NCBI GenBank assembly: GCA_947475165.1
Contig: CANJLD010000001.1
Span: 248,001-312,000, forward strand
DNA from: Bacteroidota bacterium
GTDB taxonomy: Bacteria; Bacteroidota; Bacteroidia; Chitinophagales; LD1
Direction: 5' to 3'
Length of the DNA stretch: 64,000 nt
Part shown: piece by piece, positions 1-64,000 of the stretch
Position numbering within the stretch: position 1 is the stretch's first letter
Layout: every line of letters starts with the position of its first letter
Notes under the pieces: generated by a model
The model's input: the letters and a program-made list of their open reading frames with translations, nothing else
The model's database searches: none
Told to the model about the DNA's origin: nothing
Translations under genes and position numbers: made by a program

Positions 1-222
1 GGATTGGCAAAGACCACTATTGAAACACATTTAGTCCGCTTTATTGAAAGCGGAGAAATAAAACTGGAGCAAATTGTGCCATCGCATAAAATTGAACCAA
101 TCAGAAAGGCGATTATAAAACTGAATGCCGGTTTTGCTACCGCACCGGTTAAAGAATTTTTAGGAGATGATTACAGCTATGGAGAAATACGCGCTGTAAT
201 GACGAGCATGAGTAAAGAATAA
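1..222 (+). CDS. C-terminal end of an HTH_40-type helix-turn-helix protein, probably a helicase (partial)
   Basis: This reading frame is already open at the first base and stops at 220-222, so only the last 73 or so residues are visible. The segment LAKTTIETHLVRFIESGEI is the pattern of the HTH_40 domain, which in Bacteroidota usually closes RecQ-like or PIF1-like helicases, where it is thought to help bind DNA. The codon at position 4 is an ordinary internal TTG, not a start, because the frame continues upstream of it. No helicase motif lies inside the window, so the enzyme class is inferred. The stop is followed after 12 bases by cinA on the same strand, which suggests a shared transcript. 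Confidence 0.7.
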   Translation, partial: GLAKTTIETHLVRFIESGEIKLEQIVPSHKIEPIRKAIIKLNAGFATAPVKEFLGDDYSYGEIRAVMTSMSKE

Positions 223-234
223 TTCAACACAAAA

Positions 235-1479
235 ATGAAAGCAACCGTAATAACCATTGGCGATGAAATTTTGATAGGGCAGATAGTTGATACCAACAGC
301 GCGTGGCTCGGGCAGAAGTTTTCTGAACTTGGAGTAAAACTGCATGAAATAATTTCAGTGGGCGATGATGCTGTTCAGATTATTGATGCACTTAACCGCG
401 CAAAATCTTCTTCGCAAATTGTTTTACTGACAGGTGGGCTGGGACCAACAAAAGATGATATTACCAAAAAAACATTGGTAGATTATTTTCAAACGGAACT
501 GGTGTTGAACGAAGAAGTTTGGGAAAAGATGAAACAGATTTTCGAGAAGCGCGGATTGAAGGTTCTGGAGATGAACCGGTCGCAGGCAATGATTCCGAAA
601 GCCTGCACTATGCTGCCGAACACGCGCGGCACTGCGCAGGGTATGTGGTTCGGTATTGAAGGAGTGGTGTTTGTATCCATGCCCGGTGTGCCGCACGAAA
701 TGAAACACTTGATGGAAACACAAGTGATTCCGAAGCTGAAGGAGAAATTTTCTTTCCCTAAAATTATTCATGCCACTATCATGTCGGCCGGGGCAGGTGA
801 ATCTGTTATTGCTAATACGCTTAATGATTTTGAAAATGATTTGCCTTCAAATATTAAGCTGGCTTACCTGCCCGATTTAGGAACGGTAAAACTGCGTTTA
901 ACCGCCAGCGGAGACGGTGATGAATTAAAAAATGAAGTAGCTGCACAAAAAGAAAAAATGAAAATCCTGCTTGGCGATTTTGTATATGCCGAAGGCGAAG
1001 AAAAACTGGAAAGTGTAATTGGAAAATTACTTATTGAAAGAAACGAAACAGTAAGCTGTGCCGAAAGCTGCACCGGTGGCTACATTGCGCACCTGTTTAC
1101 CTCTGTGCCCGGAAGCTCAAAATATTTCGATGGCGGAGTTGTTTCGTATTCATACGATGTGAAAGAGAAAATTCTTGGCGTAAAGAATTCAACGCTTAAT
1201 TCCGTAGGCGCGGTAAGCGAAGAATGTGTGCGCGAAATGCTGGAAGGCTTATTGAAAGCCACCGTTACAACCTATGGCATTTCGGTAAGCGGCATTGCCG
1301 GACCCGATGGCGCAACGCCCGATAAACCGGTAGGCACAGTTTGGATTGCAGTTGGCTCTAAAGAAAAAATAGTAGCAAAGAAATTTCAGTTCTTCCCATC
1401 GCGTATGGAAAACATAAGGGTGTTTTCTAATGCTGCACTAAACCTGTTGCGGTTATTTATTTTAGGTAAGCTGAATTGA
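235..1479 (+). CDS. cinA: CinA family nicotinamide-nucleotide amidohydrolase / competence-damage inducible protein A
   Basis: The 414-residue protein has the full CinA layout: an N-terminal molybdopterin-binding-like (MoCF) domain, about residues 1-170, starting MKATVITIGDEILIGQIVDT with the TGGLGPTKDD loop, and a C-terminal CinA domain, about 255-410, with AESCTGG and GIAGPDGATPDKPVGT. The C-terminal domain in this family deamidates nicotinamide mononucleotide for NAD recycling, and the N-terminal domain can act as an ADP-ribose pyrophosphatase. Length is normal. It starts 12 bases after the upstream HTH gene, so it may be co-transcribed. The gene contains ACCGGT in three different reading phases (near 545, 1072 and 1328). 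Confidence 0.95.
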   Translation: MKATVITIGDEILIGQIVDTNSAWLGQKFSELGVKLHEIISVGDDAVQIIDALNRAKSSSQIVLLTGGLGPTKDDITKKTLVDYFQTELVLNEEVWEKMKQIFEKRGLKVLEMNRSQAMIPKACTMLPNTRGTAQGMWFGIEGVVFVSMPGVPHEMKHLMETQVIPKLKEKFSFPKIIHATIMSAGAGESVIANTLNDFENDLPSNIKLAYLPDLGTVKLRLTASGDGDELKNEVAAQKEKMKILLGDFVYAEGEEKLESVIGKLLIERNETVSCAESCTGGYIAHLFTSVPGSSKYFDGGVVSYSYDVKEKILGVKNSTLNSVGAVSEECVREMLEGLLKATVTTYGISVSGIAGPDGATPDKPVGTVWIAVGSKEKIVAKKFQFFPSRMENIRVFSNAALNLLRLFILGKLN

Positions 1480-2556
1480 TTATTTTAAATCAATCCGTTT
1501 CACTTTATCAAATTGCAGAATAAAATCTGCCCCGAAAACAGTTGCCGGTGTAAGCGTGCCGTGTGGCGGTTCTTTCTCCAGAATATTTTGCACAATTTTT
1601 ACAGCGGTGAGTGCTGTTAATGTATAGCCTTCAGGCAATTCGAGCATAGCGCGAACGTGTGCACCAAAACTGTTTTTTACTTCGCCCCAAACTACACTGG
1701 TTGAAGTTTCTCTTTCTTCATTGCTCGGTCCAGCCGGGCGTTTTTTTATGCGATTGATGATAAAATTCTTCACCGGTCGCCACTTTAAAATAAAGCCTAT
1801 GCGGTTGCTCATTTTCATGCTCGCGATTACTTTATCTGGCAGACAATTATAGATGGTGATGTTAGGAATACCGGTGGTGCGGTAAGCAGTTGAAATATCA
1901 CCCCACGGAATAGCTACTCCTTTCTTTTTTCTTCCCTGTTCAAATTTTATTTCCCTGACGAGGGTTCCATTTGGTATTTTTTCCAGTTTCCCGTTTCTGC
2001 GCACCATTCCGCTTTCGCCTAAATTTTCAGCAACTGTAATTGCTGTGCCGTGCGAAATTCTTCCACCGCGCATCATCAACGCTAATTCAAGAGTATCTGC
2101 TGCGCCTGCAAGCTTATTTTTCAAATAAAGCGCGAGACAATCGGTAGGCACTACATCGAAACCTACTCCGGGCATAAGTAACACGCCTGCATCCTTCGCT
2201 TCATTACCCATAGCAAAGAGGTTTTCAAACACATCAAACTCACCGGTAATATCCAGGTAATGAGTTTTTGCTTTTATACAGGCTGCTGCCATTACTTTAG
2301 AAGTAAATTTAAACGGACCGGCACAGTGCAAAACAACTTTCACATCACCGATGTTCTGAATTACTTTTTGTTCTTCGTTTAAATCGAAAACACGAAACGG
2401 AAGGCTTAGCTCTTTCGCAAGCGATTCAACTTTTGCTGCGTCTCTGCCGGCAAGTATGGGTTTTAATCCAAGTTTTGCAGCGTGTTCGCTAATCAGTTTA
2501 CCGGTGTAACCGTTGCAGCCGTATATCAAAAATCCATTTTTCACAAAATCGCACAT
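1480..2556 (-). CDS. Saccharopine dehydrogenase-like NAD(P)-binding reductase (trans-acting enoyl reductase family)
   Basis: A 358-residue protein opening with the Rossmann motif LIYGCNGYTGKLISEHAAKL (GxxGxxG type) followed by LAGRDAAKVESLA. This matches the saccharopine dehydrogenase NADP-binding family, whose best-known distant relatives are mycobacterial trans-acting enoyl reductases. The middle part MPGVGFDVVPTDCLALYL is also typical. The substrate cannot be told from sequence. Its stop abuts that of cinA head-on, with no intergenic space, so the two genes are convergent. The ATG at 2554-2556 is chosen because it sits directly before the Rossmann fold. Confidence 0.8.
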   Translation of the reverse strand: MCDFVKNGFLIYGCNGYTGKLISEHAAKLGLKPILAGRDAAKVESLAKELSLPFRVFDLNEEQKVIQNIGDVKVVLHCAGPFKFTSKVMAAACIKAKTHYLDITGEFDVFENLFAMGNEAKDAGVLLMPGVGFDVVPTDCLALYLKNKLAGAADTLELALMMRGGRISHGTAITVAENLGESGMVRRNGKLEKIPNGTLVREIKFEQGRKKKGVAIPWGDISTAYRTTGIPNITIYNCLPDKVIASMKMSNRIGFILKWRPVKNFIINRIKKRPAGPSNEERETSTSVVWGEVKNSFGAHVRAMLELPEGYTLTALTAVKIVQNILEKEPPHGTLTPATVFGADFILQFDKVKRIDLK

Positions 2557-2644
2557 TTATTAGGCGTTCAAACTTACAGTTAGTTTCGGTTTTAATAAAA
2601 AAGGTTGCGTTAATTTGCATTATTAATGATTTTATAACAATAAG

Positions 2645-3292
2645 ATGAAGATATACCTGATACCGGGACTGGGTGCTGACAGAAGAATGTATCAGCATCA
2701 GTTGAATATTTTTCCGGATGCCGAAGTGCTGGAATATTTTCTTCCTACAAAAAGAGAGCCGCTTACTTGCTATTCGAAAAGAATGGCAGAGCGGATTGAT
2801 ACTTCTTCGCCTTTTATTCTAATCGGCACTTCTCTGGGTGGCATTATTTCTATGGAGTTATCGCGCATTCTTAAGCCCGAAAAAATTATTCTCATTGCAT
2901 CTATCAAGAACCGCAGCGAAATGCCTTTGCTTTTCCGCGTTATGAAATACCTGAAACTTCACCGCGCTATTTCGGGTGAGCGGGTTAAAAGCTTTAATAA
3001 GCTAATGGTAAAGCGACTTGATAGCAGACGCGATTCGGAAGTGGCAGATATTATACGAGCCATGACCGAAGATGTGCCCGGTGAGTTTATTGAATGGGCG
3101 ATGGACGCAGTAGTTAATTGGAATCCTCCAGAGGAATATCGCAGCGATATTATTCACCTGCACGGTACCAACGATTTGTTGTTTCCCATCTCGAAAATTA
3201 AGAATGCAATTGCGATAGAGAAAGGTTCGCATGTAATGAACATGAGTTCAAGCGCAGAAGTAAACAGACTGCTGCTGAAGGAAATAAATTAA
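2645..3292 (+). CDS. Alpha/beta hydrolase fold protein
   Basis: A compact 215-residue hydrolase without signal peptide. It starts MKIYLIPGLGADRRMYQHQL, with the oxyanion-region IPGLGADRRMY, has a nucleophile elbow GTSLGG around residue 62, and a likely catalytic histidine in KGSHVMNM near the C-terminus. The intervening lid is short. Members of this group are esterases or thioesterases of mostly unknown substrate. It is divergent from the reductase at 1480-2556, with 88 bases between the starts, and is followed by a membrane phosphatase gene. Confidence 0.8.
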   Translation: MKIYLIPGLGADRRMYQHQLNIFPDAEVLEYFLPTKREPLTCYSKRMAERIDTSSPFILIGTSLGGIISMELSRILKPEKIILIASIKNRSEMPLLFRVMKYLKLHRAISGERVKSFNKLMVKRLDSRRDSEVADIIRAMTEDVPGEFIEWAMDAVVNWNPPEEYRSDIIHLHGTNDLLFPISKIKNAIAIEKGSHVMNMSSSAEVNRLLLKEIN

Positions 3293-3356
3293 ACCTGATT
3301 TTATTTTTCACCAGTTGGTGTGCAAAAAGAAATCAGATTTTAGTTTCTTTAGCCGC

Positions 3357-4019
3357 ATGAAGAAGTGGTATGGATTATTTGTAAACAACTGGATGGAGGC
3401 TCTATCCGAAAGGCATTATGCAATCAAGTTCTTTATCAATCTCATTACCTGTTATTCGCTTTATATTTATGTTACTCATTTGCTGGTAGCTAACCGGTTT
3501 AGAGAAGGCGGTATTCTCTGTGACCCTATTCAACAGCTTTTTACCCCAGTAGATTTATCGCTTCCTATTTTTATTCTTACCTATTCCTGTATTGTAGCTT
3601 TTCTTCTTTACATCATTCCTCGACCTAAAGATTTTTACTTTGCTGCACGCGCCTTTCTGGTTGTTTTTCTTTTACGTTTTTCGTTTATTTACCTTATTCC
3701 GCTTTCGCCTCCTAAAACTATGATTGTTCTCAACGACCCGGTGCTCGACTGGATTGTGGGCAACAACAATGAAATTTACAACGACCTTTTTTTCTCGGGC
3801 CATGTGGCCGATGTGTGTATTTTTATTTTTTGCTGTCGCAATAAATGGCTTACTTATTTTATGGTAGTTAGCGTAATTCTTATTGCCGTTATGCTGGTAT
3901 GGCAACAAGTGCATTACACAGCCGATGTTCTTGGCGCGCCTTTTTTTGCCTACGCAAGTTACAGGTTGTTTGCTAAAAATGGATTGGAGATGAAGACTCC
4001 TTTATCGTACACATTTTAA
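3357..4019 (+). CDS. PAP2-type / sphingomyelin-synthase-like membrane phosphatase
   Basis: An integral membrane protein of 220 residues with about six hydrophobic segments. The catalytic signature SGHVADVCIF followed by VHYTADVLGAPFF fits the PAP2_C / sphingomyelin synthase-like branch of phosphatidic-acid phosphatases, in which two histidines and an aspartate do the chemistry. The frame is open from 3315, but the ATG at 3357 (MKKWYGLFVNNW) gives a more plausible start than the upstream GTG. It probably acts on lipid phosphates or transfers lipid head groups at the inner membrane. It converges on an acyltransferase gene 12 bases away. Confidence 0.75.
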   Translation: MKKWYGLFVNNWMEALSERHYAIKFFINLITCYSLYIYVTHLLVANRFREGGILCDPIQQLFTPVDLSLPIFILTYSCIVAFLLYIIPRPKDFYFAARAFLVVFLLRFSFIYLIPLSPPKTMIVLNDPVLDWIVGNNNEIYNDLFFSGHVADVCIFIFCCRNKWLTYFMVVSVILIAVMLVWQQVHYTADVLGAPFFAYASYRLFAKNGLEMKTPLSYTF

Positions 4020-4031
4020 GTAGATACTTTA

Positions 4032-5114
4032 TTATACTCTTGTTTTAACAAATGAGAACTTTGCCTTAAACTTCAATATTTTTTTTTCGAAATACTCATA
4101 CGAGATTATAGAAACCCCGATGGTAAGTGTGAGTGAAAGAATGGCAAGCAGAAAATTTTGAGCAGCATTTTCGCGGTAACTCAATTTTAAAAAATCGAAC
4201 GCTATTTTCGAAAATATAATTATGAGCGGATGATACAGATACATCCCATAAGTGTATTTTCCCAATTTAGAGAACATGGAAACTGAAGCATCGTTATTTC
4301 GATGCACTAAATTGATTACCGTATAAATGTAAGTCAGCGGCAAAACAATTAAGGAGATATAATTTATAGCTCCACTAAGTTTAGAACCTACAACAACCAG
4401 TATTGCTATAAAAACTGCAAGATACAACAGAGGTAGATTAATGAAGCGATTAATGTATGGATTCATCTTATACTTTGCATAAAGTATAGCCCCCATACAA
4501 CCGGTCATTAAAAAATTGATATTTCCTAAAGTATGAAAGTAAGAGGAGACAGGGTTCTGTATAATGTAAACAGTAGACAAAATAAACAAGCTTATACTCA
4601 CTGTAAACAGGTATAACTTATTTCTAAAAAGGATAAATAAAACAGGCCAAAATAAATAGAACTGCTCTTCAATAGCCACGCTCCATGCAATGCTAACATT
4701 CGCTACGGAGTGGTCTTCATCAAAATTATTGAGAAACAACAAGTTCTTTATTGCACTGCCGGAAAAGTGGAACGTGTTAAACAAATGCGGGAGTACAAAT
4801 ATTCCTAAAATCATAACCAAATAGTAAAGTGGCCAAATGCGTAAAACACGTCTTACGTAGAAAAATTTCAGATTCATTTCACCACTCACTTCCTCTTCTT
4901 TTATCATTAAGAAAGTGATAAGGAAACCACTAATAACAAAGAATATATGAACGCCCAGCCCACCGGTTAAACAAAGGGTTTGAATAATTTTATTTACCTC
5001 GTTGTTACTGCTAAGCGATGAAAATGAGCTGGCAAAACCATGTTGCCAAAAAACAAGAAAGAAAGCGAAAAATCGAAGTGCATCAAGTTTTTTAAAGTGT
5101 AATTTGTTCTCCAT
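4032..5114 (-). CDS. Acyltransferase 3 family membrane protein (OafA/YrhL-like)
   Basis: A 360-residue multi-spanning protein that begins LHFKKLDALRFFAFFLVFWQ; the FxxFFLVFWQHG segment carries the histidine typical of acyltransferase family 3. SWSVAIEEQFYLFWPVLF in the middle is another family signature. Roughly ten hydrophobic stretches follow. Such enzymes O-acetylate or O-acylate cell-surface polysaccharides; the substrate is unknown here because no polysaccharide cluster is nearby. Length is normal. Confidence 0.9.
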   Translation of the reverse strand: MENKLHFKKLDALRFFAFFLVFWQHGFASSFSSLSSNNEVNKIIQTLCLTGGLGVHIFFVISGFLITFLMIKEEEVSGEMNLKFFYVRRVLRIWPLYYLVMILGIFVLPHLFNTFHFSGSAIKNLLFLNNFDEDHSVANVSIAWSVAIEEQFYLFWPVLFILFRNKLYLFTVSISLFILSTVYIIQNPVSSYFHTLGNINFLMTGCMGAILYAKYKMNPYINRFINLPLLYLAVFIAILVVVGSKLSGAINYISLIVLPLTYIYTVINLVHRNNDASVSMFSKLGKYTYGMYLYHPLIIIFSKIAFDFLKLSYRENAAQNFLLAILSLTLTIGVSIISYEYFEKKILKFKAKFSFVKTRV

Positions 5115-5167
5115 TATAGTTTAATTAAAATCAGGCAAGTGCGGTGGATTTCAAAAAGGCGGATTGT

Positions 5168-6802
5168 TTATTTCAGTTTCAGCAAACGCCTTGCTTCTTT
5201 CTCTCCATCAAAGCGGAGAATGTATTCTCCCTGTTGAAATAACATGACGTCTATTTTTACAATCTCGAAAGTTTTGTCGCGCACATAAAAATCGAGGTCA
5301 TAAACTTTTCTTCCCTGCAAATCGAATAACTCAATTTTGTGTTTCCCTGGTTCTTCGTTAAACAGAGAAATGTTTAGCTCTGTAGTAAATGGGTTAGGGA
5401 AGACCACCACGTTTTCATCTACCCGCAAAATGCCGCCATTATAATTTGTTTTAAGAAAAAGATACGCGTTGTAAAAATTAGGAATACCGTAACCGTGCAG
5501 ACTATCCGGTGACCAAAAATGGTCAGCACTGATAACAATGGCATCGTAAATCTCGCGTGCGCTTTTATCAGGAAAAGCACTCCACAAACTTGCCGCGCAA
5601 CCCGCCATTATAGGACAGCTAAACGAAGTACCGCTGCTATAACCTGCAAAGCCGCTCGTGGTAACTACAGCCGAGTTTTTTCCTTGCGAACAAATGTCAG
5701 GTTTAACTCTTCCTGCAGAGTTTGGTCCGCGGCTGCTGAAATCTGCTACTGCTTCGGCAGAATCTACTGCGCCAATTGCCAGAACACTATCCCCATCTGC
5801 CGGTGCAGCTATATGAAGCCAAGGATGCTGACCTTCGTTGCCTGCAGAATTCAACACCAATATTCCTTTGCTAAAAGCCATGTTGCTGGCTTTGGTAATT
5901 ACAGTAGTGTGCCCGTCCAAATCAGCATAAGCGTGGTCGCCTTCTCCGTTATCAAATTCAGTATAACCAAGTGAGGTGGAAAAAATTTGTGCGCCAGCAC
6001 TATCTGCAACATCGGCCGCTGCTGCCCAGTTGTATTCTTCCATTATCCATTCAGCACTATTATCTTCTGTTACAAACAAATAATAATTGGCATCCGGTGC
6101 TGTGCCGATAAATTCGTGCGGCTGATTAGCCGCCATGCAAGAAAGAGTATTTTCTCCGTGGCTTCCATCGTTATAAACGTTTAACTCGTTGTTTACAAAA
6201 TCCCATGTTCCCAAAATTCTGTTTCGCACCGAGTCGTAAGCTGCAATTAAATCGGCACGGTAAAACCCATTGTCCATTACCGAAACAGTAATGTCTTTTC
6301 CGCTGTAACCCATTTGGTGTAACAAATCGGCATTCAGCATATTAATTTGATGATAAGCCGCCCCATATTTATTTGGATAAACAATGTGCTGATCAACCGG
6401 TGGCACATCTTCCAATTTATTATTGCCGAAAGTAGAACGGGTTGGGTTTGATTGAATTTCTCCAACCGTGTCAACAAACGAAAACTGTTTAATCGAATCA
6501 ATATTTATTGAAGTATCAATTTGCACCACAATAATATTGAACCACTTAATGCGGAGATTTAGCTGCGAGATAAAAGGAGTAACGCTGTCAATATAGCTTT
6601 CGGTTAAAGGCAAATCGGTTTCGTTCAGCGGAATGTGCTGTTTGGTTCTGCGGTCGATAGATTTTTGCGAAAGAAACTGCTGAGGATTGGACAGCGAAAA
6701 TGAATTGTGGTTCTTGTCCTTAAATCGTATCCAGTATTTACTTTTCTGAGAGAACGAGAAAGTAGAAATAAACAGAAAAGAAAAGAGTAACAGATTTTTC
6801 AT
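5168..6802 (-). CDS. Secreted S8 subtilisin-like protease with T9SS C-terminal sorting domain
   Basis: A 544-residue precursor. Residues 1-19 (MKNLLLFSFLFISTFSFSQ) are a signal peptide. The catalytic triad is visible as Asp177 (VMDNGF), His215 (DGSHGENT) and Ser393 (SGTSFSCPIMAG), with the oxyanion Asn322 in NSAGNEG. An N-terminal pro-region of about 150 residues precedes the catalytic domain. The last 80 or so residues, from VVFPNPFTTELNISLF to the end, form a type A T9SS sorting domain, so the protein is expected to be exported and attached to or released from the cell surface. It may be an active extracellular protease, since all key residues are intact. Confidence 0.93.
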   Translation of the reverse strand: MKNLLLFSFLFISTFSFSQKSKYWIRFKDKNHNSFSLSNPQQFLSQKSIDRRTKQHIPLNETDLPLTESYIDSVTPFISQLNLRIKWFNIIVVQIDTSINIDSIKQFSFVDTVGEIQSNPTRSTFGNNKLEDVPPVDQHIVYPNKYGAAYHQINMLNADLLHQMGYSGKDITVSVMDNGFYRADLIAAYDSVRNRILGTWDFVNNELNVYNDGSHGENTLSCMAANQPHEFIGTAPDANYYLFVTEDNSAEWIMEEYNWAAAADVADSAGAQIFSTSLGYTEFDNGEGDHAYADLDGHTTVITKASNMAFSKGILVLNSAGNEGQHPWLHIAAPADGDSVLAIGAVDSAEAVADFSSRGPNSAGRVKPDICSQGKNSAVVTTSGFAGYSSGTSFSCPIMAGCAASLWSAFPDKSAREIYDAIVISADHFWSPDSLHGYGIPNFYNAYLFLKTNYNGGILRVDENVVVFPNPFTTELNISLFNEEPGKHKIELFDLQGRKVYDLDFYVRDKTFEIVKIDVMLFQQGEYILRFDGEKEARRLLKLK

Positions 6803-6842
6803 AATTCTTCAACAATAAACAACAAACGAAAAAACAGGAAAC

Positions 6843-7586
6843 TTAATTGTGGTCAATCATTCTCATACGTATGCTGAATCCATTCCAGTCACCGGTGTCC
6901 CATGAGGTAACTGTTTGTTTGGTTTTAATTTCAAATTCCTGATAAATCATTCCTGCATTTTTTGCATAAATCTCTTTCCGCAAACGTTTATTTACAAATG
7001 ATGAATCGTTTACCTCCGACACACTAAGTGTACTATCTAAACTGAATCCGTTGATAGAATAAGGAACATCAACACTTTCGTAATGATAGTCCCAGTTTTG
7101 GTAATCGCGGAAAGGCTCTGCTGTTGAAACGTAAAGATTTCCATTCCACGCTTTATTCTGCTCGGGCTGAAAAACAAGTTTTATAAAACGAAGATTGTCT
7201 TCAATCTTCTGCACATTGTATTGCGTTTTTATTACAAACCACTTGCGGTCAAACACCCAGGGCAAACCCGCATCTTCTCTGCGGTATAAAGTCAGCTCGT
7301 AGTTTAGCTGGTTTAGGTTATCGTAAAAAGTATCGGTTACTACCTCCATCAACTGGTAATGGGCAGTATCTTTTGTAAAACTTGAGTTGTAAGAAAAAAT
7401 AGAATCCACATCATACGTTACATAGTGACCTGAGTCAAGTCGAAAGTAACCGTATTTGTAATCTATATCGAGAGTGTCCTGTTCATCTTTACAGGAAAAA
7501 AGCAGAACGCAAATAGCAAATGGCAAAAGGTAAAAAGCAACCAAGTGCTTTAGTCTGTAACTTATCATTTGTCTGTAGTAAATCAT
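6843..7586 (-). CDS. Hypothetical lipoprotein
   Basis: A 247-residue protein with a hydrophobic leader and lipobox ending LLFSC (Cys32), so it is probably a lipoprotein; an inner start at Met7 would also give a normal leader. The mature part is rich in aromatic residues and short beta-like stretches, with no recognised domain. Its ATG overlaps the TGA of mnmA in an ATGA arrangement (7583-7586), which suggests translational coupling, although a functional link to tRNA thiolation is not obvious. I do not recognise the family. Confidence 0.75.
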   Translation of the reverse strand: MIYYRQMISYRLKHLVAFYLLPFAICVLLFSCKDEQDTLDIDYKYGYFRLDSGHYVTYDVDSIFSYNSSFTKDTAHYQLMEVVTDTFYDNLNQLNYELTLYRREDAGLPWVFDRKWFVIKTQYNVQKIEDNLRFIKLVFQPEQNKAWNGNLYVSTAEPFRDYQNWDYHYESVDVPYSINGFSLDSTLSVSEVNDSSFVNKRLRKEIYAKNAGMIYQEFEIKTKQTVTSWDTGDWNGFSIRMRMIDHN

Positions 7587-8683
7587 TCAATGTTGAAATT
7601 AGAAAAAATAACGCCACCGCCAATCACATCGTTTTGTTCATAAAACACCGCGCTTTGTCCGGGTGCTATGGCAGATACCTTTGTCATAAACTCAACTTTC
7701 ACTCTGTCGCCAATCTGGTTTAGTATGCTCGACTCGCCATCATGCTTGTAGCGCACCTTGGTAATAGCCGGTGTGTTTGCGTCTAATTTTTCATACTTCT
7801 GCAAATTCAGTTTGCCTACCCACATGCCGTTGCGCTGCAAATCTTCTTCATCGCCTAACATAACTGTGTTTGTATCAGGAAATATTTCTGTTACAAATTT
7901 TGGTTTACCAAACGCCACACCCAATTTGCGCTGGCCAATTGTATAAAACGGATAGCCCTGATGCTTGCCTATAACCTTACCGGTGGCATCCACAAAATTT
8001 CCCCCATCAACTTTAGTTTCAAGTTCAGGAAGCCTGCGCTTTAAAAAACCGCGGTAATCGTTATCGGGCACAAAGCAAATTTCGTAGCTCTCACTTTTGT
8101 TTGCTAATTCCAAATACCCCATATCGCGCGCCATTTGCTTAATAGCAGATTTGTGAAACTGCCCCACCGGAAACTTAGTTCTGCTTAAACATTGCTGGCT
8201 TACTCCCCAAAGCACATAGCTCTGATCCTTGTTTTCGTCCAACCCTTTAGAAATAACGAACCGGTCCTTTTCTTTACGCAACTGCGCATAGTGACCAGTG
8301 GCAATAAACTCGCAGTCCATCATGTCGGCACGCTTGAGCAATGCTTCCCATTTAATATGGGTGTTGCATAACACGCAGGGGTTAGGAGTGCGCCCGGCTA
8401 CATATTCGTTTACAAAATTGTCGATAACAAAATCGCCAAACTCTTCTCGTATATCAATAATGAAATGGCTGAAACCTAAATCAACCGCTACCTGCCGCGC
8501 ATCGTTAATTGAATCGAGCGAACAACAGCCGGTTTCTTTTTTGTTTCCACCGCTACTGGCATAGTCCCATGTTTTCATGGTAATGCCCACCACTTCATAA
8601 CCCTGCTCATGCAGCATAACAGCAGTAACGGTGGAATCAATTCCACCGCTCATTGCTACTAATACTTTTCCTTTTTTACTCAT
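7583..8683 (-). CDS. mnmA: tRNA-specific 2-thiouridylase MnmA
   Basis: A 366-residue enzyme that thiolates uridine 34 of tRNAs for Lys, Glu and Gln. The PP-loop SGGIDS lies at residues 12-17, the likely catalytic cysteines are Cys106 in NPCVLCN and Cys203 in YEICFVPDNDY, and the tRNA-binding GHYAQL and the C-terminal beta-barrel (GQSAVFYEQNDVIGGGVIF) are present. Length and order are normal for the family. It is the first gene of a two-gene unit with the downstream lipoprotein (ATGA overlap). Confidence 0.97.
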   Translation of the reverse strand: MSKKGKVLVAMSGGIDSTVTAVMLHEQGYEVVGITMKTWDYASSGGNKKETGCCSLDSINDARQVAVDLGFSHFIIDIREEFGDFVIDNFVNEYVAGRTPNPCVLCNTHIKWEALLKRADMMDCEFIATGHYAQLRKEKDRFVISKGLDENKDQSYVLWGVSQQCLSRTKFPVGQFHKSAIKQMARDMGYLELANKSESYEICFVPDNDYRGFLKRRLPELETKVDGGNFVDATGKVIGKHQGYPFYTIGQRKLGVAFGKPKFVTEIFPDTNTVMLGDEEDLQRNGMWVGKLNLQKYEKLDANTPAITKVRYKHDGESSILNQIGDRVKVEFMTKVSAIAPGQSAVFYEQNDVIGGGVIFSNFNIE

Positions 8684-8686
8684 ATC

Positions 8687-8726
8687 TCATCCGCCCTTTG
8701 GGCACCTTCTTTTCAAGAAGAAGGAA
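8687..8726. repeat. REP-like palindromic element in the gap upstream of mnmA
   Basis: Directly upstream of mnmA lies an inverted repeat CCTTCTT (8705-8711) / AAGAAGG (8718-8724), preceded by CATCCGCCCTTTGGGCA. The wording resembles the element at 56116-56212 (CATCCG...CACCTTCTCC...GGAGAAGG). The rest of the 8684-9022 gap is AT-rich, and I see no gene in it. Confidence 0.5.
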
Positions 8727-9022
8727 AACTGAAAATCATTATTAAATAGCGCGAAGATAGCAGAAATGATTTTTGCTAAAGATCAAACAAACTACAATCT
8801 CAATTAAACAGGAAATGCAGTTTGCTTTAAAAAATTATTACTTCCTCTTACCATGATATAAAAATTCCGCAAATGTAAATCTGCGAAGCAAACTAGTAAG
8901 TTGTAAGTTAGGCATTAGGCAAAAACAAACCCTTCTGCTTTTTTTTGTTAATAAAATAAATTACCACCATACAACCGTAAATGATATTTTCAATTCTTTC
9001 TAACAAAGAAAGCCCCACAGGA

Positions 9023-12000
9023 ATGAAATTGTCTTTACGCTGTTTTGCTGTATTGGTAGTTACGTTTATTATTTCAGAAAGCATTTTTGCGCAGTGTCCG
9101 GCTACTCCGCCACTTACGGTTCAAAATCCATCGTTTGAAGGAACCCCTGCTCCGCATGTTACCCCTTCGCCCTGGAATAATTGTATGAACGGACAAACAC
9201 CCGATACACAACCAGGCAGTTGGGGTGTAAATATGCCTCCTACCAACGGCAACACATATCTGGGTTTGGTGCATCAGGTTTCTGCCAGTTGGCAGGAAGG
9301 AGCCTCGGAGCCTTTGAGCGGCCCCATGGTAGCGGGTGTTCAGTATACGTTTACTATGGATATTGCCAACTCTTCGGCAACAGGTGGAGGAATAATACCC
9401 GGTTGTGCGGAATGTTTGGTATGGGGTGGCTTTGGCATGTGCGACCAGGCAAGTTTGCTTTGGAGTTCGGGCGATATTACTCCGTTTGATGTTTGGCAGT
9501 CGTATACTGTTTCTTTTACCCCTGCACAACCTTATACCTGGATAATGATTCAGGTAAGCAGTTTGGGCTGCACCGATTTGCCTTATATTCTGGTAGATAA
9601 TATTTCGCCTATTGTGCCGGGCAACGTGTATATAGTAAGCAGTGCCGTTGACCAAAATATTGCCTGTCCGGGTATGAATAACGGACAGGCTACAGTTCAC
9701 GCCAGCGGGCAGTTTCCTCCATTTACTTATGCGTGGAGCAGTACACCGGTGCAAACCGATTCTGTTTTAAGTAATGTTCCTGCCGGTACGTATTCGGTTA
9801 CGGTTACCGATATTAATGCCTGCACTACCACCACCAGTATTACCATTACACAACCTTCAGCTATTACTTTAACCCCTACCGAGGTACCGGCTACCTGTTT
9901 TGGTTTCAGCACCGGTTCGGCTTATATGAGTTATGCAGGAGGAACAGAGCCGTTTACTTTTATTTGGAACAACGGACCTACTACGCAAAACGACAGTAAT
10001 CTTTTTGCAGGCACATATAATATTACTGCTACCGATGTTAACGGTTGCACAGCTACCGCCAATGCGGTTATTACAGAACCATTGGCACTTTCGGTTACCG
10101 GTACTGTTACAAACCCTACTTGTATTGCAAGCGGTTCAATTGCCACTACGGTAACTAACGGCACTACTCCATACGGTTACGCATGGAATACTGTTCCGGT
10201 GCAAACTACTTCAACCGCTAATAATCTTTCTGCCGGTTCGTATACCGTTACGGTTACTGATGCTAATACGTGTAGCGTAAGCACCAGTTTTAATGTGGCG
10301 GCACCGCCCGGTGTTCCATCTGTTTCGCTTACACCGGTTGATGTCGTCTGTTTCGGGCAAAGCAATGGGTCGGTCAGTTCCACGGTAACCGGTGGCAACC
10401 CCGGTTATACTTATAGTTGGAACACCACACCGGTGCAAACATCGGCAAATGCCACTGCCGTACCAATAGGCACTTATGTGGTAACTGTAACCGATGCTTT
10501 ACTATGCACCGCCACAGTAAGTGCAATAGTGGCTGCCCCAACGGCATTAACGGCATCTACTACCAAAACAGATGTGCTTTGCTTTGGTGCCAACACCGGC
10601 ACAGCAACGGTAACCGCCATCGGTGGAACATCAGGTTATACCTATAACTGGAACAACACTCCTGCGCAAACCACTAGTACTGCTACTGCGCTTTCTGCTA
10701 TCAATTATATAGTTACCGTAACCGATGCCAACAACTGCACCGCAACAGCTAATGCGGTTATCAATCAACCGGCATCTGCCCTTTTGCTTTCCGAAATACA
10801 TACCGATATTTTATGCTTTGGCGATGCTACAGGAAGTGCTAACGTAACTGCCACCGGTGGAACCCCCGGTTATACTTACAGTTGGAATACCACACCGGTT
10901 CAAACATCAAGTTTTATCAATTCAGTTATTGCTGCAACTTATAGTGTAACGGTTATTGATGCGAATAACTGTTTTGTTACTGTTCCCTCTATTATTTCTC
11001 AGCCGCCTTCGGCAGTTAGTGTTACCGCATCGCTTTCCGCTCCGTTGTGTTTTGGTCAGCCTTCTGCTTCAGCTACCGCGACCGCTACCGGTGGAACAAC
11101 CGGTTACAATTATTCTTGGAATACCACACCGGTGCAGAACACACAGAATATTTCGAACATTCCTGCGGGTTCATATACCGTAACCGCTACCGATGCTAAT
11201 AGCTGCACCGCTACTTCTACTATTGTGGTTGCCACTCCGCCTACAACATTAACGGTTACCACTACACCGGTTAATGTTTTATGTTTTGGCGATGCAACCG
11301 GAAGCGTAACCGCTAACGCCAGCGGCAGCTATGGCAATTACTCTTACAATTGGAATTCGAATCCGGTGCAAACTACAGCTACTGCCTCGCAGTTAATTGC
11401 GGGAACATATAACGTAACCGTAACCGATATACAAGGCTGCACCGCTACTGCAACCGATATAGTAACACAACCGGCAACCGCTTTAAGTATTTCTACCGCC
11501 AAAACCGATGTGCTTTGTTTTGGCGATGCCACCGGTAATGCCACAGTAACCGCCAATGGTGGAACCGGTGCTTACAATTACGCATGGAATACTGCACCTC
11601 AACAGACAACTACTACAGCCACTGCGCTTATTGCGGGCAACTACACCCTAACCGTTACCGATGCCAACGGCTGCACGCAAACAGCCAATGCAATTATCAA
11701 CCAACCGGCTGCTCCTCTTGCTGTCGCTTCAGCTATTACAAACATTAATTGTAATGGAGCAAGTAACGGAGCTATCAGTATAACTTCTACAGGCGGTACT
11801 GTTGTTTATGCTTATCAATGGAGTGTTGTTCCTTCTGCCAATACTCCTAACGCAACAGGTCTTCCACCGGGCAATTATGCTATGACGGTTACCGATGCCA
11901 ATAGCTGCACTACCGTTTTGAACAATTTGATTATTGCAGAACCAGCTGCACTTTCATTAAATCCAGTGGTTACAAATGTATCGTGCCCGGGTGCCGGTGA

Positions 12001-12925
12001 AGGAAGTATTGATGCGAACGGAAGCGGTGGAACAAGTCCACTTACATACAATTGGAGCAATGGAAATGCCGCGCAGGTAAATTCGAATCTTGCGGCAGGA
12101 AATTATACCGTCACAGTAACCGATAATAATGGATGTACACTCACCGCAACCAATCCGGTAATTGAATTGCCGGGAGTAACCATGAATGCAACGGTTACGA
12201 ATGTTCTTTGCTTTCCGCTAACGAATGGAGCAGTTGATATTACGGCTTCTACCTCATTTCCACCATTACAATATTTGTGGAGCAACGGAGCGGTAACGCC
12301 AAACATAGCTTCGCTCGATACCGGCACTTATTCCATTACCATTACCGATTCGCATAACTGTCAGGCAGATTCTGTTTTTCACGTAAGCAATGATGATATT
12401 TTCAGCATAGATGCCACACCGGATACGGTAACCATTGATTTAGGCCAAACTGTAAACCTGAATGTTACACCAACAGGAAGCACCTTCGGCAGTGTTATCT
12501 GGACTCCTTCTAACGGATTGGATTGTTCAGATTGCGCCTCTCCAGTTTCATCGGCTCTTTCAAGCATTACTTATTATGTAACCGGTACGGATGTAAACGG
12601 CTGCGTTGCCACCGATGTGGTACACGTAAATGTAATTCCTAAATACATTGTGTTTATTCCAAATGCCTTTACACCTAATGGCGATGGTGCAAACGATTTC
12701 TTCGAGGTGTTTGGCAATAAAGAAGCGTGGAAACAATTTGAAGTAAATGTGTTTGACCGGTGGGGTGAGCGCGTTTATCAAAGTAACGACATGAACTTTA
12801 AATGGGATGGCATGTATCATGGCAAACTTCTCAACCCTTCGGTATTCGTGTATATGGTGAAAGTGATTTACCTCGATAACTATTCCGAGAAATTATTTAA
12901 AGGAAGCGTAACGCTTATCAGATAG
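9023..12925 (+). CDS. Giant SprB-repeat surface adhesin with type B T9SS (gliding-motility-associated) C-terminal domain
   Basis: About 1300 residues. An ATG at 8981 is in frame, but the ATG at 9023 gives a clean signal peptide (MKLSLRCFAVLVVTF... ending IFAQ). The N-terminal 180 residues look like a jelly-roll/carbohydrate-binding-like domain (NPSFEGTPAPH, YILVDNISPI). Then follow about twelve SprB-type repeats of 70-80 residues, each with a cysteine near CFGDATG, a YSWNTTPVQT-like core, and GTYTVTVTDANGCTATA. A short Ig-like region comes next, and the protein ends with the gliding-motility-associated domain (PNAFTPNGDGANDFF, VFDRWGERVYQS, SVTLIR). In Flavobacterium, SprB repeats occur in a mobile adhesin moved by the gliding machinery. 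No gld or spr gene is in this window, so a gliding role is inferred. Confidence 0.93.
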   Translation: MKLSLRCFAVLVVTFIISESIFAQCPATPPLTVQNPSFEGTPAPHVTPSPWNNCMNGQTPDTQPGSWGVNMPPTNGNTYLGLVHQVSASWQEGASEPLSGPMVAGVQYTFTMDIANSSATGGGIIPGCAECLVWGGFGMCDQASLLWSSGDITPFDVWQSYTVSFTPAQPYTWIMIQVSSLGCTDLPYILVDNISPIVPGNVYIVSSAVDQNIACPGMNNGQATVHASGQFPPFTYAWSSTPVQTDSVLSNVPAGTYSVTVTDINACTTTTSITITQPSAITLTPTEVPATCFGFSTGSAYMSYAGGTEPFTFIWNNGPTTQNDSNLFAGTYNITATDVNGCTATANAVITEPLALSVTGTVTNPTCIASGSIATTVTNGTTPYGYAWNTVPVQTTSTANNLSAGSYTVTVTDANTCSVSTSFNVAAPPGVPSVSLTPVDVVCFGQSNGSVSSTVTGGNPGYTYSWNTTPVQTSANATAVPIGTYVVTVTDALLCTATVSAIVAAPTALTASTTKTDVLCFGANTGTATVTAIGGTSGYTYNWNNTPAQTTSTATALSAINYIVTVTDANNCTATANAVINQPASALLLSEIHTDILCFGDATGSANVTATGGTPGYTYSWNTTPVQTSSFINSVIAATYSVTVIDANNCFVTVPSIISQPPSAVSVTASLSAPLCFGQPSASATATATGGTTGYNYSWNTTPVQNTQNISNIPAGSYTVTATDANSCTATSTIVVATPPTTLTVTTTPVNVLCFGDATGSVTANASGSYGNYSYNWNSNPVQTTATASQLIAGTYNVTVTDIQGCTATATDIVTQPATALSISTAKTDVLCFGDATGNATVTANGGTGAYNYAWNTAPQQTTTTATALIAGNYTLTVTDANGCTQTANAIINQPAAPLAVASAITNINCNGASNGAISITSTGGTVVYAYQWSVVPSANTPNATGLPPGNYAMTVTDANSCTTVLNNLIIAEPAALSLNPVVTNVSCPGAGEGSIDANGSGGTSPLTYNWSNGNAAQVNSNLAAGNYTVTVTDNNGCTLTATNPVIELPGVTMNATVTNVLCFPLTNGAVDITASTSFPPLQYLWSNGAVTPNIASLDTGTYSITITDSHNCQADSVFHVSNDDIFSIDATPDTVTIDLGQTVNLNVTPTGSTFGSVIWTPSNGLDCSDCASPVSSALSSITYYVTGTDVNGCVATDVVHVNVIPKYIVFIPNAFTPNGDGANDFFEVFGNKEAWKQFEVNVFDRWGERVYQSNDMNFKWDGMYHGKLLNPSVFVYMVKVIYLDNYSEKLFKGSVTLIR

Positions 12926-12935
12926 CAGACTGCTT

Positions 12936-13115
12936 ATGGCTTGCCCTCCACCTAAAAATGACTTATTCTATTTTGATGCCAACGGCTTGATGGTGATGAC
13001 AGAGAAGTATCATCAGAATCGCGGCTTTTGCTGCAAGAACGGCTGTCGGCATTGTCCTTATAACTTTAAGGACGAAAAGGACATTGAGGAAAAGAAAGAA
13101 GAAGAGCCTAAGTAA
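12936..13115 (+). CDS. DUF5522 family cysteine-rich mini-protein
   Basis: A 59-residue protein starting ATG at 12936, too short for many gene finders. MVMTEKYHQNRGFCCKNGC followed by RHCPYNF is the hallmark of DUF5522: a His, the RGxCC pair and CxxC-like cysteines that could bind a metal. The tail is a highly charged Glu/Lys stretch. It starts 10 bases after the SprB-repeat gene and its stop overlaps the stop of the convergent PLP-enzyme gene by 8 bases. Function is unknown; the cysteine spacing suggests a zinc or iron-sulfur site, which is my inference. Confidence 0.85.
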   Translation: MACPPPKNDLFYFDANGLMVMTEKYHQNRGFCCKNGCRHCPYNFKDEKDIEEKKEEEPK

Positions 13116-14013
13116 AATATTCTGCGTAACCGCTCAAGCCTTGTAACCCACCGGTGTGCAAGGCAACTATTGAAGAACCTTTAGGAAAGTAATTCTGCTT
13201 TATCAAATCGAACAAACCGTAAAACATTTTAGCGGTATAAACCGGCTCTAACTGAATGTCATGCTTCTGTTTAAACTCTTTAATAAACTGAATCAATTCC
13301 GGTTTTACTTTTGCGTATCCGCCAAAGTGATAATCGAAATTTATAGAGAAATTAGAAAACTCCACACCGGTGTAGGCTTTCACAAGCTGGTTCACGTTTG
13401 CCGTTAATGTATCATCTCCTTTTAGTGAACTGAAACCAAGAGCCTGCTTCTCTCCTCTTAAGCCGGCCACTAAACCGGCAAGTGTTCCACCGGTACCACA
13501 AGGGGTGCATACATAATCGAAAGGCACATTCAGTTCTTCAATAATTTCTTCTGCCCCTTCCACCGCATGAACATTGGTTCCGCCCTCGGGTATGTAATAG
13601 AAATCGCCAATCTGCACGCGCAGGCTTTCAATGTTCATCGGGTCATCTTTCTGTCGATACGTTTCCCTATCCATGTAACAGAGTTCCATTCCTTGGCTTG
13701 CAGCAAATTCAAGTGTGGCACTTTTCACTACCGGTTCCTCTCCTCTTATAATTCCAATGACTTTAAAATGAAAAAGCTTTGCCACAGCAGCCGTAGCGTA
13801 AATATGGTTGGAGTAAGCTCCACCAAAAGTGAGCAAGGTGTTTTGTTTATTTAGTCGCGCTTCATACAAATTGTATTTCAGTTTGCGCCACTTGTTGCCT
13901 TGTATGTGTTCGTGAATTAAATCATCGCGCTTGATGTAAAGCGTAATGCCTTTATCGCGCAATAAATCATCTTCAATTTTTTGAAGCGGAGATTCTTTGA
14001 AAGGGTTTTCCAT
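13108..14013 (-). CDS. PLP-dependent 1-aminocyclopropane-1-carboxylate deaminase / D-cysteine desulfhydrase family enzyme
   Basis: A 301-residue fold-type II PLP enzyme. IQGNKWRKLKYNL holds the probable Schiff-base lysine (Lys41), FGGAYSNHIYATAA the substrate-carboxylate loop, and CTPCGTGGTLAGL the phosphate-binding glycine loop. The family includes ACC deaminases and D-cysteine desulfhydrases, which cannot be separated from sequence by eye. It is the last gene of a minus-strand run; its ATG overlaps the TGA of maf by one base (TGATG at 14011-14015), indicating coupling. Confidence 0.88.
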   Translation of the reverse strand: MENPFKESPLQKIEDDLLRDKGITLYIKRDDLIHEHIQGNKWRKLKYNLYEARLNKQNTLLTFGGAYSNHIYATAAVAKLFHFKVIGIIRGEEPVVKSATLEFAASQGMELCYMDRETYRQKDDPMNIESLRVQIGDFYYIPEGGTNVHAVEGAEEIIEELNVPFDYVCTPCGTGGTLAGLVAGLRGEKQALGFSSLKGDDTLTANVNQLVKAYTGVEFSNFSINFDYHFGGYAKVKPELIQFIKEFKQKHDIQLEPVYTAKMFYGLFDLIKQNYFPKGSSIVALHTGGLQGLSGYAEYFT

Positions 14014-14576
14014 CAGAACTTTTTCAACTCCTGATAAACACGGTTGATGGGCAGACCTACCACATTAAAGTAATCACCTTCAAACTGGTTAATGGCAACC
14101 GCACCAATCCATTCCTGGCAGGCATAAGAACCGGCTTTGTCAAACGGCTTGTAGTTGTCTACATAAAATTCTATCTCGTCTTTATTCAACTCGTTAAAAT
14201 AAACCTTTGTCTTTACCGAGAACACCACTTCCTTCTCTTTCGAGAGAATACATACACCGGTTACCACTTCGTGCATTTGCCCGCTTAAAGCCGAGAGCAT
14301 TTCAATGGCATCGTTTCTATCTACCGGCTTTTCATAAATTTTTCCATTCAGAATAACAATAGTATCAGCACCAATTACCACTTCATTCTCAGTAATTTCT
14401 GCTAAAAATGCTTTTGCCTTTTTAGCTGCCAAGTGAGCAGGAATTTCTTCGGGCTTTATTCCCACCAGATGATTCTCATCGACATTCTTCGACTTTACTT
14501 CAAACTCAAAGCCCGCCATAGTCATCAGTTCCTTTCTCCGGGGCGAATTAGACGCGAGAATAATATTGCGTGGCAT
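14013..14576 (-). CDS. Maf family nucleotide pyrophosphatase
   Basis: A 187-residue protein that opens with ILASNSPRRKELM, the signature of Maf proteins, and has the ADTIVIL strand with the catalytic Asp and the GCYACQEW-like segment KAGSYACQEWIGA. These enzymes hydrolyse dTTP, UTP or modified nucleotides such as 5-methyl-UTP and are thought to clean the nucleotide pool. It lies 6 bases downstream of the UbiA prenyltransferase gene and is coupled to the following PLP-enzyme gene. Confidence 0.92.
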   Translation of the reverse strand: MPRNIILASNSPRRKELMTMAGFEFEVKSKNVDENHLVGIKPEEIPAHLAAKKAKAFLAEITENEVVIGADTIVILNGKIYEKPVDRNDAIEMLSALSGQMHEVVTGVCILSKEKEVVFSVKTKVYFNELNKDEIEFYVDNYKPFDKAGSYACQEWIGAVAINQFEGDYFNVVGLPINRVYQELKKF

Positions 14577-14582
14577 GTTTAG

Positions 14583-15548
14583 TTAAGCAGCAGGTTGAAG
14601 GTTAAATAAGTAGAACGCAGGAATGGAGAGAATGCCGAGGAGCATAATGATTTTAAGAAGCAGGCTGATACGGGCATATTGTTTTTTCTCATTAGCCAAA
14701 AACAATAACACCATCGCTACCACAACCGGAATAACAACTGCTATGCTCAGATACACAAACTCTTTTACCGCACCTGCAGCAATAAACCCATTCATAAAAA
14801 AGGCAAGACCGGTAAGCAGCAAGCCAAGCACCATTGCCACTGCAATTTTTGCCACCGGTTCACCAAATTGAACAGGGAGTGTGTTGATGTTATGCTCAGC
14901 ATCTCCTTCTTTATCTTCTATATCCTTTACAATTTCGCGAGCAAGGTTCGTTAGAAAAGCAAAGCCTCCATAAAACTTCACTTGCAACAACAGTATACCA
15001 AGCACATATTTCGAACCTTTAAAATAAATGGTATTCAGAAAATTCACTTCGAACAACATAAGGAGCACAAAGACAAAACCGGTTAAAGCCGACACTACAA
15101 TATTTCCCGCCAGTGGCGTCTTCTTTAAAAACGCTGCATACACATACAACATTAGCGTGCAGATGATATAGATGTAACCAATTTTAAAACTGTTGGCTTT
15201 GTAACCGAGGTAAAAACCTAAACCTATTCCTGCAAATGCCAATATCGCGTGCAAATACATAGCAGTATCCAGCGAGAACGCTACGCTTGGTAGCGGACGT
15301 TCGGGTTTAAACTCCTTGTCTAAATCAAAATCGAAGTAATCGTTAATAATGTTTCCTGCTGCTGCAATCAGAACAATAGAAAGAATAAACCACACAAATT
15401 CAACAGTAGTGAACGGAAGAAGACTAGTAAACAGTTTGTAATGATGAGCGGGAACAAGAATGAGCCAATAAAAAAGCGAGACACTTAAACCGATGATAAA
15501 AAGATTAACAAAGCGGATAAGTTTAAGGAAGTCGGTAATTAATTTCAT
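14583..15548 (-). CDS. UbiA-family prenyltransferase, geranylgeranylglycerol-phosphate geranylgeranyltransferase-like
   Basis: A membrane protein of about 320 residues with eight to nine hydrophobic segments and both aspartate-rich prenyl-diphosphate-binding motifs: NIINDYFDFDLDKE and DIEDKEGD. The frame is open to 15563, but the ATG at 15548 (MKLITDFLKLIRF) is the better start. Relatives in Bacteroidota are commonly named geranylgeranylglycerol-phosphate geranylgeranyltransferases after the archaeal lipid enzyme, but menaquinone- or heme-type UbiA activity is hard to exclude. It is in a tight run with DUF2520 and maf genes; the close packing suggests an operon. Confidence 0.82.
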   Translation of the reverse strand: MKLITDFLKLIRFVNLFIIGLSVSLFYWLILVPAHHYKLFTSLLPFTTVEFVWFILSIVLIAAAGNIINDYFDFDLDKEFKPERPLPSVAFSLDTAMYLHAILAFAGIGLGFYLGYKANSFKIGYIYIICTLMLYVYAAFLKKTPLAGNIVVSALTGFVFVLLMLFEVNFLNTIYFKGSKYVLGILLLQVKFYGGFAFLTNLAREIVKDIEDKEGDAEHNINTLPVQFGEPVAKIAVAMVLGLLLTGLAFFMNGFIAAGAVKEFVYLSIAVVIPVVVAMVLLFLANEKKQYARISLLLKIIMLLGILSIPAFYLFNLQPAA

Positions 15549-15578
15549 GGAGGGTTTTAACAATAACGCAAAACGAAG

Positions 15579-16352
15579 TTATTTATGATTTTGATTTGCA
15601 GAAGCAATGATGCTCTGGCTCAGTATTTCATAAATCCTTTGCAGACGGATATCATCTCCCAACAACATTAAATGTTTTTCGATGGTTTGCATATCGCCTC
15701 TGGCAGCCGGTCCAGTTTGAATATCTGATGGAGAATTTTGTTGTAGGTTTTCAATAGAACGATAGATAAGCGGTTTTAGAATATCAAACGACAAACCATG
15801 ACCGAGCAACAAAGATTCCGAAACGCTGTAAAGATGGTTGGTAAAATTATTGGCAAACACAGCTGCTACATGAATCCATTGCCGTTGCTCTTCATCTACT
15901 TTGTAAACGTTCTGTGAAATAGTTTTTGCAAGTGCTTCAAGTTTCGAAACGGTTGCTTCATCATTCCCTTCTATCAAAACCGGAACGTTTTTAAAATCAA
16001 CTTCCGAATTCTTCTTCATGGTTTGCAACGGATAGAAAATACCTACATTAGCAGAAGCAGTTTTCAGCATTTTTTTTGAGTTGGTGCCGGACGTATGCGC
16101 AATAGTTTTATCGCCCAGTTTTAGTTGTTCAGCAATTTCTTCAATCACATCGTCCTTTACTGCCATTATGTAAACTTCGGCATCCAGAATTTGCGAGGCA
16201 TCGGAAGTAAATGAAGCGGCAACTGTTCTTGCTAATTCTCTTCCCGCATCATCGCTACGGTTGTATATCTGAACAATTTCGTGTCCTGCTTTTTTAAGAG
16301 CAAGTGCGAGATTGGTAGCCACATTACCTGCACCGATGATAGAGATTTTCAT
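15579..16352 (-). CDS. Rossmann-like and DUF2520 domain-containing protein
   Basis: A 257-residue protein. The N-terminus MKISIIGAGNVATNLALALK is a GxGxxA nucleotide-binding fold, followed by QIYNRSDDAG. The C-terminal half, from about residue 125, matches DUF2520 with FANNFTNHLYSVSE and the GPAARGD motif near residue 220. The architecture resembles ketopantoate-reductase- or NADP-oxidoreductase-like enzymes; the substrate is unknown. It starts 6 bases after the M4 protease gene ends. Confidence 0.88.
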   Translation of the reverse strand: MKISIIGAGNVATNLALALKKAGHEIVQIYNRSDDAGRELARTVAASFTSDASQILDAEVYIMAVKDDVIEEIAEQLKLGDKTIAHTSGTNSKKMLKTASANVGIFYPLQTMKKNSEVDFKNVPVLIEGNDEATVSKLEALAKTISQNVYKVDEEQRQWIHVAAVFANNFTNHLYSVSESLLLGHGLSFDILKPLIYRSIENLQQNSPSDIQTGPAARGDMQTIEKHLMLLGDDIRLQRIYEILSQSIIASANQNHK

Positions 16353-16358
16353 ACCGTA

Positions 16359-19205
16359 TTAATTGCTCTTTACAAATCTCTTTGTAATGGTCTGCTTACC
16401 GCTGTTCAGGGTAAACATATAAACACCGTTTGCAAATGAAGAAACATCCAGTTGCCATGAACTGTTAGTGTTCAAATGAACATTTTGCGCAAGCAGTGTT
16501 TCTCCCAATATATTCTGAACAGAAATTTTGCCATCGCTGTTTGTTTGAAGGGAATTGATTTGCACGTTCAGTAAATTATTGGTTGGGTTAGGTTGCAGAG
16601 AAATATTGTTTGATAATTCTGTTTCGTCAATTCCCGAAGTGCAACCAGTAGTCAACACATTGACCGTTACCGGCACGCGTTCTGACACACAAGGGGCTTG
16701 CTGCAATTGCCAATTGTAGAAGAAATAGAACCTTCCTAAGTCAGGAACATCGTTAGAAGTAATGACCAAACTGCTATCATTTGAATAATACGGATAAGAA
16801 GCACCGGAACTGTTACGATACAAATCTTTAGTGCCGCCCCAAATACCAAGGCGTAAACCATTTTGAACCGGAAGGTCGTAATTGAGTGTAAGTGTTTGAA
16901 CGCCTGATGTAAGATTATATACACCAGTTGATAATACATTATCGCTTGCATCGCGCAAGCTGATAGTACGGTTACCGGCAGCACCTGCATCAACTAATAT
17001 AGAAACTAATTTCTGTGGTTTCGAATTATTGAACACTGTATAGTGGTCGTAAGAGTTATATCCACCTGCTCCAAAATTTTGTGTGGCTGGTGCTGCATTA
17101 CCTGCAAGGCCGGGAATAATATTCTCTGCATAGTAAGTTGCGTTCTGAGTAAGCGAAGGCGTGCTGAAAGGATTACCGTTATGCAATAAATTTCCACCTG
17201 TTGATGCATCATACCAGTTAATGTTACCTGTGCCGGTTGCATTTATTGTAGTAGCGGTTCCTACACAAATTGTAGCATCCGTTGCAACAGGGCGGTTATC
17301 CTCTATGTGAATCAATTGTGTTTTTGTAACAGAATCGGCACCGCAATCAGGACTCCACGACATTAGTTGAACTGAAAAATCGCCATAAGTAGTATACGTA
17401 TGTGATGGATTTTGTTGATTGCTTGTGGTGCCATCGCCAAAGTTCCATACATAGTAAATAGCATTTGTGCTGGCATCGGTGAAAGAAACCGCTGCCGGAA
17501 CGGAGCAAGCTTCTGTAACCGGTGCTTTAAAATCGGAAACCACGGCAGGATTAAATTCTGCACCTACACCTACTGCATACCAAGCATTAGCTGTGGTAAT
17601 TACTTCGGGTGAACAAGCTCCATATAAATCCTGCGCGGCAATTACAGAATATGTGCGCGCATCGGCATACTCAGAACTTGGTGTTAAATAAACAGTTAAG
17701 TTGCGATACGTTATTGCTTGAGCTTTCTCAAGTGTAATCCCGGGCACGCTGTAAACATCTCCATTATCGTTAGTTCCATTTTCACCTTGCGCAACAATAT
17801 AAAACCAGTGATTTTGCACTCCGCTGTTGGTATGCACTCCACCGTCATCTGAAGTGCCGGTGTACCAATACTGACCCAAATAAGTATCCGGCTGACCGTA
17901 TGTTTTAGGTGTGCGCATAGAGCGGAAAGGATTTCCGTTATCGTTACCAATATTATAGATTTCATTGAGTTGGGCAGTGGTACCAGAAGGCAATTGCTTT
18001 ACTGATTGACGAATAGCAGCACCCATACAGTCGCTGAAAGACTCATTCAAAGCACCGCTCTCATCCTGGTAATTTAAATCTGCTGTATATTGAGTTAGAC
18101 CATGCGTAATTTCATGTCCTCCAATATCGAGTGTAGTGTAAGGCGTAGTTCCATTGGAACCATCACCATAATACATTGCGCCACCGTCCCAGAATGCATT
18201 GTTCAAGTCCACATCATAGTGCACATAGGCGGCAAGCAGTAATCCGTTGTCGTCTAAACTATTGCGATTAAAATTAACCTTGTAAAAATCATAAGTCATT
18301 TCGCTGGCAAAATGTGCATCGGTAGCGTATTCATCTTTTGCCGCGTTTACATTATTCCAAACTTTTGTTGTATTCGTAAAATCAGTATTGGGAGGATTGG
18401 TAGAAGTCTGCGCGTTATATGTTCTTATTCCGTTACCACGGCCTATTTCGCGCAAACGGTAACTAGTGCTGCTGAGACTATCTGTAGTAATAGTTTCTAC
18501 TCCGCTGTATTGTGTAGTTGCGGTAGCCGGAACATCAGAATGTTCAATACGGTTTTTGGCATAAATTACCTGACCGGTTACCGCATCAACAAAAACATAG
18601 TTTCTTGACAATGGCTTAACCGCATAAACATCCATTTTATAAGCCAAACGAAAACTGTTTGAACTCAATTTGTTCTTCTCTCCTACGTAAACTAACTCCG
18701 GTTGAGGATAATAAGTGGCGTTCGGATTGCCTGTATTTTCTTTCAGTGCTTCTTCTGCAGAAGAAGATTGCCATTTGTATTCATGTGCATTTACATAATT
18801 AAGTGCGGCATTAAAAGCTGATGTTTTATTGATAGCGGGTAAAGCTGGAGCCGAAAGGTGGTCGAGCAAATCACCATTTATACTTTGTATAATTCCGTTT
18901 TGAGTATGCACAATATACATAGTGCCTTCTACCGGAATATTATTGACTGTTTGCTGATAACGGTAATGCACCATACCAAGTTGGTCTCTTTCGGTAGAAA
19001 GCAATTTAAAACCGTTACCGGAAGGAAGTGAATAGTGCTGATTCATCCACAAACCAAATTCGTCAACCGGAATAGTTTCGTTTTTTGAAAAGCGCATGAA
19101 TTGCGGAATAGAGGAATACTTGCCAGGGAGTGTTTGTGCGGTAATAAACTGCACCAACAACAACATAACAAGCACAGAAACAAATCTTGAAAAACTCTTT
19201 AGCAT
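16359..19205 (-). CDS. Secreted M4 thermolysin-like metalloprotease with PKD domain and T9SS sorting domain
   Basis: A 948-residue precursor. Order: signal peptide (about 1-23), FTP/PepSY-type propeptide (about 35-230), M4 catalytic domain with zinc motif HEITH at 364-368 and the third ligand Glu388 in GALNESFSD, the DGGVHTNSGVQNHWFY active-site helix, then a PKD domain (YVWNFGDGTTSNQQNPSHTY), another beta-rich segment, and a T9SS type A domain (ISLQPNPTNNLLNVQI to ITKRFVKSN). It should be exported, self-processed and surface-bound or released as a broad-specificity protease. It is the first gene of the minus-strand run ending at 13108. The coupling of a protease to lipid and nucleotide enzymes is probably not functional. 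Confidence 0.95.
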   Translation of the reverse strand: MLKSFSRFVSVLVMLLLVQFITAQTLPGKYSSIPQFMRFSKNETIPVDEFGLWMNQHYSLPSGNGFKLLSTERDQLGMVHYRYQQTVNNIPVEGTMYIVHTQNGIIQSINGDLLDHLSAPALPAINKTSAFNAALNYVNAHEYKWQSSSAEEALKENTGNPNATYYPQPELVYVGEKNKLSSNSFRLAYKMDVYAVKPLSRNYVFVDAVTGQVIYAKNRIEHSDVPATATTQYSGVETITTDSLSSTSYRLREIGRGNGIRTYNAQTSTNPPNTDFTNTTKVWNNVNAAKDEYATDAHFASEMTYDFYKVNFNRNSLDDNGLLLAAYVHYDVDLNNAFWDGGAMYYGDGSNGTTPYTTLDIGGHEITHGLTQYTADLNYQDESGALNESFSDCMGAAIRQSVKQLPSGTTAQLNEIYNIGNDNGNPFRSMRTPKTYGQPDTYLGQYWYTGTSDDGGVHTNSGVQNHWFYIVAQGENGTNDNGDVYSVPGITLEKAQAITYRNLTVYLTPSSEYADARTYSVIAAQDLYGACSPEVITTANAWYAVGVGAEFNPAVVSDFKAPVTEACSVPAAVSFTDASTNAIYYVWNFGDGTTSNQQNPSHTYTTYGDFSVQLMSWSPDCGADSVTKTQLIHIEDNRPVATDATICVGTATTINATGTGNINWYDASTGGNLLHNGNPFSTPSLTQNATYYAENIIPGLAGNAAPATQNFGAGGYNSYDHYTVFNNSKPQKLVSILVDAGAAGNRTISLRDASDNVLSTGVYNLTSGVQTLTLNYDLPVQNGLRLGIWGGTKDLYRNSSGASYPYYSNDSSLVITSNDVPDLGRFYFFYNWQLQQAPCVSERVPVTVNVLTTGCTSGIDETELSNNISLQPNPTNNLLNVQINSLQTNSDGKISVQNILGETLLAQNVHLNTNSSWQLDVSSFANGVYMFTLNSGKQTITKRFVKSN

Positions 19206-19397
19206 AACTTCTTCGTTGTTTTATGAAGTGTGAAAGTAGGCATTTACTACCATAAAGTTATTGAAGGTATACACACTTATATGAGGCAAGGAATAAGAAG
19301 CAAGTGGCTTAGTAAAAGTATGCCTAAACATAGTGCGCTTTGTTTTTTCGCTGCCCAAACCCGAAACTCTTTAGCTAACCTTGGCGTATAATTAAGC

Positions 19398-19586
19398 ATG
19401 ATAAGTTTTGCTGACATATTGAAAGAAACCAACCAGGTAATGCAAATGCATACTGAGTTTTCTGCTACCCTTTTGACTAATACGCAACCCAAACAAAACG
19501 CACCTTGCATAAGCATTCCTGCTGTAGAAACTACGCAAGGCGAACAAAAGGCTCCGGTTGCAAAGCCAAATGGTGTTACCCGATAA
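19398..19586 (+). CDS. Possible small protein of 62 residues, unknown
   Basis: The 459-base gap between two minus-strand genes holds this plus-strand frame (MISFADILKETNQVMQMHTE...). It has no signal peptide; the first half could be helical and the C-terminal half is Pro/Gln/Lys-rich. Support comes from position: a strong bidirectional terminator follows 23 bases after the stop, as expected for a plus-strand unit. No recognised family, and no clear promoter. It could equally be chance. Confidence 0.4.
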   Translation: MISFADILKETNQVMQMHTEFSATLLTNTQPKQNAPCISIPAVETTQGEQKAPVAKPNGVTR

Positions 19587-19608
19587 ACAAAGACTATAAA
19601 CTAACTAT

Positions 19609-19646
19609 AACAAAAAAGTCCTGCATAATAGCGGGACTTTTTTGTT
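19609..19646. terminator. Bidirectional rho-independent terminator
   Basis: A 13-bp perfect stem (AACAAAAAAGTCC / GGACTTTTTTGTT) extended by three further pairs around the loop ATAATA, with T runs on both strands. It lies 19 bases beyond the stop of the DUF255 gene on the minus strand and 23 bases beyond the small plus-strand frame. Confidence 0.85.
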
Positions 19647-19664
19647 TACGGGCGCACTTAAATA

Positions 19665-21725
19665 TCAGCGCATTTGCTTCATAGCATCTTCCACTGTTCT
19701 TACAGGCAACCCGCAGGTTTTATTCCGGCAAACGTAAATGAGAGTTTCCTCGTTAGGGTTTTTATCTTCAAGTAAAGGCAAGGAAGATTTACCACCTGTG
19801 CCGACAAAAATGCAATTGGGCAAAAACTGTTTGTCGAACTGTTGTTTCAACTCAAAAGCCTTCTCTCCCACTATTGCCACTTCGTAAGGTTCATCTGTAA
19901 ACCAATCTAGCATAATAGCCCAGTTACCATAATACGAAGGGTAGCCGACAATATTATCCTGCATGTTTTGCAAAGCGCGTTTACTCTTTTCGTAATAATC
20001 TTTGTTATTGTAAATCTCAGCAAGAACAAAAAGCACTTTAGCCATAGAGGAATTAGAAGCGGGAATTACATTATCGCTCATCTCGGTCTTGCGCGCAATC
20101 AACGGTTCATCGCTTATACTGGTATAGAAAAACATACCTGTGTTTACATTGTAGAAATGCTGAATAACATGGTCGGTGATGTTTTTAGAAAGCGTAAGCC
20201 ATTGTTCATCGAAAGTAATGTCATACAAAGCGAGAAACGCTTCGCAGGTAAAACTGTAATCATCAAGAAAGCCGTTGATGGTAATGCGACCGTTTTTATA
20301 ATTGCGTTTAATGCTGTAGTCGGGTTGCAACATTTTGGTTTTAAGGAACTCTGCGCACTTTAAAGCGCGGTCTAAAAATTTCTTCTCACCAAAAGTTTTG
20401 TACGCATCACAATATCCTTTCAGCATTAGAGCATTCCAAGAGGTCAGCACTTTATCATCTAATGAAGGACGTATGCGTGTAGCACGTTCTGTCAACAGTT
20501 TTGCTTTCCATACATCTAATTTGGAATTTGGAATTTGAAATTTGGAATTGCGTGTGAGGTTATTTTTTTCTTCAAAGTTGCCATATTCAGTTACCTCATA
20601 AATTTTACAGAACTCATCGAAATCATTACCTATAAGTTTTTTCAACTCTTCATAAGTCCAAACATAAAACTTTCCTTCTTCGCCTTCGCTATCAGCGTCA
20701 AGGGCAGAATAAAAACCACCTGCTTCATCACTCAATTCTCTTTCTACAAAGTTCAGCGTTTCATAAACAGTTTCTTTATAACGTTCGTTCTTAGTTATTT
20801 GATAGGCTTCGGAATAAAGCGAAACAAGCTGCGCATTATCATACAACATTTTTTCAAAGTGCGGAATCTCCCAACTGTCATCTACGCTGTATCGCGCAAA
20901 GCCTCCGCCCATTTGGTCGTAGATGCCACCGTTCATCATATTGTCAAGTGTAACAGTTACTGCTTGCAACGCTTTATTATTGCCGGTATAAAAATAGCTG
21001 CGCAACATATACTGCATATTCACCGGCATCGGAAACTTGGGTGCTCCTCTCCTTCCACCTTTCTCATAATCCCAAACTGTATCAAACTTTGCGAATACTG
21101 CATCTCTGTTAAATTCAGCATTCAGAATTCTTCCTTCAGCATTCGCAATCGTATCCATTTGCTTTATGCCCTTCGTAATTTCAGTAGCACGTTCTAATGC
21201 TTCTTCGCGGTGGTTCTGCCAGTAATCGGTAAAGTAATTCAGCACCTGCTTCCAGTTCTCTTTCGGAAAATATGTTCCGGCATACACCGGTCTGCCATCG
21301 GGCAGAGCAATAGCGTTTAAAGGCCAGCCGCCTCTGCCGGTAATTAACTGCACGGCATCCATGTATATCTGGTCAACATCCGGTCGTTCTTCGCGGTCTA
21401 CTTTAATGCAGATGAAATGCTCATTCATCAGCTTCGCCACACCGGTATCTTCAAAGCTTTCGTGTTCCATTACATGGCACCAGTGGCAGGCGGAGTAGCC
21501 TATGGAGATAATCACAAGTTTGTTTTCTTCTTTAGCCTTCTTCCAGCTTTCCTCATTCCACGCACACCAGTTAACCGGGTTATGCGCGTGTTGCAAAAGG
21601 TAAGGACTGGTTTCGTTAATCAGTTCGTTTGTAAAAGCATGTTCCATAGCAGTGCGCGAATTACAGGAATAAAGATGAATCAACATCCATAACAACAAAA
21701 CAAAATTCAATATTCTATTCATCAA
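19665..21725 (-). CDS. DUF255 thioredoxin-domain protein (YyaL / SPATA20-like), predicted lipoprotein
   Basis: A 686-residue protein. The leader ends LYSC (lipobox), so it is probably a lipoprotein. The thioredoxin-like domain (about residues 30-190) shows [36 protein letters not shown] with the CxxC pair, and [20 protein letters not shown]. The rest is an (alpha/alpha)6 six-hairpin domain with [20 protein letters not shown]. Such proteins are ascribed to protein or sugar metabolism, but the reaction is not established. Oddity: two stretches of 7-nt repeats lie inside the gene (20518-20545 and 21112-21146), encoding [11 protein letters not shown] and [12 protein letters not shown], apparently inserted in loops without breaking the frame. 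Confidence 0.9.
20518..20545. repeat. Four tandem 7-nt repeats inside the DUF255 gene
   Basis: AATTTGG is repeated at 20518, 20525, 20532 (AATTTGA) and 20539. On the coding strand it gives [11 protein letters not shown], a low-complexity insertion between the thioredoxin-like and C-terminal parts. The total length of 28 nt is not a multiple of three, so neighbouring bases must keep the frame. Confidence 0.85.
21112..21146. repeat. Five 7-nt repeats (NNTTCNN type) inside the DUF255 gene
   Basis: AATTCAG, CATTCAG, AATTCTT, CCTTCAG and CATTCGC follow each other at 7-nt spacing. On the minus strand they encode [12 protein letters not shown]. The sequence differs from the other heptamer tract in the same gene, but the period is the same. 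Confidence 0.7.
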
Positions 21726-21800
21726 GCAGTAACCACATTAAAACCACGCTAACTAAAGATTATCTTGCACCCATTATAAAAATAAGATACTACGCTATAG

Positions 21801-24308
21801 ATGTTTCTACACCGGCTAAAATTACTCGCTGCTCTTTTATTGTTTTCTCTAAGTTCATGGTCGCAAGCAACGCAAACTTTTAGCGGTAGTACCGGCTTAA
21901 TACCCGATAACCAAACCTGGCAAATGTTTCCGGTTACGGTTTCTAACTTAAATCACAGTCCGCTTGATACTACCTGGGGCTTTGAAAGAATAACCATCAA
22001 TATTACACATACCTGGGATTCAGATTTAGAAGTCTGGCTTCAATCGCCCGATAGCACACAAGTGTTGCTCTTTAGTGGTATAGGAGGGGATGGAGATAAT
22101 TTCAGCAATACTGCTTTCCGCAACAGTTATACTAATCCTATCGCATCCGGTTCTCCGCCTTTTACGGGTGGCTATATAGCCATGGGCGATTTAGGCACAT
22201 TCAACAATGGTCAATCAGGCAACGGAATATGGTATTTGAAAATATACGATTCTTATCCGCAAGACCAAGGCAATCTGGTAGCGTGGTCTGTTCGTTTCAG
22301 CACTAGCCCTTCGGTGCCATATCCGCCTATTTCCAGCAACCTGCCTATCATTAAAATAAACACCGGCAATCAATCTATACCCGATGACCCGAAGATAGCA
22401 GCTGACTTTATGATTGTAGATAACGGTGCGGGAAACAGAAATCATTCTGACGATACCGTTTACTCTTACAAAGGAACAATAGGAATAGAATTGCGCGGCT
22501 CATCTTCTAACTGGAGTTCATCACCTAAAAAATCTTACGGTTTAGAAACATGGGATGCACAGCATAATACTATTGACACTTCGCTGCTTGGCATGCCTGC
22601 TGAAAACGATTGGATTCTCTCGGCAAGCTACTACGACAAAACGCTGATGCGTAACGTACTCTCGTATCACCTCGCCAACCAAAGCGGACATTATGCAGCG
22701 CACACGCGTTATTGCGAGTTGTTTTTAAACGGACAGTATCAGGGTGTTTACATACTGATGGAGAAAATAAAACGCGATGATAACCGCGTAGATATTGCCA
22801 AACTTACTTCTTCCGATACTACCGGTGATGCGTTGACCGGTGGCTACATTATAAAGATTGACAAGTTTACCGGAAGTGGTGGTGAAGGGTTTTACTCGCG
22901 TTATTCTCCTTCTAACCCAACCGGTGACACTATTTACCTGCAATATGAGTATCCAAAGGCAGCCGACCTTCAGCCGCAACAGGCGGCTTATATTCAACAG
23001 TATGTTGACAGTTTTGAAACTGCCCTCTTTGGTCCGAACTTTCAGGACCCGGTGGATGGTTTCAGGAAATACGTTTCAGAAAAATCGCTGATTGATTATA
23101 TGTTCTTAAACGAAATGAGCAAGAATGTTGATGGTTACCGGCTGAGTACTTTCATGTATAAAGATAAACAAAGCAAAGGCGGCAAGCTAAAATTTGGACC
23201 AGCTTGGGATTACGACATTGCCTGGTTTAATGCTGATTATTGTGCGGCTACAAGTGTAAACGGATGGGCTTACGATTTGAATTATGTGTGTCCGGGCAAT
23301 GCAGTACCTGCTTGGTGGGAAAGGCTGCGGCAGGATTCTCTTTTTAATCAACACATTCATTGCCGGTGGCAGTATTTGCGCCAAAATGTTTTCAGTTTCG
23401 ATTCCATCTTTACTTATATCGATTCAACAGCTTCTTACTTAGAGGAAAGTCAGCAGCGCAACTTTACAACCTGGGTTGAGTTGGGTGTTGCCACCTGGCC
23501 GGAGCCTACTCCTCTTCCACAAACTTATGGCGAAGAAATTCAGCGATTGAAAGACTGGATTACCATACGTTTTACCTGGCTAGACTTGCAGTTTGATTCT
23601 TTAGCGCATTACGATGTTGCTGTTACCTTAGGAAACGATACCGCCTTTTGCGGTGGCAATACTCTACAATTATATCCGGGAGAGTATGATACTTATGCGT
23701 GGAGTAGCGGTAATACTTCTGGGGTTACTTACGCTTCGCAAACCGGTAACTACACAGTAACAGTAAGCGATAACTTTCAATGCACCGGAACCGGTGATGT
23801 AAATATCACAGTTCATCCGCTGCCCGATGCTACTATTCAGATTGTTCAACAGTTAGATACCCTCGTTCAGTTTGCTGCAACAGATACTACTGGCACTACT
23901 TCTGTTTGGTATTTCGGTAATGGAGACAGCAGCTTTGTTATTAACCCATTCTATAATTATTTTCCTGACTACGGCACTTTCATAGTTACGCATATAGTAA
24001 CCGATGCTTTCAGCTGTTCTTCTACCGATACCGCAACGGTTACCATTTACAATACAGGAATAAACAACACCGGTGCTGATAATATTCGCGTTTATCCTAA
24101 CCCTGCCAAAGAGCAATTGATGTTAAGTAGCGAAAAACCGATTGATGAAATTTTGATTATGGATGTAATAGGAAACATTATTTTGAAAGAGCAAAGAGCA
24201 ATAAGCAAAAAGCAAACAATACAAATTTCGCAATTCGCATGCGGTGTTTATTTTATACAAGTGAGAACCGGTGACAAAATGGTTACTCTTAAGTTTGTGA
24301 AAGAGTAG
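21801..24308 (+). CDS. Secreted CotH-kinase-domain protein with P-domain, PKD-like domain and T9SS sorting domain
   Basis: An 835-residue precursor. Signal peptide to about residue 23 (ending SSWSQA); a proprotein-convertase P-domain-like segment about 25-170 (NITHTWDSDLEVWLQSP, GIWYLKIYDSYPQDQG); a CotH domain about 190-570 with GIELRGSSSNWSSSPKKSYG, YELFLNGQYQGVYILMEKIK (split here) and FGPAWDYDIAWFNADY; beta-sandwich/PKD repeats; and a T9SS type A domain (VYPNPAKEQLMLSS to VTLKFVKE). CotH proteins are atypical kinases of spore coat or other exported proteins; the secreted form in Bacteroidota is of unknown target. A 7-nt repeat tract lies inside the sorting domain (24188-24215). Confidence 0.9.
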   Translation: MFLHRLKLLAALLLFSLSSWSQATQTFSGSTGLIPDNQTWQMFPVTVSNLNHSPLDTTWGFERITINITHTWDSDLEVWLQSPDSTQVLLFSGIGGDGDNFSNTAFRNSYTNPIASGSPPFTGGYIAMGDLGTFNNGQSGNGIWYLKIYDSYPQDQGNLVAWSVRFSTSPSVPYPPISSNLPIIKINTGNQSIPDDPKIAADFMIVDNGAGNRNHSDDTVYSYKGTIGIELRGSSSNWSSSPKKSYGLETWDAQHNTIDTSLLGMPAENDWILSASYYDKTLMRNVLSYHLANQSGHYAAHTRYCELFLNGQYQGVYILMEKIKRDDNRVDIAKLTSSDTTGDALTGGYIIKIDKFTGSGGEGFYSRYSPSNPTGDTIYLQYEYPKAADLQPQQAAYIQQYVDSFETALFGPNFQDPVDGFRKYVSEKSLIDYMFLNEMSKNVDGYRLSTFMYKDKQSKGGKLKFGPAWDYDIAWFNADYCAATSVNGWAYDLNYVCPGNAVPAWWERLRQDSLFNQHIHCRWQYLRQNVFSFDSIFTYIDSTASYLEESQQRNFTTWVELGVATWPEPTPLPQTYGEEIQRLKDWITIRFTWLDLQFDSLAHYDVAVTLGNDTAFCGGNTLQLYPGEYDTYAWSSGNTSGVTYASQTGNYTVTVSDNFQCTGTGDVNITVHPLPDATIQIVQQLDTLVQFAATDTTGTTSVWYFGNGDSSFVINPFYNYFPDYGTFIVTHIVTDAFSCSSTDTATVTIYNTGINNTGADNIRVYPNPAKEQLMLSSEKPIDEILIMDVIGNIILKEQRAISKKQTIQISQFACGVYFIQVRTGDKMVTLKFVKE
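24188..24215. repeat. Four 7-nt repeats inside the sorting domain of the CotH gene
   Basis: AGAGCAA, AGAGCAA, TAAGCAA and AAAGCAA run in tandem at 24188, 24195, 24202 and 24209, encoding KEQRAISKKQ in a loop of the T9SS domain. The words match the intergenic heptamer arrays at 26677-26732 and 27059-27121. Confidence 0.8.
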
Positions 24309-24412
24309 GATAGGCTGCCATGCCGAGGAACGAGGCATCTTGTATTTGCACCTTACATTAATTCTCACTTCGCAAAGCCTACGTTCGAAATGACAATGGC
24401 AATGACGGTTTT
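24309..24412. repeat. Degenerate REP/MITE-like dispersed element
   Basis: The gap between the CotH gene and the TonB receptor contains CCGAGGAACGAGGCATCT and ends with CAATGGCAATGACGG. GAGGAACGARGCATCT and GCAATGACGG wording is shared with or resembles the elements at 27682-27735 and 38206-38298. No open frame. Confidence 0.55.
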
Positions 24413-24429
24413 ATTATTTTCACAAAAGG

Positions 24430-26676
24430 ATGAAACATGTTTTACTGGCTTTTGTTTTACTGAATACGCTTGATTCCTATTCTCAAAACCTTACCGGTTC
24501 TGTCAGCGGAACTATAACAGGAGAAGGTGAAGTGTTACCGTTTGCTTCTGTGTTATTGCTCAAAACTTCTAATTCAGTAGTAGCGGATAGTAACGGACAT
24601 TTTGAAATGAATAATGTTGCCGAAGGCAGATACCAAATGCGTATTGGCTATGTAGGTTACGAAAACTTTCAAACAGAAATTGATGTAGTGTTCGGAATCA
24701 ACGTGCTTGTAAAGGCTGAATTGGTTCCCTTAACTTCTAAACTGAAGGAAATAGTAGTAACCGGTACGCTGAAAGAAGTAAGCAAGCTGCAAAGTGTAAC
24801 ACCGGTAGATGTTTATACCAGCGGATATTTTCTGCGCAACCCCTCTCCCACTTTGCACGAAATACTTTCTAATATAAACGGGGTTTTTCCGGATATAGAT
24901 AATGGCGTATCGAATACTACCGATGTGCAGATAAACGGATTGGAAGGCAACTACACTATGTTTTTAATTGACGGAGTGCCTGCCATGAACGCACTGGCAG
25001 GTAATTACGCGCTCAATTCTTTACCGGTGGCAATGATTGACCGGATTGAAATATTGAAAGGTGCATCTTCTACTTTGTATGGTTCGGAAGCCATTGCTGG
25101 TGTTATTAATATTAAAACAAAAAATCCGGCTACTGGTCCGCGCTTTTCGCTGAATACTTATTTCGATTCTAAACTTGCTGCCAATATTGATTTAACGGCT
25201 TGTGCTAAAATGAAGAAAGTGAATGCACTGTTTGCGTTCAGCGGTGCTGCGAGCAATTACCGGTGGGATATTGACGGCAATAAGTTTATTGATTTACCGC
25301 TGACCAACCGCGCTAACTTCTACAACAAATGGAGTTTTGTGCGACCGGAGAACCGGATTGCAAATATCTACGCGCGCTATCTTTTTGAAGACCGGTTTGG
25401 CGGAGAAATGAATCTGGCTTCGAAAGATAGAGGTAGCGATACACTTTATGGCGAGGCTATTACCACGCATCAATGGCAGGCTGGTTTTCAGTATCAGTTT
25501 AAGGCGGCAGATAAATGGCTGTGGCTTGCCGATTATAGTGAGCATAGGCAGAAGGCTTATTATGGCGCAAATTATTTCAAGGGTATTCAACGCACGGGTT
25601 TTGCTCAGCTTACGTGGAATAAAAAAGTGGATGCGCAAAACGAATTGCTGATAGGTGCTTCTTACCGGTTGAATTATTACAGCGATAACACCGGTCTTTC
25701 TGCCGATACAAACACCGGTGGAAGGTTCAATCATATTGGCGGGGTGTTTATGGAAGATGAAATTTCTATTGCGCGGCTGCACAAACTTTTGTTGGGCGTG
25801 CGCTTTGATTACAGCACGCGCAGCGGACCTGTATTTACTCCGCGCGTTTCTTACAAATGGAATTCGAAAGACGAGAACAATGTTGTGCGCCTTGGTGTTG
25901 GCACCGGTTACCGTGTTCCCGATTTAATGAATGAAGGCTTTGGTGCGCTCAACGGTTCGCGGAAGGTGGTGGTAGCAGAAACCCTGAAACCCGAACTTAC
26001 TATTAACGCCAACGCCAATTATACGCGCGTGCAAAAGCTCACCGGTGGTATTCTGAATATTGATGCTTCGGTGTTTTATACTTATTTCTTTAACCGCATT
26101 GAGCCCGATTACAACGAAGACCCTGAATTGATTGTTTACGCTAATAATAAAAACGGTGCTATGGCAAGCGGCTTTAGTATTTATGCTGATTTTACTTTCA
26201 GCTATCCGCTTAAGGTGGGGGTAGGTTTTACGTATACCAACGTGTTTGAAATAGAGATTGACGAAGATGGCGAGAAGGAAAAAGAAGTACCTGCTCACGT
26301 TCCGCCATTGGTGGCTAATTTTTATTTAAGCTATACGTTCCCTGCACCACAACTTTCGCTTGACTGGACAGGCAATTTAGTAAGCCCGATGTTGCTTACT
26401 GCTGTGCCAGATGATTTCCGCCCTACACATTCATCATGGCATACTATTCAGAATATTCAGTTGACTAAAAAGTTCAATAATGGTTTGGAGATTTATCTCG
26501 GTATTAAGAACCTGTTCTACTTTGTGCAGAAGGAACCTATTCTTCGTCCGTTTGACCCGTTTAATAAAAACGTAACGGTGGATAACCCGAACAACTACCG
26601 GTTTGATACTACTTATGGTTTTACTTCTACCGAAGGTATTAAGGGGTTTGTGGGGTTGAGGTATACTTTACAATAA
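24430..26676 (+). CDS. TonB-dependent outer-membrane receptor
   Basis: A 748-residue receptor. Signal peptide to about residue 19; CarboxypepD_reg-like beta domain about 25-100 (GTITGEGEVLPFASVLLLKT); plug about 110-240 (VVTGTLKEVSKLQSVTPVDV, MFLIDGVPAMNALAGNY, IEILKGASSTLYGSEAIAGV); 22-stranded barrel to the C-terminus, ending in an aromatic-rich strand (GFVGLRYTLQ). The plug motifs resemble those of vitamin- or siderophore-type receptors (BtuB/CirA-like) rather than SusC, and no SusD gene is adjacent. The ligand is unknown. Confidence 0.93.
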   Translation: MKHVLLAFVLLNTLDSYSQNLTGSVSGTITGEGEVLPFASVLLLKTSNSVVADSNGHFEMNNVAEGRYQMRIGYVGYENFQTEIDVVFGINVLVKAELVPLTSKLKEIVVTGTLKEVSKLQSVTPVDVYTSGYFLRNPSPTLHEILSNINGVFPDIDNGVSNTTDVQINGLEGNYTMFLIDGVPAMNALAGNYALNSLPVAMIDRIEILKGASSTLYGSEAIAGVINIKTKNPATGPRFSLNTYFDSKLAANIDLTACAKMKKVNALFAFSGAASNYRWDIDGNKFIDLPLTNRANFYNKWSFVRPENRIANIYARYLFEDRFGGEMNLASKDRGSDTLYGEAITTHQWQAGFQYQFKAADKWLWLADYSEHRQKAYYGANYFKGIQRTGFAQLTWNKKVDAQNELLIGASYRLNYYSDNTGLSADTNTGGRFNHIGGVFMEDEISIARLHKLLLGVRFDYSTRSGPVFTPRVSYKWNSKDENNVVRLGVGTGYRVPDLMNEGFGALNGSRKVVVAETLKPELTINANANYTRVQKLTGGILNIDASVFYTYFFNRIEPDYNEDPELIVYANNKNGAMASGFSIYADFTFSYPLKVGVGFTYTNVFEIEIDEDGEKEKEVPAHVPPLVANFYLSYTFPAPQLSLDWTGNLVSPMLLTAVPDDFRPTHSSWHTIQNIQLTKKFNNGLEIYLGIKNLFYFVQKEPILRPFDPFNKNVTVDNPNNYRFDTTYGFTSTEGIKGFVGLRYTLQ

Positions 26677-26732
26677 AGTTCAAAGACCAAAGTCCAAAGA
26701 GCAAAGACCAAAGAGCAAAGAGCAAAATTCAA
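26677..26732 (+). repeat. Eight tandem 7-nt repeats filling the gap after the TonB receptor
   Basis: The array begins on the base after the TAA of the receptor and runs 8 x 7 nt: AGTTCAA, AGACCAA, AGTCCAA, AGAGCAA, AGACCAA, AGAGCAA, AGAGCAA, AATTCAA. It leaves only five bases before the next ATG at 26738. Third to fourth positions vary while AG..CAA is conserved. Confidence 0.9.
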
Positions 26733-26737
26733 ATAGT

Positions 26738-27058
26738 ATGTTCAATACAGTCCGAAACTTATTGCCTGCAACAAATTTTTTGCGCGGTTATGTGGCTGTT
26801 ATTCTGGTTAGCAATATAGCCGGTTGTATATGGGCTATAAGCCCCGATGCTATGGGCATTTACATTGCCTTGTTTTTGTTGCTGCCGCTCAATTTTCTGT
26901 TTATGTTATTTGGTTTGGTTAGTGTTATTACCATGCAGATAAAAAAATATCCTATCAGTTATATGGCGCATTATTGCACCGTGGTTTTAGTGCCGGTAGC
27001 TGCACAAATCATCTTAATTATACTGGTAGATTTATTTGCGCCTAAGATTGGATGCTAA
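26738..27058 (+). CDS. Small membrane protein, unknown function
   Basis: A 106-residue protein with three clear hydrophobic segments (about 17-37, 40-65 and 80-100) and few charged residues; MFNTVRNLLPATNF is the cytoplasm-facing start. No family recognised. Its gene is bounded on both sides by 7-nt repeat arrays that start exactly at the stop codons, so it probably has no promoter of its own in the 61-base gap and is either read through from the receptor gene or expressed from inside the repeats. Confidence 0.75.
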   Translation: MFNTVRNLLPATNFLRGYVAVILVSNIAGCIWAISPDAMGIYIALFLLLPLNFLFMLFGLVSVITMQIKKYPISYMAHYCTVVLVPVAAQIILIILVDLFAPKIGC

Positions 27059-27121
27059 AGCAAAACTCAAAGAGCAAAGAACAAAAATCAAAGTTCAAAG
27101 GGCAAAGAATAAAGCTCAAAA
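27059..27121 (+). repeat. Nine tandem 7-nt repeats after the membrane-protein gene
   Basis: Beginning on the base after TAA (27056-27058): AGCAAAA, CTCAAAG, AGCAAAG, AACAAAA, ATCAAAG, TTCAAAG, GGCAAAG, AATAAAG, CTCAAAA. The register is unbroken for 63 nt. The conserved part is NNCAAAG. Confidence 0.9.
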
Positions 27122-27194
27122 TTTCTTTCCTAAAGTCTTCTGCTGAGAAGAACAATTAAAATGTTTTCTTGCACCTTATTAAGTAAAACACACT

Positions 27195-27641
27195 ATGGCA
27201 AAATCGCAACAAACTTTTGGTAAAAAAGATTTAGAGAAAACCCGGTTAAAGAAAAGACAGGAGAAACAGGAGAAGATGGAGGCGCGTAAAGCCAATCCTA
27301 AAAAAACTGATTTTGAAAGCATGATTGCTTACGTAGATGAATACGGAAACATTACCAATACTCCGCCCGACCCTACTAAGAAGAAAGTGATAGATGCCAG
27401 CACGATAGAAATTGGTGTGCCTAAACGCGAAAAAGAAAGTGTGGATGCGGTAAGAACCGGTAAGGTAAAATTCTTTAATACCGATAAAGGCTTTGGCTTT
27501 ATTGAACAAACAAATACCGGAGAGGAATTTTTTGTGCACGTAAACGGTTTGCTAGATAACATTAAAGAAAACGATGCCGTTACTTTTGAACTGGAGCGCG
27601 GAAACAAAGGCATGAATGCTGTGCGCGTGAAGAAGCTGTAA
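27195..27641 (+). CDS. Cold-shock domain protein with basic N-terminal extension
   Basis: A 148-residue protein. Residues 1-75 are highly charged (KKDLEKTRLKKRQEKQEK), likely helical and RNA-binding or flexible; residues 80-148 are a cold-shock domain with TGKVKFFNTDKGFGFIE (RNP1-like KGFGFI) and EEFFVHVNGL (RNP2-like FFVH). The long-tailed form is common in Bacteroidota. It likely binds single-stranded RNA or DNA. Heptamer repeats start right after its stop codon. Confidence 0.93.
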   Translation: MAKSQQTFGKKDLEKTRLKKRQEKQEKMEARKANPKKTDFESMIAYVDEYGNITNTPPDPTKKKVIDASTIEIGVPKREKESVDAVRTGKVKFFNTDKGFGFIEQTNTGEEFFVHVNGLLDNIKENDAVTFELERGNKGMNAVRVKKL

Positions 27642-27683
27642 GAACAAAAATAAAAGCTCAAAGAGCAAAACCCAAAATAAAAC
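27642..27683 (+). repeat. Short 7-nt repeat array after the cold-shock gene
   Basis: Six 7-nt words, GAACAAA, AATAAAA, GCTCAAA, GAGCAAA, ACCCAAA and ATAAAAC, begin on the base after the TAA at 27639-27641 and run into a palindromic element. This is the third consecutive gene with such an array attached to its stop codon. Confidence 0.75.
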
Positions 27684-27735
27684 CGTCATTGCTTCGCTAA
27701 GCCTCGCAATGACGGTCAGGCAGGTTAGCAATGAC
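27682..27735. repeat. REP/MITE-like palindromic element
   Basis: Perfect 11-bp inverted repeat ACCGTCATTGC (27682-27692) / GCAATGACGGT (27706-27716), followed by a half copy AGCAATGACGCATCT. The arms share GTCATTGC/GCAATGAC with the element at 38206-38298. It may also serve as a transcription stop for the cold-shock gene. Confidence 0.8.
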
Positions 27736-27750
27736 GCATCTATGGTTTAT

Positions 27751-27966
27751 TTACTCCGCCACATTAGTAAACGTAATTTTAATATGACCGGGACCTACTC
27801 CTACCAGACGTACCATTAAAAAATCGCCAACGGTTCCCAAACCGGTAGCTGCGGCAAACTCTGCGGGCGATAAATCTTCGTTACCTATGGCTAAATCCAG
27901 CAGCGGGTCGCCCATATTATACAGCGCGGCAGGGGTAGCACCTGTATATACCCTGTAAGCCTGCAT
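27751..27966 (-). CDS. Small hypothetical protein, about 71 residues
   Basis: A compact frame MQAYRVYTGATPAALYNMG ending in GHIKITFTNVAE; TTG at 27987 would add seven residues. Amino-acid composition and codon choice look coding: few rare residues, an amphipathic pattern, no low complexity. No family recognised and no membrane segment. It stands alone between a palindromic element and the photolyase gene. From 27988 to 28140 I see nothing else. Confidence 0.55.
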   Translation of the reverse strand: MQAYRVYTGATPAALYNMGDPLLDLAIGNEDLSPAEFAAATGLGTVGDFLMVRLVGVGPGHIKITFTNVAE

Positions 27967-28140
27967 CTGGTTACGTTTTACAAACAAGCTTTTTTCAAAA
28001 ACAAAACATTACATTAATACAACAAGTGTTTTTAAATATTACTAAGAATACAAGCTTTACAAACGTTACCGGTAATTAAAAAACTCAATGCAGGTTTGTG
28101 TAGGTCAGTCGCTAATACAAAATACAAATGGGCCGTTAAG

Positions 28141-29451
28141 CTAGCGTTTTAACGCCTTACCGTAAGCTGCCATTACTTTGTCTTTGGCAAGTTTGTGGTC
28201 AACAACAGGGGCAGGATAATCACCGGTGCCAAACTCAGGCACCCAATGCTTTACATATTTCATTTCAGGGTCAAAGCGTTCCATTTGCAGCTGCGGGTTA
28301 AACACGCGAAAGTAAGGAGCGGCATCGGTACCGCAACCTGCAGCCCATTGCCAGCCGCCATTGTTAGCCGCTAAATCAAAGTCTAAAAGCTTTTTGGCAA
28401 AGTAAGCTTCGCCCCATTGCCAGTTAATCAGCAAATGTTTGGTAAGGAAACTCGCCACCACCATGCGCACCCGATTGTGCATGTAACCGGTGGCATTCAA
28501 CTCGCGCATACCGGCATCTACTAAAGGGTAACCGGTGCGCCCTTCGCACCAAGAGGCAAAATGCGCTTCGTTATTCTCCCATTCAATCCGGTCATACTCT
28601 TTACGGAACGCTCCCTTTGCCACATGCGGAAAATGAAAAAGAATCTGCTGATAGAAATCGCGCCAGATAAGTTCGTTCACATACGTTTGGTTTCGCTGCC
28701 CGGCATACTTCAGCAATTTGCGAACACTTAAAGTGCCAAACCGCAAATGAAGCCCCAAACGCGAAGTGCCGTCAACAGCAGGAAAATCTCTCCGCTCCGT
28801 ATATTTTGCAATTGTTTCACTTTTAACTTTCCGTTCAGGAAATCGAAAATCAGAAATCGAAAATCCAAAATCTTTTATAGCAGGAATTATAAACGAATCT
28901 GTCTTAAAGAAATTAGCGGAGTATTTCAGCGTAGGATAACTACTGCCGTAAAACTCATTCAGTTTCAATCGCCATTTGCGGCTGTATGGCGTAAACACGG
29001 TGTAAGGTGTATTATCGTCTTTCAATACTTCGCTCTTTTCAAAAATTACAATGTCTTTATAAGTATGAACACGCACACTGTTATCTTTCAGCAATTCGTT
29101 TATGCCGGCATCTCGTGTAATTCCATAAGGCTCGTAATCGCGATTGGTGTAAACAGTGTCAATAGAATATTCGCTCAACAACTCTTTCCAAACCACCCAC
29201 GGCTTGCCAACTTTAACTAAAAGCGAAGAGCCAAATATTTTCAGTTCCGCACTAAGTCGCTCAATCTCCTGGTAAATAAACTCAACGCGCCTATCGGTTT
29301 TATCTTCCAGTTTGTTCAGAATGTCTGTATCGAAAATAAACAACGGCAGCACCGGTTTACCCGATTTAAGCGCGTGATACAATGCCGCATTATCGTCCAA
29401 CCGCAAATCTCTGCGAAACCAAAACACCTGAATTGACGTATTATTCACCAT
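28141..29451 (-). CDS. phrB: Deoxyribodipyrimidine photolyase / cryptochrome family protein
   Basis: A 436-residue flavoprotein. The N-terminal alpha/beta domain begins VFWFRRDLRLDDNAAL and the C-terminal FAD domain holds ELIWRDFYQQILFHFP, GRTGYPLVDAGMRELNATGY, HNRVRMVVASFLTKHL and WQWAAGCGTDAAPYFRVFNP. The WQWxxGxGxDAAPYFRxFNP segment is typical of class I CPD photolyases, which use light to repair pyrimidine dimers. Five 7-nt repeats at 28841-28875 add the stretch DFGFSISDFRF in the linker between the two domains. Confidence 0.94.
   Translation of the reverse strand: MVNNTSIQVFWFRRDLRLDDNAALYHALKSGKPVLPLFIFDTDILNKLEDKTDRRVEFIYQEIERLSAELKIFGSSLLVKVGKPWVVWKELLSEYSIDTVYTNRDYEPYGITRDAGINELLKDNSVRVHTYKDIVIFEKSEVLKDDNTPYTVFTPYSRKWRLKLNEFYGSSYPTLKYSANFFKTDSFIIPAIKDFGFSISDFRFPERKVKSETIAKYTERRDFPAVDGTSRLGLHLRFGTLSVRKLLKYAGQRNQTYVNELIWRDFYQQILFHFPHVAKGAFRKEYDRIEWENNEAHFASWCEGRTGYPLVDAGMRELNATGYMHNRVRMVVASFLTKHLLINWQWGEAYFAKKLLDFDLAANNGGWQWAAGCGTDAAPYFRVFNPQLQMERFDPEMKYVKHWVPEFGTGDYPAPVVDHKLAKDKVMAAYGKALKR
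28841..28875. repeat. Five 7-nt repeats inside the photolyase gene
   Basis: AATCGAA, AATCAGA, AATCGAA, AATCCAA and AATCTTT in exact 7-nt register. In the reverse frame they encode KDFGFSISDFRF, in the inter-domain linker. The total of 35 nt is not a multiple of three. Confidence 0.85.
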
Positions 29452-29521
29452 ACCTTAAGTAACAAATGAACACATATTTGGTTCATTAAAATTTCTACTT
29501 TAGCAACACTAAACCATTAAA

Positions 29522-29902
29522 ATGAAAAAACTACTTACTACTGCGCTTATTACTTTCTCTGTTATGGCATTTTCCTTCGCTCAACAAACCGTTGCTTCCG
29601 ATTTTTATTTAATGAAAACACAGAAAGATGCGGAGTATGTGTTGAAGGCAATAAACACAGAGTTACACCTTTCCGAAACCGATTTCAATAAAGTGAAAGA
29701 ATTGCTTTTTACCAGTGCTAAAAGCCAGGAAGAGCAATTGCGCTCGCAACCGGAAGTGGAAAGAGTAAACGTTATGAAAAGCCGCCAAACGGCTCATATC
29801 GAGAACAGTTTAAGAACAATTGTAGGAATTGACAAATACAATATCTACCTAAACAACAAAGCGGCTATTGAAGCTAAACTGAAAGAGTTGAAGAAGAACT
29901 AA
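29522..29902 (+). CDS. Small secreted protein, unknown function
   Basis: A 126-residue protein with a signal peptide (MKKLLTTALITFSVMAFSFA, cleaved before QQ). The mature part is mostly helical and charged (TQKDAEYVLKAINTELHL, KELLFTSAKSQEEQLRSQ). No domain recognised; the general shape is that of periplasmic helical proteins found near cell-envelope genes. Its stop codon overlaps that of the remnant at 29899 on the other strand by four bases. Confidence 0.75.
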   Translation: MKKLLTTALITFSVMAFSFAQQTVASDFYLMKTQKDAEYVLKAINTELHLSETDFNKVKELLFTSAKSQEEQLRSQPEVERVNVMKSRQTAHIENSLRTIVGIDKYNIYLNNKAAIEAKLKELKKN

Positions 29903-30129
29903 TCAGCAAGTGATAATTCTTGATTTAAAAAAGCGGTGAGTTCCACCGCTTTTTTATTGCCGTAAACTTTACCTTCGTACTCGCGCACCCATTGTATGCC
30001 ACGCACCGCGGTAGTCAGTAAAATTTCATCGGCCTCCAGCAACTCCTTCACTCCTAACAGAGCCTTGCCACTAAAAATATTTTTTACTCTAAAATCGCCT
30101 TTTTGCTCTTCTGTTTGCTTTACCAACAC
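29899..30129 (-). pseudogene. C-terminal remnant of an aminotransferase class IV (PabC/IlvE-like) gene
   Basis: Seventy-six residues including KELLEADEILLTTAVRGIQW and KVYGNKKAVELTAFLNQEL, which look like the last 55 or so residues of fold-type IV PLP enzymes such as aminodeoxychorismate lyase (ADEvflTnsxxGI pattern). The N-terminal 200 residues with the catalytic lysine are absent; the 76 bases upstream lead straight into the pyrG promoter. I read it as a deletion remnant, not a working enzyme. Expression of the piece cannot be ruled out. Confidence 0.75.
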
Positions 30130-30158
30130 CCTGTTAATCTTTTAATTCGCTCTCCGTC

Positions 30159-30188
30159 TTGCTCATTTACCTAATCGGAATAAATTTG
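30159..30188 (+). promoter_or_regulatory. Bacteroidota-type promoter of pyrG
   Basis: TTG at 30159-30161 and TAAATTTG at 30181-30188 are separated by exactly 19 bases, the consensus arrangement for the primary sigma factor in Bacteroidota (TTG-N19-TAnnTTTG). It ends 17 bases before the pyrG ATG. Confidence 0.8.
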
Positions 30189-30202
30189 CAAAACCCTTTT
30201 AA

Positions 30203-31814
<1,612 letters not shown>

Positions 31815-31816
<2 letters not shown>

Positions 31817-31857
31817 ATTACGTGTGCCACTGCTCTTAACCGTGGCACACGTAATTT
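31815..31857 (+). terminator. Strong hairpin terminator after pyrG
   Basis: Perfect 16-bp inverted repeat AAATTACGTGTGCCAC (31815-31830) / GTGGCACACGTAATTT (31842-31857), loop of 11 bases, overlapping the last base pair of the pyrG stop. Confidence 0.85.
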
Positions 31858-31906
31858 ATGGAAAAACCACAATCCTGCATCTTAGTAAAGCTTAGTTTCG
31901 GCTTCT

Positions 31907-31935
31907 TTGTTCTTTTCTTTAAAAAACTATTTTTG
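31907..31935 (+). promoter_or_regulatory. Bacteroidota-type promoter of the second TonB receptor
   Basis: TTG at 31907-31909 and TATTTTTG at 31928-31935, 18 bases apart (consensus 19-21). It lies 20 bases before the ATG at 31956. Confidence 0.65.
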
Positions 31936-31955
31936 TCAAACACTAAAACTACTGT

Positions 31956-34559
31956 ATGAAGTTCAGATACTTTCTACTCCTCGCTCTAAGTTCTATTTCC
32001 TTCAACATTTATTCTCAAAACGGCAAACTATCGGGCAAAGTATCCGAAGAAAATGGCGAAGCCCTTATATCTGCCAACGTGGTAATTGATGTCAGCAAAG
32101 GTCAGGCAGCCATAACCGATTTTGATGGTAACTACGAAATTAAAGACCTTCCTGCCGGTACCTACGAAGTGTTGTATAAATACGTGGGTAAAACCGAGCA
32201 AAAAATAAGCGTAACCATAGTTGCTGGCGAAACCAAAACTCAAAATGTGGTATTGAAGGAAAAGGCCAGTATGATAGACGTGGTGGTGGTAACAGGTAGC
32301 AAGTACGAAAAAAAGATGAGCGAAGAAACTGTTTCAATGGATGTGATAAAAGGAAGTTCGCTGCAAAGCCAAAATATCACCAGTTTAGATGGAGGTATGG
32401 CACGTGTTCCCGGGGTAACTATTGCGGATGGTCAGGTAAATATTCGTGGTGGTGCAGGGTGGAGCTATGGTGCGGGTAGCCGTGTGCAGGTATTGGTAGA
32501 TGACCTGCCTTTGCTTACTGCCGATGCCAACGATGCTAAATGGAGTATTGTTCCAATGGAGAACGTAGAGCAGGTAGAGGTAATTAAAGGAGCCGCCTCA
32601 GCTCTGTATGGTTCAGGCGCATTGAACGGTATTGTGAATGTAAGAACTGCTTACCCTGTAAATGAACCCTACACTAAGGTATCTACTTACTTTGGTATCA
32701 TGGGACCTCCGAGCAAAACTCCTAAAATGGCTTGGTGGGGAAGCAACAATCCAATAGGTGGTGGTGTTAACTTTGCACACCGTCAAAAATTTGGACAGAA
32801 CGATTTAGTACTTGGTGGAGCCTTTGATAACAGCACCGGCTATCTCGATTCAAGCGATGGGCATGCTGTTCGTGGGAATGTAAAATTCCGTCACCGCTTT
32901 GCTAAAGTGCCGGGCTTAAACATGGGTATTAATGTAAGTGGTTATTACAGCTGGGGTAAAACCTTTTTCTTCTGGAACGGTTACGGAAACGTTGACATGG
33001 GCGGAGGAAACATTAAGAACGTAGATTCCCTTGCTTACAAACCGTTCCCTAATACTATTACCCAATACAAAACTTACCGCTTTACAGTTGATCCGTTTAT
33101 TGATTACTACGATAAGAAGAACAATCACATCCGCTTTACAGCACGTTTCTTTAATGCTACTAACACCAATAATACAGGCCAGGGTTCAGTGCCTAACGTA
33201 TATTATGCCGAGCTTCAGTATCACCGCAAATTCGAGTTCAAAAAATTTGACTTTAATATAGTAGGTGGTGCAGTAAGTAATTATGGCGATGTAAACCCAC
33301 CTAAGGGTGCCACCGGAAGTTTATTCGGTAAAAACACTTCTTACAACTTTTCGGTTTACGCACAAACCGATTTTAAATTCTTTAAAAAGCTGAACATAAC
33401 ATTAGGCGCACGTTGGGAATATTTTCAGATGAAACACTATGTTACCGATTCAACGGTAGCAATAAATGGTGCTGATACATCGGTTACCTACTCACAGCGC
33501 CATGAAGACCAAAACTCTCTCAAGCAATTGCCTTATCCTTTATTCCGCATAGGAATAAACTATCAGGCGGCAGAGGCAACTTTTATCCGTGCTTCGTTTG
33601 GTCAGGGTTTCCGTTATCCTACTATTGCTGAAAGATATATTACTACCAGTGTTGGTCCGCTTACTATTGCTTCAAATCCTAAGCTGAACCCCGAAAAAGG
33701 ATATAGTGCAGAAATAGGGTTAAAGCAAGGATTTAAACTGGGCAAAAACTGGACTGGTTTTGGAGATGTTGCTTTCTTCTGGAATCAGTATGAAGATATG
33801 ATGGAGTTTACCTTCGGCCAGTTTGGTCCTGCGGCCGACTGGTTTAACCTCTCTAAAAATTTTGGCTTTGGTTTCTCTTCACAAAACGTAGGCAAAACAA
33901 GAATTCTGGGAACAGAAATTATTTTTGGCGGGCAGGGAAGTATAGGTCCTGTTGGCTTAAGCTTTGTAACCGGGTACAATTTTATAGACCCGCGCTCGCT
34001 GAACTGGAAAGATACCATTACACTTTACAATTACGAAGGAATAAAACTTACCAATCAGGGGACTGCTATCAACGCCTATAACCAGGCGAACAATCCTGAC
34101 GGTCTTACTTCAATTACTTACGCTCAAACTTCTACTTCATCTACTAATATTCTTAAATACCGTCACCGTCATTCATTTAAGTTTGACGTAACGCTTACTT
34201 ACAAGGGCATAGAGTGGAATACCAACCTGCAGTATGACAGTTACATGGAGAACGTGGATTATGCGTTTATTAGCCCTCTCTTCAAATTACTCGGACCAAC
34301 CGCCTTTGGAGGCTTAGAGCAATACCGTAAACAAAAAGAAGCTACAGCCATAGGTAAAGGACGTGGCGATATTGTTTGGAACATGCACTTAGCATACAAC
34401 TTTCAGCAAGGTGTGCGTATAGCCTTTATTGTAAAGAACATGTTGAACTGGGAATACACTCCGCGCCCTGCTTATTTAGAAGCACCGCGTAACTACACCT
34501 TCCAGTTGAGTTATACTTTTGGAGGAACCGGTAAGAAAAATAAAATTGTTGCCGAATAA
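31956..34559 (+). CDS. TonB-dependent outer-membrane receptor (CarboxypepD_reg-like N-terminus)
   Basis: An 867-residue receptor. Signal peptide to about residue 22 (ending FNIYSQ); CarboxypepD_reg-like domain about 25-105 (GKVSEENGEALISANVVI); plug about 115-240 (VVVTGSKYEKKMSEETVSMD, VQVLVDDLPLLTADANDAKW, VEQVEVIKGAASALYGSG); barrel to the end (FQLSYTFGGTGKK). The protein has the usual length; no SusD partner. The barrel contains a well-preserved QGFRYPTIAERYI segment. The ligand is unknown. A unique 26-bp hairpin ends the transcript. Confidence 0.94.
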   Translation: MKFRYFLLLALSSISFNIYSQNGKLSGKVSEENGEALISANVVIDVSKGQAAITDFDGNYEIKDLPAGTYEVLYKYVGKTEQKISVTIVAGETKTQNVVLKEKASMIDVVVVTGSKYEKKMSEETVSMDVIKGSSLQSQNITSLDGGMARVPGVTIADGQVNIRGGAGWSYGAGSRVQVLVDDLPLLTADANDAKWSIVPMENVEQVEVIKGAASALYGSGALNGIVNVRTAYPVNEPYTKVSTYFGIMGPPSKTPKMAWWGSNNPIGGGVNFAHRQKFGQNDLVLGGAFDNSTGYLDSSDGHAVRGNVKFRHRFAKVPGLNMGINVSGYYSWGKTFFFWNGYGNVDMGGGNIKNVDSLAYKPFPNTITQYKTYRFTVDPFIDYYDKKNNHIRFTARFFNATNTNNTGQGSVPNVYYAELQYHRKFEFKKFDFNIVGGAVSNYGDVNPPKGATGSLFGKNTSYNFSVYAQTDFKFFKKLNITLGARWEYFQMKHYVTDSTVAINGADTSVTYSQRHEDQNSLKQLPYPLFRIGINYQAAEATFIRASFGQGFRYPTIAERYITTSVGPLTIASNPKLNPEKGYSAEIGLKQGFKLGKNWTGFGDVAFFWNQYEDMMEFTFGQFGPAADWFNLSKNFGFGFSSQNVGKTRILGTEIIFGGQGSIGPVGLSFVTGYNFIDPRSLNWKDTITLYNYEGIKLTNQGTAINAYNQANNPDGLTSITYAQTSTSSTNILKYRHRHSFKFDVTLTYKGIEWNTNLQYDSYMENVDYAFISPLFKLLGPTAFGGLEQYRKQKEATAIGKGRGDIVWNMHLAYNFQQGVRIAFIVKNMLNWEYTPRPAYLEAPRNYTFQLSYTFGGTGKKNKIVAE

Positions 34560-34570
34560 TTTTTCAATAG

Positions 34571-34624
34571 AAATATAAAAAGCGAGAGGCGTATCAACTG
34601 ATACGCCTCTCGCTTTTTATATTT
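34571..34624 (+). terminator. 26-bp perfect hairpin terminator
   Basis: Inverted repeat with arms at 34571-34596 and 34599-34624 and only AC between them; it starts AAATATAAAAAGCGAGAGG and its complement is exact. Both flanks are A/T-rich, so it can stop transcription in both directions. Confidence 0.9.
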
Positions 34625-34671
34625 CCTTGCTCACAAAACCTGCGCATTACTTAATTTCTATTTTAGCCACC

Positions 34672-35991
34672 GTGAAAAAAACAGGTGCGGTTCTTCTACT
34701 TTTAATAGCTCTCCAATTTCTTTTTGCTCAAGCTGAACCCAAACCCAAACTTCTTGCTGGTCCGGTGGTTGGTTCCGTTACTAAAAACAGTGCACGGGTT
34801 TGGATTGCCTACCGAGGCAAAGGGCAAAACATGCTCATACTGGGCGATACAGCCGAGAAGAAAGTTTACTATCCTACTAACGTAAATTATATAACCAACA
34901 ACAAAGGTGATATTGCTTTAACAATGGATTTTACAGGCTTGAAACCTGACCGCGTTTACAATATCCTAGTTTCTATTGATGGTTGGGGTGCCAACGCTCG
35001 TTATTATTTCCGCACTCAGGCAGATACGACTGTAAAAGATTTCAATTTCCTTCTCGGCTCTTGTGCGCTTATGTTGCCCGGTGTTGGGCGCACGGTTTTC
35101 CCTGGTGCTGCAACTTGGATTTTTCATCGCATGAAACAGAAGCAAAGCGACTTTATGGTTTGGCTTGGCGATGATGTGTATTATCTTGGCAAAGATTATA
35201 AGAGCTACGAAGGAATGTTTGATTTGAATATTCGCTTGCGAAAATCGTTCCGAAAATATCGCACTTTTCTTGCCAGCCAGCCGCACTACGCCATTTGGGA
35301 CGACCACGATTACGGCCCCAACGATTGTGGAAAAGAATACTCACTGAAAGATTCCTCATTGAAAGTATTTAAAGGTATGTGGCCCAATACCTACCCCGAA
35401 GGTGTGCAGTTCAACGGCAACTATTTTAATTTTCGTTATTACGATGCGGAATTTTTTATGACCGATGATAGGTATCACCGTGATGTAAGTGGCGACACTG
35501 CCGGAGCTTTTTTAGGCGAAACGCAAATGATTTGGCTCAAGAGTAAATTGATGATGAGCGATGCAAGTTTTAAATTCATTGCCATCGGCTCGCAGGTTTT
35601 AAACGATAATAATTTTGGAGAATCGTATTCAGAGTATCCGGTTGAACGTGCAGAGTTGCTCGATTTTATTTCGAAGAACAATATCAAGGGCGTTATTTTT
35701 TTAACCGGTGACAAGCATTATAGCGAACTGAGTAAGCGCGAATGGAACGGTTATCCGTTTTATGATTTCACCTGCTCACCGCTTACCACTCCACCTCTAC
35801 CGCGCAGATTACTTGGTGCGTATCATAACGGCAATCGAGTAAAACATTTCGATTATGGTAGAAGAAATTTTGGCAGAATTTCTTTTAGCGGAAACACCGG
35901 CAACCGGAATATGAAAATTGAAATTATTGGAAGAGGCGGTTATAAGAAAAGGGAGATTACTTTGAATCAAAATGAACTGATGAAAAAATGA
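34672..35991 (+). CDS. PhoD-like alkaline phosphatase D family protein
   Basis: A secreted metallophosphatase of about 439 residues. The frame is open from 34627, but a GTG at 34672 gives MKKTGAVLLLLIALQFLFAQ, a proper signal peptide. An N-terminal fibronectin-like domain (LAGPVVGSVTKNSARVWIAY) precedes the catalytic part with FLLGSCALM, WLGDDVYYL, AIWDDHDYGPNDCG and LTGDKHYSEL, the metal-binding motifs of the PhoD family. It likely hydrolyses phosphodiesters or monoesters in the periplasm. Its stop overlaps the next start by 4 bases (ATGA), so the lipid acyltransferase gene is co-translated. Confidence 0.88.
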   Translation: MKKTGAVLLLLIALQFLFAQAEPKPKLLAGPVVGSVTKNSARVWIAYRGKGQNMLILGDTAEKKVYYPTNVNYITNNKGDIALTMDFTGLKPDRVYNILVSIDGWGANARYYFRTQADTTVKDFNFLLGSCALMLPGVGRTVFPGAATWIFHRMKQKQSDFMVWLGDDVYYLGKDYKSYEGMFDLNIRLRKSFRKYRTFLASQPHYAIWDDHDYGPNDCGKEYSLKDSSLKVFKGMWPNTYPEGVQFNGNYFNFRYYDAEFFMTDDRYHRDVSGDTAGAFLGETQMIWLKSKLMMSDASFKFIAIGSQVLNDNNFGESYSEYPVERAELLDFISKNNIKGVIFLTGDKHYSELSKREWNGYPFYDFTCSPLTTPPLPRRLLGAYHNGNRVKHFDYGRRNFGRISFSGNTGNRNMKIEIIGRGGYKKREITLNQNELMKK

Positions 35992-36869
35992 TTCTGTATT
36001 ATTTAGTTGTCCCTATTCTTTACTTCTTTGCTTACTTCCCTTCACCGGTGTTATATAAACTGGCTGACGGCTTAGCTTTTCTTTTGCGCGATATATTTAA
36101 GTATCGCAAAACTGTTGTACTCACTAACCTCCGCAATTCTTTTCCAGAAAAAAACGAAAAGGAAATTGAAGCAATTGCAAAGGAATCATACACACACCTT
36201 GCCGACAGAGTAGTAGAAAACATTAAATGCCTGACCATAAAACCAGAAGAGTATTGGGCAAGATGCACGGTGGAGAACATTGAATTGCTTACCAAACTTT
36301 ACGATGAGGAAAGAGATGTAGTATTGATGATTGCGCACAGCAATTGTTGGGAGTATGCCGGATATGTAGCACACACACTTACTAAGTTTAAAATATTCGG
36401 AGTTTACAGTCCGGCAAAAAATAAATACTTCAACGATTTAATTGTTAGTACTCGCGGAAAATTAGGCATGCATATGATTTCGATGAAAGATACTTCTGCC
36501 TATTTTAAAGAGAAGCCAGAAGAAAGAGCCTTTCATGTTTTCTTTACCGACCAATCACCATCTAATCCTAACAACGCTTACTGGACAAAGTTTATGAATC
36601 AAGATACGCCTTTCTTTTACGGAGGTGCGCGATATGCCGTGAAACATAATTGCGTACCGGTATATGCAAAAATTGTTCAGTTAAAACGAGGCTACTACCG
36701 TGTTTATCTTTCTAAAATTAAAGAAGATGCAACCGGTTGCACGCCCGATGAAATTGTGGAGGGCTTCTCGAAAAAACTGGAAGCGCAATTAAGAGAGCAT
36801 CCGGCACAATGGCTATGGAGCCATAAGCGATGGAAACACAAACCCCTAAACCTCAAAAAGAGGACTTAA
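35988..36869 (+). CDS. Lysophospholipid / lipid A lauroyl-acyltransferase family protein (HtrB/LpxL-like)
   Basis: A 293-residue inner-membrane-associated enzyme. It begins with a hydrophobic anchor (YLVVPILYFFAYFPSPVLY) and has the LABLAT catalytic motif as HSNCWE (H-x4-E, the Bacteroidota form of HX4D/E) around residue 117, plus FFTDQSPSNPNNAYW and PVYAKI downstream. Such enzymes add acyl chains to lipid A or ornithine lipids. It is coupled to the PhoD-like gene. Confidence 0.88.
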   Translation: MILYYLVVPILYFFAYFPSPVLYKLADGLAFLLRDIFKYRKTVVLTNLRNSFPEKNEKEIEAIAKESYTHLADRVVENIKCLTIKPEEYWARCTVENIELLTKLYDEERDVVLMIAHSNCWEYAGYVAHTLTKFKIFGVYSPAKNKYFNDLIVSTRGKLGMHMISMKDTSAYFKEKPEERAFHVFFTDQSPSNPNNAYWTKFMNQDTPFFYGGARYAVKHNCVPVYAKIVQLKRGYYRVYLSKIKEDATGCTPDEIVEGFSKKLEAQLREHPAQWLWSHKRWKHKPLNLKKRT

Positions 36870-36949
36870 CAGCCGTTTAAGTGTCATTGTAAATCGCTTT
36901 CGTAAATTCGCCACACATTTAATTTTTCATTACTAAATACTTTTCGTCT

Positions 36950-38194
36950 TTGACTTTCGCTGAACTTAACTTTGAACCCACCTTAATGGAAGGCTTATCT
37001 GCTATGGGTTTCAAAAATCCAACTCCTATACAAGAACAAGCTATTCCTGTTATTATGAGCAAGGCAGACTTGATTGCCTGTGCACAAACCGGTACCGGGA
37101 AAACAGCAGCTTACCTTTTGCCTACAATTAACGATGTAGTAAAGAACCAAGGCGACTATGTGCATACGCTTATAGTTGTGCCTACCCGTGAACTTGCCAT
37201 ACAAATAGACGAAGCACTTCAAGGCTTTGCTTACTTTGCCAACGTAAGCCACATTTCCATTTTTGGCGGCACCGGTGGAATTAATTTTGAACAGGAGAAG
37301 AAAGCGCTTACACAGGGAGCGAACATCATTATTGCCACACCTGGCAGATTACTCGCTCACTTGAATATGGGTTATGCGCGTTTCGAAAAACTACAGCATT
37401 TAATTTTAGATGAAGCCGACCGTATGCTTGATATGGGTTTTAGCGATGACCTAAATAAGATTATAAGTTTTCTGCCCAAGCAGCGACAAACGTTAATGTT
37501 CTCGGCTACAATGCCGCCAAAGATTCGAGAACTGGCGAAGAAGACTTTGAAAGAAAATCCTGCGCAAATAAATATTGCAGTAAGTAAACCAGCTGAAGGT
37601 GTTACTCAAGGAGCGTATGTGGTGCATGATGCACAAAAAATGGAATTGCTGAAAGGGATTTTGAATGAGAAGAAAAATCTTTCGAGTATGCTTATTTTTT
37701 CTTCTACTAAAGATAAAGTAAAGCAACTTGACCGCGAATTGAAGCGTATGCGTTTTAATATTGCCGCTATACATTCCGACCTTGAACAGGATGAACGCAA
37801 TGAAGTGCTTCGCAGTTTCAAAAACAAAACATTACAAGTATTAGTTGCTACTGATATTCTTTCACGCGGTATTGATATTGATTCTATCGGGTTGGTAATT
37901 AATTACGATGTGCCGCGCGATGCGGAGGATTACATTCACCGTGTAGGAAGAACGGCAAGAGCAGAAACAACCGGAACAGCTCTTACGTTTGTAAATCCTG
38001 AAGACCAGCGCAAGTTTCAGCGCATTGAACAACTCATCGGTTCAGAAATAAACAAGCTTCCCATCCCTGAAAAACTTGGTGCGGGACCAGAATACAATCC
38101 GGCAAAGAATGCTGAAAGACGCAAGGGAAGTTTTGGAGGTAAACCTAAGTTTGGCAGCAAGCCAAAGTTTGGAGGAAATAAAAGAAGCAGTTAG
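36950..38194 (+). CDS. DEAD-box ATP-dependent RNA helicase (RhlE-like)
   Basis: A 414-residue helicase with all motifs: Q motif (GFKNPTPIQEQAIP), motif I AQTGTGKTAA, DEAD (ILDEADRMLDMGF), SAT, and motif VI HRVGRTAR. The start is the TTG at 36950; the first ATG would cut off the Q-motif region. The C-terminal tail is short, basic and glycine-rich (KGSFGGKPKFGSKPKFGGNK), as in RhlE-like proteins. It probably helps RNA folding and ribosome assembly. Confidence 0.93.
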   Translation: MTFAELNFEPTLMEGLSAMGFKNPTPIQEQAIPVIMSKADLIACAQTGTGKTAAYLLPTINDVVKNQGDYVHTLIVVPTRELAIQIDEALQGFAYFANVSHISIFGGTGGINFEQEKKALTQGANIIIATPGRLLAHLNMGYARFEKLQHLILDEADRMLDMGFSDDLNKIISFLPKQRQTLMFSATMPPKIRELAKKTLKENPAQINIAVSKPAEGVTQGAYVVHDAQKMELLKGILNEKKNLSSMLIFSSTKDKVKQLDRELKRMRFNIAAIHSDLEQDERNEVLRSFKNKTLQVLVATDILSRGIDIDSIGLVINYDVPRDAEDYIHRVGRTARAETTGTALTFVNPEDQRKFQRIEQLIGSEINKLPIPEKLGAGPEYNPAKNAERRKGSFGGKPKFGSKPKFGGNKRSS

Positions 38195-38205
38195 GCGTTA
38201 GTAGT

Positions 38206-38298
38206 TGCTCGTCATTGCGAGCGTAGGTTTCCGTAGCGAAGCAATCCCCTAAGCGCGTGGAGATTGCTTCGGTCGCAGAGCCTCCCTCGCAATGATGG
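38206..38298. repeat. MITE/REP-like nested palindromic element
   Basis: Outer inverted repeats GTCATTGCGAG (38211-38221) / CTCGCAATGAT (38286-38296) enclose a second pair CGAAGCAATC (38237-38246) / GATTGCTTCG (38262-38271). The whole can fold as a long hairpin. It shares its ends with the element at 27682-27735. The open frame that runs through it into the desaturase gene is not the true start. Confidence 0.85.
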
Positions 38299-38332
38299 TT
38301 CTATTTTTATCACTTCGTTTCACCTTGTTATT

Positions 38333-39439
38333 ATGTCAGCCACTCTCAAGTTCACCAATAAAAACAAAACCGATTTTCATAAGGTAGTTACGCAACGCGT
38401 AGAAAACTACTTTGCCGAAAAAGGTATTTCAAAGAATGCCGATTACCGGATGGTGATTAAAACCATTGTGATGTTCTCGCTCTACTTTATTCCATACGCT
38501 CTTATTCTTTCCGGCACTATTTCTATTTATGGCATGTGGCTTTGCACCGTTATCATGGGTTTAGGATTAGCGGGAATAGGCATGAGTGTAATGCACGATG
38601 CTAATCATGGTGCGTATTCTGGCAAGAGTTGGTTGAATCAAGTTATTGGCTATTCGCTGAACATTGTAGGTGGCGATGCTTTTAACTGGAAAATTCAGCA
38701 CAATCAACTGCACCACACTTACACCAATATTCACGGGTTCGACCAGGATATTCGCCCGCGCATGAATTTGCGTTTAACACCGGCTGTAAAACGGAATTGG
38801 TTTCACCGGTTCCAGGTATTTTATGCTTTTATGTTTTACAGTCTTCAAACTTTCTTTTGGGTGATAGTGAAAGACTTTATGCAGTTTGACCATTATCTGC
38901 AATTTCATTCTGCTGAAAATAATAAGAAGCAAAAAACAAAACGCCTGCTCAACATTATTCTCTTTAAAGTCATTTACTATTTCTACATACTTGTTATTCC
39001 CGCATTGGTGTTAGATGTTGCGTGGAGGCAATTGCTCATTGGCTTTATGACCATACACATGGTAGGCGGCCTAACGCTTACAACAGTTTTTCAATTAGCG
39101 CATGTAGTAGAAGGAACAGATTATCCAGAGCCGGTGAACGGAACTATTGAAGCCGAATGGGCGGTGCATCAAATGCATACCACTGCTAATTTTGCTCCGC
39201 AGAATAAACTCGTTACCTTTTTTGTGGGCGGCTTGAATTATCAGATTGAGCACCATCTTTTTCAGCGCATTTGCCATGTGCATTATCCCTCCATTGCACC
39301 TATTGTGCAGCAAACCGCAGCGGAGTATGGCATTCCGTATATAAAGAACGATACTTTCGGTTCGGCAGTTGCCTCGCATGTTCGCCTGCTTAGGGAATTA
39401 GGCCTGAAGGAAACCTTGAAGATGGCCTCTGATTTCTGA
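38333..39439 (+). CDS. Membrane fatty-acid desaturase (linoleoyl-CoA-desaturase type)
   Basis: A 368-residue diiron membrane desaturase. The three histidine boxes are HDANHG, HNQLHH and QIEHHLF(Q)RICHVHY, with a set of hydrophobic spans around them. The frame is open from 38264, but the first 23 codons lie in a dispersed repeat, so the ATG at 38333 (MSATLKFTNKNKTDF) is preferred. It introduces a double bond into acyl chains of membrane lipids, probably in response to cold or fluidity. An array of 21-nt units starts at its stop codon. Confidence 0.92.
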   Translation: MSATLKFTNKNKTDFHKVVTQRVENYFAEKGISKNADYRMVIKTIVMFSLYFIPYALILSGTISIYGMWLCTVIMGLGLAGIGMSVMHDANHGAYSGKSWLNQVIGYSLNIVGGDAFNWKIQHNQLHHTYTNIHGFDQDIRPRMNLRLTPAVKRNWFHRFQVFYAFMFYSLQTFFWVIVKDFMQFDHYLQFHSAENNKKQKTKRLLNIILFKVIYYFYILVIPALVLDVAWRQLLIGFMTIHMVGGLTLTTVFQLAHVVEGTDYPEPVNGTIEAEWAVHQMHTTANFAPQNKLVTFFVGGLNYQIEHHLFQRICHVHYPSIAPIVQQTAAEYGIPYIKNDTFGSAVASHVRLLRELGLKETLKMASDF

Positions 39440-39604
39440 TTTTTTTTCAAAATGCTCACTTTTTAGTTTCGTTAATGCGTTTCCGTTTTCGGAAATGCAC
39501 CTCCTAACCTTAGGAGCCCCGTTTCTTTTTTCGGAAATGCGTCTCCTTGCATCGGAAGCACCGTTTCCTTTTTAGGAGATGCGCCTATTGACTTAAGGTG
39601 CTAC
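39437..39604 (+). repeat. Intergenic array of 21-nt units (array A), hairpin-forming
   Basis: Seven contiguous 21-nt units start at 39458, 39479, 39500, 39521, 39542, 39563 and 39584, and a degraded unit overlaps the desaturase stop. Identity between units is low, but the register is exact. In units at 39479, 39500, 39521 and 39563, positions 2-8 pair with 11-17 (for example TTTCCG/CGGAAA and CTCCTAA/TTAGGAG), with substitutions matched on both arms. It fills the space between desaturase and the next gene. Confidence 0.85.
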
Positions 39605-39616
39605 TCAATTTATTTC

Positions 39617-39624
39617 TACTTTTG
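39617..39624 (+). promoter_or_regulatory. Minus-seven-like box before the 39630 gene
   Basis: TACTTTTG matches the TAnnTTTG consensus. No TTG sits 19-21 bases upstream; that position falls in the last unit of the 21-nt array. The ATG follows five bases after the box, implying a very short leader. Confidence 0.4.
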
Positions 39625-39629
39625 CAGAT

Positions 39630-40040
39630 ATGCAGGAAGTAAATTTCACCATTGTAAAAAAACGCGCTTCTCCGCTTGTTCAGTTTGCGCTGGCAGTTTT
39701 AATTGGCTGGGCGGGTATGGGAATTTGCCGGCTGCTTCATCTAGAAAAGGGAACAGAATATTTCGCAGCTTTTATCGCCATTATTCTTTTCTGCCTGATA
39801 AATGTGGTTGTTTCGCTTGCGTATGAAAGTTTTTTGCGTTACACCGTTCTGTGTTGGTATCTGTATATTCTGTTAGTAGGACTGCTTCTGCTTTCGGCAA
39901 AATTTTCTTCGGGCATCAGCATCTGGAATTTATACGAATTCAGAATGATGCTTATTTCTGTTTCCCTTTTTTATCTGCTTTCCAGCACTATGGTGCGCGG
40001 CATACGCTTAATTTATTCGGCTGCCGAACAGGGATTTTGA
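39630..40040 (+). CDS. Small membrane protein, unknown function
   Basis: A 136-residue protein with four hydrophobic segments (about 18-35, 43-63, 70-90 and 104-120). It begins MQEVNFTIVKKRASPLVQFA. No family recognised. It stands between the array A and the convergent ndh gene and is separated from ndh by 15 bases. Composition is normal for a coding sequence. Confidence 0.7.
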   Translation: MQEVNFTIVKKRASPLVQFALAVLIGWAGMGICRLLHLEKGTEYFAAFIAIILFCLINVVVSLAYESFLRYTVLCWYLYILLVGLLLLSAKFSSGISIWNLYEFRMMLISVSLFYLLSSTMVRGIRLIYSAAEQGF

Positions 40041-40055
40041 GTTACGAAGCAGAAA

Positions 40056-41345
40056 CTACAAAGCCTTTTTCTGTTTACTGTAAGGGCGAATTATCAACCG
40101 CATATTTCTGTCGTAGTTAATGTAACTCCATACCCAATTAATAAAAACAACTACACGGTTACGGAAACCAACCAGCAGCATTAAGTGTAAACCCATCCAT
40201 GCTAACCAACCAAATAATCTTCCGAAAGTAAAATTGCCTACTTCTACCACCGCGCGGTTTCTGCCAACTGTTGCCATAGTGCCTTTATCAAAGTAGCTGA
40301 ACTTATCAAGCGTCCATTGCTTGAATGTCTTTTTCAAATTGCTTGCGACCAAGTGCGCCTGCTGAATAGCCACCGGTGCAATTTGCGGATGTCCGTTCGG
40401 AAATTTTTCCTGCACCATGCAAGCCACATCGCCAATGGCAAAAATGTTTTCGTGTCCTTTTACTTTGCAGTAATCATCAATGATTATTCTTCCGCGTGCG
40501 TTGATGGAATCTTTATTCAATCCATCTATTAATACTGCCTTAATACCCGCTGCCCAAATTAAACCGGAGGTGTGAAGTTGTTTGCCTGTTTTTGTTTCTG
40601 CAATTGTTCCATCATATTTTACAACACCGGTGTTCAGCCAAACTTCGCAACCCAGTTCTTCTAAATAAGTGCTGGCGCGTTTTCGGTTGGTTTCGTTCAT
40701 GACTTGCAAAAGCTCGCCACCGTTTTCAATCAGTATCACGCGCATCTTTCTGAAGTCGAGTTCGGGATAATCGTTTGGAAGAACATGCTTCTTCAATTCG
40801 CACAAAGCACCGGCTAATTCCACACCGGTGGGTCCGCCACCTACTACTACAAAAGTCATCAGCGCTTCCTGTTCGTGTAAATCTTTAGTGAGCAATGCCT
40901 TCTCGAAATTCTGCAGAATTAAACTGCGCAGGTCGAGCGCTTCGGTTACGCTCTTCATGGGCATAGCGTTCTGCTCAAAATCTTTTATACCAAAGTAATT
41001 GGTTGTAGAACCGGTGGCAATAACGAGATAATCGTACTTCAATTCGCCAATGCTGGTGATAAGTTTGTTCTCTGCTGAAACAATCTGCTGCACTTCGCCC
41101 ATGCGGAAGTGAAAGTTCTTCTGCCCTTTAAATATTTTACGGATAGGGTAGGCAATAGAATCAGCTTCTAAACCCGCAGTAGAAACCTGATACAGCAAAG
41201 GCTGAAAGGTGTGGTAATTGTTTTTGTCGAGCAGCACAATCTGCACTTCGGCTTTGCGCAATTGCTTGGCTAACTCTAAACCACCAAAACCACAACCTAT
41301 AATAACTATGCGCGGAACTTTTACTTCGGGAACATTGATGAACAT
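40056..41345 (-). CDS. ndh: Type II NADH:quinone oxidoreductase (NDH-2)
   Basis: About 430 residues. Two dinucleotide-binding motifs are visible: VIIGCGFGGLELAKQLRKAE for FAD and VVVGGGPTGVELAGAL for NADH. IWAAGIKAVL and IFAIGDVACM are also characteristic. The C-terminal 60 residues (FGWLAWMGLHLMLLVGF, NWVWSYINY) form the membrane-binding helices. It passes electrons from NADH to menaquinone without pumping protons. The frame is open to 41381, but ATG at 41345 (MFINVPEVKVP) is the likely start; the bases upstream are in array B. Confidence 0.93.
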   Translation of the reverse strand: MFINVPEVKVPRIVIIGCGFGGLELAKQLRKAEVQIVLLDKNNYHTFQPLLYQVSTAGLEADSIAYPIRKIFKGQKNFHFRMGEVQQIVSAENKLITSIGELKYDYLVIATGSTTNYFGIKDFEQNAMPMKSVTEALDLRSLILQNFEKALLTKDLHEQEALMTFVVVGGGPTGVELAGALCELKKHVLPNDYPELDFRKMRVILIENGGELLQVMNETNRKRASTYLEELGCEVWLNTGVVKYDGTIAETKTGKQLHTSGLIWAAGIKAVLIDGLNKDSINARGRIIIDDYCKVKGHENIFAIGDVACMVQEKFPNGHPQIAPVAIQQAHLVASNLKKTFKQWTLDKFSYFDKGTMATVGRNRAVVEVGNFTFGRLFGWLAWMGLHLMLLVGFRNRVVVFINWVWSYINYDRNMRLIIRPYSKQKKAL

Positions 41346-41377
41346 GGTGCAAATGTTGCAATAAGTAGCGCACAATT

Positions 41378-41692
41378 GCAACTAAAAACCGAAAGGTTCA
41401 CCAAAAAGGCAAAAAGGTGCACCGGAAACGCAAATGGGTTCACCAGAAATCAAAAAGGGTGAATCAAAAATGAAAAAGGAAGAACCCTTTTGCGAAAAGG
41501 GTAGACCAAAATCGAAAAAGGGTGAACCTTAAACGAAAAAGGAAGAATCCTTTTGCGAAAAGGGTTCACCGAAAACCGAAAAGGGTGAACCAAAAACCGA
41601 TTAGGATGAACCAAAAATGAAAAAGGAAGAACCTTTTTTCGAAAAGGGTGAACCTTAAGCGGAAAAGGAAGCACCTTTCACGAAAAGCTTGC
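41378..41692. repeat. Intergenic array of 15 21-nt units (array B)
   Basis: Fifteen consecutive units begin at 41378 and every 21 nt after it to 41672, with no insertion or deletion over 315 nt. The unit reads about (A/C)ACC, five to six A or T bases, CGAAAAAGG, then GTG, GTT or AAG. ACC at the start and GGT at the end are complementary in most units, and some units are near-perfect hairpins (CCCTTTT/AAAAGGG at 41485-41501). Larger blocks recur (41462, 41525 and 41609). It lies between the T9SS fragment and ndh, both on the minus strand. Confidence 0.9.
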
Positions 41693-41702
41693 AAATTCCT
41701 TT

Positions 41703-41924
41703 TCATTGTTTTATAACCTTTCCGTTCCTGATTACTCCTTTGCTGTTGCGCAACTCATAAAAGTAAATGCCATCTGCAAGTTGCGCGGTGTTTATGGTAG
41801 TGGAATTTGTAAATGCCTGCTGCAAAACCTGCTGACCGAGAAAATTGTAAATTTGGATTGTTGGTGATAACACGAACGGCACAAAGTGAAAGACAGATAA
41901 AGAATCCACACAACTAACAGCCAA
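41703..41924 (-). pseudogene. Orphan T9SS type A sorting-domain fragment
   Basis: The last 50 residues, PTIQIYNFLGQQVLQQAFTN to GVIRNGKVIKQ, are a complete C-terminal half of a T9SS sorting domain (IYNFLGQQV, LADGIYFYEL, GKVIKQ). The upstream part of the frame (MAVSCVDSLSVFHFVPF) does not resemble any secreted domain, there is no signal peptide, and an overlapping frame holds more of the same stretch, suggesting frameshift. It is probably what remains of a secreted-protein gene. The 81 bases to the efflux gene at 42006 contain nothing else. Confidence 0.75.
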
Positions 41925-42005
41925 ATATCTTCATCCTTATGTGGCAAAAAGAGAATCTTATAAAACCTTTTCCCTTTTTCAATCATCTCATTATATCATC
42001 AAGGG

Positions 42006-43430
42006 CTATCTCCAACCACCCCCCAATGCCTTGTAAACGTTTATCTCGGCATTCAGTTGTTTCTTCTTTATCTCAATCAGTTCCATTTTAGATTCCAATG
42101 CTTCGCGCTGGGTGAGCAACACCTCACCATAATCTGCACGGGCAGATTTAAAGAGGTTATCGGAAATTGCAATTGATTGAGTGAGTATTTCCACTTCGTT
42201 GCTTTTGGTGTCGAAACTCTTCGAGTAATTATCAATACCCGAAAGTTCGTTCTGCACTTCGGTGAATGCTTTTAAAATAGTTTGTTCGTATTTATACACC
42301 GCCTGAATTTGTTTTGCTCTCGAAGATTTATAACCCGCTACAATAGCATTGCGGTTAATAAGCGGAGCCATCATATCGGCAAAAACATTGTAGAGCAGAG
42401 ATGTAGGGTTAAACCACACCGCAGGATTAAATGCCTGAAAACCTGCCGATGCAGAAATGCGAAACGTTGGAAAGAAATTTGCCTTCGCCACTTTAATATC
42501 CAGCTTAGATGCAGCTAACTCTTGTTCTGCTTGTCTGATGTCAGGACGATTTTCTAACAACTGACTTGGAACACCCGAAGCAATAGAATCGAATACCGTA
42601 GTATTAAACGAAGCATCGTTACGCGTAATAGGCGCAGGGAAACGACCGGTTAAGAAGTTGAGTTTGTTTTCTGTTTCTACAATCTGCTGTTGAATTTCAT
42701 ACTGCAAATTTTTTGTGTTGAGCAACTGCGCCTCGAAACGGTTCACCGCTAATTGCGTAACACGCGCGGCATCTTTTTGCTGCTTCACAATGTTCAGCGC
42801 GCTTTGTTGTATATCAATGTTTTTGCGAATAATTTCCCACTGGTTGTCGAGCGCAATCAACTCGTAGTATGAATTCGCAATTTCCGAAATCAAATTCGTA
42901 ACCATAAAGTTCTTGCCTTCTACACTCGCGAGGTAACGAGCCACTGCCGCATTCTTTCCATTGCGCAGTTTTTTCCAAATGTCGAGTTCCCACGAAAACA
43001 CTGCGCTAATCATAAAATCGCCAATGTATTTTGGTTTGCTCTCGGCTTTTTCCCAATCATGTTCCGATTGCCCGTTCCATGTGTACTTGCCTGATTTATC
43101 AGCACCAGCACCCAATTGAATTCCACCGTAAGGAAGTTGTTCGCCTTTTTTTGCTTTTACTTCGTTGCGTGCAATTTCAATATCCTGACGAGTGATATTC
43201 AACTCTTGATTGTTTGCCAAAGCAGTATCAATCAGCGCAATCAAATTTTTGTCAGTAAAATAATTGCGCCAGATAACAAGCGCGGTGTTCGTAGTATCCA
43301 GCGAAGCATGATAGCTTGACGGAACTGTTTTGTTTTCTGTTCTTATTGGTTCTTTAAAAAGTTTGCAGCCACCAACCGATATAAGTATAATGACTATAGC
43401 CACATACTTTGCAAATAATTTATTCTTCAT
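42006..43430 (-). CDS. Efflux outer-membrane factor lipoprotein (TolC/OprM-NodT family)
   Basis: A 474-residue protein. The leader ends VGGC (lipobox), and the paired helical-hairpin repeats of the family are visible (ALANNQELNITRQDIEIARN, LLENRPDIRQAEQELAASKL). Forms the outer-membrane channel of a tripartite efflux system with the RND pump and adaptor upstream. The ATG overlaps the TGA of the pump gene (ATGA, 43427-43430). Confidence 0.94.
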   Translation of the reverse strand: MKNKLFAKYVAIVIILISVGGCKLFKEPIRTENKTVPSSYHASLDTTNTALVIWRNYFTDKNLIALIDTALANNQELNITRQDIEIARNEVKAKKGEQLPYGGIQLGAGADKSGKYTWNGQSEHDWEKAESKPKYIGDFMISAVFSWELDIWKKLRNGKNAAVARYLASVEGKNFMVTNLISEIANSYYELIALDNQWEIIRKNIDIQQSALNIVKQQKDAARVTQLAVNRFEAQLLNTKNLQYEIQQQIVETENKLNFLTGRFPAPITRNDASFNTTVFDSIASGVPSQLLENRPDIRQAEQELAASKLDIKVAKANFFPTFRISASAGFQAFNPAVWFNPTSLLYNVFADMMAPLINRNAIVAGYKSSRAKQIQAVYKYEQTILKAFTEVQNELSGIDNYSKSFDTKSNEVEILTQSIAISDNLFKSARADYGEVLLTQREALESKMELIEIKKKQLNAEINVYKALGGGWR

Positions 43431-46400
43431 TTCTCTTTTCTCTTTAAAAATTTGGTGATTAGTTTTCTGATGTTTCGGGTAAGCGCAACTTGTTCTTGAG
43501 ATTCTACAAAGTCTTCGCTTAATGGGTTTTCGTCTTGGTCATTAATCAATTGTTTGCCTTCCGAAAGTTTTCCGAAAATGAAGTAGAGACCCGGAACAAT
43601 AATTACTCCGAAAACAGTTCCGAACAACATTCCTCCCAATGCCGATGCACCAATGGTGTGGTTACCCACCGCACCGGGACCGGTGGCAATTACCAGCGGA
43701 ATTAATCCAGCTATAAATGCGAATGAAGTCATTAAGATAGGGCGGAAACGCACTCTCGCTCCTTCAATAGCTGCTTCCAAAACAGTTGCTCCTTGATTGT
43801 GTTTTTGCACGGCAAATTCCACAATCAGCACCGCATTTTTACCGAGCAAACCGGTGAGCATAATCAAGCCTACCTGCGCGTAAACATCATTGGATAGACC
43901 CATCAATTTCAACAACATGAACGAGCCGAATATTCCCGGAGGAATTGATAGAAGCACCGCAAACGGAAGAAGAAAACTTTCGTACTGCGCGGCAAGAATT
44001 AGATACACGAAGAAGATTACTACAAGGAAAATATACAAGGCTTCGTTTCCTCTTTTTGCTTCGTCATACGAAAGACCTTCCCACGCAATGTCGTATCCGC
44101 GCGGCAAATTTTCTTTGGCAACTTCCTGTATGGCTTTAATGGCATCACCGGAAGAGTAACCCGGTGCAGGCGTTCCGTTAATTAGAGAAGAGATATACAA
44201 ATTGTAACGCGAAATTTCATTGGGTCCCTGCGTTTTCTTTATAGTCATAAAAGCCGAGTAAGGAACCATTTCGCCTTTATCGTTTTTAATAAACATGTTC
44301 AGAATATCCGATGGTTGTTTTCTGAATTCAGGACCGGCTTGCGTGTAAACTTTGTAGTAATTGTTGAAGCGGATGAAACCTTGTTCATACGTACTGCCAA
44401 TCATAATATTCAGATTCTCCATGGAGGCTCCAATAGAAACTCCCTTTTGCATAGCCTTTGCATTATCTATCAGCAATTCGTATTGCGGATATTTGGCAGA
44501 GTAAAAAGCAAACAATCCGCTCAACTCTTTTCTTTTTTCCAAAGCCTCCACAAACTCTTTATTTACTCTGTCAAATTCCTGATAATCTACATCGCTGCTT
44601 TTGTCTAACAAACGCAACGAGAAACCATCGGAAGTTCCATAGCCCGGCACAGCCGGTGGTTCAAAGTATTCAATGTTAGCGGCAAGGTCTTTCGATTTTT
44701 CTTCCAGTTCAGCAATTACCTGCTTTACATTATGTTTTCTATCCGACCAATCTTTTAAGTTAATCAAACAAGTTCCTGCATTAGAGCCTCTGCCTTCGGT
44801 AAGAATTTCGAAACCAGCCAACGCAGTTACTGATTGCACGCCTTCCACTTTCTTGGCAATAGCTTGAAGTTTTCTTGCTATTTCGTTTGTTCTTTCGAGT
44901 GTTGTTCCCGGTGGTGTTTGAATGATAGCATAAATCTGCCCCTGGTCTTCGTTAGGAATAAAACCTGCGGGAAGAATTTTGTTTATACCTACAATACCGA
45001 AAGCAAAGGCAAGGAGTATTCCGTAAGTAACTACTCTGCGGTCAACAATTAGTTTTAGCAATCCGGTATATTTTCCTGTAATTTTTTCGAAGCCTTTGTT
45101 GAACCAATCAAGAAAAATACTCACCGGTGTTTTTCTTTTCGGCTGGCCGTGTGTGTTCTTTAAAAGTATGGCACATAAAACCGGAGTAAGCGTAAGCGCA
45201 ACAACACCGGATAGAATAATGGCTGTTGCCATAGTAATAGAGAACTGCCGATAAAGAACGCCCACCGGTCCGCTCATAAATGCAACAGGAACAAACACAG
45301 CGGTCATTACTAAAGTGATGGCTATGATAGCACCGCCTATTTCTCCCAAGGCTTTTTGCACCGCTTTGTATGGAGATAAATTTTCTTCGTCCATTTTCAC
45401 ATGCACCGCTTCCACTACCACAATGGCATTATCTACCACAATGCCGATAGCTAAAACAAGTGCGAAGAGCGTTATCAGGTTTATGCTTAACCCAAACATT
45501 TGCATGAAAACAAATGTTCCAATCAGCGACACCGGTACTGCGAGAATTGGAATAAGTGTAGAACGCCAATCGCCTAAGAAAATAAATACAACTATGGCAA
45601 CCAGAATAAATGCTTCCAATAAAGTATGTAATACTTTTTCGATAGAGGCATCAACAAATTTTGAAACATCGTAATTGATTTCGTAATCCATGCCCGGTGG
45701 AAAATCTTTTCTTAATTCTTCCAGCTTTGCTTTTACATCGGCAATTACCTTGTTAGCATTACTGCCAGGGTTTTGTTTCAGCACTATTGAGGCAGAAGGA
45801 AATCCATCTTTGTTAGAGTAGATATCTACAAACTCGCTACCAACTTCTACTTCGGCAACATCTTTTAGTTTAAGTATTTCGCCTTCTGCATTTGCGCGGA
45901 TAATAATTTCCTTATACTGTTCCGGTGTGTTATACCAACCTTTGTAAGTAAAAACATACTCCTGCGATTGTGCCGTTTTTCCTGAACTCAATCCTACTCT
46001 TCCCGGTCTTGCCAAAACGCTTTGTTCGTCAATAGCTTTCAACACATCTTCTGCAGAAATTTTGTACGCCATCATTCTGTCTGGGTTCAACCAAACGCGA
46101 ATAGCAAAAGCGCGGCTACCTATTGCCTCTGCATGACCCATTCCGCTTATCCGTTGAATCTCCGGTAAAATGTAAGTATTAGCGTAGTTGAATAAAAATT
46201 TCTCGTCTGTATTTTTGCTGGTGCTGTAAAGGTTCAAATACATCAACATGCTCGGTTGTAGAGGTTTGATGATTACACCCTCTCGTTGAACCAATGGAGG
46301 AAGGTTGGTCATTACCTGATCAACCCTCGATTTTACTCTGGCTGCTGCAATGGTGGGGTCAGTACCGGGTTCAAATACTATATCAATACTTGCCTCGCTG

Positions 46401-46654
46401 GCACTGGTGGCATCGGATAGCATGTATTGCATTCCCTGCACACCATTAATTTCTCTTTCTAAAATAGTTAAGGTAGACTTCACCAACAGGTCGGCATTGG
46501 AACCCGGAAATTCGATAAAGATACTTACCCTCGGAGGAGCAATCTCGGGAAACTGAGCTACCGGTATGGTATTTATTGCCAGTAGTCCCATAAAAACTAT
46601 GGCAACGGATATGGCAATGGCAAGAACCGGTCTTTGAATAAATTTATTAAACAT
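43427..46654 (-). CDS. RND efflux permease, HAE1 family (AcrB-like)
   Basis: A 1075-residue proton-driven drug pump with the standard 12-span, two-porter layout: MFNKFIQRPVLAIAISVAIV at the start, GSNADLLVKSTLTILEREIN in the porter, and the TM4 motif LAIGIVVDNAIVVVEAV. The proton-relay lysine is kept (GLLGKNAVLIVEF). In AcrB the TM4 pair is Asp407-Asp408; here it reads Asp408-Asn409, so the second acid is Asn. It is the middle gene of the efflux operon; the adaptor is 26 bases upstream. Confidence 0.96.
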   Translation of the reverse strand: MFNKFIQRPVLAIAISVAIVFMGLLAINTIPVAQFPEIAPPRVSIFIEFPGSNADLLVKSTLTILEREINGVQGMQYMLSDATSASEASIDIVFEPGTDPTIAAARVKSRVDQVMTNLPPLVQREGVIIKPLQPSMLMYLNLYSTSKNTDEKFLFNYANTYILPEIQRISGMGHAEAIGSRAFAIRVWLNPDRMMAYKISAEDVLKAIDEQSVLARPGRVGLSSGKTAQSQEYVFTYKGWYNTPEQYKEIIIRANAEGEILKLKDVAEVEVGSEFVDIYSNKDGFPSASIVLKQNPGSNANKVIADVKAKLEELRKDFPPGMDYEINYDVSKFVDASIEKVLHTLLEAFILVAIVVFIFLGDWRSTLIPILAVPVSLIGTFVFMQMFGLSINLITLFALVLAIGIVVDNAIVVVEAVHVKMDEENLSPYKAVQKALGEIGGAIIAITLVMTAVFVPVAFMSGPVGVLYRQFSITMATAIILSGVVALTLTPVLCAILLKNTHGQPKRKTPVSIFLDWFNKGFEKITGKYTGLLKLIVDRRVVTYGILLAFAFGIVGINKILPAGFIPNEDQGQIYAIIQTPPGTTLERTNEIARKLQAIAKKVEGVQSVTALAGFEILTEGRGSNAGTCLINLKDWSDRKHNVKQVIAELEEKSKDLAANIEYFEPPAVPGYGTSDGFSLRLLDKSSDVDYQEFDRVNKEFVEALEKRKELSGLFAFYSAKYPQYELLIDNAKAMQKGVSIGASMENLNIMIGSTYEQGFIRFNNYYKVYTQAGPEFRKQPSDILNMFIKNDKGEMVPYSAFMTIKKTQGPNEISRYNLYISSLINGTPAPGYSSGDAIKAIQEVAKENLPRGYDIAWEGLSYDEAKRGNEALYIFLVVIFFVYLILAAQYESFLLPFAVLLSIPPGIFGSFMLLKLMGLSNDVYAQVGLIMLTGLLGKNAVLIVEFAVQKHNQGATVLEAAIEGARVRFRPILMTSFAFIAGLIPLVIATGPGAVGNHTIGASALGGMLFGTVFGVIIVPGLYFIFGKLSEGKQLINDQDENPLSEDFVESQEQVALTRNIRKLITKFLKRKEK

Positions 46655-46680
46655 CTTGTCTGTAATTTTTTGGTTCCTGC

Positions 46681-47763
46681 CTACTCAGCATGTAAATTAT
46701 TTAGATCCTCTAACGCCTTTTCGAAAGACACAAACTCAGTTTCAATTTTCTCGTTGTTTTTCACTTTGCCCAAACCTTCTAAAAGGATTTTGTCGTTCGG
46801 GTTAAGACCAGCTGTAACAACATATAGATGCGGCATTTCCTGCGCTATGGTAATTTGTCGTGACGTCAACACACCTTTTTCATCCACCACATACACAAAC
46901 TTTTTATCGAGAATATCGAAGGTTGCTTTTTGAGGAATGAGGATGGCATTTTTAAGATACGCAGGCATCAGAATATTTCCTGTTTCGCCATGGCGCAGTA
47001 TCTGTTTAGAATTCGGAAATGTGGCGCGGAAGGCAATGTTTCCTGTTTCGTTATTAAAGTCGGCTTCAATAGTTTCTACAATTCCTTTCTGGTCAAACAT
47101 TTCGTTGTTTGCCATTTGCAACTCTACTTTTTGCTGACTTTCTTTTTTTGCACGGGTGATGTAGTCTAAGTATTCCGCCTCCGGCACATTGAAGTAAACC
47201 CACATTTTACTGTTGTCAGAAAGCGTGGTGAGCAATGCTCCTTCATCAACCAAACTTCCGAGCCGCTCGTAGAAGTGGTCCATGATGCCATCGAACGGTG
47301 CGCGAATTTCGGTAAATGATAAATGCGCTTGCGCTAACGATAACTCTGCTTTCTCTTTATCTAATGTTGCCTTGGCTAATGCCAATTCGTTCTTTGATAC
47401 AATGTTGCTGTCGGAAAGATTTTTTGTGTTTTGATATTCAATCTCCGCAAAGTTTACATTGGCTTGTGCCTTTTGCATTTCTGCCTGATAAATAACCGGC
47501 ATAATCTGAAACATCAGTTGCCCTTTTTTTACAAACTGCCCTTCATCAACATAAACATTTTGTAAGTATCCTTTCTCCTGCGAGCGCAGTTCAATGTGGT
47601 TATAGGCATGAATCTGACACACATAATTTTTATAAATCATGGTGTCCATTTGCATGGGGCTGGTTACCAAAAATTTGGCTTCCGCTTCCTTTTCATGTTT
47701 TTCAGAATTACAACCATACATCAATACGGTTGACAGGCTAAGGAGAATGAGTATCCTCTTCAT
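46681..47763 (-). CDS. RND efflux periplasmic adaptor (membrane-fusion protein)
   Basis: A 360-residue lipoprotein (lipobox LMYGC). The frame extends to 47838, but ATG at 47763 (MKRILILLSLSTVLMYGC) has the signal. Domain order is barrel-sandwich hybrid (HIELRSQEKGYLQNVYVDEG), helical hairpin (LALAKATLDKEKAELSLAQA), lipoyl (IRAPFDGIMDHFYERLGSLV) and beta-barrel. It joins the pump to the outer-membrane channel. Confidence 0.94.
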   Translation of the reverse strand: MKRILILLSLSTVLMYGCNSEKHEKEAEAKFLVTSPMQMDTMIYKNYVCQIHAYNHIELRSQEKGYLQNVYVDEGQFVKKGQLMFQIMPVIYQAEMQKAQANVNFAEIEYQNTKNLSDSNIVSKNELALAKATLDKEKAELSLAQAHLSFTEIRAPFDGIMDHFYERLGSLVDEGALLTTLSDNSKMWVYFNVPEAEYLDYITRAKKESQQKVELQMANNEMFDQKGIVETIEADFNNETGNIAFRATFPNSKQILRHGETGNILMPAYLKNAILIPQKATFDILDKKFVYVVDEKGVLTSRQITIAQEMPHLYVVTAGLNPNDKILLEGLGKVKNNEKIETEFVSFEKALEDLNNLHAE

Positions 47764-47868
47764 TACAGTTTTTGTTTTAGTTGATAAATGACAAATGGAA
47801 AGCATTAACCGGAGTGAAGGTTGAATGCAAAACCGCAACCCTAAAAGAGGGAGCGGGTAATTAAAAAG

Positions 47869-48240
47869 TTAAGACAAGTACGTCTTCCAGGAATGGTAGA
47901 GTACGAACAAAGGAACCGAGGAACGGTTTTGAATGAAAGAGGAATAGTCTGCAGTCCAATTTTCCGTAACAACTAAATCGAATATGTTGAACGAGGTTTG
48001 TTCGTTCGCCATCGTATTTGAATCGGAGTCTAAATCATCTTCTTGTTCATTCTCGCTCGGAACTTCGCGGTCATTAGGCACCGGTGCAGATTCAACAGGC
48101 AGATGAAGTTTGAGAAAATTATCTACTGAAGAAAAAGAAGAAATATTTTTTTGAGGGAATGAATCAGACGCATCAACACTTAAATTTAGCCCAAGTGCCG
48201 CTACTAAAACCAAAAAGTAATAAGAATTTCTTCCTGACAT
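47869..48240 (-). CDS. Small secreted protein upstream of the efflux operon, unknown
   Basis: 123 residues with a hydrophobic leader (about 6-23) and an acidic central stretch (SENEQEDDLDSDSNTMANE). The C-terminal third is aromatic-rich. No family recognised. It lies 105 bases ahead of the adaptor gene on the same strand. A role in efflux is inferred from position only; it may also be a separate unit. Confidence 0.6.
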   Translation of the reverse strand: MSGRNSYYFLVLVAALGLNLSVDASDSFPQKNISSFSSVDNFLKLHLPVESAPVPNDREVPSENEQEDDLDSDSNTMANEQTSFNIFDLVVTENWTADYSSFIQNRSSVPLFVLYHSWKTYLS

Positions 48241-48320
48241 TTTTCTAATTGCCGTGCGAATATCAGTTATGGTTTGGTATTTATAAATCGCTTAACAATT
48301 GTTGAGAGATTGCCGTGAAT

Positions 48321-48692
48321 TTAATTGGCAGGAACCGGTTTAGTTTTTGTATAAACATACGCCCACCAAATCAACAAAAACTGAATAGGCAAACGCAAGT
48401 AAAGCGCAAAGGCGGAAAAATTCCAATCGGTTGAATGCAATGCCATATTAATGTTGGCAGGAAAAATTGCCACAAGCAAAAGGATAATTCCCCAGGCAGA
48501 AATTTTTCTTGTTTGCGGTAGCATAACACCAATACCTAAAATAATTTCAATTGCACCACTTATGATATTTAACTCATTAGGGTGGGGAAGAAATCCAATA
48601 AGCATCTTCAAATAAAAATCGGGATGCAAGAAGTGATTGATGCCTGCAAGCACATACAAAATCCCCATTAAGTAAACTGTATATTTTTTCAT
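48321..48692 (-). CDS. DoxX-like membrane protein
   Basis: A 123-residue protein with four hydrophobic segments. The N-terminus YTVYLMGILYVLAGINHFLH and IISGAIEIILGIGVMLPQTR match the DoxX family. Function is uncertain; relatives are linked to thiosulfate:quinone oxidoreductase and to redox proteins. It follows miaE by 13 bases. Confidence 0.85.
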   Translation of the reverse strand: MKKYTVYLMGILYVLAGINHFLHPDFYLKMLIGFLPHPNELNIISGAIEIILGIGVMLPQTRKISAWGIILLLVAIFPANINMALHSTDWNFSAFALYLRLPIQFLLIWWAYVYTKTKPVPAN

Positions 48693-48705
48693 ATTGATTT
48701 TCCGG

Positions 48706-49287
48706 TTAGTGAATCCTATCTCCTCTTACGTCTATCTTCTGCATTATTCCTGCTTCAAACTCTAACCATTCTTCCCAACGGGCTAATACTTTTTCTTTCT
48801 CGCCAATTTCGCAAGCCATATCTAAAAACAACCGGTAGTGACCGGCTTCACTCACCATCAGGTTTTTGTAGAACTGTTTTAATTCTTTGTCTTCAATATT
48901 TTTTGAGAGCAGTTTAAACCGCTCACAACTTCTTGCTTCTATTAAAGCGGAGAATAAAAGTTTTTCACTCAGTGAATCCTTACGCGACCCACCGTGACGA
49001 ATAAATTTCAACAACTCGCTTACGTATTTATCTTTTCGCTGCAAGCCCAATTTCAATCCACGCTTTTTTAAATGTTCCACTACCAATTCAAAATGCCCCC
49101 ATTCCTCTTTTACAATTGGAGATAAGGCAACTACTATATTTTCGAAATCGGGATAATTCTGAATTAAAGAAATAGCCGTAGAGGTAGCTTTCTGCTCGCA
49201 GTAAGCATGGTCGGTAAGAATTTCCTGAATAGATTTTCCGGCAAGGTCAGCCCAGCGAGGGTCGGTGGGAAGTTTTAGTCCTAACAT
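48706..49287 (-). CDS. miaE: tRNA-(ms2io6A)-hydroxylase (MiaE family)
   Basis: A 193-residue di-iron protein. The ferritin-like fold is shown by HAYCEQKATSTAISLI, IVKEEWGHFELVVEHL, IEARSCERFKLL and VSEAGHYRLFLDMA, carrying the Glu/His ligands. MiaE hydroxylates the 2-methylthio-isopentenyl adenosine at position 37 of tRNAs. Start and length are normal, and it is probably in one operon with the DoxX-like gene, which is 13 bases downstream. Confidence 0.88.
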   Translation of the reverse strand: MLGLKLPTDPRWADLAGKSIQEILTDHAYCEQKATSTAISLIQNYPDFENIVVALSPIVKEEWGHFELVVEHLKKRGLKLGLQRKDKYVSELLKFIRHGGSRKDSLSEKLLFSALIEARSCERFKLLSKNIEDKELKQFYKNLMVSEAGHYRLFLDMACEIGEKEKVLARWEEWLEFEAGIMQKIDVRGDRIH

Positions 49288-49332
49288 ATTAGAGGCGAAA
49301 CTAAAAATTCATTTCAGCCGAAGAGTAATCCA

Positions 49333-51900
49333 CTACGCTGCTTTAGGTAAAGTGAAATGGAACGTACTGCCTTTTCCCTTTTCGGAAATAGCCCAAAGTT
49401 TACCTCCGTGCTTTTCTATAACCTTGGCGCATATACTTAAACCGATACCGGTTCCCTGAAACTCTTCATCGGTATGCAAGCGTTTAAAGATTTTGAAAAT
49501 TTGCTCAGCATATTGCTGGTCGAAACCGATACCGTTATCGGCTATTGTAAAATGCCAGTCGTTCATTTCATCAGCTACCTTAACGGTTACTTTCTTAGCC
49601 GGTGTAAGATTATACTTCAATCCATTTTCAATCAGGTTCTGGAATAACTCACCCATCATGGTTTCGTTGCAGGTAATTACCGGCAAGTCATCTACATCTA
49701 CAGTGCCGTTGTTCTTCTCCATGATATCTTTCAAGCCTCCTAGCACTTTCTTCACCATATCATTAAGCGATACGTTCTCAGCCATATTAACCGACTGTTC
49801 CATTTTAGAATACTGTAGAATATCGCGAATAAGGTCGCTCATCTTGTTTGCACCATCTATACTGAAGTTCACAAAGTCCTGTGCAGCTTGTGGCAGGGCC
49901 TCAGAATATTTTTTCTTCAACAAGGTGAGATATGAAACGATAGTGCGTATCGGCTGTTTCATATCATGACTTACTATGTATGCAAACTCTTCCAGTTCCT
50001 TGTTAGAGCGTGCAAGGTTCTTGGCTTTTACCTCCAGCTCGACTTGTGCTTCTCTCAAATCGGTTACATCTCGAATAATGAGCAAGTACTCGTTAGCCTT
50101 AAACGGAGCTATAACCACTTTAAAGAAATTGTCTTTGTGGTAAGTGGTATCGTGGTATTCAAACGAAGCCGACAAATCAGATTCTATTACACTATCTAAA
50201 GTTGCCGAGAAAAGTTCAGGTGCATCGCCCGGTAGAATTTCGCTGAAGGTTTTACCCATCAAATTCATATCCTGCATAAAAGGATCCATAGTGGTAAACT
50301 CGTTGCCACCGGTAAACTCGCCATTCTTATTAATAATGTACAACCAGTCCGGCAAGGCGCGGAGGATAAACTCGTTGGTCAATTGCGCTTCATGTAAGCG
50401 CATTTCGGTTCTTAAACGCGTAAACGCGTTGGCTACCATGTTACCTATTAGGGCAAAGAAATTAGACTGCACATGTTTTACGCGCACATCGAACACAAAC
50501 ACCACAAACCCGTTAACCACATTACCGCTTTGCAGTGGAATAATGTAGAACTGCTTATCCGTAACATTGGCTGTGCTGATAATTTGAATTTCGTTCAACT
50601 GGACGGGCAGAATGAAATGACCGCGCGATGATTTTTCGCCACGTATGCTGCGCAGGAACACCACCAGCGGCTGGTCTATCTTTACTACCAGATTAAATTT
50701 AGCTGCGAGGTTTTTATCGGCACCGCCAAACCATTGATTGGTTGAACGGAATTCATCGCTCAACTTACCGTGCATACGGTAAACCAATACAGCATCGGCC
50801 TCCAGCATCATACCAAACTCGCCCAGGGCTACATCTATACCCGATTGAATTTCCGCACGGTCAACATTTATAAACTGATTGGAATGGCGAATAAGCATTT
50901 CCTCCACAATCATCTGCTGCTTTATTTCTTCCTCCTGCTTTTTGCGCTCTTCTATATTTCTTGTTTCAGCAAATATCAATACCTGCGAGCTACCTTCTTT
51001 GGCAGCAAAGGTGCTGAAGATACTTTCTACCCAAATGTAGTTTCCTTCATCATCCTTTAAGCGGTATTCTAATCGCTCACGGCTGTTTGTTTGGGCCACT
51101 ACACTCGCAGCCACTTTCTCTATTTCTGCAAAATCTTCCTCGTTGGTTACTTCTTTAATTGATCTCTTCGAAATCTCCTGCATTTCATAACCTGCCAGTT
51201 CTCTGGCAGCAGGGTTGATGTAAACAAAGCACAATTGGCTATCTAAAATAATTTGTGCATCACGCGCATTCTCGCTTATTACTTTAAACTGAATACTTAC
51301 ATCTGACGAAACCTGCGAGAACTTCATTCGCTGCACATTGATCATATAGTTACCTGCCAGCACAATAGTAAACACAACCATGTGCATCGGGTCTTTCAAT
51401 AGCGGATCAAATTGCCAATTAATACCTACTGCAACTGCAAAGAGTAATACTTCACCTGCCGAAAATAGCATCAACTCTCTGCGCGAATCCAACCCAAAAC
51501 AGATAATTACAAACAGGATGTAACTAAATATCATGTAGAACATTTCTCCCTGTAGCGCCTCTGTAAATTCCTTTATAGGAAGATTTGGGTTTACATGCAA
51601 AAACTGCGTATTGGTAGAGTACGCATAAATTACATTGAAGTTTAAGTAGAACAAAAAGAACTTAAAAGCTGCAGAAGTATTGTCCTTATACTTAGGATTC
51701 CTTAAAACAGAAAGCACAACTACTACTGTACCAATCAACACACCGGCTATCCAGATAATTGGCGAGTCTTTAGCTTCTTTCCCGCTCATCATTTCTACCA
51801 TATTTCCTAGAAGCAATCCTACTACCATGAACAAAGAAATGGCCCGTTCTTTCCAGTAAGATTCACCCGTAATGCGATTGATAAGTGATTTTTTCGGCAT
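49333..51900 (-). CDS. Membrane-bound PAS-domain sensor histidine kinase
   Basis: 855 residues. The N-terminus has six to seven hydrophobic segments (about 15-190), followed by a PAS domain with PAC (about 205-330; FVYINPAARELAGYEMQEIS), a GAF-like part, a second PAS region, a short coiled coil, a HisKA domain with phospho-acceptor His at about 640 (IVSHDMKQPIRTI), and HATPase_c with NLIENGLKYN, ADNGIGF and GTGIGLSICAKVIEKHGG. No receiver domain and no response-regulator gene adjacent. A dyad symmetry CCTGTTA-TCC-TAACAGG lies 30 bases upstream of its start. Confidence 0.92.
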   Translation of the reverse strand: MPKKSLINRITGESYWKERAISLFMVVGLLLGNMVEMMSGKEAKDSPIIWIAGVLIGTVVVVLSVLRNPKYKDNTSAAFKFFLFYLNFNVIYAYSTNTQFLHVNPNLPIKEFTEALQGEMFYMIFSYILFVIICFGLDSRRELMLFSAGEVLLFAVAVGINWQFDPLLKDPMHMVVFTIVLAGNYMINVQRMKFSQVSSDVSIQFKVISENARDAQIILDSQLCFVYINPAARELAGYEMQEISKRSIKEVTNEEDFAEIEKVAASVVAQTNSRERLEYRLKDDEGNYIWVESIFSTFAAKEGSSQVLIFAETRNIEERKKQEEEIKQQMIVEEMLIRHSNQFINVDRAEIQSGIDVALGEFGMMLEADAVLVYRMHGKLSDEFRSTNQWFGGADKNLAAKFNLVVKIDQPLVVFLRSIRGEKSSRGHFILPVQLNEIQIISTANVTDKQFYIIPLQSGNVVNGFVVFVFDVRVKHVQSNFFALIGNMVANAFTRLRTEMRLHEAQLTNEFILRALPDWLYIINKNGEFTGGNEFTTMDPFMQDMNLMGKTFSEILPGDAPELFSATLDSVIESDLSASFEYHDTTYHKDNFFKVVIAPFKANEYLLIIRDVTDLREAQVELEVKAKNLARSNKELEEFAYIVSHDMKQPIRTIVSYLTLLKKKYSEALPQAAQDFVNFSIDGANKMSDLIRDILQYSKMEQSVNMAENVSLNDMVKKVLGGLKDIMEKNNGTVDVDDLPVITCNETMMGELFQNLIENGLKYNLTPAKKVTVKVADEMNDWHFTIADNGIGFDQQYAEQIFKIFKRLHTDEEFQGTGIGLSICAKVIEKHGGKLWAISEKGKGSTFHFTLPKAA

Positions 51901-51929
51901 ACTATTTCTTGCTGTAATGATATAGCTAT

Positions 51930-51946
51930 CCTGTTATCCTAACAGG
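51930..51946. promoter_or_regulatory. Possible operator: 7-bp dyad in the divergent promoter region
   Basis: CCTGTTA (51930-51936) / TAACAGG (51940-51946) with spacer TCC, in the 237-base space between the divergent histidine kinase and oxoamine synthase genes. It may be a transcription-factor site; I see no match to a known one. Confidence 0.35.
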
Positions 51947-52098
51947 TAACATCTTCACACTTGTTTATAGCAGAAGAATATTTGAGTAGACACTCTATAA
52001 GACGAGCGTTGATATTATTTGTGACTATTAGCCGTTTACACAGGTAAAATACAAGTTATTTCCGTTGCCATTTATAGCTATTTTATTACCGGAGAGGA

Positions 52099-52106
52099 TA
52101 TTTTTG
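52099..52106 (+). promoter_or_regulatory. Minus-seven-like element of the oxoamine synthase gene
   Basis: TATTTTTG fits TAnnTTTG and is placed 31 bases before the ATG at 52138. A TTG at the usual distance is missing, so the upstream half is unclear. Confidence 0.5.
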
Positions 52107-52137
52107 TTACAAGATTTTAATTCACCTGACTGAAATC

Positions 52138-53430
52138 ATGAAAAAAGAATTTACCGATGTTATCAACAAAATCTTCAACAAGAACCGCGAGCTTGGTTTA
52201 ATCCATGGTTCTACCCAAGATGAAATTTTAGATGGCAAGCATGTAACTGTGCGGGGCAACAAAATGGTTTACTACGGCTCTTGCAGTTACCTGGGCTTAG
52301 AAACCGATGAGCGCTTAAAGAAAGCCGCTATTAATGCCGTGCAGCGGTATGGTTCGCAGTTTTCATGTTCCCGTACCTTCCTGCAAATGGGCTTGTACGA
52401 AGAAGTGGAAAGCATGTTAGGTGAGATTATGGGCAAGCCGGTTTTGCTGGCTCCTACTACCAGTTTAGGTCACGTATCTACTATACCCGTAATTATTGGC
52501 GAGCGCGATGCCGTTATTGCCGACCAACAAGTACATAACAGCGTGCGTAACGCCATACAAATGGTAAAAGGCGATGGCACGTATGTAGAAACACTTCCGC
52601 ATAACCGTATGGATTTGTTGGAACAACGTATTGAAACTCTTCAAAAAGAATACGACCGCGTTTGGTACTTTACCGATGGTGTTTTCTCGATGTATGGCGA
52701 CACTCCTAACTTTAAAGAAATTTGGAGATTGCTGGATAAATATGAGCAGTTTAACTTTTATGTAGATGATGCACACGGTATGAGCTGGGCTGGCAAAAAC
52801 GGTCGCGGTCTTACCCTTAGCCGTATGCCTCACCACCCCCGCATGATGGTTACTTCCTCCCTGGCAAAAGGTTTTGCTAACTGCGGTGGTGTATTAGCTT
52901 TTGGTAGCGAAGAAGAAAAGAACACCATTAAAAACTGCGGTAGTTCATTCATCTTCTCTGGTCCATTACAACCTGCTGTACTAGGTGCTATTAAAGCGGC
53001 CGCCCAAATTCACTTGAGCCCTGAAATTGAAACATTGCAGAATGATTTGTATGAGCGCATGTTATTCTTTGTAGACAGAGCTCAATACCATGCACTGCCG
53101 CTTATCAGCAGTGCCATTACTCCTATCTTCTACATTGGTGTAGGTAAACCCGAAATTGGTTTCAAACTTTCTGAAATACTGAACAAAGAAGGTATCATGT
53201 TCAATCTTGCGCAGTTCCCTGCCGTATCGGTTAAAAATGCAGGAGTTCGAATTGCATTAACCAACCACCACACACTTCAAGACATTAATAAGCTATTAGA
53301 ATCTATTGCTCACTACCTACCTAAATTAGTTGAAGAAGCAGGCTATAGCTACGAAGAAATTTACGAAGCATTCGGCATGAAACGCCCGCAAACAACTTCT
53401 ATAGAAATGCCATTAAGAAAAATTGCTTAA
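52138..53430 (+). CDS. Alpha-oxoamine synthase family PLP enzyme (KBL/SPT/sulfonolipid-synthase-like)
   Basis: 430 residues. The fold-type I PLP site is complete: DDAHG (Asp210, His213), SSLAKG with the Schiff-base Lys244, YYGSCSYLGLETDERL and SSAITPIF. The family condenses an amino acid with an acyl-CoA, as in serine palmitoyltransferase, KBL, CqsA and the cysteate acyltransferase of sulfonolipid synthesis. The alanine/glycine-specific members are shorter. The substrate cannot be decided here. It is followed by a rho-independent terminator, thus monocistronic. Confidence 0.88.
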   Translation: MKKEFTDVINKIFNKNRELGLIHGSTQDEILDGKHVTVRGNKMVYYGSCSYLGLETDERLKKAAINAVQRYGSQFSCSRTFLQMGLYEEVESMLGEIMGKPVLLAPTTSLGHVSTIPVIIGERDAVIADQQVHNSVRNAIQMVKGDGTYVETLPHNRMDLLEQRIETLQKEYDRVWYFTDGVFSMYGDTPNFKEIWRLLDKYEQFNFYVDDAHGMSWAGKNGRGLTLSRMPHHPRMMVTSSLAKGFANCGGVLAFGSEEEKNTIKNCGSSFIFSGPLQPAVLGAIKAAAQIHLSPEIETLQNDLYERMLFFVDRAQYHALPLISSAITPIFYIGVGKPEIGFKLSEILNKEGIMFNLAQFPAVSVKNAGVRIALTNHHTLQDINKLLESIAHYLPKLVEEAGYSYEEIYEAFGMKRPQTTSIEMPLRKIA

Positions 53431-53451
53431 ACCCGGGAAGGGCTAAGCAGC

Positions 53452-53479
53452 AAAGGCACTCGAAAGAGTGCCTTTTTTT
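53452..53479 (+). terminator. Rho-independent terminator of the oxoamine synthase gene
   Basis: Stem AAAGGCACTC / GAGTGCCTTT with a GAAA tetraloop (53462-53465) and a seven-T run, 21 bases after the stop codon. Confidence 0.93.
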
Positions 53480-53594
53480 ATGCATCATCCGCCTATGTGC
53501 CTTTCAGTAAAACTTATATTAAATAGTATTTGATGCATTTAGAAACAATTCCATACATTAATTGTGAAGATTGCCACTGTGAATTAGATGAAAA

Positions 53595-53627
53595 AAATCC
53601 CGTGCCAGGTAAGCCGACACGGGATTT
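53595..53627 (-). terminator. Rho-independent terminator of rpsA
   Basis: Stem AAATCCCGTG (53595-53604) / CACGGGATTT (53618-53627); read on the minus strand it ends in a run of seven T. It is 21 bases downstream of the rpsA stop. Confidence 0.85.
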
Positions 53628-53648
53628 AATTTTTAAAGCGAAAACTGA

Positions 53649-55520
53649 TTACTCAGGGCTTTTTTCTTCAGAAGATGATTCTTCTTTTGCTGCTTTATTA
53701 TCGGCAGCAGTTTTGTTATCCATTTTTTCTTTCAAGTCGCTAAGTGCGCTCAAATCTCCAAGGGTTGCTTTTTCAACACTCTTCTGAAGATTCTTAACGG
53801 TCTTAGCTGTTGATTCGCGTTCAGCTTTCTTCTCTTTCTTTTCGCCTTCAATAACTTCGTTCTGAACCTCTTCCCAAATGCGGGCGTGAGATACAAGAAT
53901 GCGCTTATCGTTACGATTGAATTCGATAACCTTGAACTGTGTTTTTTCATCAGCCGCTACAAAACCACCGCTTTCTTTAGCTAAGTGTTTTTTAGGTGCA
54001 AATGCTTCTAAACCGTAAGGAAGAAGAACGATTCCACCTTTATCATCACTGTGTAATAAAGTAGCTTCGTGAACTGAACCTACCGGGAACACTGTTTCGA
54101 AAGAATCCCATGGATCTTCTTCAATTTGTTTGTGTCCGAGGGTAAGCTTGCGGTTTTCGTTGTCAATATCAAGAACAACCACATCCAATTCGCTACCTAC
54201 TTTGGTAAACTCAGTTGGGTGATTGTAACGCTTAGTCCAAGAAAGGTCGCTGATGTGAATCATGCCACCGATACCGTCAGTTAATTCAACAAACACACCG
54301 TATGGAGTGATGTTCTTAACGGCACCTTTGGTTTTAGTTCCAACAGGGAATTTGTCAGCAATCTTAACCCAAGGGTCTTCTGTCAATCTCTTTAACGAAA
54401 GTGACATTTTTCTTTCTTCGCGGTCAAGTGTCATTACAATAGCCTCATGCGTATCGCCAGACTTGAAATATTCGCGGCTGTTGATAGGCGTGTTGCTCCA
54501 AGAAACTTCTGATACGTGAATTAAACCTTCAACACCCGGAGTAATTTCGAGGAACGAACCGTAATCCTCAATATTTACGATTTTACCCTTCACCTTGCTG
54601 CCAAGTTCAATTTCCTTGTCTAAAGTATCCCATGGGTGCGGCTGCAATTGTTTCAAGCCGAGGGAAATTCTCTTCTTGTTATCATCGTAATCCAATACCA
54701 CCACGTTCAATTTCTGGTTCAACTCAAGCACTTCTTTCGGGTGACCAATTCTGCCCCACGAAATATCAGTGATGTAAAGTAATCCGTCAACACCTCCAAG
54801 GTCAATGAACGCACCGAAGTCGGTGATGTTCTTGATAGTTCCTTCAAGAACCTGTCCTTTTTCCAACTTACCGATAATTGCTTCGCGTTGCGATTCAATA
54901 TCTGACTCAATAAGAGCTTTGTGAGATACTACCGCGTTTTTAATGGCTTCGTTAATCTTCACAACTTTCAACTCCATAGTTTTACCTACATAAACATCGT
55001 AATCGGTAATTGGCTTAACATCAATTTGCGAACCCGGAAGGAAGGTATCCACTCCGAATACGTTGGCGATAAGACCACCTTTGGTTTTAGAAACAATTTT
55101 ACCCTGAACCACCACACCTGTTTTGTGTGCATCCATAATTTCTTCCCACGCTTTCATGGTGCGGGCGTTTTTACGGCTTAGTTGAAGGATACCTTTTTTG
55201 TCTTCTTTGTTTACTACATACACATCAAACTCATCGCCTGCTTTCAAATCTTCCACATCGCGGAATTCGGAAAGAGGAACAAGTCCATCGGATTTGAAAC
55301 CGATATTTAAAACTACATCTGTGTTAGTAAGCGCTACTACAGTTCCCTTTACAATCTCATCGTTTTCGATGGTCTTTAAAGTGGAAGAATACTGTACATC
55401 GTAGGCAGCTTTTTCTGCATCGGTATAACGTACTACGTTACGTTTATCTACCGTCCAGTCAAAATCGTCATGGGCTGTACTGGTGTTAGCCGTTGTGTTT
55501 TCTAAAATATTTTCAGACAT
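53649..55520 (-). CDS. rpsA: 30S ribosomal protein S1
   Basis: A 623-residue protein with six S1 RNA-binding repeats (first at about 58-125; typical cores GLVPLSEFRD, GLLYITDISWGRIGHPKE, GLIHVSEVSWSNTPINSREY and GMIHISDLSWTKRYNHPTEF). The C-terminal 60 residues are charged and low-complexity (ERESTAKTVKNLQKSVEKA). It helps messengers bind the ribosome and unfolds leaders. In Bacteroidota, which use weak Shine-Dalgarno sites, S1 is important for initiation. A promoter-like box and a hairpin sit at the expected start of its leader (55582-55615). Confidence 0.97.
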   Translation of the reverse strand: MSENILENTTANTSTAHDDFDWTVDKRNVVRYTDAEKAAYDVQYSSTLKTIENDEIVKGTVVALTNTDVVLNIGFKSDGLVPLSEFRDVEDLKAGDEFDVYVVNKEDKKGILQLSRKNARTMKAWEEIMDAHKTGVVVQGKIVSKTKGGLIANVFGVDTFLPGSQIDVKPITDYDVYVGKTMELKVVKINEAIKNAVVSHKALIESDIESQREAIIGKLEKGQVLEGTIKNITDFGAFIDLGGVDGLLYITDISWGRIGHPKEVLELNQKLNVVVLDYDDNKKRISLGLKQLQPHPWDTLDKEIELGSKVKGKIVNIEDYGSFLEITPGVEGLIHVSEVSWSNTPINSREYFKSGDTHEAIVMTLDREERKMSLSLKRLTEDPWVKIADKFPVGTKTKGAVKNITPYGVFVELTDGIGGMIHISDLSWTKRYNHPTEFTKVGSELDVVVLDIDNENRKLTLGHKQIEEDPWDSFETVFPVGSVHEATLLHSDDKGGIVLLPYGLEAFAPKKHLAKESGGFVAADEKTQFKVIEFNRNDKRILVSHARIWEEVQNEVIEGEKKEKKAERESTAKTVKNLQKSVEKATLGDLSALSDLKEKMDNKTAADNKAAKEESSSEEKSPE

Positions 55521-55581
55521 CTGAGTATACGCGGTTATTGTTTATTCTCACCCCGTGTGCGTGAGTTTAGTTTGGTTGAAA

Positions 55582-55615
55582 TTCACCCATGGCGGGTGAA
55601 AGGGGCGCAAATATA
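55582..55615 (-). promoter_or_regulatory. rpsA minus-seven box and leader hairpin
   Basis: On the minus strand TATATTTG (plus 55608-55615) fits TAnnTTTG. Just downstream, at the likely start of the messenger, is a hairpin TTCACCC / GGGTGAA (plus 55582-55588 and 55594-55600). The leader is about 80 nt, long enough for autoregulation as known for S1 messengers in other bacteria. The nearest TTG is 23 bases away, not 19. Confidence 0.5.
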
Positions 55616-55647
55616 GAAAAGAAGATGAAAGTTTATAGCAATTAAAT

Positions 55648-55671
55648 GTTGTTGGTGATAACACCAACAAC
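55648..55671. repeat. 10-bp perfect inverted repeat
   Basis: GTTGTTGGTG (55648-55657) / CACCAACAAC (55662-55671), loop ATAA. No T run follows on either strand, so it is not a classic terminator. It is at the edge of array C and may be related to its units. Confidence 0.6.
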
Positions 55672-55686
55672 GGTTCGAATGTTGTT

Positions 55687-56045
55687 GCCAACGCCAAGAA
55701 GTTTGTGCGCCAAGAGAGAAGTTTTTAGTGCTACGTCAACTAATTTGTTTGACACGCTGCTCGTTTAATTTACCAAGCGGGTTGAGTTGTCCGCCAAGTG
55801 ATGAGTTTTGTGTGCCAAGCTATTCGTGTAATTCGCCACGCGACTTGTGTTGTTTGCCAAGTCAAGAGTTTTGGTTGACAGGCTAACTTAACCAGGCTGA
55901 CCGACAGGCAGGTTTGTGCGCCAAGACAGCGATTTAATTTGCCACGCTACTCGACTTTTTTGCCAAGCGATTGATGTTGTTTGCCAAGACGGACGTATAA
56001 TTTGCCAAGTCACTTACAAAGTCGGCAAGTTTGCTAAGTAAATTG
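55687..56045. repeat. Intergenic array of about 17 21-nt units (array C)
   Basis: A core GCCAAG (or ACCAAG, GCCACG, GACACG, GACAGG) recurs at 55709, 55730, 55751, 55772, 55793, 55814, 55835, 55856, 55877, then (with one extra base) 55920, 55941, 55962, 55983 and 56004, and weaker at 56025 and 56045. Each unit has the conserved core, a variable stretch of about seven bases, and a T-rich half such as TGTTGTTT. The region from 55521 to 56342 has no gene; it holds the rpsA promoter, this array and a palindromic element. Confidence 0.9.
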
Positions 56046-56115
56046 TCAAAAATGCTTCTGTTTTCGATTGTTCACACGTTGTCCGGTGTAGAAGGATTTA
56101 AAAGTGTCGCACGTT

Positions 56116-56212
56116 GGGTGGTGTTTTAACCACCCCGCCTGTTAGGAGAGGAAACCTCATCCGTTCCGATGAAGAAACATCGGAACACCTTCTCCGACAG
56201 GAGAAGGGAAGC
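56116..56212. repeat. REP/MITE-like element with three nested dyads
   Basis: Within about 95 bases are GGTGGT...ACCACC (56117-56134), GTTCCGATG / CATCGGAAC (56163-56171, 56178-56186) and CCTTCTCC / GGAGAAGG (56188-56195, 56200-56207). The wording CATCCG...CACCTTCTCC matches the small element near 8687 and the dyad at 57551-57583. No gene. Confidence 0.8.
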
Positions 56213-56342
56213 GGAATAAGAGATACTTTGTTTGAATTGTCATGGAATTGTAAAATTTTCTTAACGGGATAATCTGCAAATAATATTTGATGTGATAGAA
56301 GCGTTAGAAAGAAAATTAATTCACAATTAAAAAACAAATGTC

Positions 56343-57551
56343 ATGAAAACAGAAGATTCAAACCGCGTTAACATGATTAACGCTAACATCACTATCTGTG
56401 ATGCGAATACAGCAGCTACTGCGGGTATTCCTTCCTTTGTAATCGTTTTGGGAAGTGTAAAATCAAAAATGGTTTTAATTAATTCGCTGAACCAAATTGG
56501 CGAGGGAGGTACTACCGGTGTTACGCTTGATACAAATGTTTTGCGAAGCGAGATGACGGCACGCGCATTTAAGTGCGCCAATGCTACACTTGCTTATGCT
56601 AATTCAACCAACAATAATACGCTTGCAGCGTTGGTGAATTACAGCGAAACGAAATTGAATAGTTTAAAGAAAGAAGTTGTGGATGATGTATGTGAAGCGA
56701 TACATGATGCAACAGATGCGAATATTGCAGGAGCAACAAATTTTGGTGTGAATGCTACTGATGTAACGGATTTGCAAACTGCGATTGATTTGTATAGAAC
56801 GGCTTCGCAGAATCCAAGACAAGCGATTATCAGTAAAAGCCAAGCGAAGAAAAAAGTAACGAGAATGATTCGTGAGGTGCTTGATGATTTGTTGGTGGCG
56901 CAATTGGATAAGATGGTGAATACTTTGAAGTTGACGAACAAAGATTTTTTTGATGCTTACAAACAGTCGAGGGAGATAATTGATTTAGGAAGTACTTCTG
57001 CCAAGGTGCGCGGAACTGTTTTGGATATAAATGATGCACCGGTGAAAGGTGTTGAGTTTGTGATTAGAGAAACAGGAACATTGACGAAAGTTGCGGAAAC
57101 TGAAACGGATATAAAAGGTAAGTATGGCGTAAGCAAGTTACCGGTTGGTGATTTTGATTTTGAATGGAGTAAGGATGGTTATAAAACAGTGACGGAAGAG
57201 AATGTTCACATTAGTGCGGGAAAGGATTTGAGAAGAAAGATTGTGATGCGTTCTGTGATTGTTGCGGAAGGTGATTTGATGATGATGATGGTTGGGAACA
57301 TTGTTTTGGGTTCATCGGATGTGAACGGAGATTCGCTTATAACTATTGAGGCGATGAATAGCCCTATGCGTTACTATACTTCTAATTCTCCTGCCGGTTT
57401 ATCGGTTGCGCAGTTTTTTGATGTGCAGGCGGGACAGAGTGTTACTAAAACTGTACAGGAGTTTATAAATCTTGTTGGGCAGGAGCAGTATACGAATGTT
57501 CAGAATATTGGTGGGGTTATGGGGCATTGGAGGGTGACGGTGGAAGTCTAG
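56343..57551 (+). CDS. Carboxypeptidase-regulatory-like domain protein without signal peptide, unknown
   Basis: A 402-residue protein. The first 210 residues appear helical with NANITICDANTAATAGIPSF and a stretch of repeated Ala/Asn/Thr; residues 220-300 form a CarboxypepD_reg/CnaB-like beta-sandwich (KVRGTVLDINDAPVKGVEF, DIKGKYGVSKLPVGDFDFEW). The C-terminal 100 residues are unique (GNIVLGSSDVNGDSLITIEA). There is no signal peptide, although the regulatory-like domain usually occurs in exported proteins. No family recognised. It is preceded by array C and followed by a REP-like dyad and a bidirectional terminator. Confidence 0.8.
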   Translation: MKTEDSNRVNMINANITICDANTAATAGIPSFVIVLGSVKSKMVLINSLNQIGEGGTTGVTLDTNVLRSEMTARAFKCANATLAYANSTNNNTLAALVNYSETKLNSLKKEVVDDVCEAIHDATDANIAGATNFGVNATDVTDLQTAIDLYRTASQNPRQAIISKSQAKKKVTRMIREVLDDLLVAQLDKMVNTLKLTNKDFFDAYKQSREIIDLGSTSAKVRGTVLDINDAPVKGVEFVIRETGTLTKVAETETDIKGKYGVSKLPVGDFDFEWSKDGYKTVTEENVHISAGKDLRRKIVMRSVIVAEGDLMMMMVGNIVLGSSDVNGDSLITIEAMNSPMRYYTSNSPAGLSVAQFFDVQAGQSVTKTVQEFINLVGQEQYTNVQNIGGVMGHWRVTVEV

Positions 57552-57583
57552 TCCTCTCCCTGACCCTCTCCGAAGGAGAGGGA
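57551..57583. repeat. Short REP-like dyad CCCTCTCC / GGAGAGGG
   Basis: Perfect 8-bp arms at 57564-57571 and 57575-57582 with a GAA loop, directly after the stop codon of the preceding gene. Confidence 0.7.
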
Positions 57584-57590
57584 GCTATAA

Positions 57591-57620
57591 CAATAAAAGC
57601 CGCTCACGCGGCTTTTATTG
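57591..57620. terminator. Bidirectional terminator between convergent genes
   Basis: CAATAAAAGCCGC / GCGGCTTTTATTG, 13 bp perfect with a TCAC loop. The right arm overlaps the stop codon of the minus-strand gene at 57615. Confidence 0.9.
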
Positions 57621-59141
57621 TTTTGCAAACTTTGTTGTTGCCACTATTTGATTGTTGCGTTTGATGTATGTGGTGTAAAGACCAGTGGCAAAGGAAGATG
57701 TTTCTATTTTTTGAAAGCCGCTATACATTGGTAGTTTTTGCTGATGCACTATTTGCCCTAACTCGTTTGTGATTTCTAAACTAATCTCGCCTTTACTCCA
57801 ATTGGTGAAGCCGTAGTCTATGGTTACAAAATCTGTAGCAGGATTAGGGTATATTTTTAATATTTTTTCCTTTTCTGTTCGTTCTACTTCGTTTAAACCG
57901 GTGAGTGTATCGCATGGGCTACTGGTTAATGCACCGAGGCGGTAGTTGGGGAAGTTAGGAACACCCAAACTTGGACTTGGCAAACTCAAACTGTGTTGCC
58001 TAAATAAGCATGAATCACCTTTTTCGTCCGGTCTTTCAATTATATGGTAAACCGTATCGGCATTGCCGCAGCTAATGTAAATTTTGCCATCGGGGGCTAA
58101 CTGTGCGGTATGAAATATGGCATCAAAAGGCGCTTTGGTGCCGTCAAAAACACCAACGGTATCTTTGCTTGCCAACACATCTGCCGCCTGCATATCGAAC
58201 TGATACAATACATGATAAAGGCTTAAATAAAGAAAACGGCTATTGGGCGAAAACGCAACTCCCATTGCAGATGAAAGTGGAAACGATGTATGCAGGGGAT
58301 TACTTAGCTCTCCACTGCACCTGTCAAAATCAAAAATATCTAAGCCCCCGTAACCCACAAACACCGCGTACTTTGTTCCATCGGGCGAATAACAGGAATT
58401 ACTGACATTACCAAATTGCCCCCCCCCTATACATTGTTTGGTTAGGGCAGTTGAAATGCCATTACTTGAAATTAGCGTTTTGTAATAGCAGTTAGTAACA
58501 TTTTGTTTGGTCAAAAGCCACCAATCTCTGCCGTTAGCGTGTTTACATGTTTTTACATCCCAATTAATTGAGTCCCGTATCTGCGATTGGTTTTTATAAA
58601 TAACTCTGCCATGTTGTGCATTTTCATTCATATCCAACAAGGTTGTAAGAATATTCATACAACCAAAGAAATTGTTATTGCTAAGTGTATCTAAGTAAGA
58701 GTGTATTAAATAAAACTGGTTTGCGTTTGCAGGGTTGGCAATAGCAAGTATACCTTGTGGGGTTCTATAGCCTTCAGTGTCTATGCCTGATAAATAATAA
58801 GGGATTACCGGACCCCAGTTCATACTATCACTGTTTTCTATTTTTTCATTTAGTCCGTTAGCAATGTATATTCCATTAGTATAAAACAGCAAATTGCCGT
58901 CTGCATTACAATAGCTGGTGGTGGTTTTATCAAAATTCATTGCCAGCGAATCTCGGGTAATAGAACGGGGGCTGTTATTAAAATTGAGAACCGTAGTACC
59001 AAAGTAAAATCCCCATCCCGGGTCAAAGCCCCCATAACTATAATGCCCAGATAGCCACATGTAATCTTCTTTCTGCGCTTTTACATTTATACAAGCGGCA
59101 ACAAATACAAGCCATAAAAAGCATTTTCGCGCACGCATCAT
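57615..59141 (-). CDS. Secreted beta-propeller-like protein with T9SS sorting domain
   Basis: A 508-residue precursor. Signal peptide to about residue 22 (ending NVKAQ); the body has repeated beta-sheet motifs (CYSPDGTKYAVFVGYGGLD, AFSPNSRFLYLSLYHVLYQF, QLAPDGKIYISCGNADTVYH) typical of WD40-like propellers; the C-terminal 85 residues are a T9SS type A domain (IYPNPATDFVTIDYGF to VATTKFAKQ). It is coupled by an ATGA overlap to the truncated paralog upstream. Function unknown; possibly a surface binding protein. Confidence 0.88.
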   Translation of the reverse strand: MMRARKCFLWLVFVAACINVKAQKEDYMWLSGHYSYGGFDPGWGFYFGTTVLNFNNSPRSITRDSLAMNFDKTTTSYCNADGNLLFYTNGIYIANGLNEKIENSDSMNWGPVIPYYLSGIDTEGYRTPQGILAIANPANANQFYLIHSYLDTLSNNNFFGCMNILTTLLDMNENAQHGRVIYKNQSQIRDSINWDVKTCKHANGRDWWLLTKQNVTNCYYKTLISSNGISTALTKQCIGGGQFGNVSNSCYSPDGTKYAVFVGYGGLDIFDFDRCSGELSNPLHTSFPLSSAMGVAFSPNSRFLYLSLYHVLYQFDMQAADVLASKDTVGVFDGTKAPFDAIFHTAQLAPDGKIYISCGNADTVYHIIERPDEKGDSCLFRQHSLSLPSPSLGVPNFPNYRLGALTSSPCDTLTGLNEVERTEKEKILKIYPNPATDFVTIDYGFTNWSKGEISLEITNELGQIVHQQKLPMYSGFQKIETSSFATGLYTTYIKRNNQIVATTKFAKQ

Positions 59142-59350
59142 TTTATAACACTTAACTTACCGCCATATATTTTTTTGCCCTTGTAATGCAGGTTTACATA
59201 ATAAAAACCGAATGGGGGCCAGTAGCCAACAAAACCAGTATCGTTGCCCATATAACCTGATAACCACACATAGTCATGCTTTTGAGAATAACCTTGAAGA
59301 GTAGAAATCAAGATGATCAGCAAACAAGCACAACTTTTTCCATGTTTCAT
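59138..59350 (-). pseudogene. Truncated paralog of the adjacent T9SS propeller gene
   Basis: 70 residues: a signal peptide (ending GYSQ) and the same opening as the following gene (KHDYVWLSGYMGNDTGF against KEDYMWLSGHYSYGGFDP), then a stop after GKKIYGGKLSVIK. The rest of the protein is absent. The stop overlaps the next start by 4 bases (ATGA). It is a broken duplicate, or a short secreted protein that survived duplication. Confidence 0.7.
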
Positions 59351-59489
59351 TATCGCAATATACTCAATTTGCCGCCAAATAGTTTGTCTGGACCCGAGGC
59401 AGAGACTCTGCGAGGGGAGAAGTTTATAGCCCTTGCTGGCTGTTTTGAGCAGGCATTAAAGCTACACAAGTTGGGTTGGACTAACTCGG

Positions 59490-60239
59490 CTATTTAATCA
59501 CCAATGTCCTCAGCATCTTCTTAGTAAAGTCAATATATGTTTGCTGGTCTTCGGGGTAAGTAAACATGCGCAGTTCCATTACATCTTCGGGCAAAGTAGT
59601 TTCATATAAATAGCGGAAGTAATTAACCTGCACAAAAGTAACCGACTTGCCATCGGCACCGGGCAACAACAATAAAACAGTTAGCCCCGATTGCAGGGGT
59701 TGAACATCGTGAATGAAATAAATTTCACCGGCTCTGCCTTCGTTGGTGGTAAATGCTTCGCTTCCGGCAATCATGGCGTTTGTTTGTGTTGCCAGTTCTT
59801 CTTTGGTTACCGTTTTACCGGCTTCTTTATAATAAGCAATTAAATGCTTTTGAACTTCGGCTAATACCAATTGTTTTTTCTCAGCAGCGGTTTTTTTAAT
59901 GGTATTCAGATTGATGGTTAAGCCTTGCGCTAATTTTTTATCGGGTAAAGGGAAGGTTGCGTTCAAAGGCTCCACATCGCACTTCAGCATTTTATATTCA
60001 ATAATACTGAGTGTTCCTTTTTCTTTCCAAAGCGGATGAACTTCAAAGGATAGATTATCGTTGATTAATTTGTTGGCATTGGTGTCTTCTGCTGCTTCGG
60101 GTTGTTTAATTAAATCTTCGGGAAGGTTCTTAATGGCTTCTTTAAATTTTTCGCCTTTGGTTTGCTTTTCGGGTGTCTGAGCATTTGCAAATACTACAAC
60201 ACCGGCAATACATAAAGTAGTAAGAAGGAAATTTTTCAT
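59490..60239 (-). CDS. Secreted protein, unknown function
   Basis: 249 residues with a signal peptide (MKNFLLTTLCIAGVVVFANA, cut before QTPEK). The mature part is soluble, alpha/beta in pattern and moderately charged, with GAGEIYFIHDVQPLQSGLTV-like strands (sequence here AGEIYFIHDVQPLQSGLTVL). No domain recognised. It may be periplasmic. The 139 bases to the upstream gene contain no second frame that I can support. Confidence 0.7.
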   Translation of the reverse strand: MKNFLLTTLCIAGVVVFANAQTPEKQTKGEKFKEAIKNLPEDLIKQPEAAEDTNANKLINDNLSFEVHPLWKEKGTLSIIEYKMLKCDVEPLNATFPLPDKKLAQGLTINLNTIKKTAAEKKQLVLAEVQKHLIAYYKEAGKTVTKEELATQTNAMIAGSEAFTTNEGRAGEIYFIHDVQPLQSGLTVLLLLPGADGKSVTFVQVNYFRYLYETTLPEDVMELRMFTYPEDQQTYIDFTKKMLRTLVIK

Positions 60240-60310
60240 ACCGCAAGTTTAAAAAGAATTTACACCAAGGCACGAAGACGCAAAGATGTTATGGAAAAAT
60301 AAAGTCTATG

Positions 60311-60853
60311 TTACAGGTCTACATAAATCAAAGTGCCTAACCGGTTATTGTCTTCACCGGTCAGCACTCCATGATTAAAGAGTGCGTGGGCGTAGAGAAT
60401 CATCTTCTTATCATCATTTTTAAACTCCATTTGCCAGGTGCCCCATTGCTTAATCTGTTTTGCTAAAGTGGTAAAGTTTATCCCTTTCTCTATTTGAAGC
60501 ACATCGGCTTCGGTATAAACATCTGCGCCAAGCAATTGTATTGCATCAGGGTTCTTGAATTCGAAGAACCGGTCGAAGTTTATTAATGCCATGTGTTCTA
60601 CCAAAGCTACTGACTGGTTGTCGTAATCGTATTTCATTTCTTTGTGTAATGCGCTGCGGATAAAACTGCCGGGGGCACATACTTCGCGCACGGTTCCCTG
60701 GGTAAGGTCAGCCACCTTAATAACAGCAAAATATTGCACGTTGCTTTTGTTTTTGACTGCTGCTGCAAAGTGCGCATATATTTCGGTAGGATTAACACCG
60801 CCAAACGACATGGTGATTAAAGCAAAGGAAAGCAGAAGTATGTTTTTACGCAT
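60311..60853 (-). CDS. Secreted protein, unknown function
   Basis: About 180 residues from ATG at 60853 (MRKNILLLSFALITMSFGGV, a signal peptide); the upstream extension of the frame to 60922 is not needed. The mature part includes VQYFAVIKVADLTQGTVREV and IEKGINFTTLAKQIKQWGTW. No family recognised. It is divergent from the M42 peptidase gene. The 71 bases between it and the downstream secreted-protein gene make co-transcription possible. Confidence 0.7.
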   Translation of the reverse strand: MRKNILLLSFALITMSFGGVNPTEIYAHFAAAVKNKSNVQYFAVIKVADLTQGTVREVCAPGSFIRSALHKEMKYDYDNQSVALVEHMALINFDRFFEFKNPDAIQLLGADVYTEADVLQIEKGINFTTLAKQIKQWGTWQMEFKNDDKKMILYAHALFNHGVLTGEDNNRLGTLIYVDL

Positions 60854-60947
60854 CGGCAATTGGTTAGGAAGATGCAAATTTGGTATTTCTTCTTTTATAA
60901 TAGAATAACTATTCTTGCCCACTTATTTTTTAATGAACTAACCATAC

Positions 60948-62060
60948 ATGGCAACTAAAAAGAAAGCAGTAGTAAAGAAGAAAAGTATTCTGACAAACGA
61001 AGACAGAAAGTTTTTCGAAGCATACATCAACAATCCATCGCCAACAGGTTTTGAAGCTGAAGGGCAGAAGTTATGGCTGAATTATATTAAGCCTGCCATT
61101 GATAAACATGAGGTAGATAATTACGGAACGGTTTACGGCATTGTAAACCCTGATGCAAAATTCAAGGTGGCCATTGAAGCACATGCCGATGAGATTAGCT
61201 GGTTTGTTTCTTACATAACACCTGAAGGTTTAATTTATGTAAAGCGCAATGGAGGAAGCGACCATCAGATTGCTCCTTCCAAAAAGGTTTGGATTCATAC
61301 ACGCGATGGGAAAAAAATTCCTGCTGTGTTCGGCTGGCCAGCCATACATACCCGTAAAGATGGCAAAGAGCAACACCCGGAGGTGAAAAATATCTTTCTG
61401 GATTTAGGTTGTGTTACTAAGAAAGAAGTAGAAGAGAAGGGTGTACATGTAGGCTGTGTTATTACTTATCAGGATGAGTTTTTTGTATTGAACGAAAGAT
61501 ACTTTGGCGGACGCGCACTCGATAACCGTGCCGGTGGTTTTATTATTGCCAAAGTTGCGCGCTTATTAAAAGAGAACAACAAGAAACTTCCTTTTGGGTT
61601 ATACATTGTAAACTCGGTGCAAGAAGAAGTTGGTTTGCGTGGAGCAGAGATGGTAGCGCATACCATCAATCCGGATTGTGCCATCATCACCGATGTTTGT
61701 CACGATACTACCACACCAATGATTGACAAAATTGTTGAAGGCGAATTTGCATCGGGCAAAGGACCGGTGCTTACTGTTGGTCCTGCGGTACACAACAAGT
61801 TGCTTGACTTTATTATTGCTACAGCAAAAGATAAAAAGCTTCCTTATCAGTTAGATGCTGCTTCGCGCTCGACCGGTACGGATACTGATGCATTTGCTTA
61901 CACAAGAGGAGGAATTCCATCGGCCCTGATTTCATTGCCGCTGCGTTATATGCACACTACGGTTGAGTTGGTTTCAATTGATGATTTGGAAAACGTGGTG
62001 AAACTGATTTATGAATCGTTGTTGAAGTTGACCCCGAAGTTTAACTTCAAATATTTGTAA
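60948..62060 (+). CDS. M42 family metallopeptidase (glutamyl aminopeptidase / cellulase-M like)
   Basis: A 370-residue cytosolic enzyme. The binuclear zinc site is shown by IEAHADEISWFV, ALDNRAGGFIIAKVARLL (Asp), VQEEVGLRGAEM (Glu-Glu) and ITDVCHDTTTP; a further SRSTGTDTDAFAYTRGG segment completes the site. Members form tetrahedral dodecamers that trim peptides. A short basic N-terminus (MATKKKAVVKKKS) precedes the catalytic domain. It ends in a 19-bp bidirectional terminator. Confidence 0.92.
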   Translation: MATKKKAVVKKKSILTNEDRKFFEAYINNPSPTGFEAEGQKLWLNYIKPAIDKHEVDNYGTVYGIVNPDAKFKVAIEAHADEISWFVSYITPEGLIYVKRNGGSDHQIAPSKKVWIHTRDGKKIPAVFGWPAIHTRKDGKEQHPEVKNIFLDLGCVTKKEVEEKGVHVGCVITYQDEFFVLNERYFGGRALDNRAGGFIIAKVARLLKENNKKLPFGLYIVNSVQEEVGLRGAEMVAHTINPDCAIITDVCHDTTTPMIDKIVEGEFASGKGPVLTVGPAVHNKLLDFIIATAKDKKLPYQLDAASRSTGTDTDAFAYTRGGIPSALISLPLRYMHTTVELVSIDDLENVVKLIYESLLKLTPKFNFKYL

Positions 62061-62076
62061 GAACTGGTTATTGGCT

Positions 62077-62118
62077 AAAAGAAAAAAGGCGACAAGTATT
62101 TGTCGCCTTTTTTCTTTT
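62077..62118. terminator. Bidirectional terminator, 19-bp stem
   Basis: AAAAGAAAAAAGGCGACAA / TTGTCGCCTTTTTTCTTTT with a GTAT loop, 17 bases after the M42 peptidase stop and touching the flavodoxin stop. Confidence 0.95.
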
Positions 62119-62651
62119 TATGAAGCCTGAGCTAAGCCAAACTCGCTTACCACCTGTTCCACCCATTGCAATGTTCTTTGTTCGGTTAAGTCATCCTGAT
62201 TATCGGTATCTAAACACAAACCAACAAATTGGTCGCCACGCTGAGCTTTGCTAAAATCGTGCTCGTATCCGTTAACGCTTGTAAGCCCGATGAGCATTCC
62301 GTTTTTCTTTTCTACCAGTTCGGCAAATAAGCCGAGTGCATCGCAGAAATAAGAAGCGTAGCCGTATTGGTCGCCTAAACCGAAGAAGGCTACTGTTTTG
62401 CCGGTGAAGTCAATCTGCTCCATTTCGGAGATATAGCTTTCCCAATCACCTTGCAGTTCGCCATCGTACCAGGTGGGCATGCCGAGAATAAGCAGATTGT
62501 AATTTGCCATATCCTCTGCCTTCTTCTTGTAAATCTCCTGCACGTCAACTTCGCCAGCGCCAATTTTGGCTTCTACTAATTCTTTGATTCTTTTTGCGAC
62601 TCTCTCTGTATTACCGGTATCAGTACCGTAGAACAATCCAATCTTTGCCAT
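62118..62651 (-). CDS. fldA: Flavodoxin
   Basis: A 177-residue long-chain flavodoxin. The FMN phosphate loop is GTDTGNTERVAKRI, the 50s loop GMPTWYDGELQGDWESY and the 90s loop GLGDQYGYASYFCDALGLF; all are well kept. It carries low-potential electrons and may replace ferredoxin under iron limitation. It lies 6 bases after the S41 peptidase gene on the same strand, hence probably the last gene of that unit. Confidence 0.93.
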   Translation of the reverse strand: MAKIGLFYGTDTGNTERVAKRIKELVEAKIGAGEVDVQEIYKKKAEDMANYNLLILGMPTWYDGELQGDWESYISEMEQIDFTGKTVAFFGLGDQYGYASYFCDALGLFAELVEKKNGMLIGLTSVNGYEHDFSKAQRGDQFVGLCLDTDNQDDLTEQRTLQWVEQVVSEFGLAQAS

Positions 62652-62657
62652 CTTGTT

Positions 62658-64000
62658 TTATTTTGTTACAACTTTTACTTTATGTTTTGTTTTTTCCTTT
62701 TTACCGATTTTCGGTTTTTCGGTATCTTCTTTTAATTCTTCTTTAGGTTTAAGCACTTCGAATTTGCGGTTGTTATTCATAACCTCTACAGCCTTTGCAA
62801 AAACATTATTTACGGTAGAATTTATAACCCGGTAAAACATACCGGCATCGAATAAGTTTCTGCCGATGGTGGCTTTTAAGCGCGCCTTAATCAGTCTGTC
62901 AGATTTTGCAAAGTCGCGCTCGAAGTTGATAACAGAATCGTTCTTCACTGTTCCGAAATATTGCCAGAAAGTTTTCGGGTTCATGCCTTCTTTCAACTTA
63001 AGCGCACTGTCTGCTACAGCAGCATTCAGGTATTGAGCGAGAATGATGGTGTCAATTTCAAATTGATAGAAGAACGAATCGGCAGACGGATATAGCTGGT
63101 GAAGTTCTGCGCGGTTCTTATCTACAAACTCTAAACAGAATTTGTTTTCAACTCCTTTGCGGATAAGCTGATTGAAAAGCGGAGAATTAGCGCTGGTATC
63201 TATAGGCACAAAGAAATCTGCCTGCACACCACCACCCCCATAAACATCTCTGCCGTTACCGGTGTGATAACGCAGTGAGTCAGCATACTTGAAAGTATCT
63301 TTTCCGAAAAGCTCGCCCGATTCTAAACGCTCTTTGTAGTCATCGCGGTAATCTTTGTTACCAGTGCCGTATGGTTTTTGAATACAGCGTCCGCTTGGGA
63401 TGTAGTAGTGAGCGGTAGTTAATTTCAATTGCGAGCCATCGGAAAGTGTAAATGGTTTTTGCACTAATCCTTTTCCGAAAGTTCTTCTGCCTACTAATAA
63501 GCCACGGTCGTTATCCTGAATGCAGCCGGAGAGGATTTCTGCTGCTGATGCAGAGCCTTCATCAATCATCACCACTACTTTGCCATCTTTAAAGAAACCG
63601 CGGTTGTTAGAGAAGTAAGGCTGATAGCTGGAGTGAACGCCCTGTGTGTAAACAATCAGTTTGTTATCACCTAAGAACTGGTTGCACATATCAACGGCTG
63701 TATAGAGATAGCCGCCTACGTTGCCTTGCAAATCAAGAATCAAATCTTTCATGCCCTGCGTGCGCAGTCTGTCGATTGCCTGACTGAACTCTTGAAGAGA
63801 AGTAGCGGAGAATCTTTCTAAACGAACATACCCCACACCCGGTTTCACCATGTAAGAAGCAGTGATACTGTAAATAGGAATTTTGTCGCGGGTAATGGTA
63901 AACTCAATCAGGTTGCGTTCGCCCTGACGCATCATGCTTACGTGCACTTTGGTGCCTTTAGGTCCGCGGAGTCTTTTAATTACTCCTTCGTTTTCAATTT
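62658..64000 (-). CDS. S41 family C-terminal processing peptidase, partial (N-terminus beyond the window)
   Basis: The frame runs to the last base; an internal GTG at 63947 is not the start because the PDZ-like sequence GVIKRLRGPKGTKVHVSMM continues upstream. The catalytic domain has VRLERFSATSLQEFSQAIDR, LILDLQGNVGGYLYTAV, the nucleophile Ser in IDEGSASAAEILSG and the Lys in GRRTFGKGLVQ, followed by a long C-terminal segment ending KKEKTKHKVKVVTK. CtpA-like enzymes process C-termini of periplasmic proteins; the missing part should hold the signal peptide and the first half of the PDZ domain. Confidence 0.9.
   Translation of the reverse strand, partial: IENEGVIKRLRGPKGTKVHVSMMRQGERNLIEFTITRDKIPIYSITASYMVKPGVGYVRLERFSATSLQEFSQAIDRLRTQGMKDLILDLQGNVGGYLYTAVDMCNQFLGDNKLIVYTQGVHSSYQPYFSNNRGFFKDGKVVVMIDEGSASAAEILSGCIQDNDRGLLVGRRTFGKGLVQKPFTLSDGSQLKLTTAHYYIPSGRCIQKPYGTGNKDYRDDYKERLESGELFGKDTFKYADSLRYHTGNGRDVYGGGGVQADFFVPIDTSANSPLFNQLIRKGVENKFCLEFVDKNRAELHQLYPSADSFFYQFEIDTIILAQYLNAAVADSALKLKEGMNPKTFWQYFGTVKNDSVINFERDFAKSDRLIKARLKATIGRNLFDAGMFYRVINSTVNNVFAKAVEVMNNNRKFEVLKPKEELKEDTEKPKIGKKEKTKHKVKVVTK

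Follow-up and report, generated by a model that had tools for sequence, protein, structure and literature searches.

Noncoding tandem arrays with a 21-bp pitch and locus-specific sequence adjoin orphan gene families in one genus of Chitinophagales

Regulatory and structural DNA is usually recognised by its letters. Among the tandemly repeated systems, type III toxin-antitoxin loci (ToxIN-like) have RNA repeats of about 36 nt and RNase toxins. Minisatellites (VNTRs), to our knowledge, are not expected to have a common unit length at unrelated loci or to be associated with one gene family. Three other systems are close in layout, as described in the respective reports. LytTR operators are 9-bp direct repeats whose gaps, mostly of 12 bp, give a 21-bp pitch, with two repeats per promoter, before autoregulated operons (PMC6193735). 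BldC forms a head-to-tail filament on direct repeats that vary in number, with sites of 9 bp (PMC5859096), and TAACTGA heptamers form intergenic tandem repeats in Beggiatoaceae, Cyanobacteria and some Bacteroidetes, where they are proposed regulator sites and in one genome lie mostly just upstream of start codons (PMC4679880).

Here we describe noncoding arrays found from a 64,000-nt stretch of DNA (the window) of the genome G000, together with the genes beside them that we call X. Since homology between the profiles of two such families, A1 and A2, was not convincing (probability 5%), X denotes several families and does not imply one superfamily. The arrays resemble LytTR operators in their pitch of about 21 bp on one helix face, but they hold about 6-25 units instead of the two per promoter in that report, only one of 40 array-side genes is a LytTR gene, and there is no common consensus. 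With the BldC sites, as far as that report describes them, they share the variable number of direct repeats, whereas the pitch here is 21 bp with often dyad-symmetric units instead of 9-bp sites; and where the reported heptamers have one fixed 7-nt sequence, the arrays have a fixed pitch and many sequences. As in type III toxin-antitoxin loci, a tandem array of locus-specific sequence stands directly upstream of a protein gene, but the unit is 21 nt instead of about 36 nt and X has no toxin match: no ToxN-, CptN- or TenpN-type Pfam match was obtained for nine X proteins and no PADLOC match for eight, with libraries that may lack some models. Minisatellites share the tandem units and their unit-wise gain and loss, yet differ in that the arrays here have one unit length across loci and a link to gene families. 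CRISPR arrays were rejected, as the units abut without spacers and no cas-like gene was seen by eye beside 53 arrays of G000 and its congener G010, and so were REP/BIME elements, as the arrays are not one dispersed family (eight similar pairs among 61 arrays, three of them strong). Among the matches listed by a literature search, none dealt with such arrays, judged by title and abstract opening.

Three arrays in the window

The sequence-only reading had reported three intergenic arrays of differing sequence, each repeating every 21 nt with almost no indels. All three were recovered close to where it had placed them, far above chance (lag z up to 11.3), and are given here without strand. Array 1 (39444-39601) stops 28 nt short of a 136-aa gene on the plus strand (39630-40040) that by eye encodes a membrane protein. 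Its autocorrelation reached z 7.8 at lag 42 and only 1.7 at lag 21, which gives a sequence unit of 42 nt; this unit holds two different palindromes with axes at columns 9.5 and 30.5, i.e. 21 nt apart. The 21-nt period was thus confirmed as a sequence repeat for arrays 2 and 3, whereas in array 1 it describes the distance between palindrome axes. The array-1 sequence family recurs in G000, at three further loci, and was absent from every other one of the 18 genus genomes (E 0.001).

Array 2 (approximately 41385-41686) consists of 21-nt units with the consensus AAAGGGTGAACCnnAAACGnA and gave z values of 11.3, 10.0 and 11.3 at lags 21, 42 and 63, with a dyad z of 3.3. It lies between an NADH-dehydrogenase-like gene (40056-41345, minus strand), whose ATG at 41345 is about 40 nt from the array edge, and an outer-membrane-efflux-type gene (42006-43430, minus strand), both named by inspection. 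Array 3 (55668-56056) is built of 21-nt units with a TTTGCCAAG core (z 9.0, 8.8 and 9.6 at the same lags), and dyad symmetry was not detected in it (dyad z -0.5). On its far side stands an rpsA-like gene (53649-55520, minus strand), named by inspection, and the Pfam scan that covered its N-terminal 150 aa gave an S1-domain match; on the other side is the X gene P0005 (56343-57551, plus strand), a member of family A2 encoding 402 aa with a CarboxypepD_reg domain. A low-confidence single-sequence model of P0005 (mean pLDDT 34.7) predicted a helical N-terminal part and a beta C-terminal part.

The near absence of indels held broadly, but array 3 contains a +1 register shift near 55880-55922 (by eye), and TRF gave 6-8% indels in two rows of array 2 against 0-3% in most. 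The difference in sequence between the arrays was borne out. A DNA search of the 18 genus genomes re-found array 2 only weakly, as a 143-nt stretch of 66% identity at another place in G000 and a single 29-nt match in G002. The array-3 pattern, defined as two cores 21 nt apart with at most three mismatches, occurred at ten places within array 3 and as nine scattered single ones elsewhere, compared with 17 for the reversed pattern used as control. True heptamer arrays also exist in the window, separate from the 21-nt arrays.

The 21-nt pitch across the genus

The genome-wide intergenic peak at 21 nt that the same reading predicted was found. Across 166 gaps, 32 kb in all, from a 464-kb sample, the autocorrelation reached z 13.2 at lag 21 and 8.9, 8.8 and 7.0 at lags 42, 63 and 84, while the strongest lag outside this series was 4 (z 3.9). 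The unit measured 21 or 41-43 nt in 30 of the 36 noncoding periodic arrays in 864 kb of G000, and 21-22 or 41-42 nt in 31 of the 32 in 500 kb of G010; the same detector found no array in shuffled G000. When these 61 arrays were pooled, the signal lay on multiples of 21 up to 189 nt, and the unit was 21 or 42 nt in 54 of them and 22, 41 or 43 nt in the other seven. The arrays measure about 120-520 bp (about 6-25 units), higher-order repeats of whole units (42, 63) are common, and the consensus changes from locus to locus, with a GC content of 21-63%. The proposal of one spacing shared by unrelated sequences and retained while bases change therefore holds genome-wide; the excess extends beyond the window, and the arrays did not turn out to belong to a known repeat family. 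They form a class that can be identified by geometry alone, the 21-bp pitch, with letters varying by locus, and that is tied to genus-specific families.

This genome-wide noncoding class is restricted to one Chitinophagales genus among the genomes sampled. X-free congeners had no array in 195 kb of six genomes, and X-free G005 had a single 42-nt one in 112 kb; the X-bearing G001, G015, G016 and G017 had none in 52, 97, 61 and 10 kb, respectively. Arrays occupy 53 of 497 gaps, the background for the X counts given below; 53 is also the number of arrays, out of 61, for which a called gene could be assigned on both sides. Of these 53 gaps, 13 are convergent, without a downstream gene.

Several sources of the periodicity were rejected. 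Seven codons had been named as one possible cause of the spacing, but only 18 of 54 arrays were open in any frame, compared with 19.9 expected, and units of 41, 43 and 22 nt occur. DNA bending, in the form of A-tract curvature phased at one helical turn, failed because lags 10 and 11 were negative both in the pooled gaps and in the 61 arrays. A 7-nt substructure was likewise rejected, with lags 7 and 14 negative inside the 61 arrays; in the pooled gaps, lag 7 had z 2.6 and lags 14, 28 and 35 showed no excess. One GC-rich array in G010 reads as an open frame.

Orthologous gaps, where the spacing was expected to be kept while the sequence changed, gave a divided answer. Both the gap between the NADH-dehydrogenase-like and efflux-type genes and the gap upstream of rpsA carry a different 21-nt array in G010. 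The former gap has similar lengths in G000 (about 620 bp) and G010 (616 bp), but in G004 it is 63 bp and has no array, and upstream of rpsA 15 of 17 loci showed none, which indicates that arrays come and go. Beyond the rpsA upstream region, synteny differs in the nearest relatives.

X gene families and other neighbours of the arrays

The association of arrays with X genes is solid. The A1 and A2 profiles were each built from four seed rows that had been picked because they adjoin arrays, and counts are therefore also given without seeds. The A1 profile had 27 matches, two of which have just 8 and 69 nt of upstream sequence; in the 25 with at least 250 nt, an array stood directly upstream in every case (21 of 21 without the four seeds), with z above 6.5 in 24 and 6.1, at period 21, in the remaining one. 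No 21-family array was found downstream of any of these 25. Two A1 loci, L284 and L287, are recent duplicates. For A2, 30 loci out of 49 matches were examined, and 24 had an array upstream (20 of 26 without seeds), a count to which one locus contributes twice, as its two pieces L298 and L306. Six of the 30 lacked an upstream 21-family array; L308 has an array downstream, and L319 has an upstream period of 37 (z 11.4) instead.

Both families have a narrow range. A1 matched one of 395 phylum genomes, namely G000 itself, and seven of 18 genus genomes, and was found only in this genus among the genomes searched; A2 matched nine of the 18 and none of 12 genomes from other genera of the family (E 1e-20). 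A PDB sequence search gave nothing meaningful for A1 (best E 0.13), and for A2 positions 226-296 matched a cellulosomal scaffoldin. PHROGs, NCBIfam and PADLOC gave nothing useful for seven, eight and eight X proteins, respectively. In these scans the X protein of L064 had one S-layer match, far below the cut-off.

The X leader is A-rich and G-poor. In 20 of 25 A1 loci, 33-107 nt separate the end of the best 210-nt array window from the match start downstream of it, and a TAnnTTTG box at -55 to -10 was present in 10% of 41 X leaders (25 A1, 16 A2) compared with 13% of 221 controls, although four of the 16 A2 genes have one at -43 to -48. Since the array ends so near the start codon that an intervening promoter is unlikely, and since the box is not enriched, the A1 array may be transcribed.

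On the other side of the array, 46 loci were scanned, six of which have no called gene. Among the resulting 40 array-side genes, Pfam identified a small DNA-binding regulator in seven (HTH_26 in three, GerE in two, HTH_3 and LytTR in one each); regulators beyond Pfam were judged by eye, and most arrays have no recognised regulator gene alongside. As controls, 259 genes were shuffled and the first 83 taken, of which three adjoined arrays and were dropped, leaving 80. None of the four regulator families was among the 25 listed of 81 control families, a list that leaves room for single HTH matches in controls.

What the arrays may do

Arrays beside fast-changing X genes look like a new kind of gene-control module. 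The reading we prefer, tentatively and at a little less than an even chance, is that proteins bind the arrays at tandem sites two helical turns apart and that these sites control X. Many arrays are the 5' part of a lineage-specific module made of the array, an orphan X gene and, in a minority, a regulator opposite. The array would act as DNA: a dimeric or filament-forming DNA-binding protein would occupy successive sites, often dyad-symmetric, which all lie on one helix face because 21 bp is two turns, and the array would set the expression of X and some other adjacent genes. Its letters would change jointly with its own binding partner, whole-unit duplication would keep it uniform, and the spacing could not change because helical phase would be required. 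If the arrays are binding platforms, each genome would offer about 130 natural replicates (scaled up from the 30 in 864 kb to 3.88 Mb), from which the helical-phase dependence of cooperative binding and protein-site co-evolution could be read in the sequence.

The 21-bp pitch described for LytTR repeats counts for this operator reading (PMC6193735). So do the pitch and register of the arrays themselves, the link to X and the narrow range of X, the regulators beside a minority of arrays, the lack of wobble bias and the presumed orthologous set (both described below). The units are dyad-symmetric above a column-permuted control in 17 of 25 A1 arrays, by p-values that, like those for covariation and for the array-1 family, ignore the relatedness of units. 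Against it count the scarcity of recognised regulators, the 13 convergent gaps, array 3, which precedes an X gene yet has no dyad, and the general sample, where dyad z exceeded 2 in only eight of 36 arrays of 20-22 nt and 13 of 29 of 41-43 nt. The A2 loci without an upstream array, the array in X-free G005, the four X-bearing genomes without arrays and the closeness of A1 arrays to the start codon weigh in the same direction. So does the joint change of both palindrome arms in the array-1 family, a kind of change that sequence-specific binding by a protein would not easily permit.

That last result counts for transcribed 5' leaders in front of X carrying RNA stem-loops every 21 nt, which would bind X or another RNA-binding protein or tune mRNA stability, a reading we regard as somewhat unlikely overall. 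In the array-1 family 42 cells changed on both sides, compared with 15.7 in shuffles, and 93% of cells are paired, compared with 29-54% in slid controls; however, two of five measures (both-side-change pairs and further pair types) were not above shuffles, and the remaining ones rest on few independent changes. The short distance from array to A1 match speaks for a leader, as do the folding of 42-type arrays (z below -2 on the plus strand against column-permuted sequence in 20 of 29) and the covariation within units at p<0.05 in 17 of 56 arrays, although the p-values of 42-nt arrays are optimistic because those arrays hold two repeated unit types. RNA hairpins, an option already raised by the sequence-only reading, thus suit a subset, but the expected wobble bias is missing: mismatches in the 17 A1 arrays chosen for their dyads (the other eight, without a significant dyad, being excluded) were 142 G-T and 154 A-C. 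Some palindromes, such as GAATAnnTATTC, have a centre of only 2 nt, array 3 and many other 21-nt arrays have no dyad, arrays also occur in convergent gaps, and no Rfam match was found in window positions 38000-58000 at E up to 0.1. An RNA-acting array would be a new leader type; in either case the orphan proteins gain a testable context, and the pitch test allows such arrays to be searched for without relying on sequence similarity.

It is also conceivable, but unlikely, that the arrays are neutral or selfish repeats, an ancestral 21-nt array having been copied with an ancestral X, kept uniform by slippage and given palindromes by template-switch repair, with no function in the array itself. 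The largely shared range of arrays and X, the frequent whole-unit higher-order repeats and the empty site in G004 agree with this, and the eight similar pairs at distant loci in the all-against-all comparison show that copying happens. Slippage, which had been proposed earlier, accounts for homogenisation but neither for the fixed unit length nor for the gene link: indels should have let the length drift, while 54 of 61 arrays keep 21 or 42 despite sequence turnover to unrelatedness and the register is held over 189 nt. The upstream placement at all testable A1 matches would moreover have to survive without selection. Very unlikely, in our estimate, is a mobile or recombining cassette of X and array, sometimes with a regulator, of which lone arrays would be the scars once the cargo is lost. 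Arrays that stand alone in convergent gaps, the 63-bp site of G004 opposite the full-length gaps of G000 and G010, and the varying synteny past the rpsA upstream region would suit it. Against it, the similarity of paired arrays ends at the array boundary or close to it, 122 flanks (up to 120 nt) compared with 422 gaps yielded weak k-mer excesses but no clear shared boundary motif, and visual inspection of the flanking proteins (first 150 aa) revealed no recombinase.

Beside the operator reading, X itself, or a complex containing it, might assemble on its own 21-bp-pitched array, as DNA or as transcript, making a self-recognising, co-diverging pair; we consider this improbable. The array at every testable A1 gene is compatible with it. 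So are the related arrays in one presumed orthologous set (G000, G017 and G009), which by eye retain the pitch and a GAATAnnTATTC-like core with changed linkers, and the arrays of X paralogues, which by eye appear unrelated. If true, each genome would hold dozens of mutually orthogonal array-protein pairs under one geometric rule with free sequence.

In G009, a Cas9-like gene is found about 450 bp away from one array (L095, 9772-10078).

Pitch of the intergenic arrays

The sequence-only reading held that three window arrays of differing sequence share one exact 21-nt period with maintained spacing. Arrays 2 (41385-41686, beside an NADH-dehydrogenase-like gene) and 3 (55668-56056, between an rpsA-like gene and a gene of the X families) bore this out, each peaking sharply in autocorrelation at lags 21, 42 and 63, where z is about 9 to 11. 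The letters of array 1 (39444-39601) did not, giving z 7.8 at lag 42 and just 1.7 at lag 21. Its 42-nt unit consists of two distinct palindromes, TTTCC/GGAAA and CTCCTAA/TTAGGAG, with axes 21 nt apart, and therefore a pitch of 21 is common to all three arrays, though in array 1 it is the palindromes and not the letters that recur at it.

The genome-wide intergenic peak at 21 suggested by the same reading is present. Pooled intergenic autocorrelation in 464 kb of the window's own genome, G000 (the window plus 20 stretches), peaked most strongly at lag 21 (z 13.2), followed by lags 42, 63 and 84; no lag outside the multiples of 21 rose above z 3.9 in these gaps, and lags 10 and 11 were negative. 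A second scan searched for periodic stretches irrespective of genes in 864 kb of G000, 500 kb of the congener G010 and a shuffled G000 control (about 22% of G000, about 12% of G010 and much less of other genomes were scanned; gene calling simply took the longest ORF). G000, whose assembly comprises 45 contigs and whose nearest relatives among named records are metagenome-assembled Bacteroidetes or Chitinophagales, yielded 36 noncoding arrays, 30 of them with a unit of 21, 41, 42 or 43. The unit was 21, 22, 41 or 42 in 31 of the 32 from G010, and the shuffled sample gave no array. Consensus sequences were unlike one another, with GC from 21 to 63%. When 61 arrays were pooled (33 of unit 21, 21 of 42, five of 41 and single arrays of 22 and 43), peaks stayed at multiples of 21 as far as 189 nt, with small shoulders at +/-1 base (z at most 13, against 25 to 84 for the main peaks).

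The window also holds heptamer arrays, CAAAGAN with unit 7/14/21/28, at 26681-26726 and 27059-27120 on both sides of a small gene (26738-27058); they are a class apart from the 21-nt arrays. Elsewhere, a period of 7 or 14 occurs at loci L065 (3962-4034), L085 (1-210, G046) and L094 (15457, G007).

Taxonomic range and orthologous gaps

Array density within the genus was 30 per 864 kb in G000, 31 per 500 kb in G010, 3 per 121 kb in G009, 1 per 40 kb in G004 and 1 per 112 kb in G005. G007 had none in 121 kb, save one 42-nt array classed as coding by the detection rule, and G001, G002, G006 and G011 to G017, sampled at 7 to 97 kb each, gave no array of the 21-family (noncoding, unit 21 or about 42 nt); the sampling covered G000 to G017 other than G003 and G008. 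Beyond the genus, such arrays were absent from the sequence sampled: 191 kb of other genera in the family, 200 kb of further families in the order, and 1,175 kb at 60 loci of other Bacteroidota. Different periods, among them 8, 9 and 14, do turn up in samples outside the genus; strong 8- and 9-nt tandem arrays at L155, L138, L189 and L130 of other Bacteroidota form a separate repeat class.

The proposed comparison of orthologous gaps, for kept spacing with changed sequence, came out positive between G000 and G010 at two gaps; in other genomes the array itself can be missing. The gap between the NADH-dehydrogenase-like and efflux genes carries array 2 in G000, only 63 array-free bp in G004, and in G010, at a different position, a 21-nt array that is GC-rich and unrelated in sequence. 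Upstream of rpsA, arrays of different sequence were present in 2 of 17 genus loci (G000 and G010), some of the 17 having little upstream sequence. Across orthologous gaps, the spacing recurs and the letters do not.

Adjoining array 2, 41692-41900 resembles, by eye, a piece of a gene with a T9SS-type C-terminal sorting domain; it is missing from the G004 gap. Two pairs of distant G010 arrays (L234 5294-5806 and L239 17508-17738, in opposite orientation; L227 4979-5349 and L238 13030-13355) are about 79-83% alike, the likeness stopping at or near the array end. A gyrA-like gene has an array nearby in G000 (L311) and in G010 (L228 11851-12160), on a different side in each. L095 of G009 has 38- and 29-nt periodic stretches (820-3025 and 5261-9403), possibly a CRISPR locus, beyond a 1380-aa gene with a Cas9-like start (by eye), and a 21-nt array (9772-10078) on that gene's other side.

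Genes beside the arrays

Two called genes bracket 53 of the 61 arrays (29 tandem, 13 convergent, 11 divergent), the convergent share being about twice that of array-free gaps (55/444). Flanking-protein comparison revealed a recurring neighbour, the orphan families labelled X, of about 200-415 aa, with the array on the 5' side and no signal peptide by eye; in one low-confidence model the N-terminal part is helical and the C-terminal part beta. Two profiles, A1 and A2, were each made from four members. A1 had 27 matches in 7 of 18 genus genomes, and across 395 phylum genomes G000 alone matched. Apart from two matches without upstream sequence (8 and 69 nt), a 21-, 42- or 63-nt array stood upstream in 25/25 (21/21 without the four seeds), against a background of 53 array-bearing gaps in 497. 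Its best window ended 33 to 247 nt ahead of the match start, with z > 6.5 in 24 and 6.1 at period 21 in one. Downstream, a 21-family array occurred at 0/25, one locus having a 60-nt period. These counts include L284 and L287, on two G010 contigs, whose X upstream regions are near-identical, the arrays matching almost base for base and the flanks more diverged; this is a recent duplication with the array side best conserved.

At E 1e-10, A2, the family of window gene 56343-57551 (+), had 49 matches in 9 of 18 genus genomes, and at 1e-20 it had none in 12 genomes from other genera of the family, a range that covers these genomes only; its CarboxypepD part is a common domain. An upstream array was present in 24 of the 30 A2 loci examined, L298 and L306 being parts of a single locus. 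The other six are L317 (tandem second copy), L313 and L314 (C-terminal fragments), L300, L319 (upstream period of 37 at z 11.4) and L308 (3'-side array). At L226 1924-4382 (G000), two tandem A2-type genes have a single 21-nt array, directly upstream of the first copy only. The 307 kb sampled from X-free congeners contained a single array, in the 112 kb of G005, and none in 195 kb from six other genomes; at the G000 and G010 rates about 11 to 19 would be expected. The leaders of X genes are A-rich and G-poor (4% G in the last 30 nt versus 12-14% in 221 controls), often with TAACCA (27% versus 1%), and therefore X genes also have a common translation-start type.

Across X-associated arrays from X, small regulator genes recur (assigned by eye beyond the Pfam matches): divergent XRE/Cro types (for example L323, L301, L307, L322, L302, L316 and L271), tandem GerE/LuxR types (L290, L274, perhaps L286, L270 and L277) and LytTR types (L281, perhaps L289), the four tentative ones having no convincing Pfam match. 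Pfam found HTH_26 in three, GerE in two, and HTH_3 and LytTR in one each of 40 array-side genes, and none of these among the best 25 of 81 families for 80 of 259 genes beside array-free gaps. Three G000 arrays without X (L065, L208, L223) each face a small HTH-like gene by eye. The array 1 sequence family comprises four G000 loci and none elsewhere in the 18-genome genus set. By eye, one of them, L327, has a divergent XRE-like gene on one side and an X-type leader on the other, and neither was recognised at the other three; such an arrangement would be expected of one regulator acting on several arrays.

Symmetry and possible mode of action

Against column-permuted arrays, dyad symmetry was significant in 17 of 25 A1 arrays and absent from array 3; in a general sample, z exceeded 2 in 13/29 arrays of 41-43 nt and 8/36 of 20-22 nt. 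Presumed orthologous arrays of G000, G017 and G009 retain, by eye, a GAATAnnTATTC-like core at 21-nt pitch with differing linkers, and their G010 relative has it in one unit only. The most economical account would be a DNA platform with a two-turn pitch for dimeric or filament-forming proteins, which would explain the exact pitch, the sequence indifference between loci, the dyads, the preserved register and the regulators by some arrays. Left unexplained by it are lone arrays in convergent gaps, dyad-less arrays, and how near A1 arrays lie to the start codon; at so short a distance the arrays may act as RNA. Selected pairing in sense RNA should favour G-T mismatches, but in the 17 A1 arrays picked for dyads G-T (142) was not commoner than A-C (154). 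In the array 1 family, palindrome arms had 42 double-changed cells versus 15.7 in shuffles, 93% of them paired (slid controls 29 to 54%), a result that rests on few independent events and did not exceed shuffles in two of five measures (both-side-change pairs 5 versus 4.1; further pair types 11 versus 12.6). This joint change counts against a plain operator reading, and template-switch repair could be another source of it.

The DNA platform would be a variant of operator arrays. A coding repeat was rejected, open frames being equally frequent in the arrays (18/54) and column-permuted arrays (19.9). The arrays likewise lack defining features of CRISPR, type III toxin-antitoxin loci, REP/BIME and, in window 38000-58000, Rfam families, and therefore they are rated a new kind, set apart as a class by their pitch and gene context. 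LytTR sites share the 21-bp pitch and differ from these arrays in having two repeats and a broad consensus (PMC6193735). BldC is described as binding a variable number of 9-bp direct repeats (PMC5859096), and TAACTGA repeats as having a fixed sequence at 7-nt pitch (PMC4679880).
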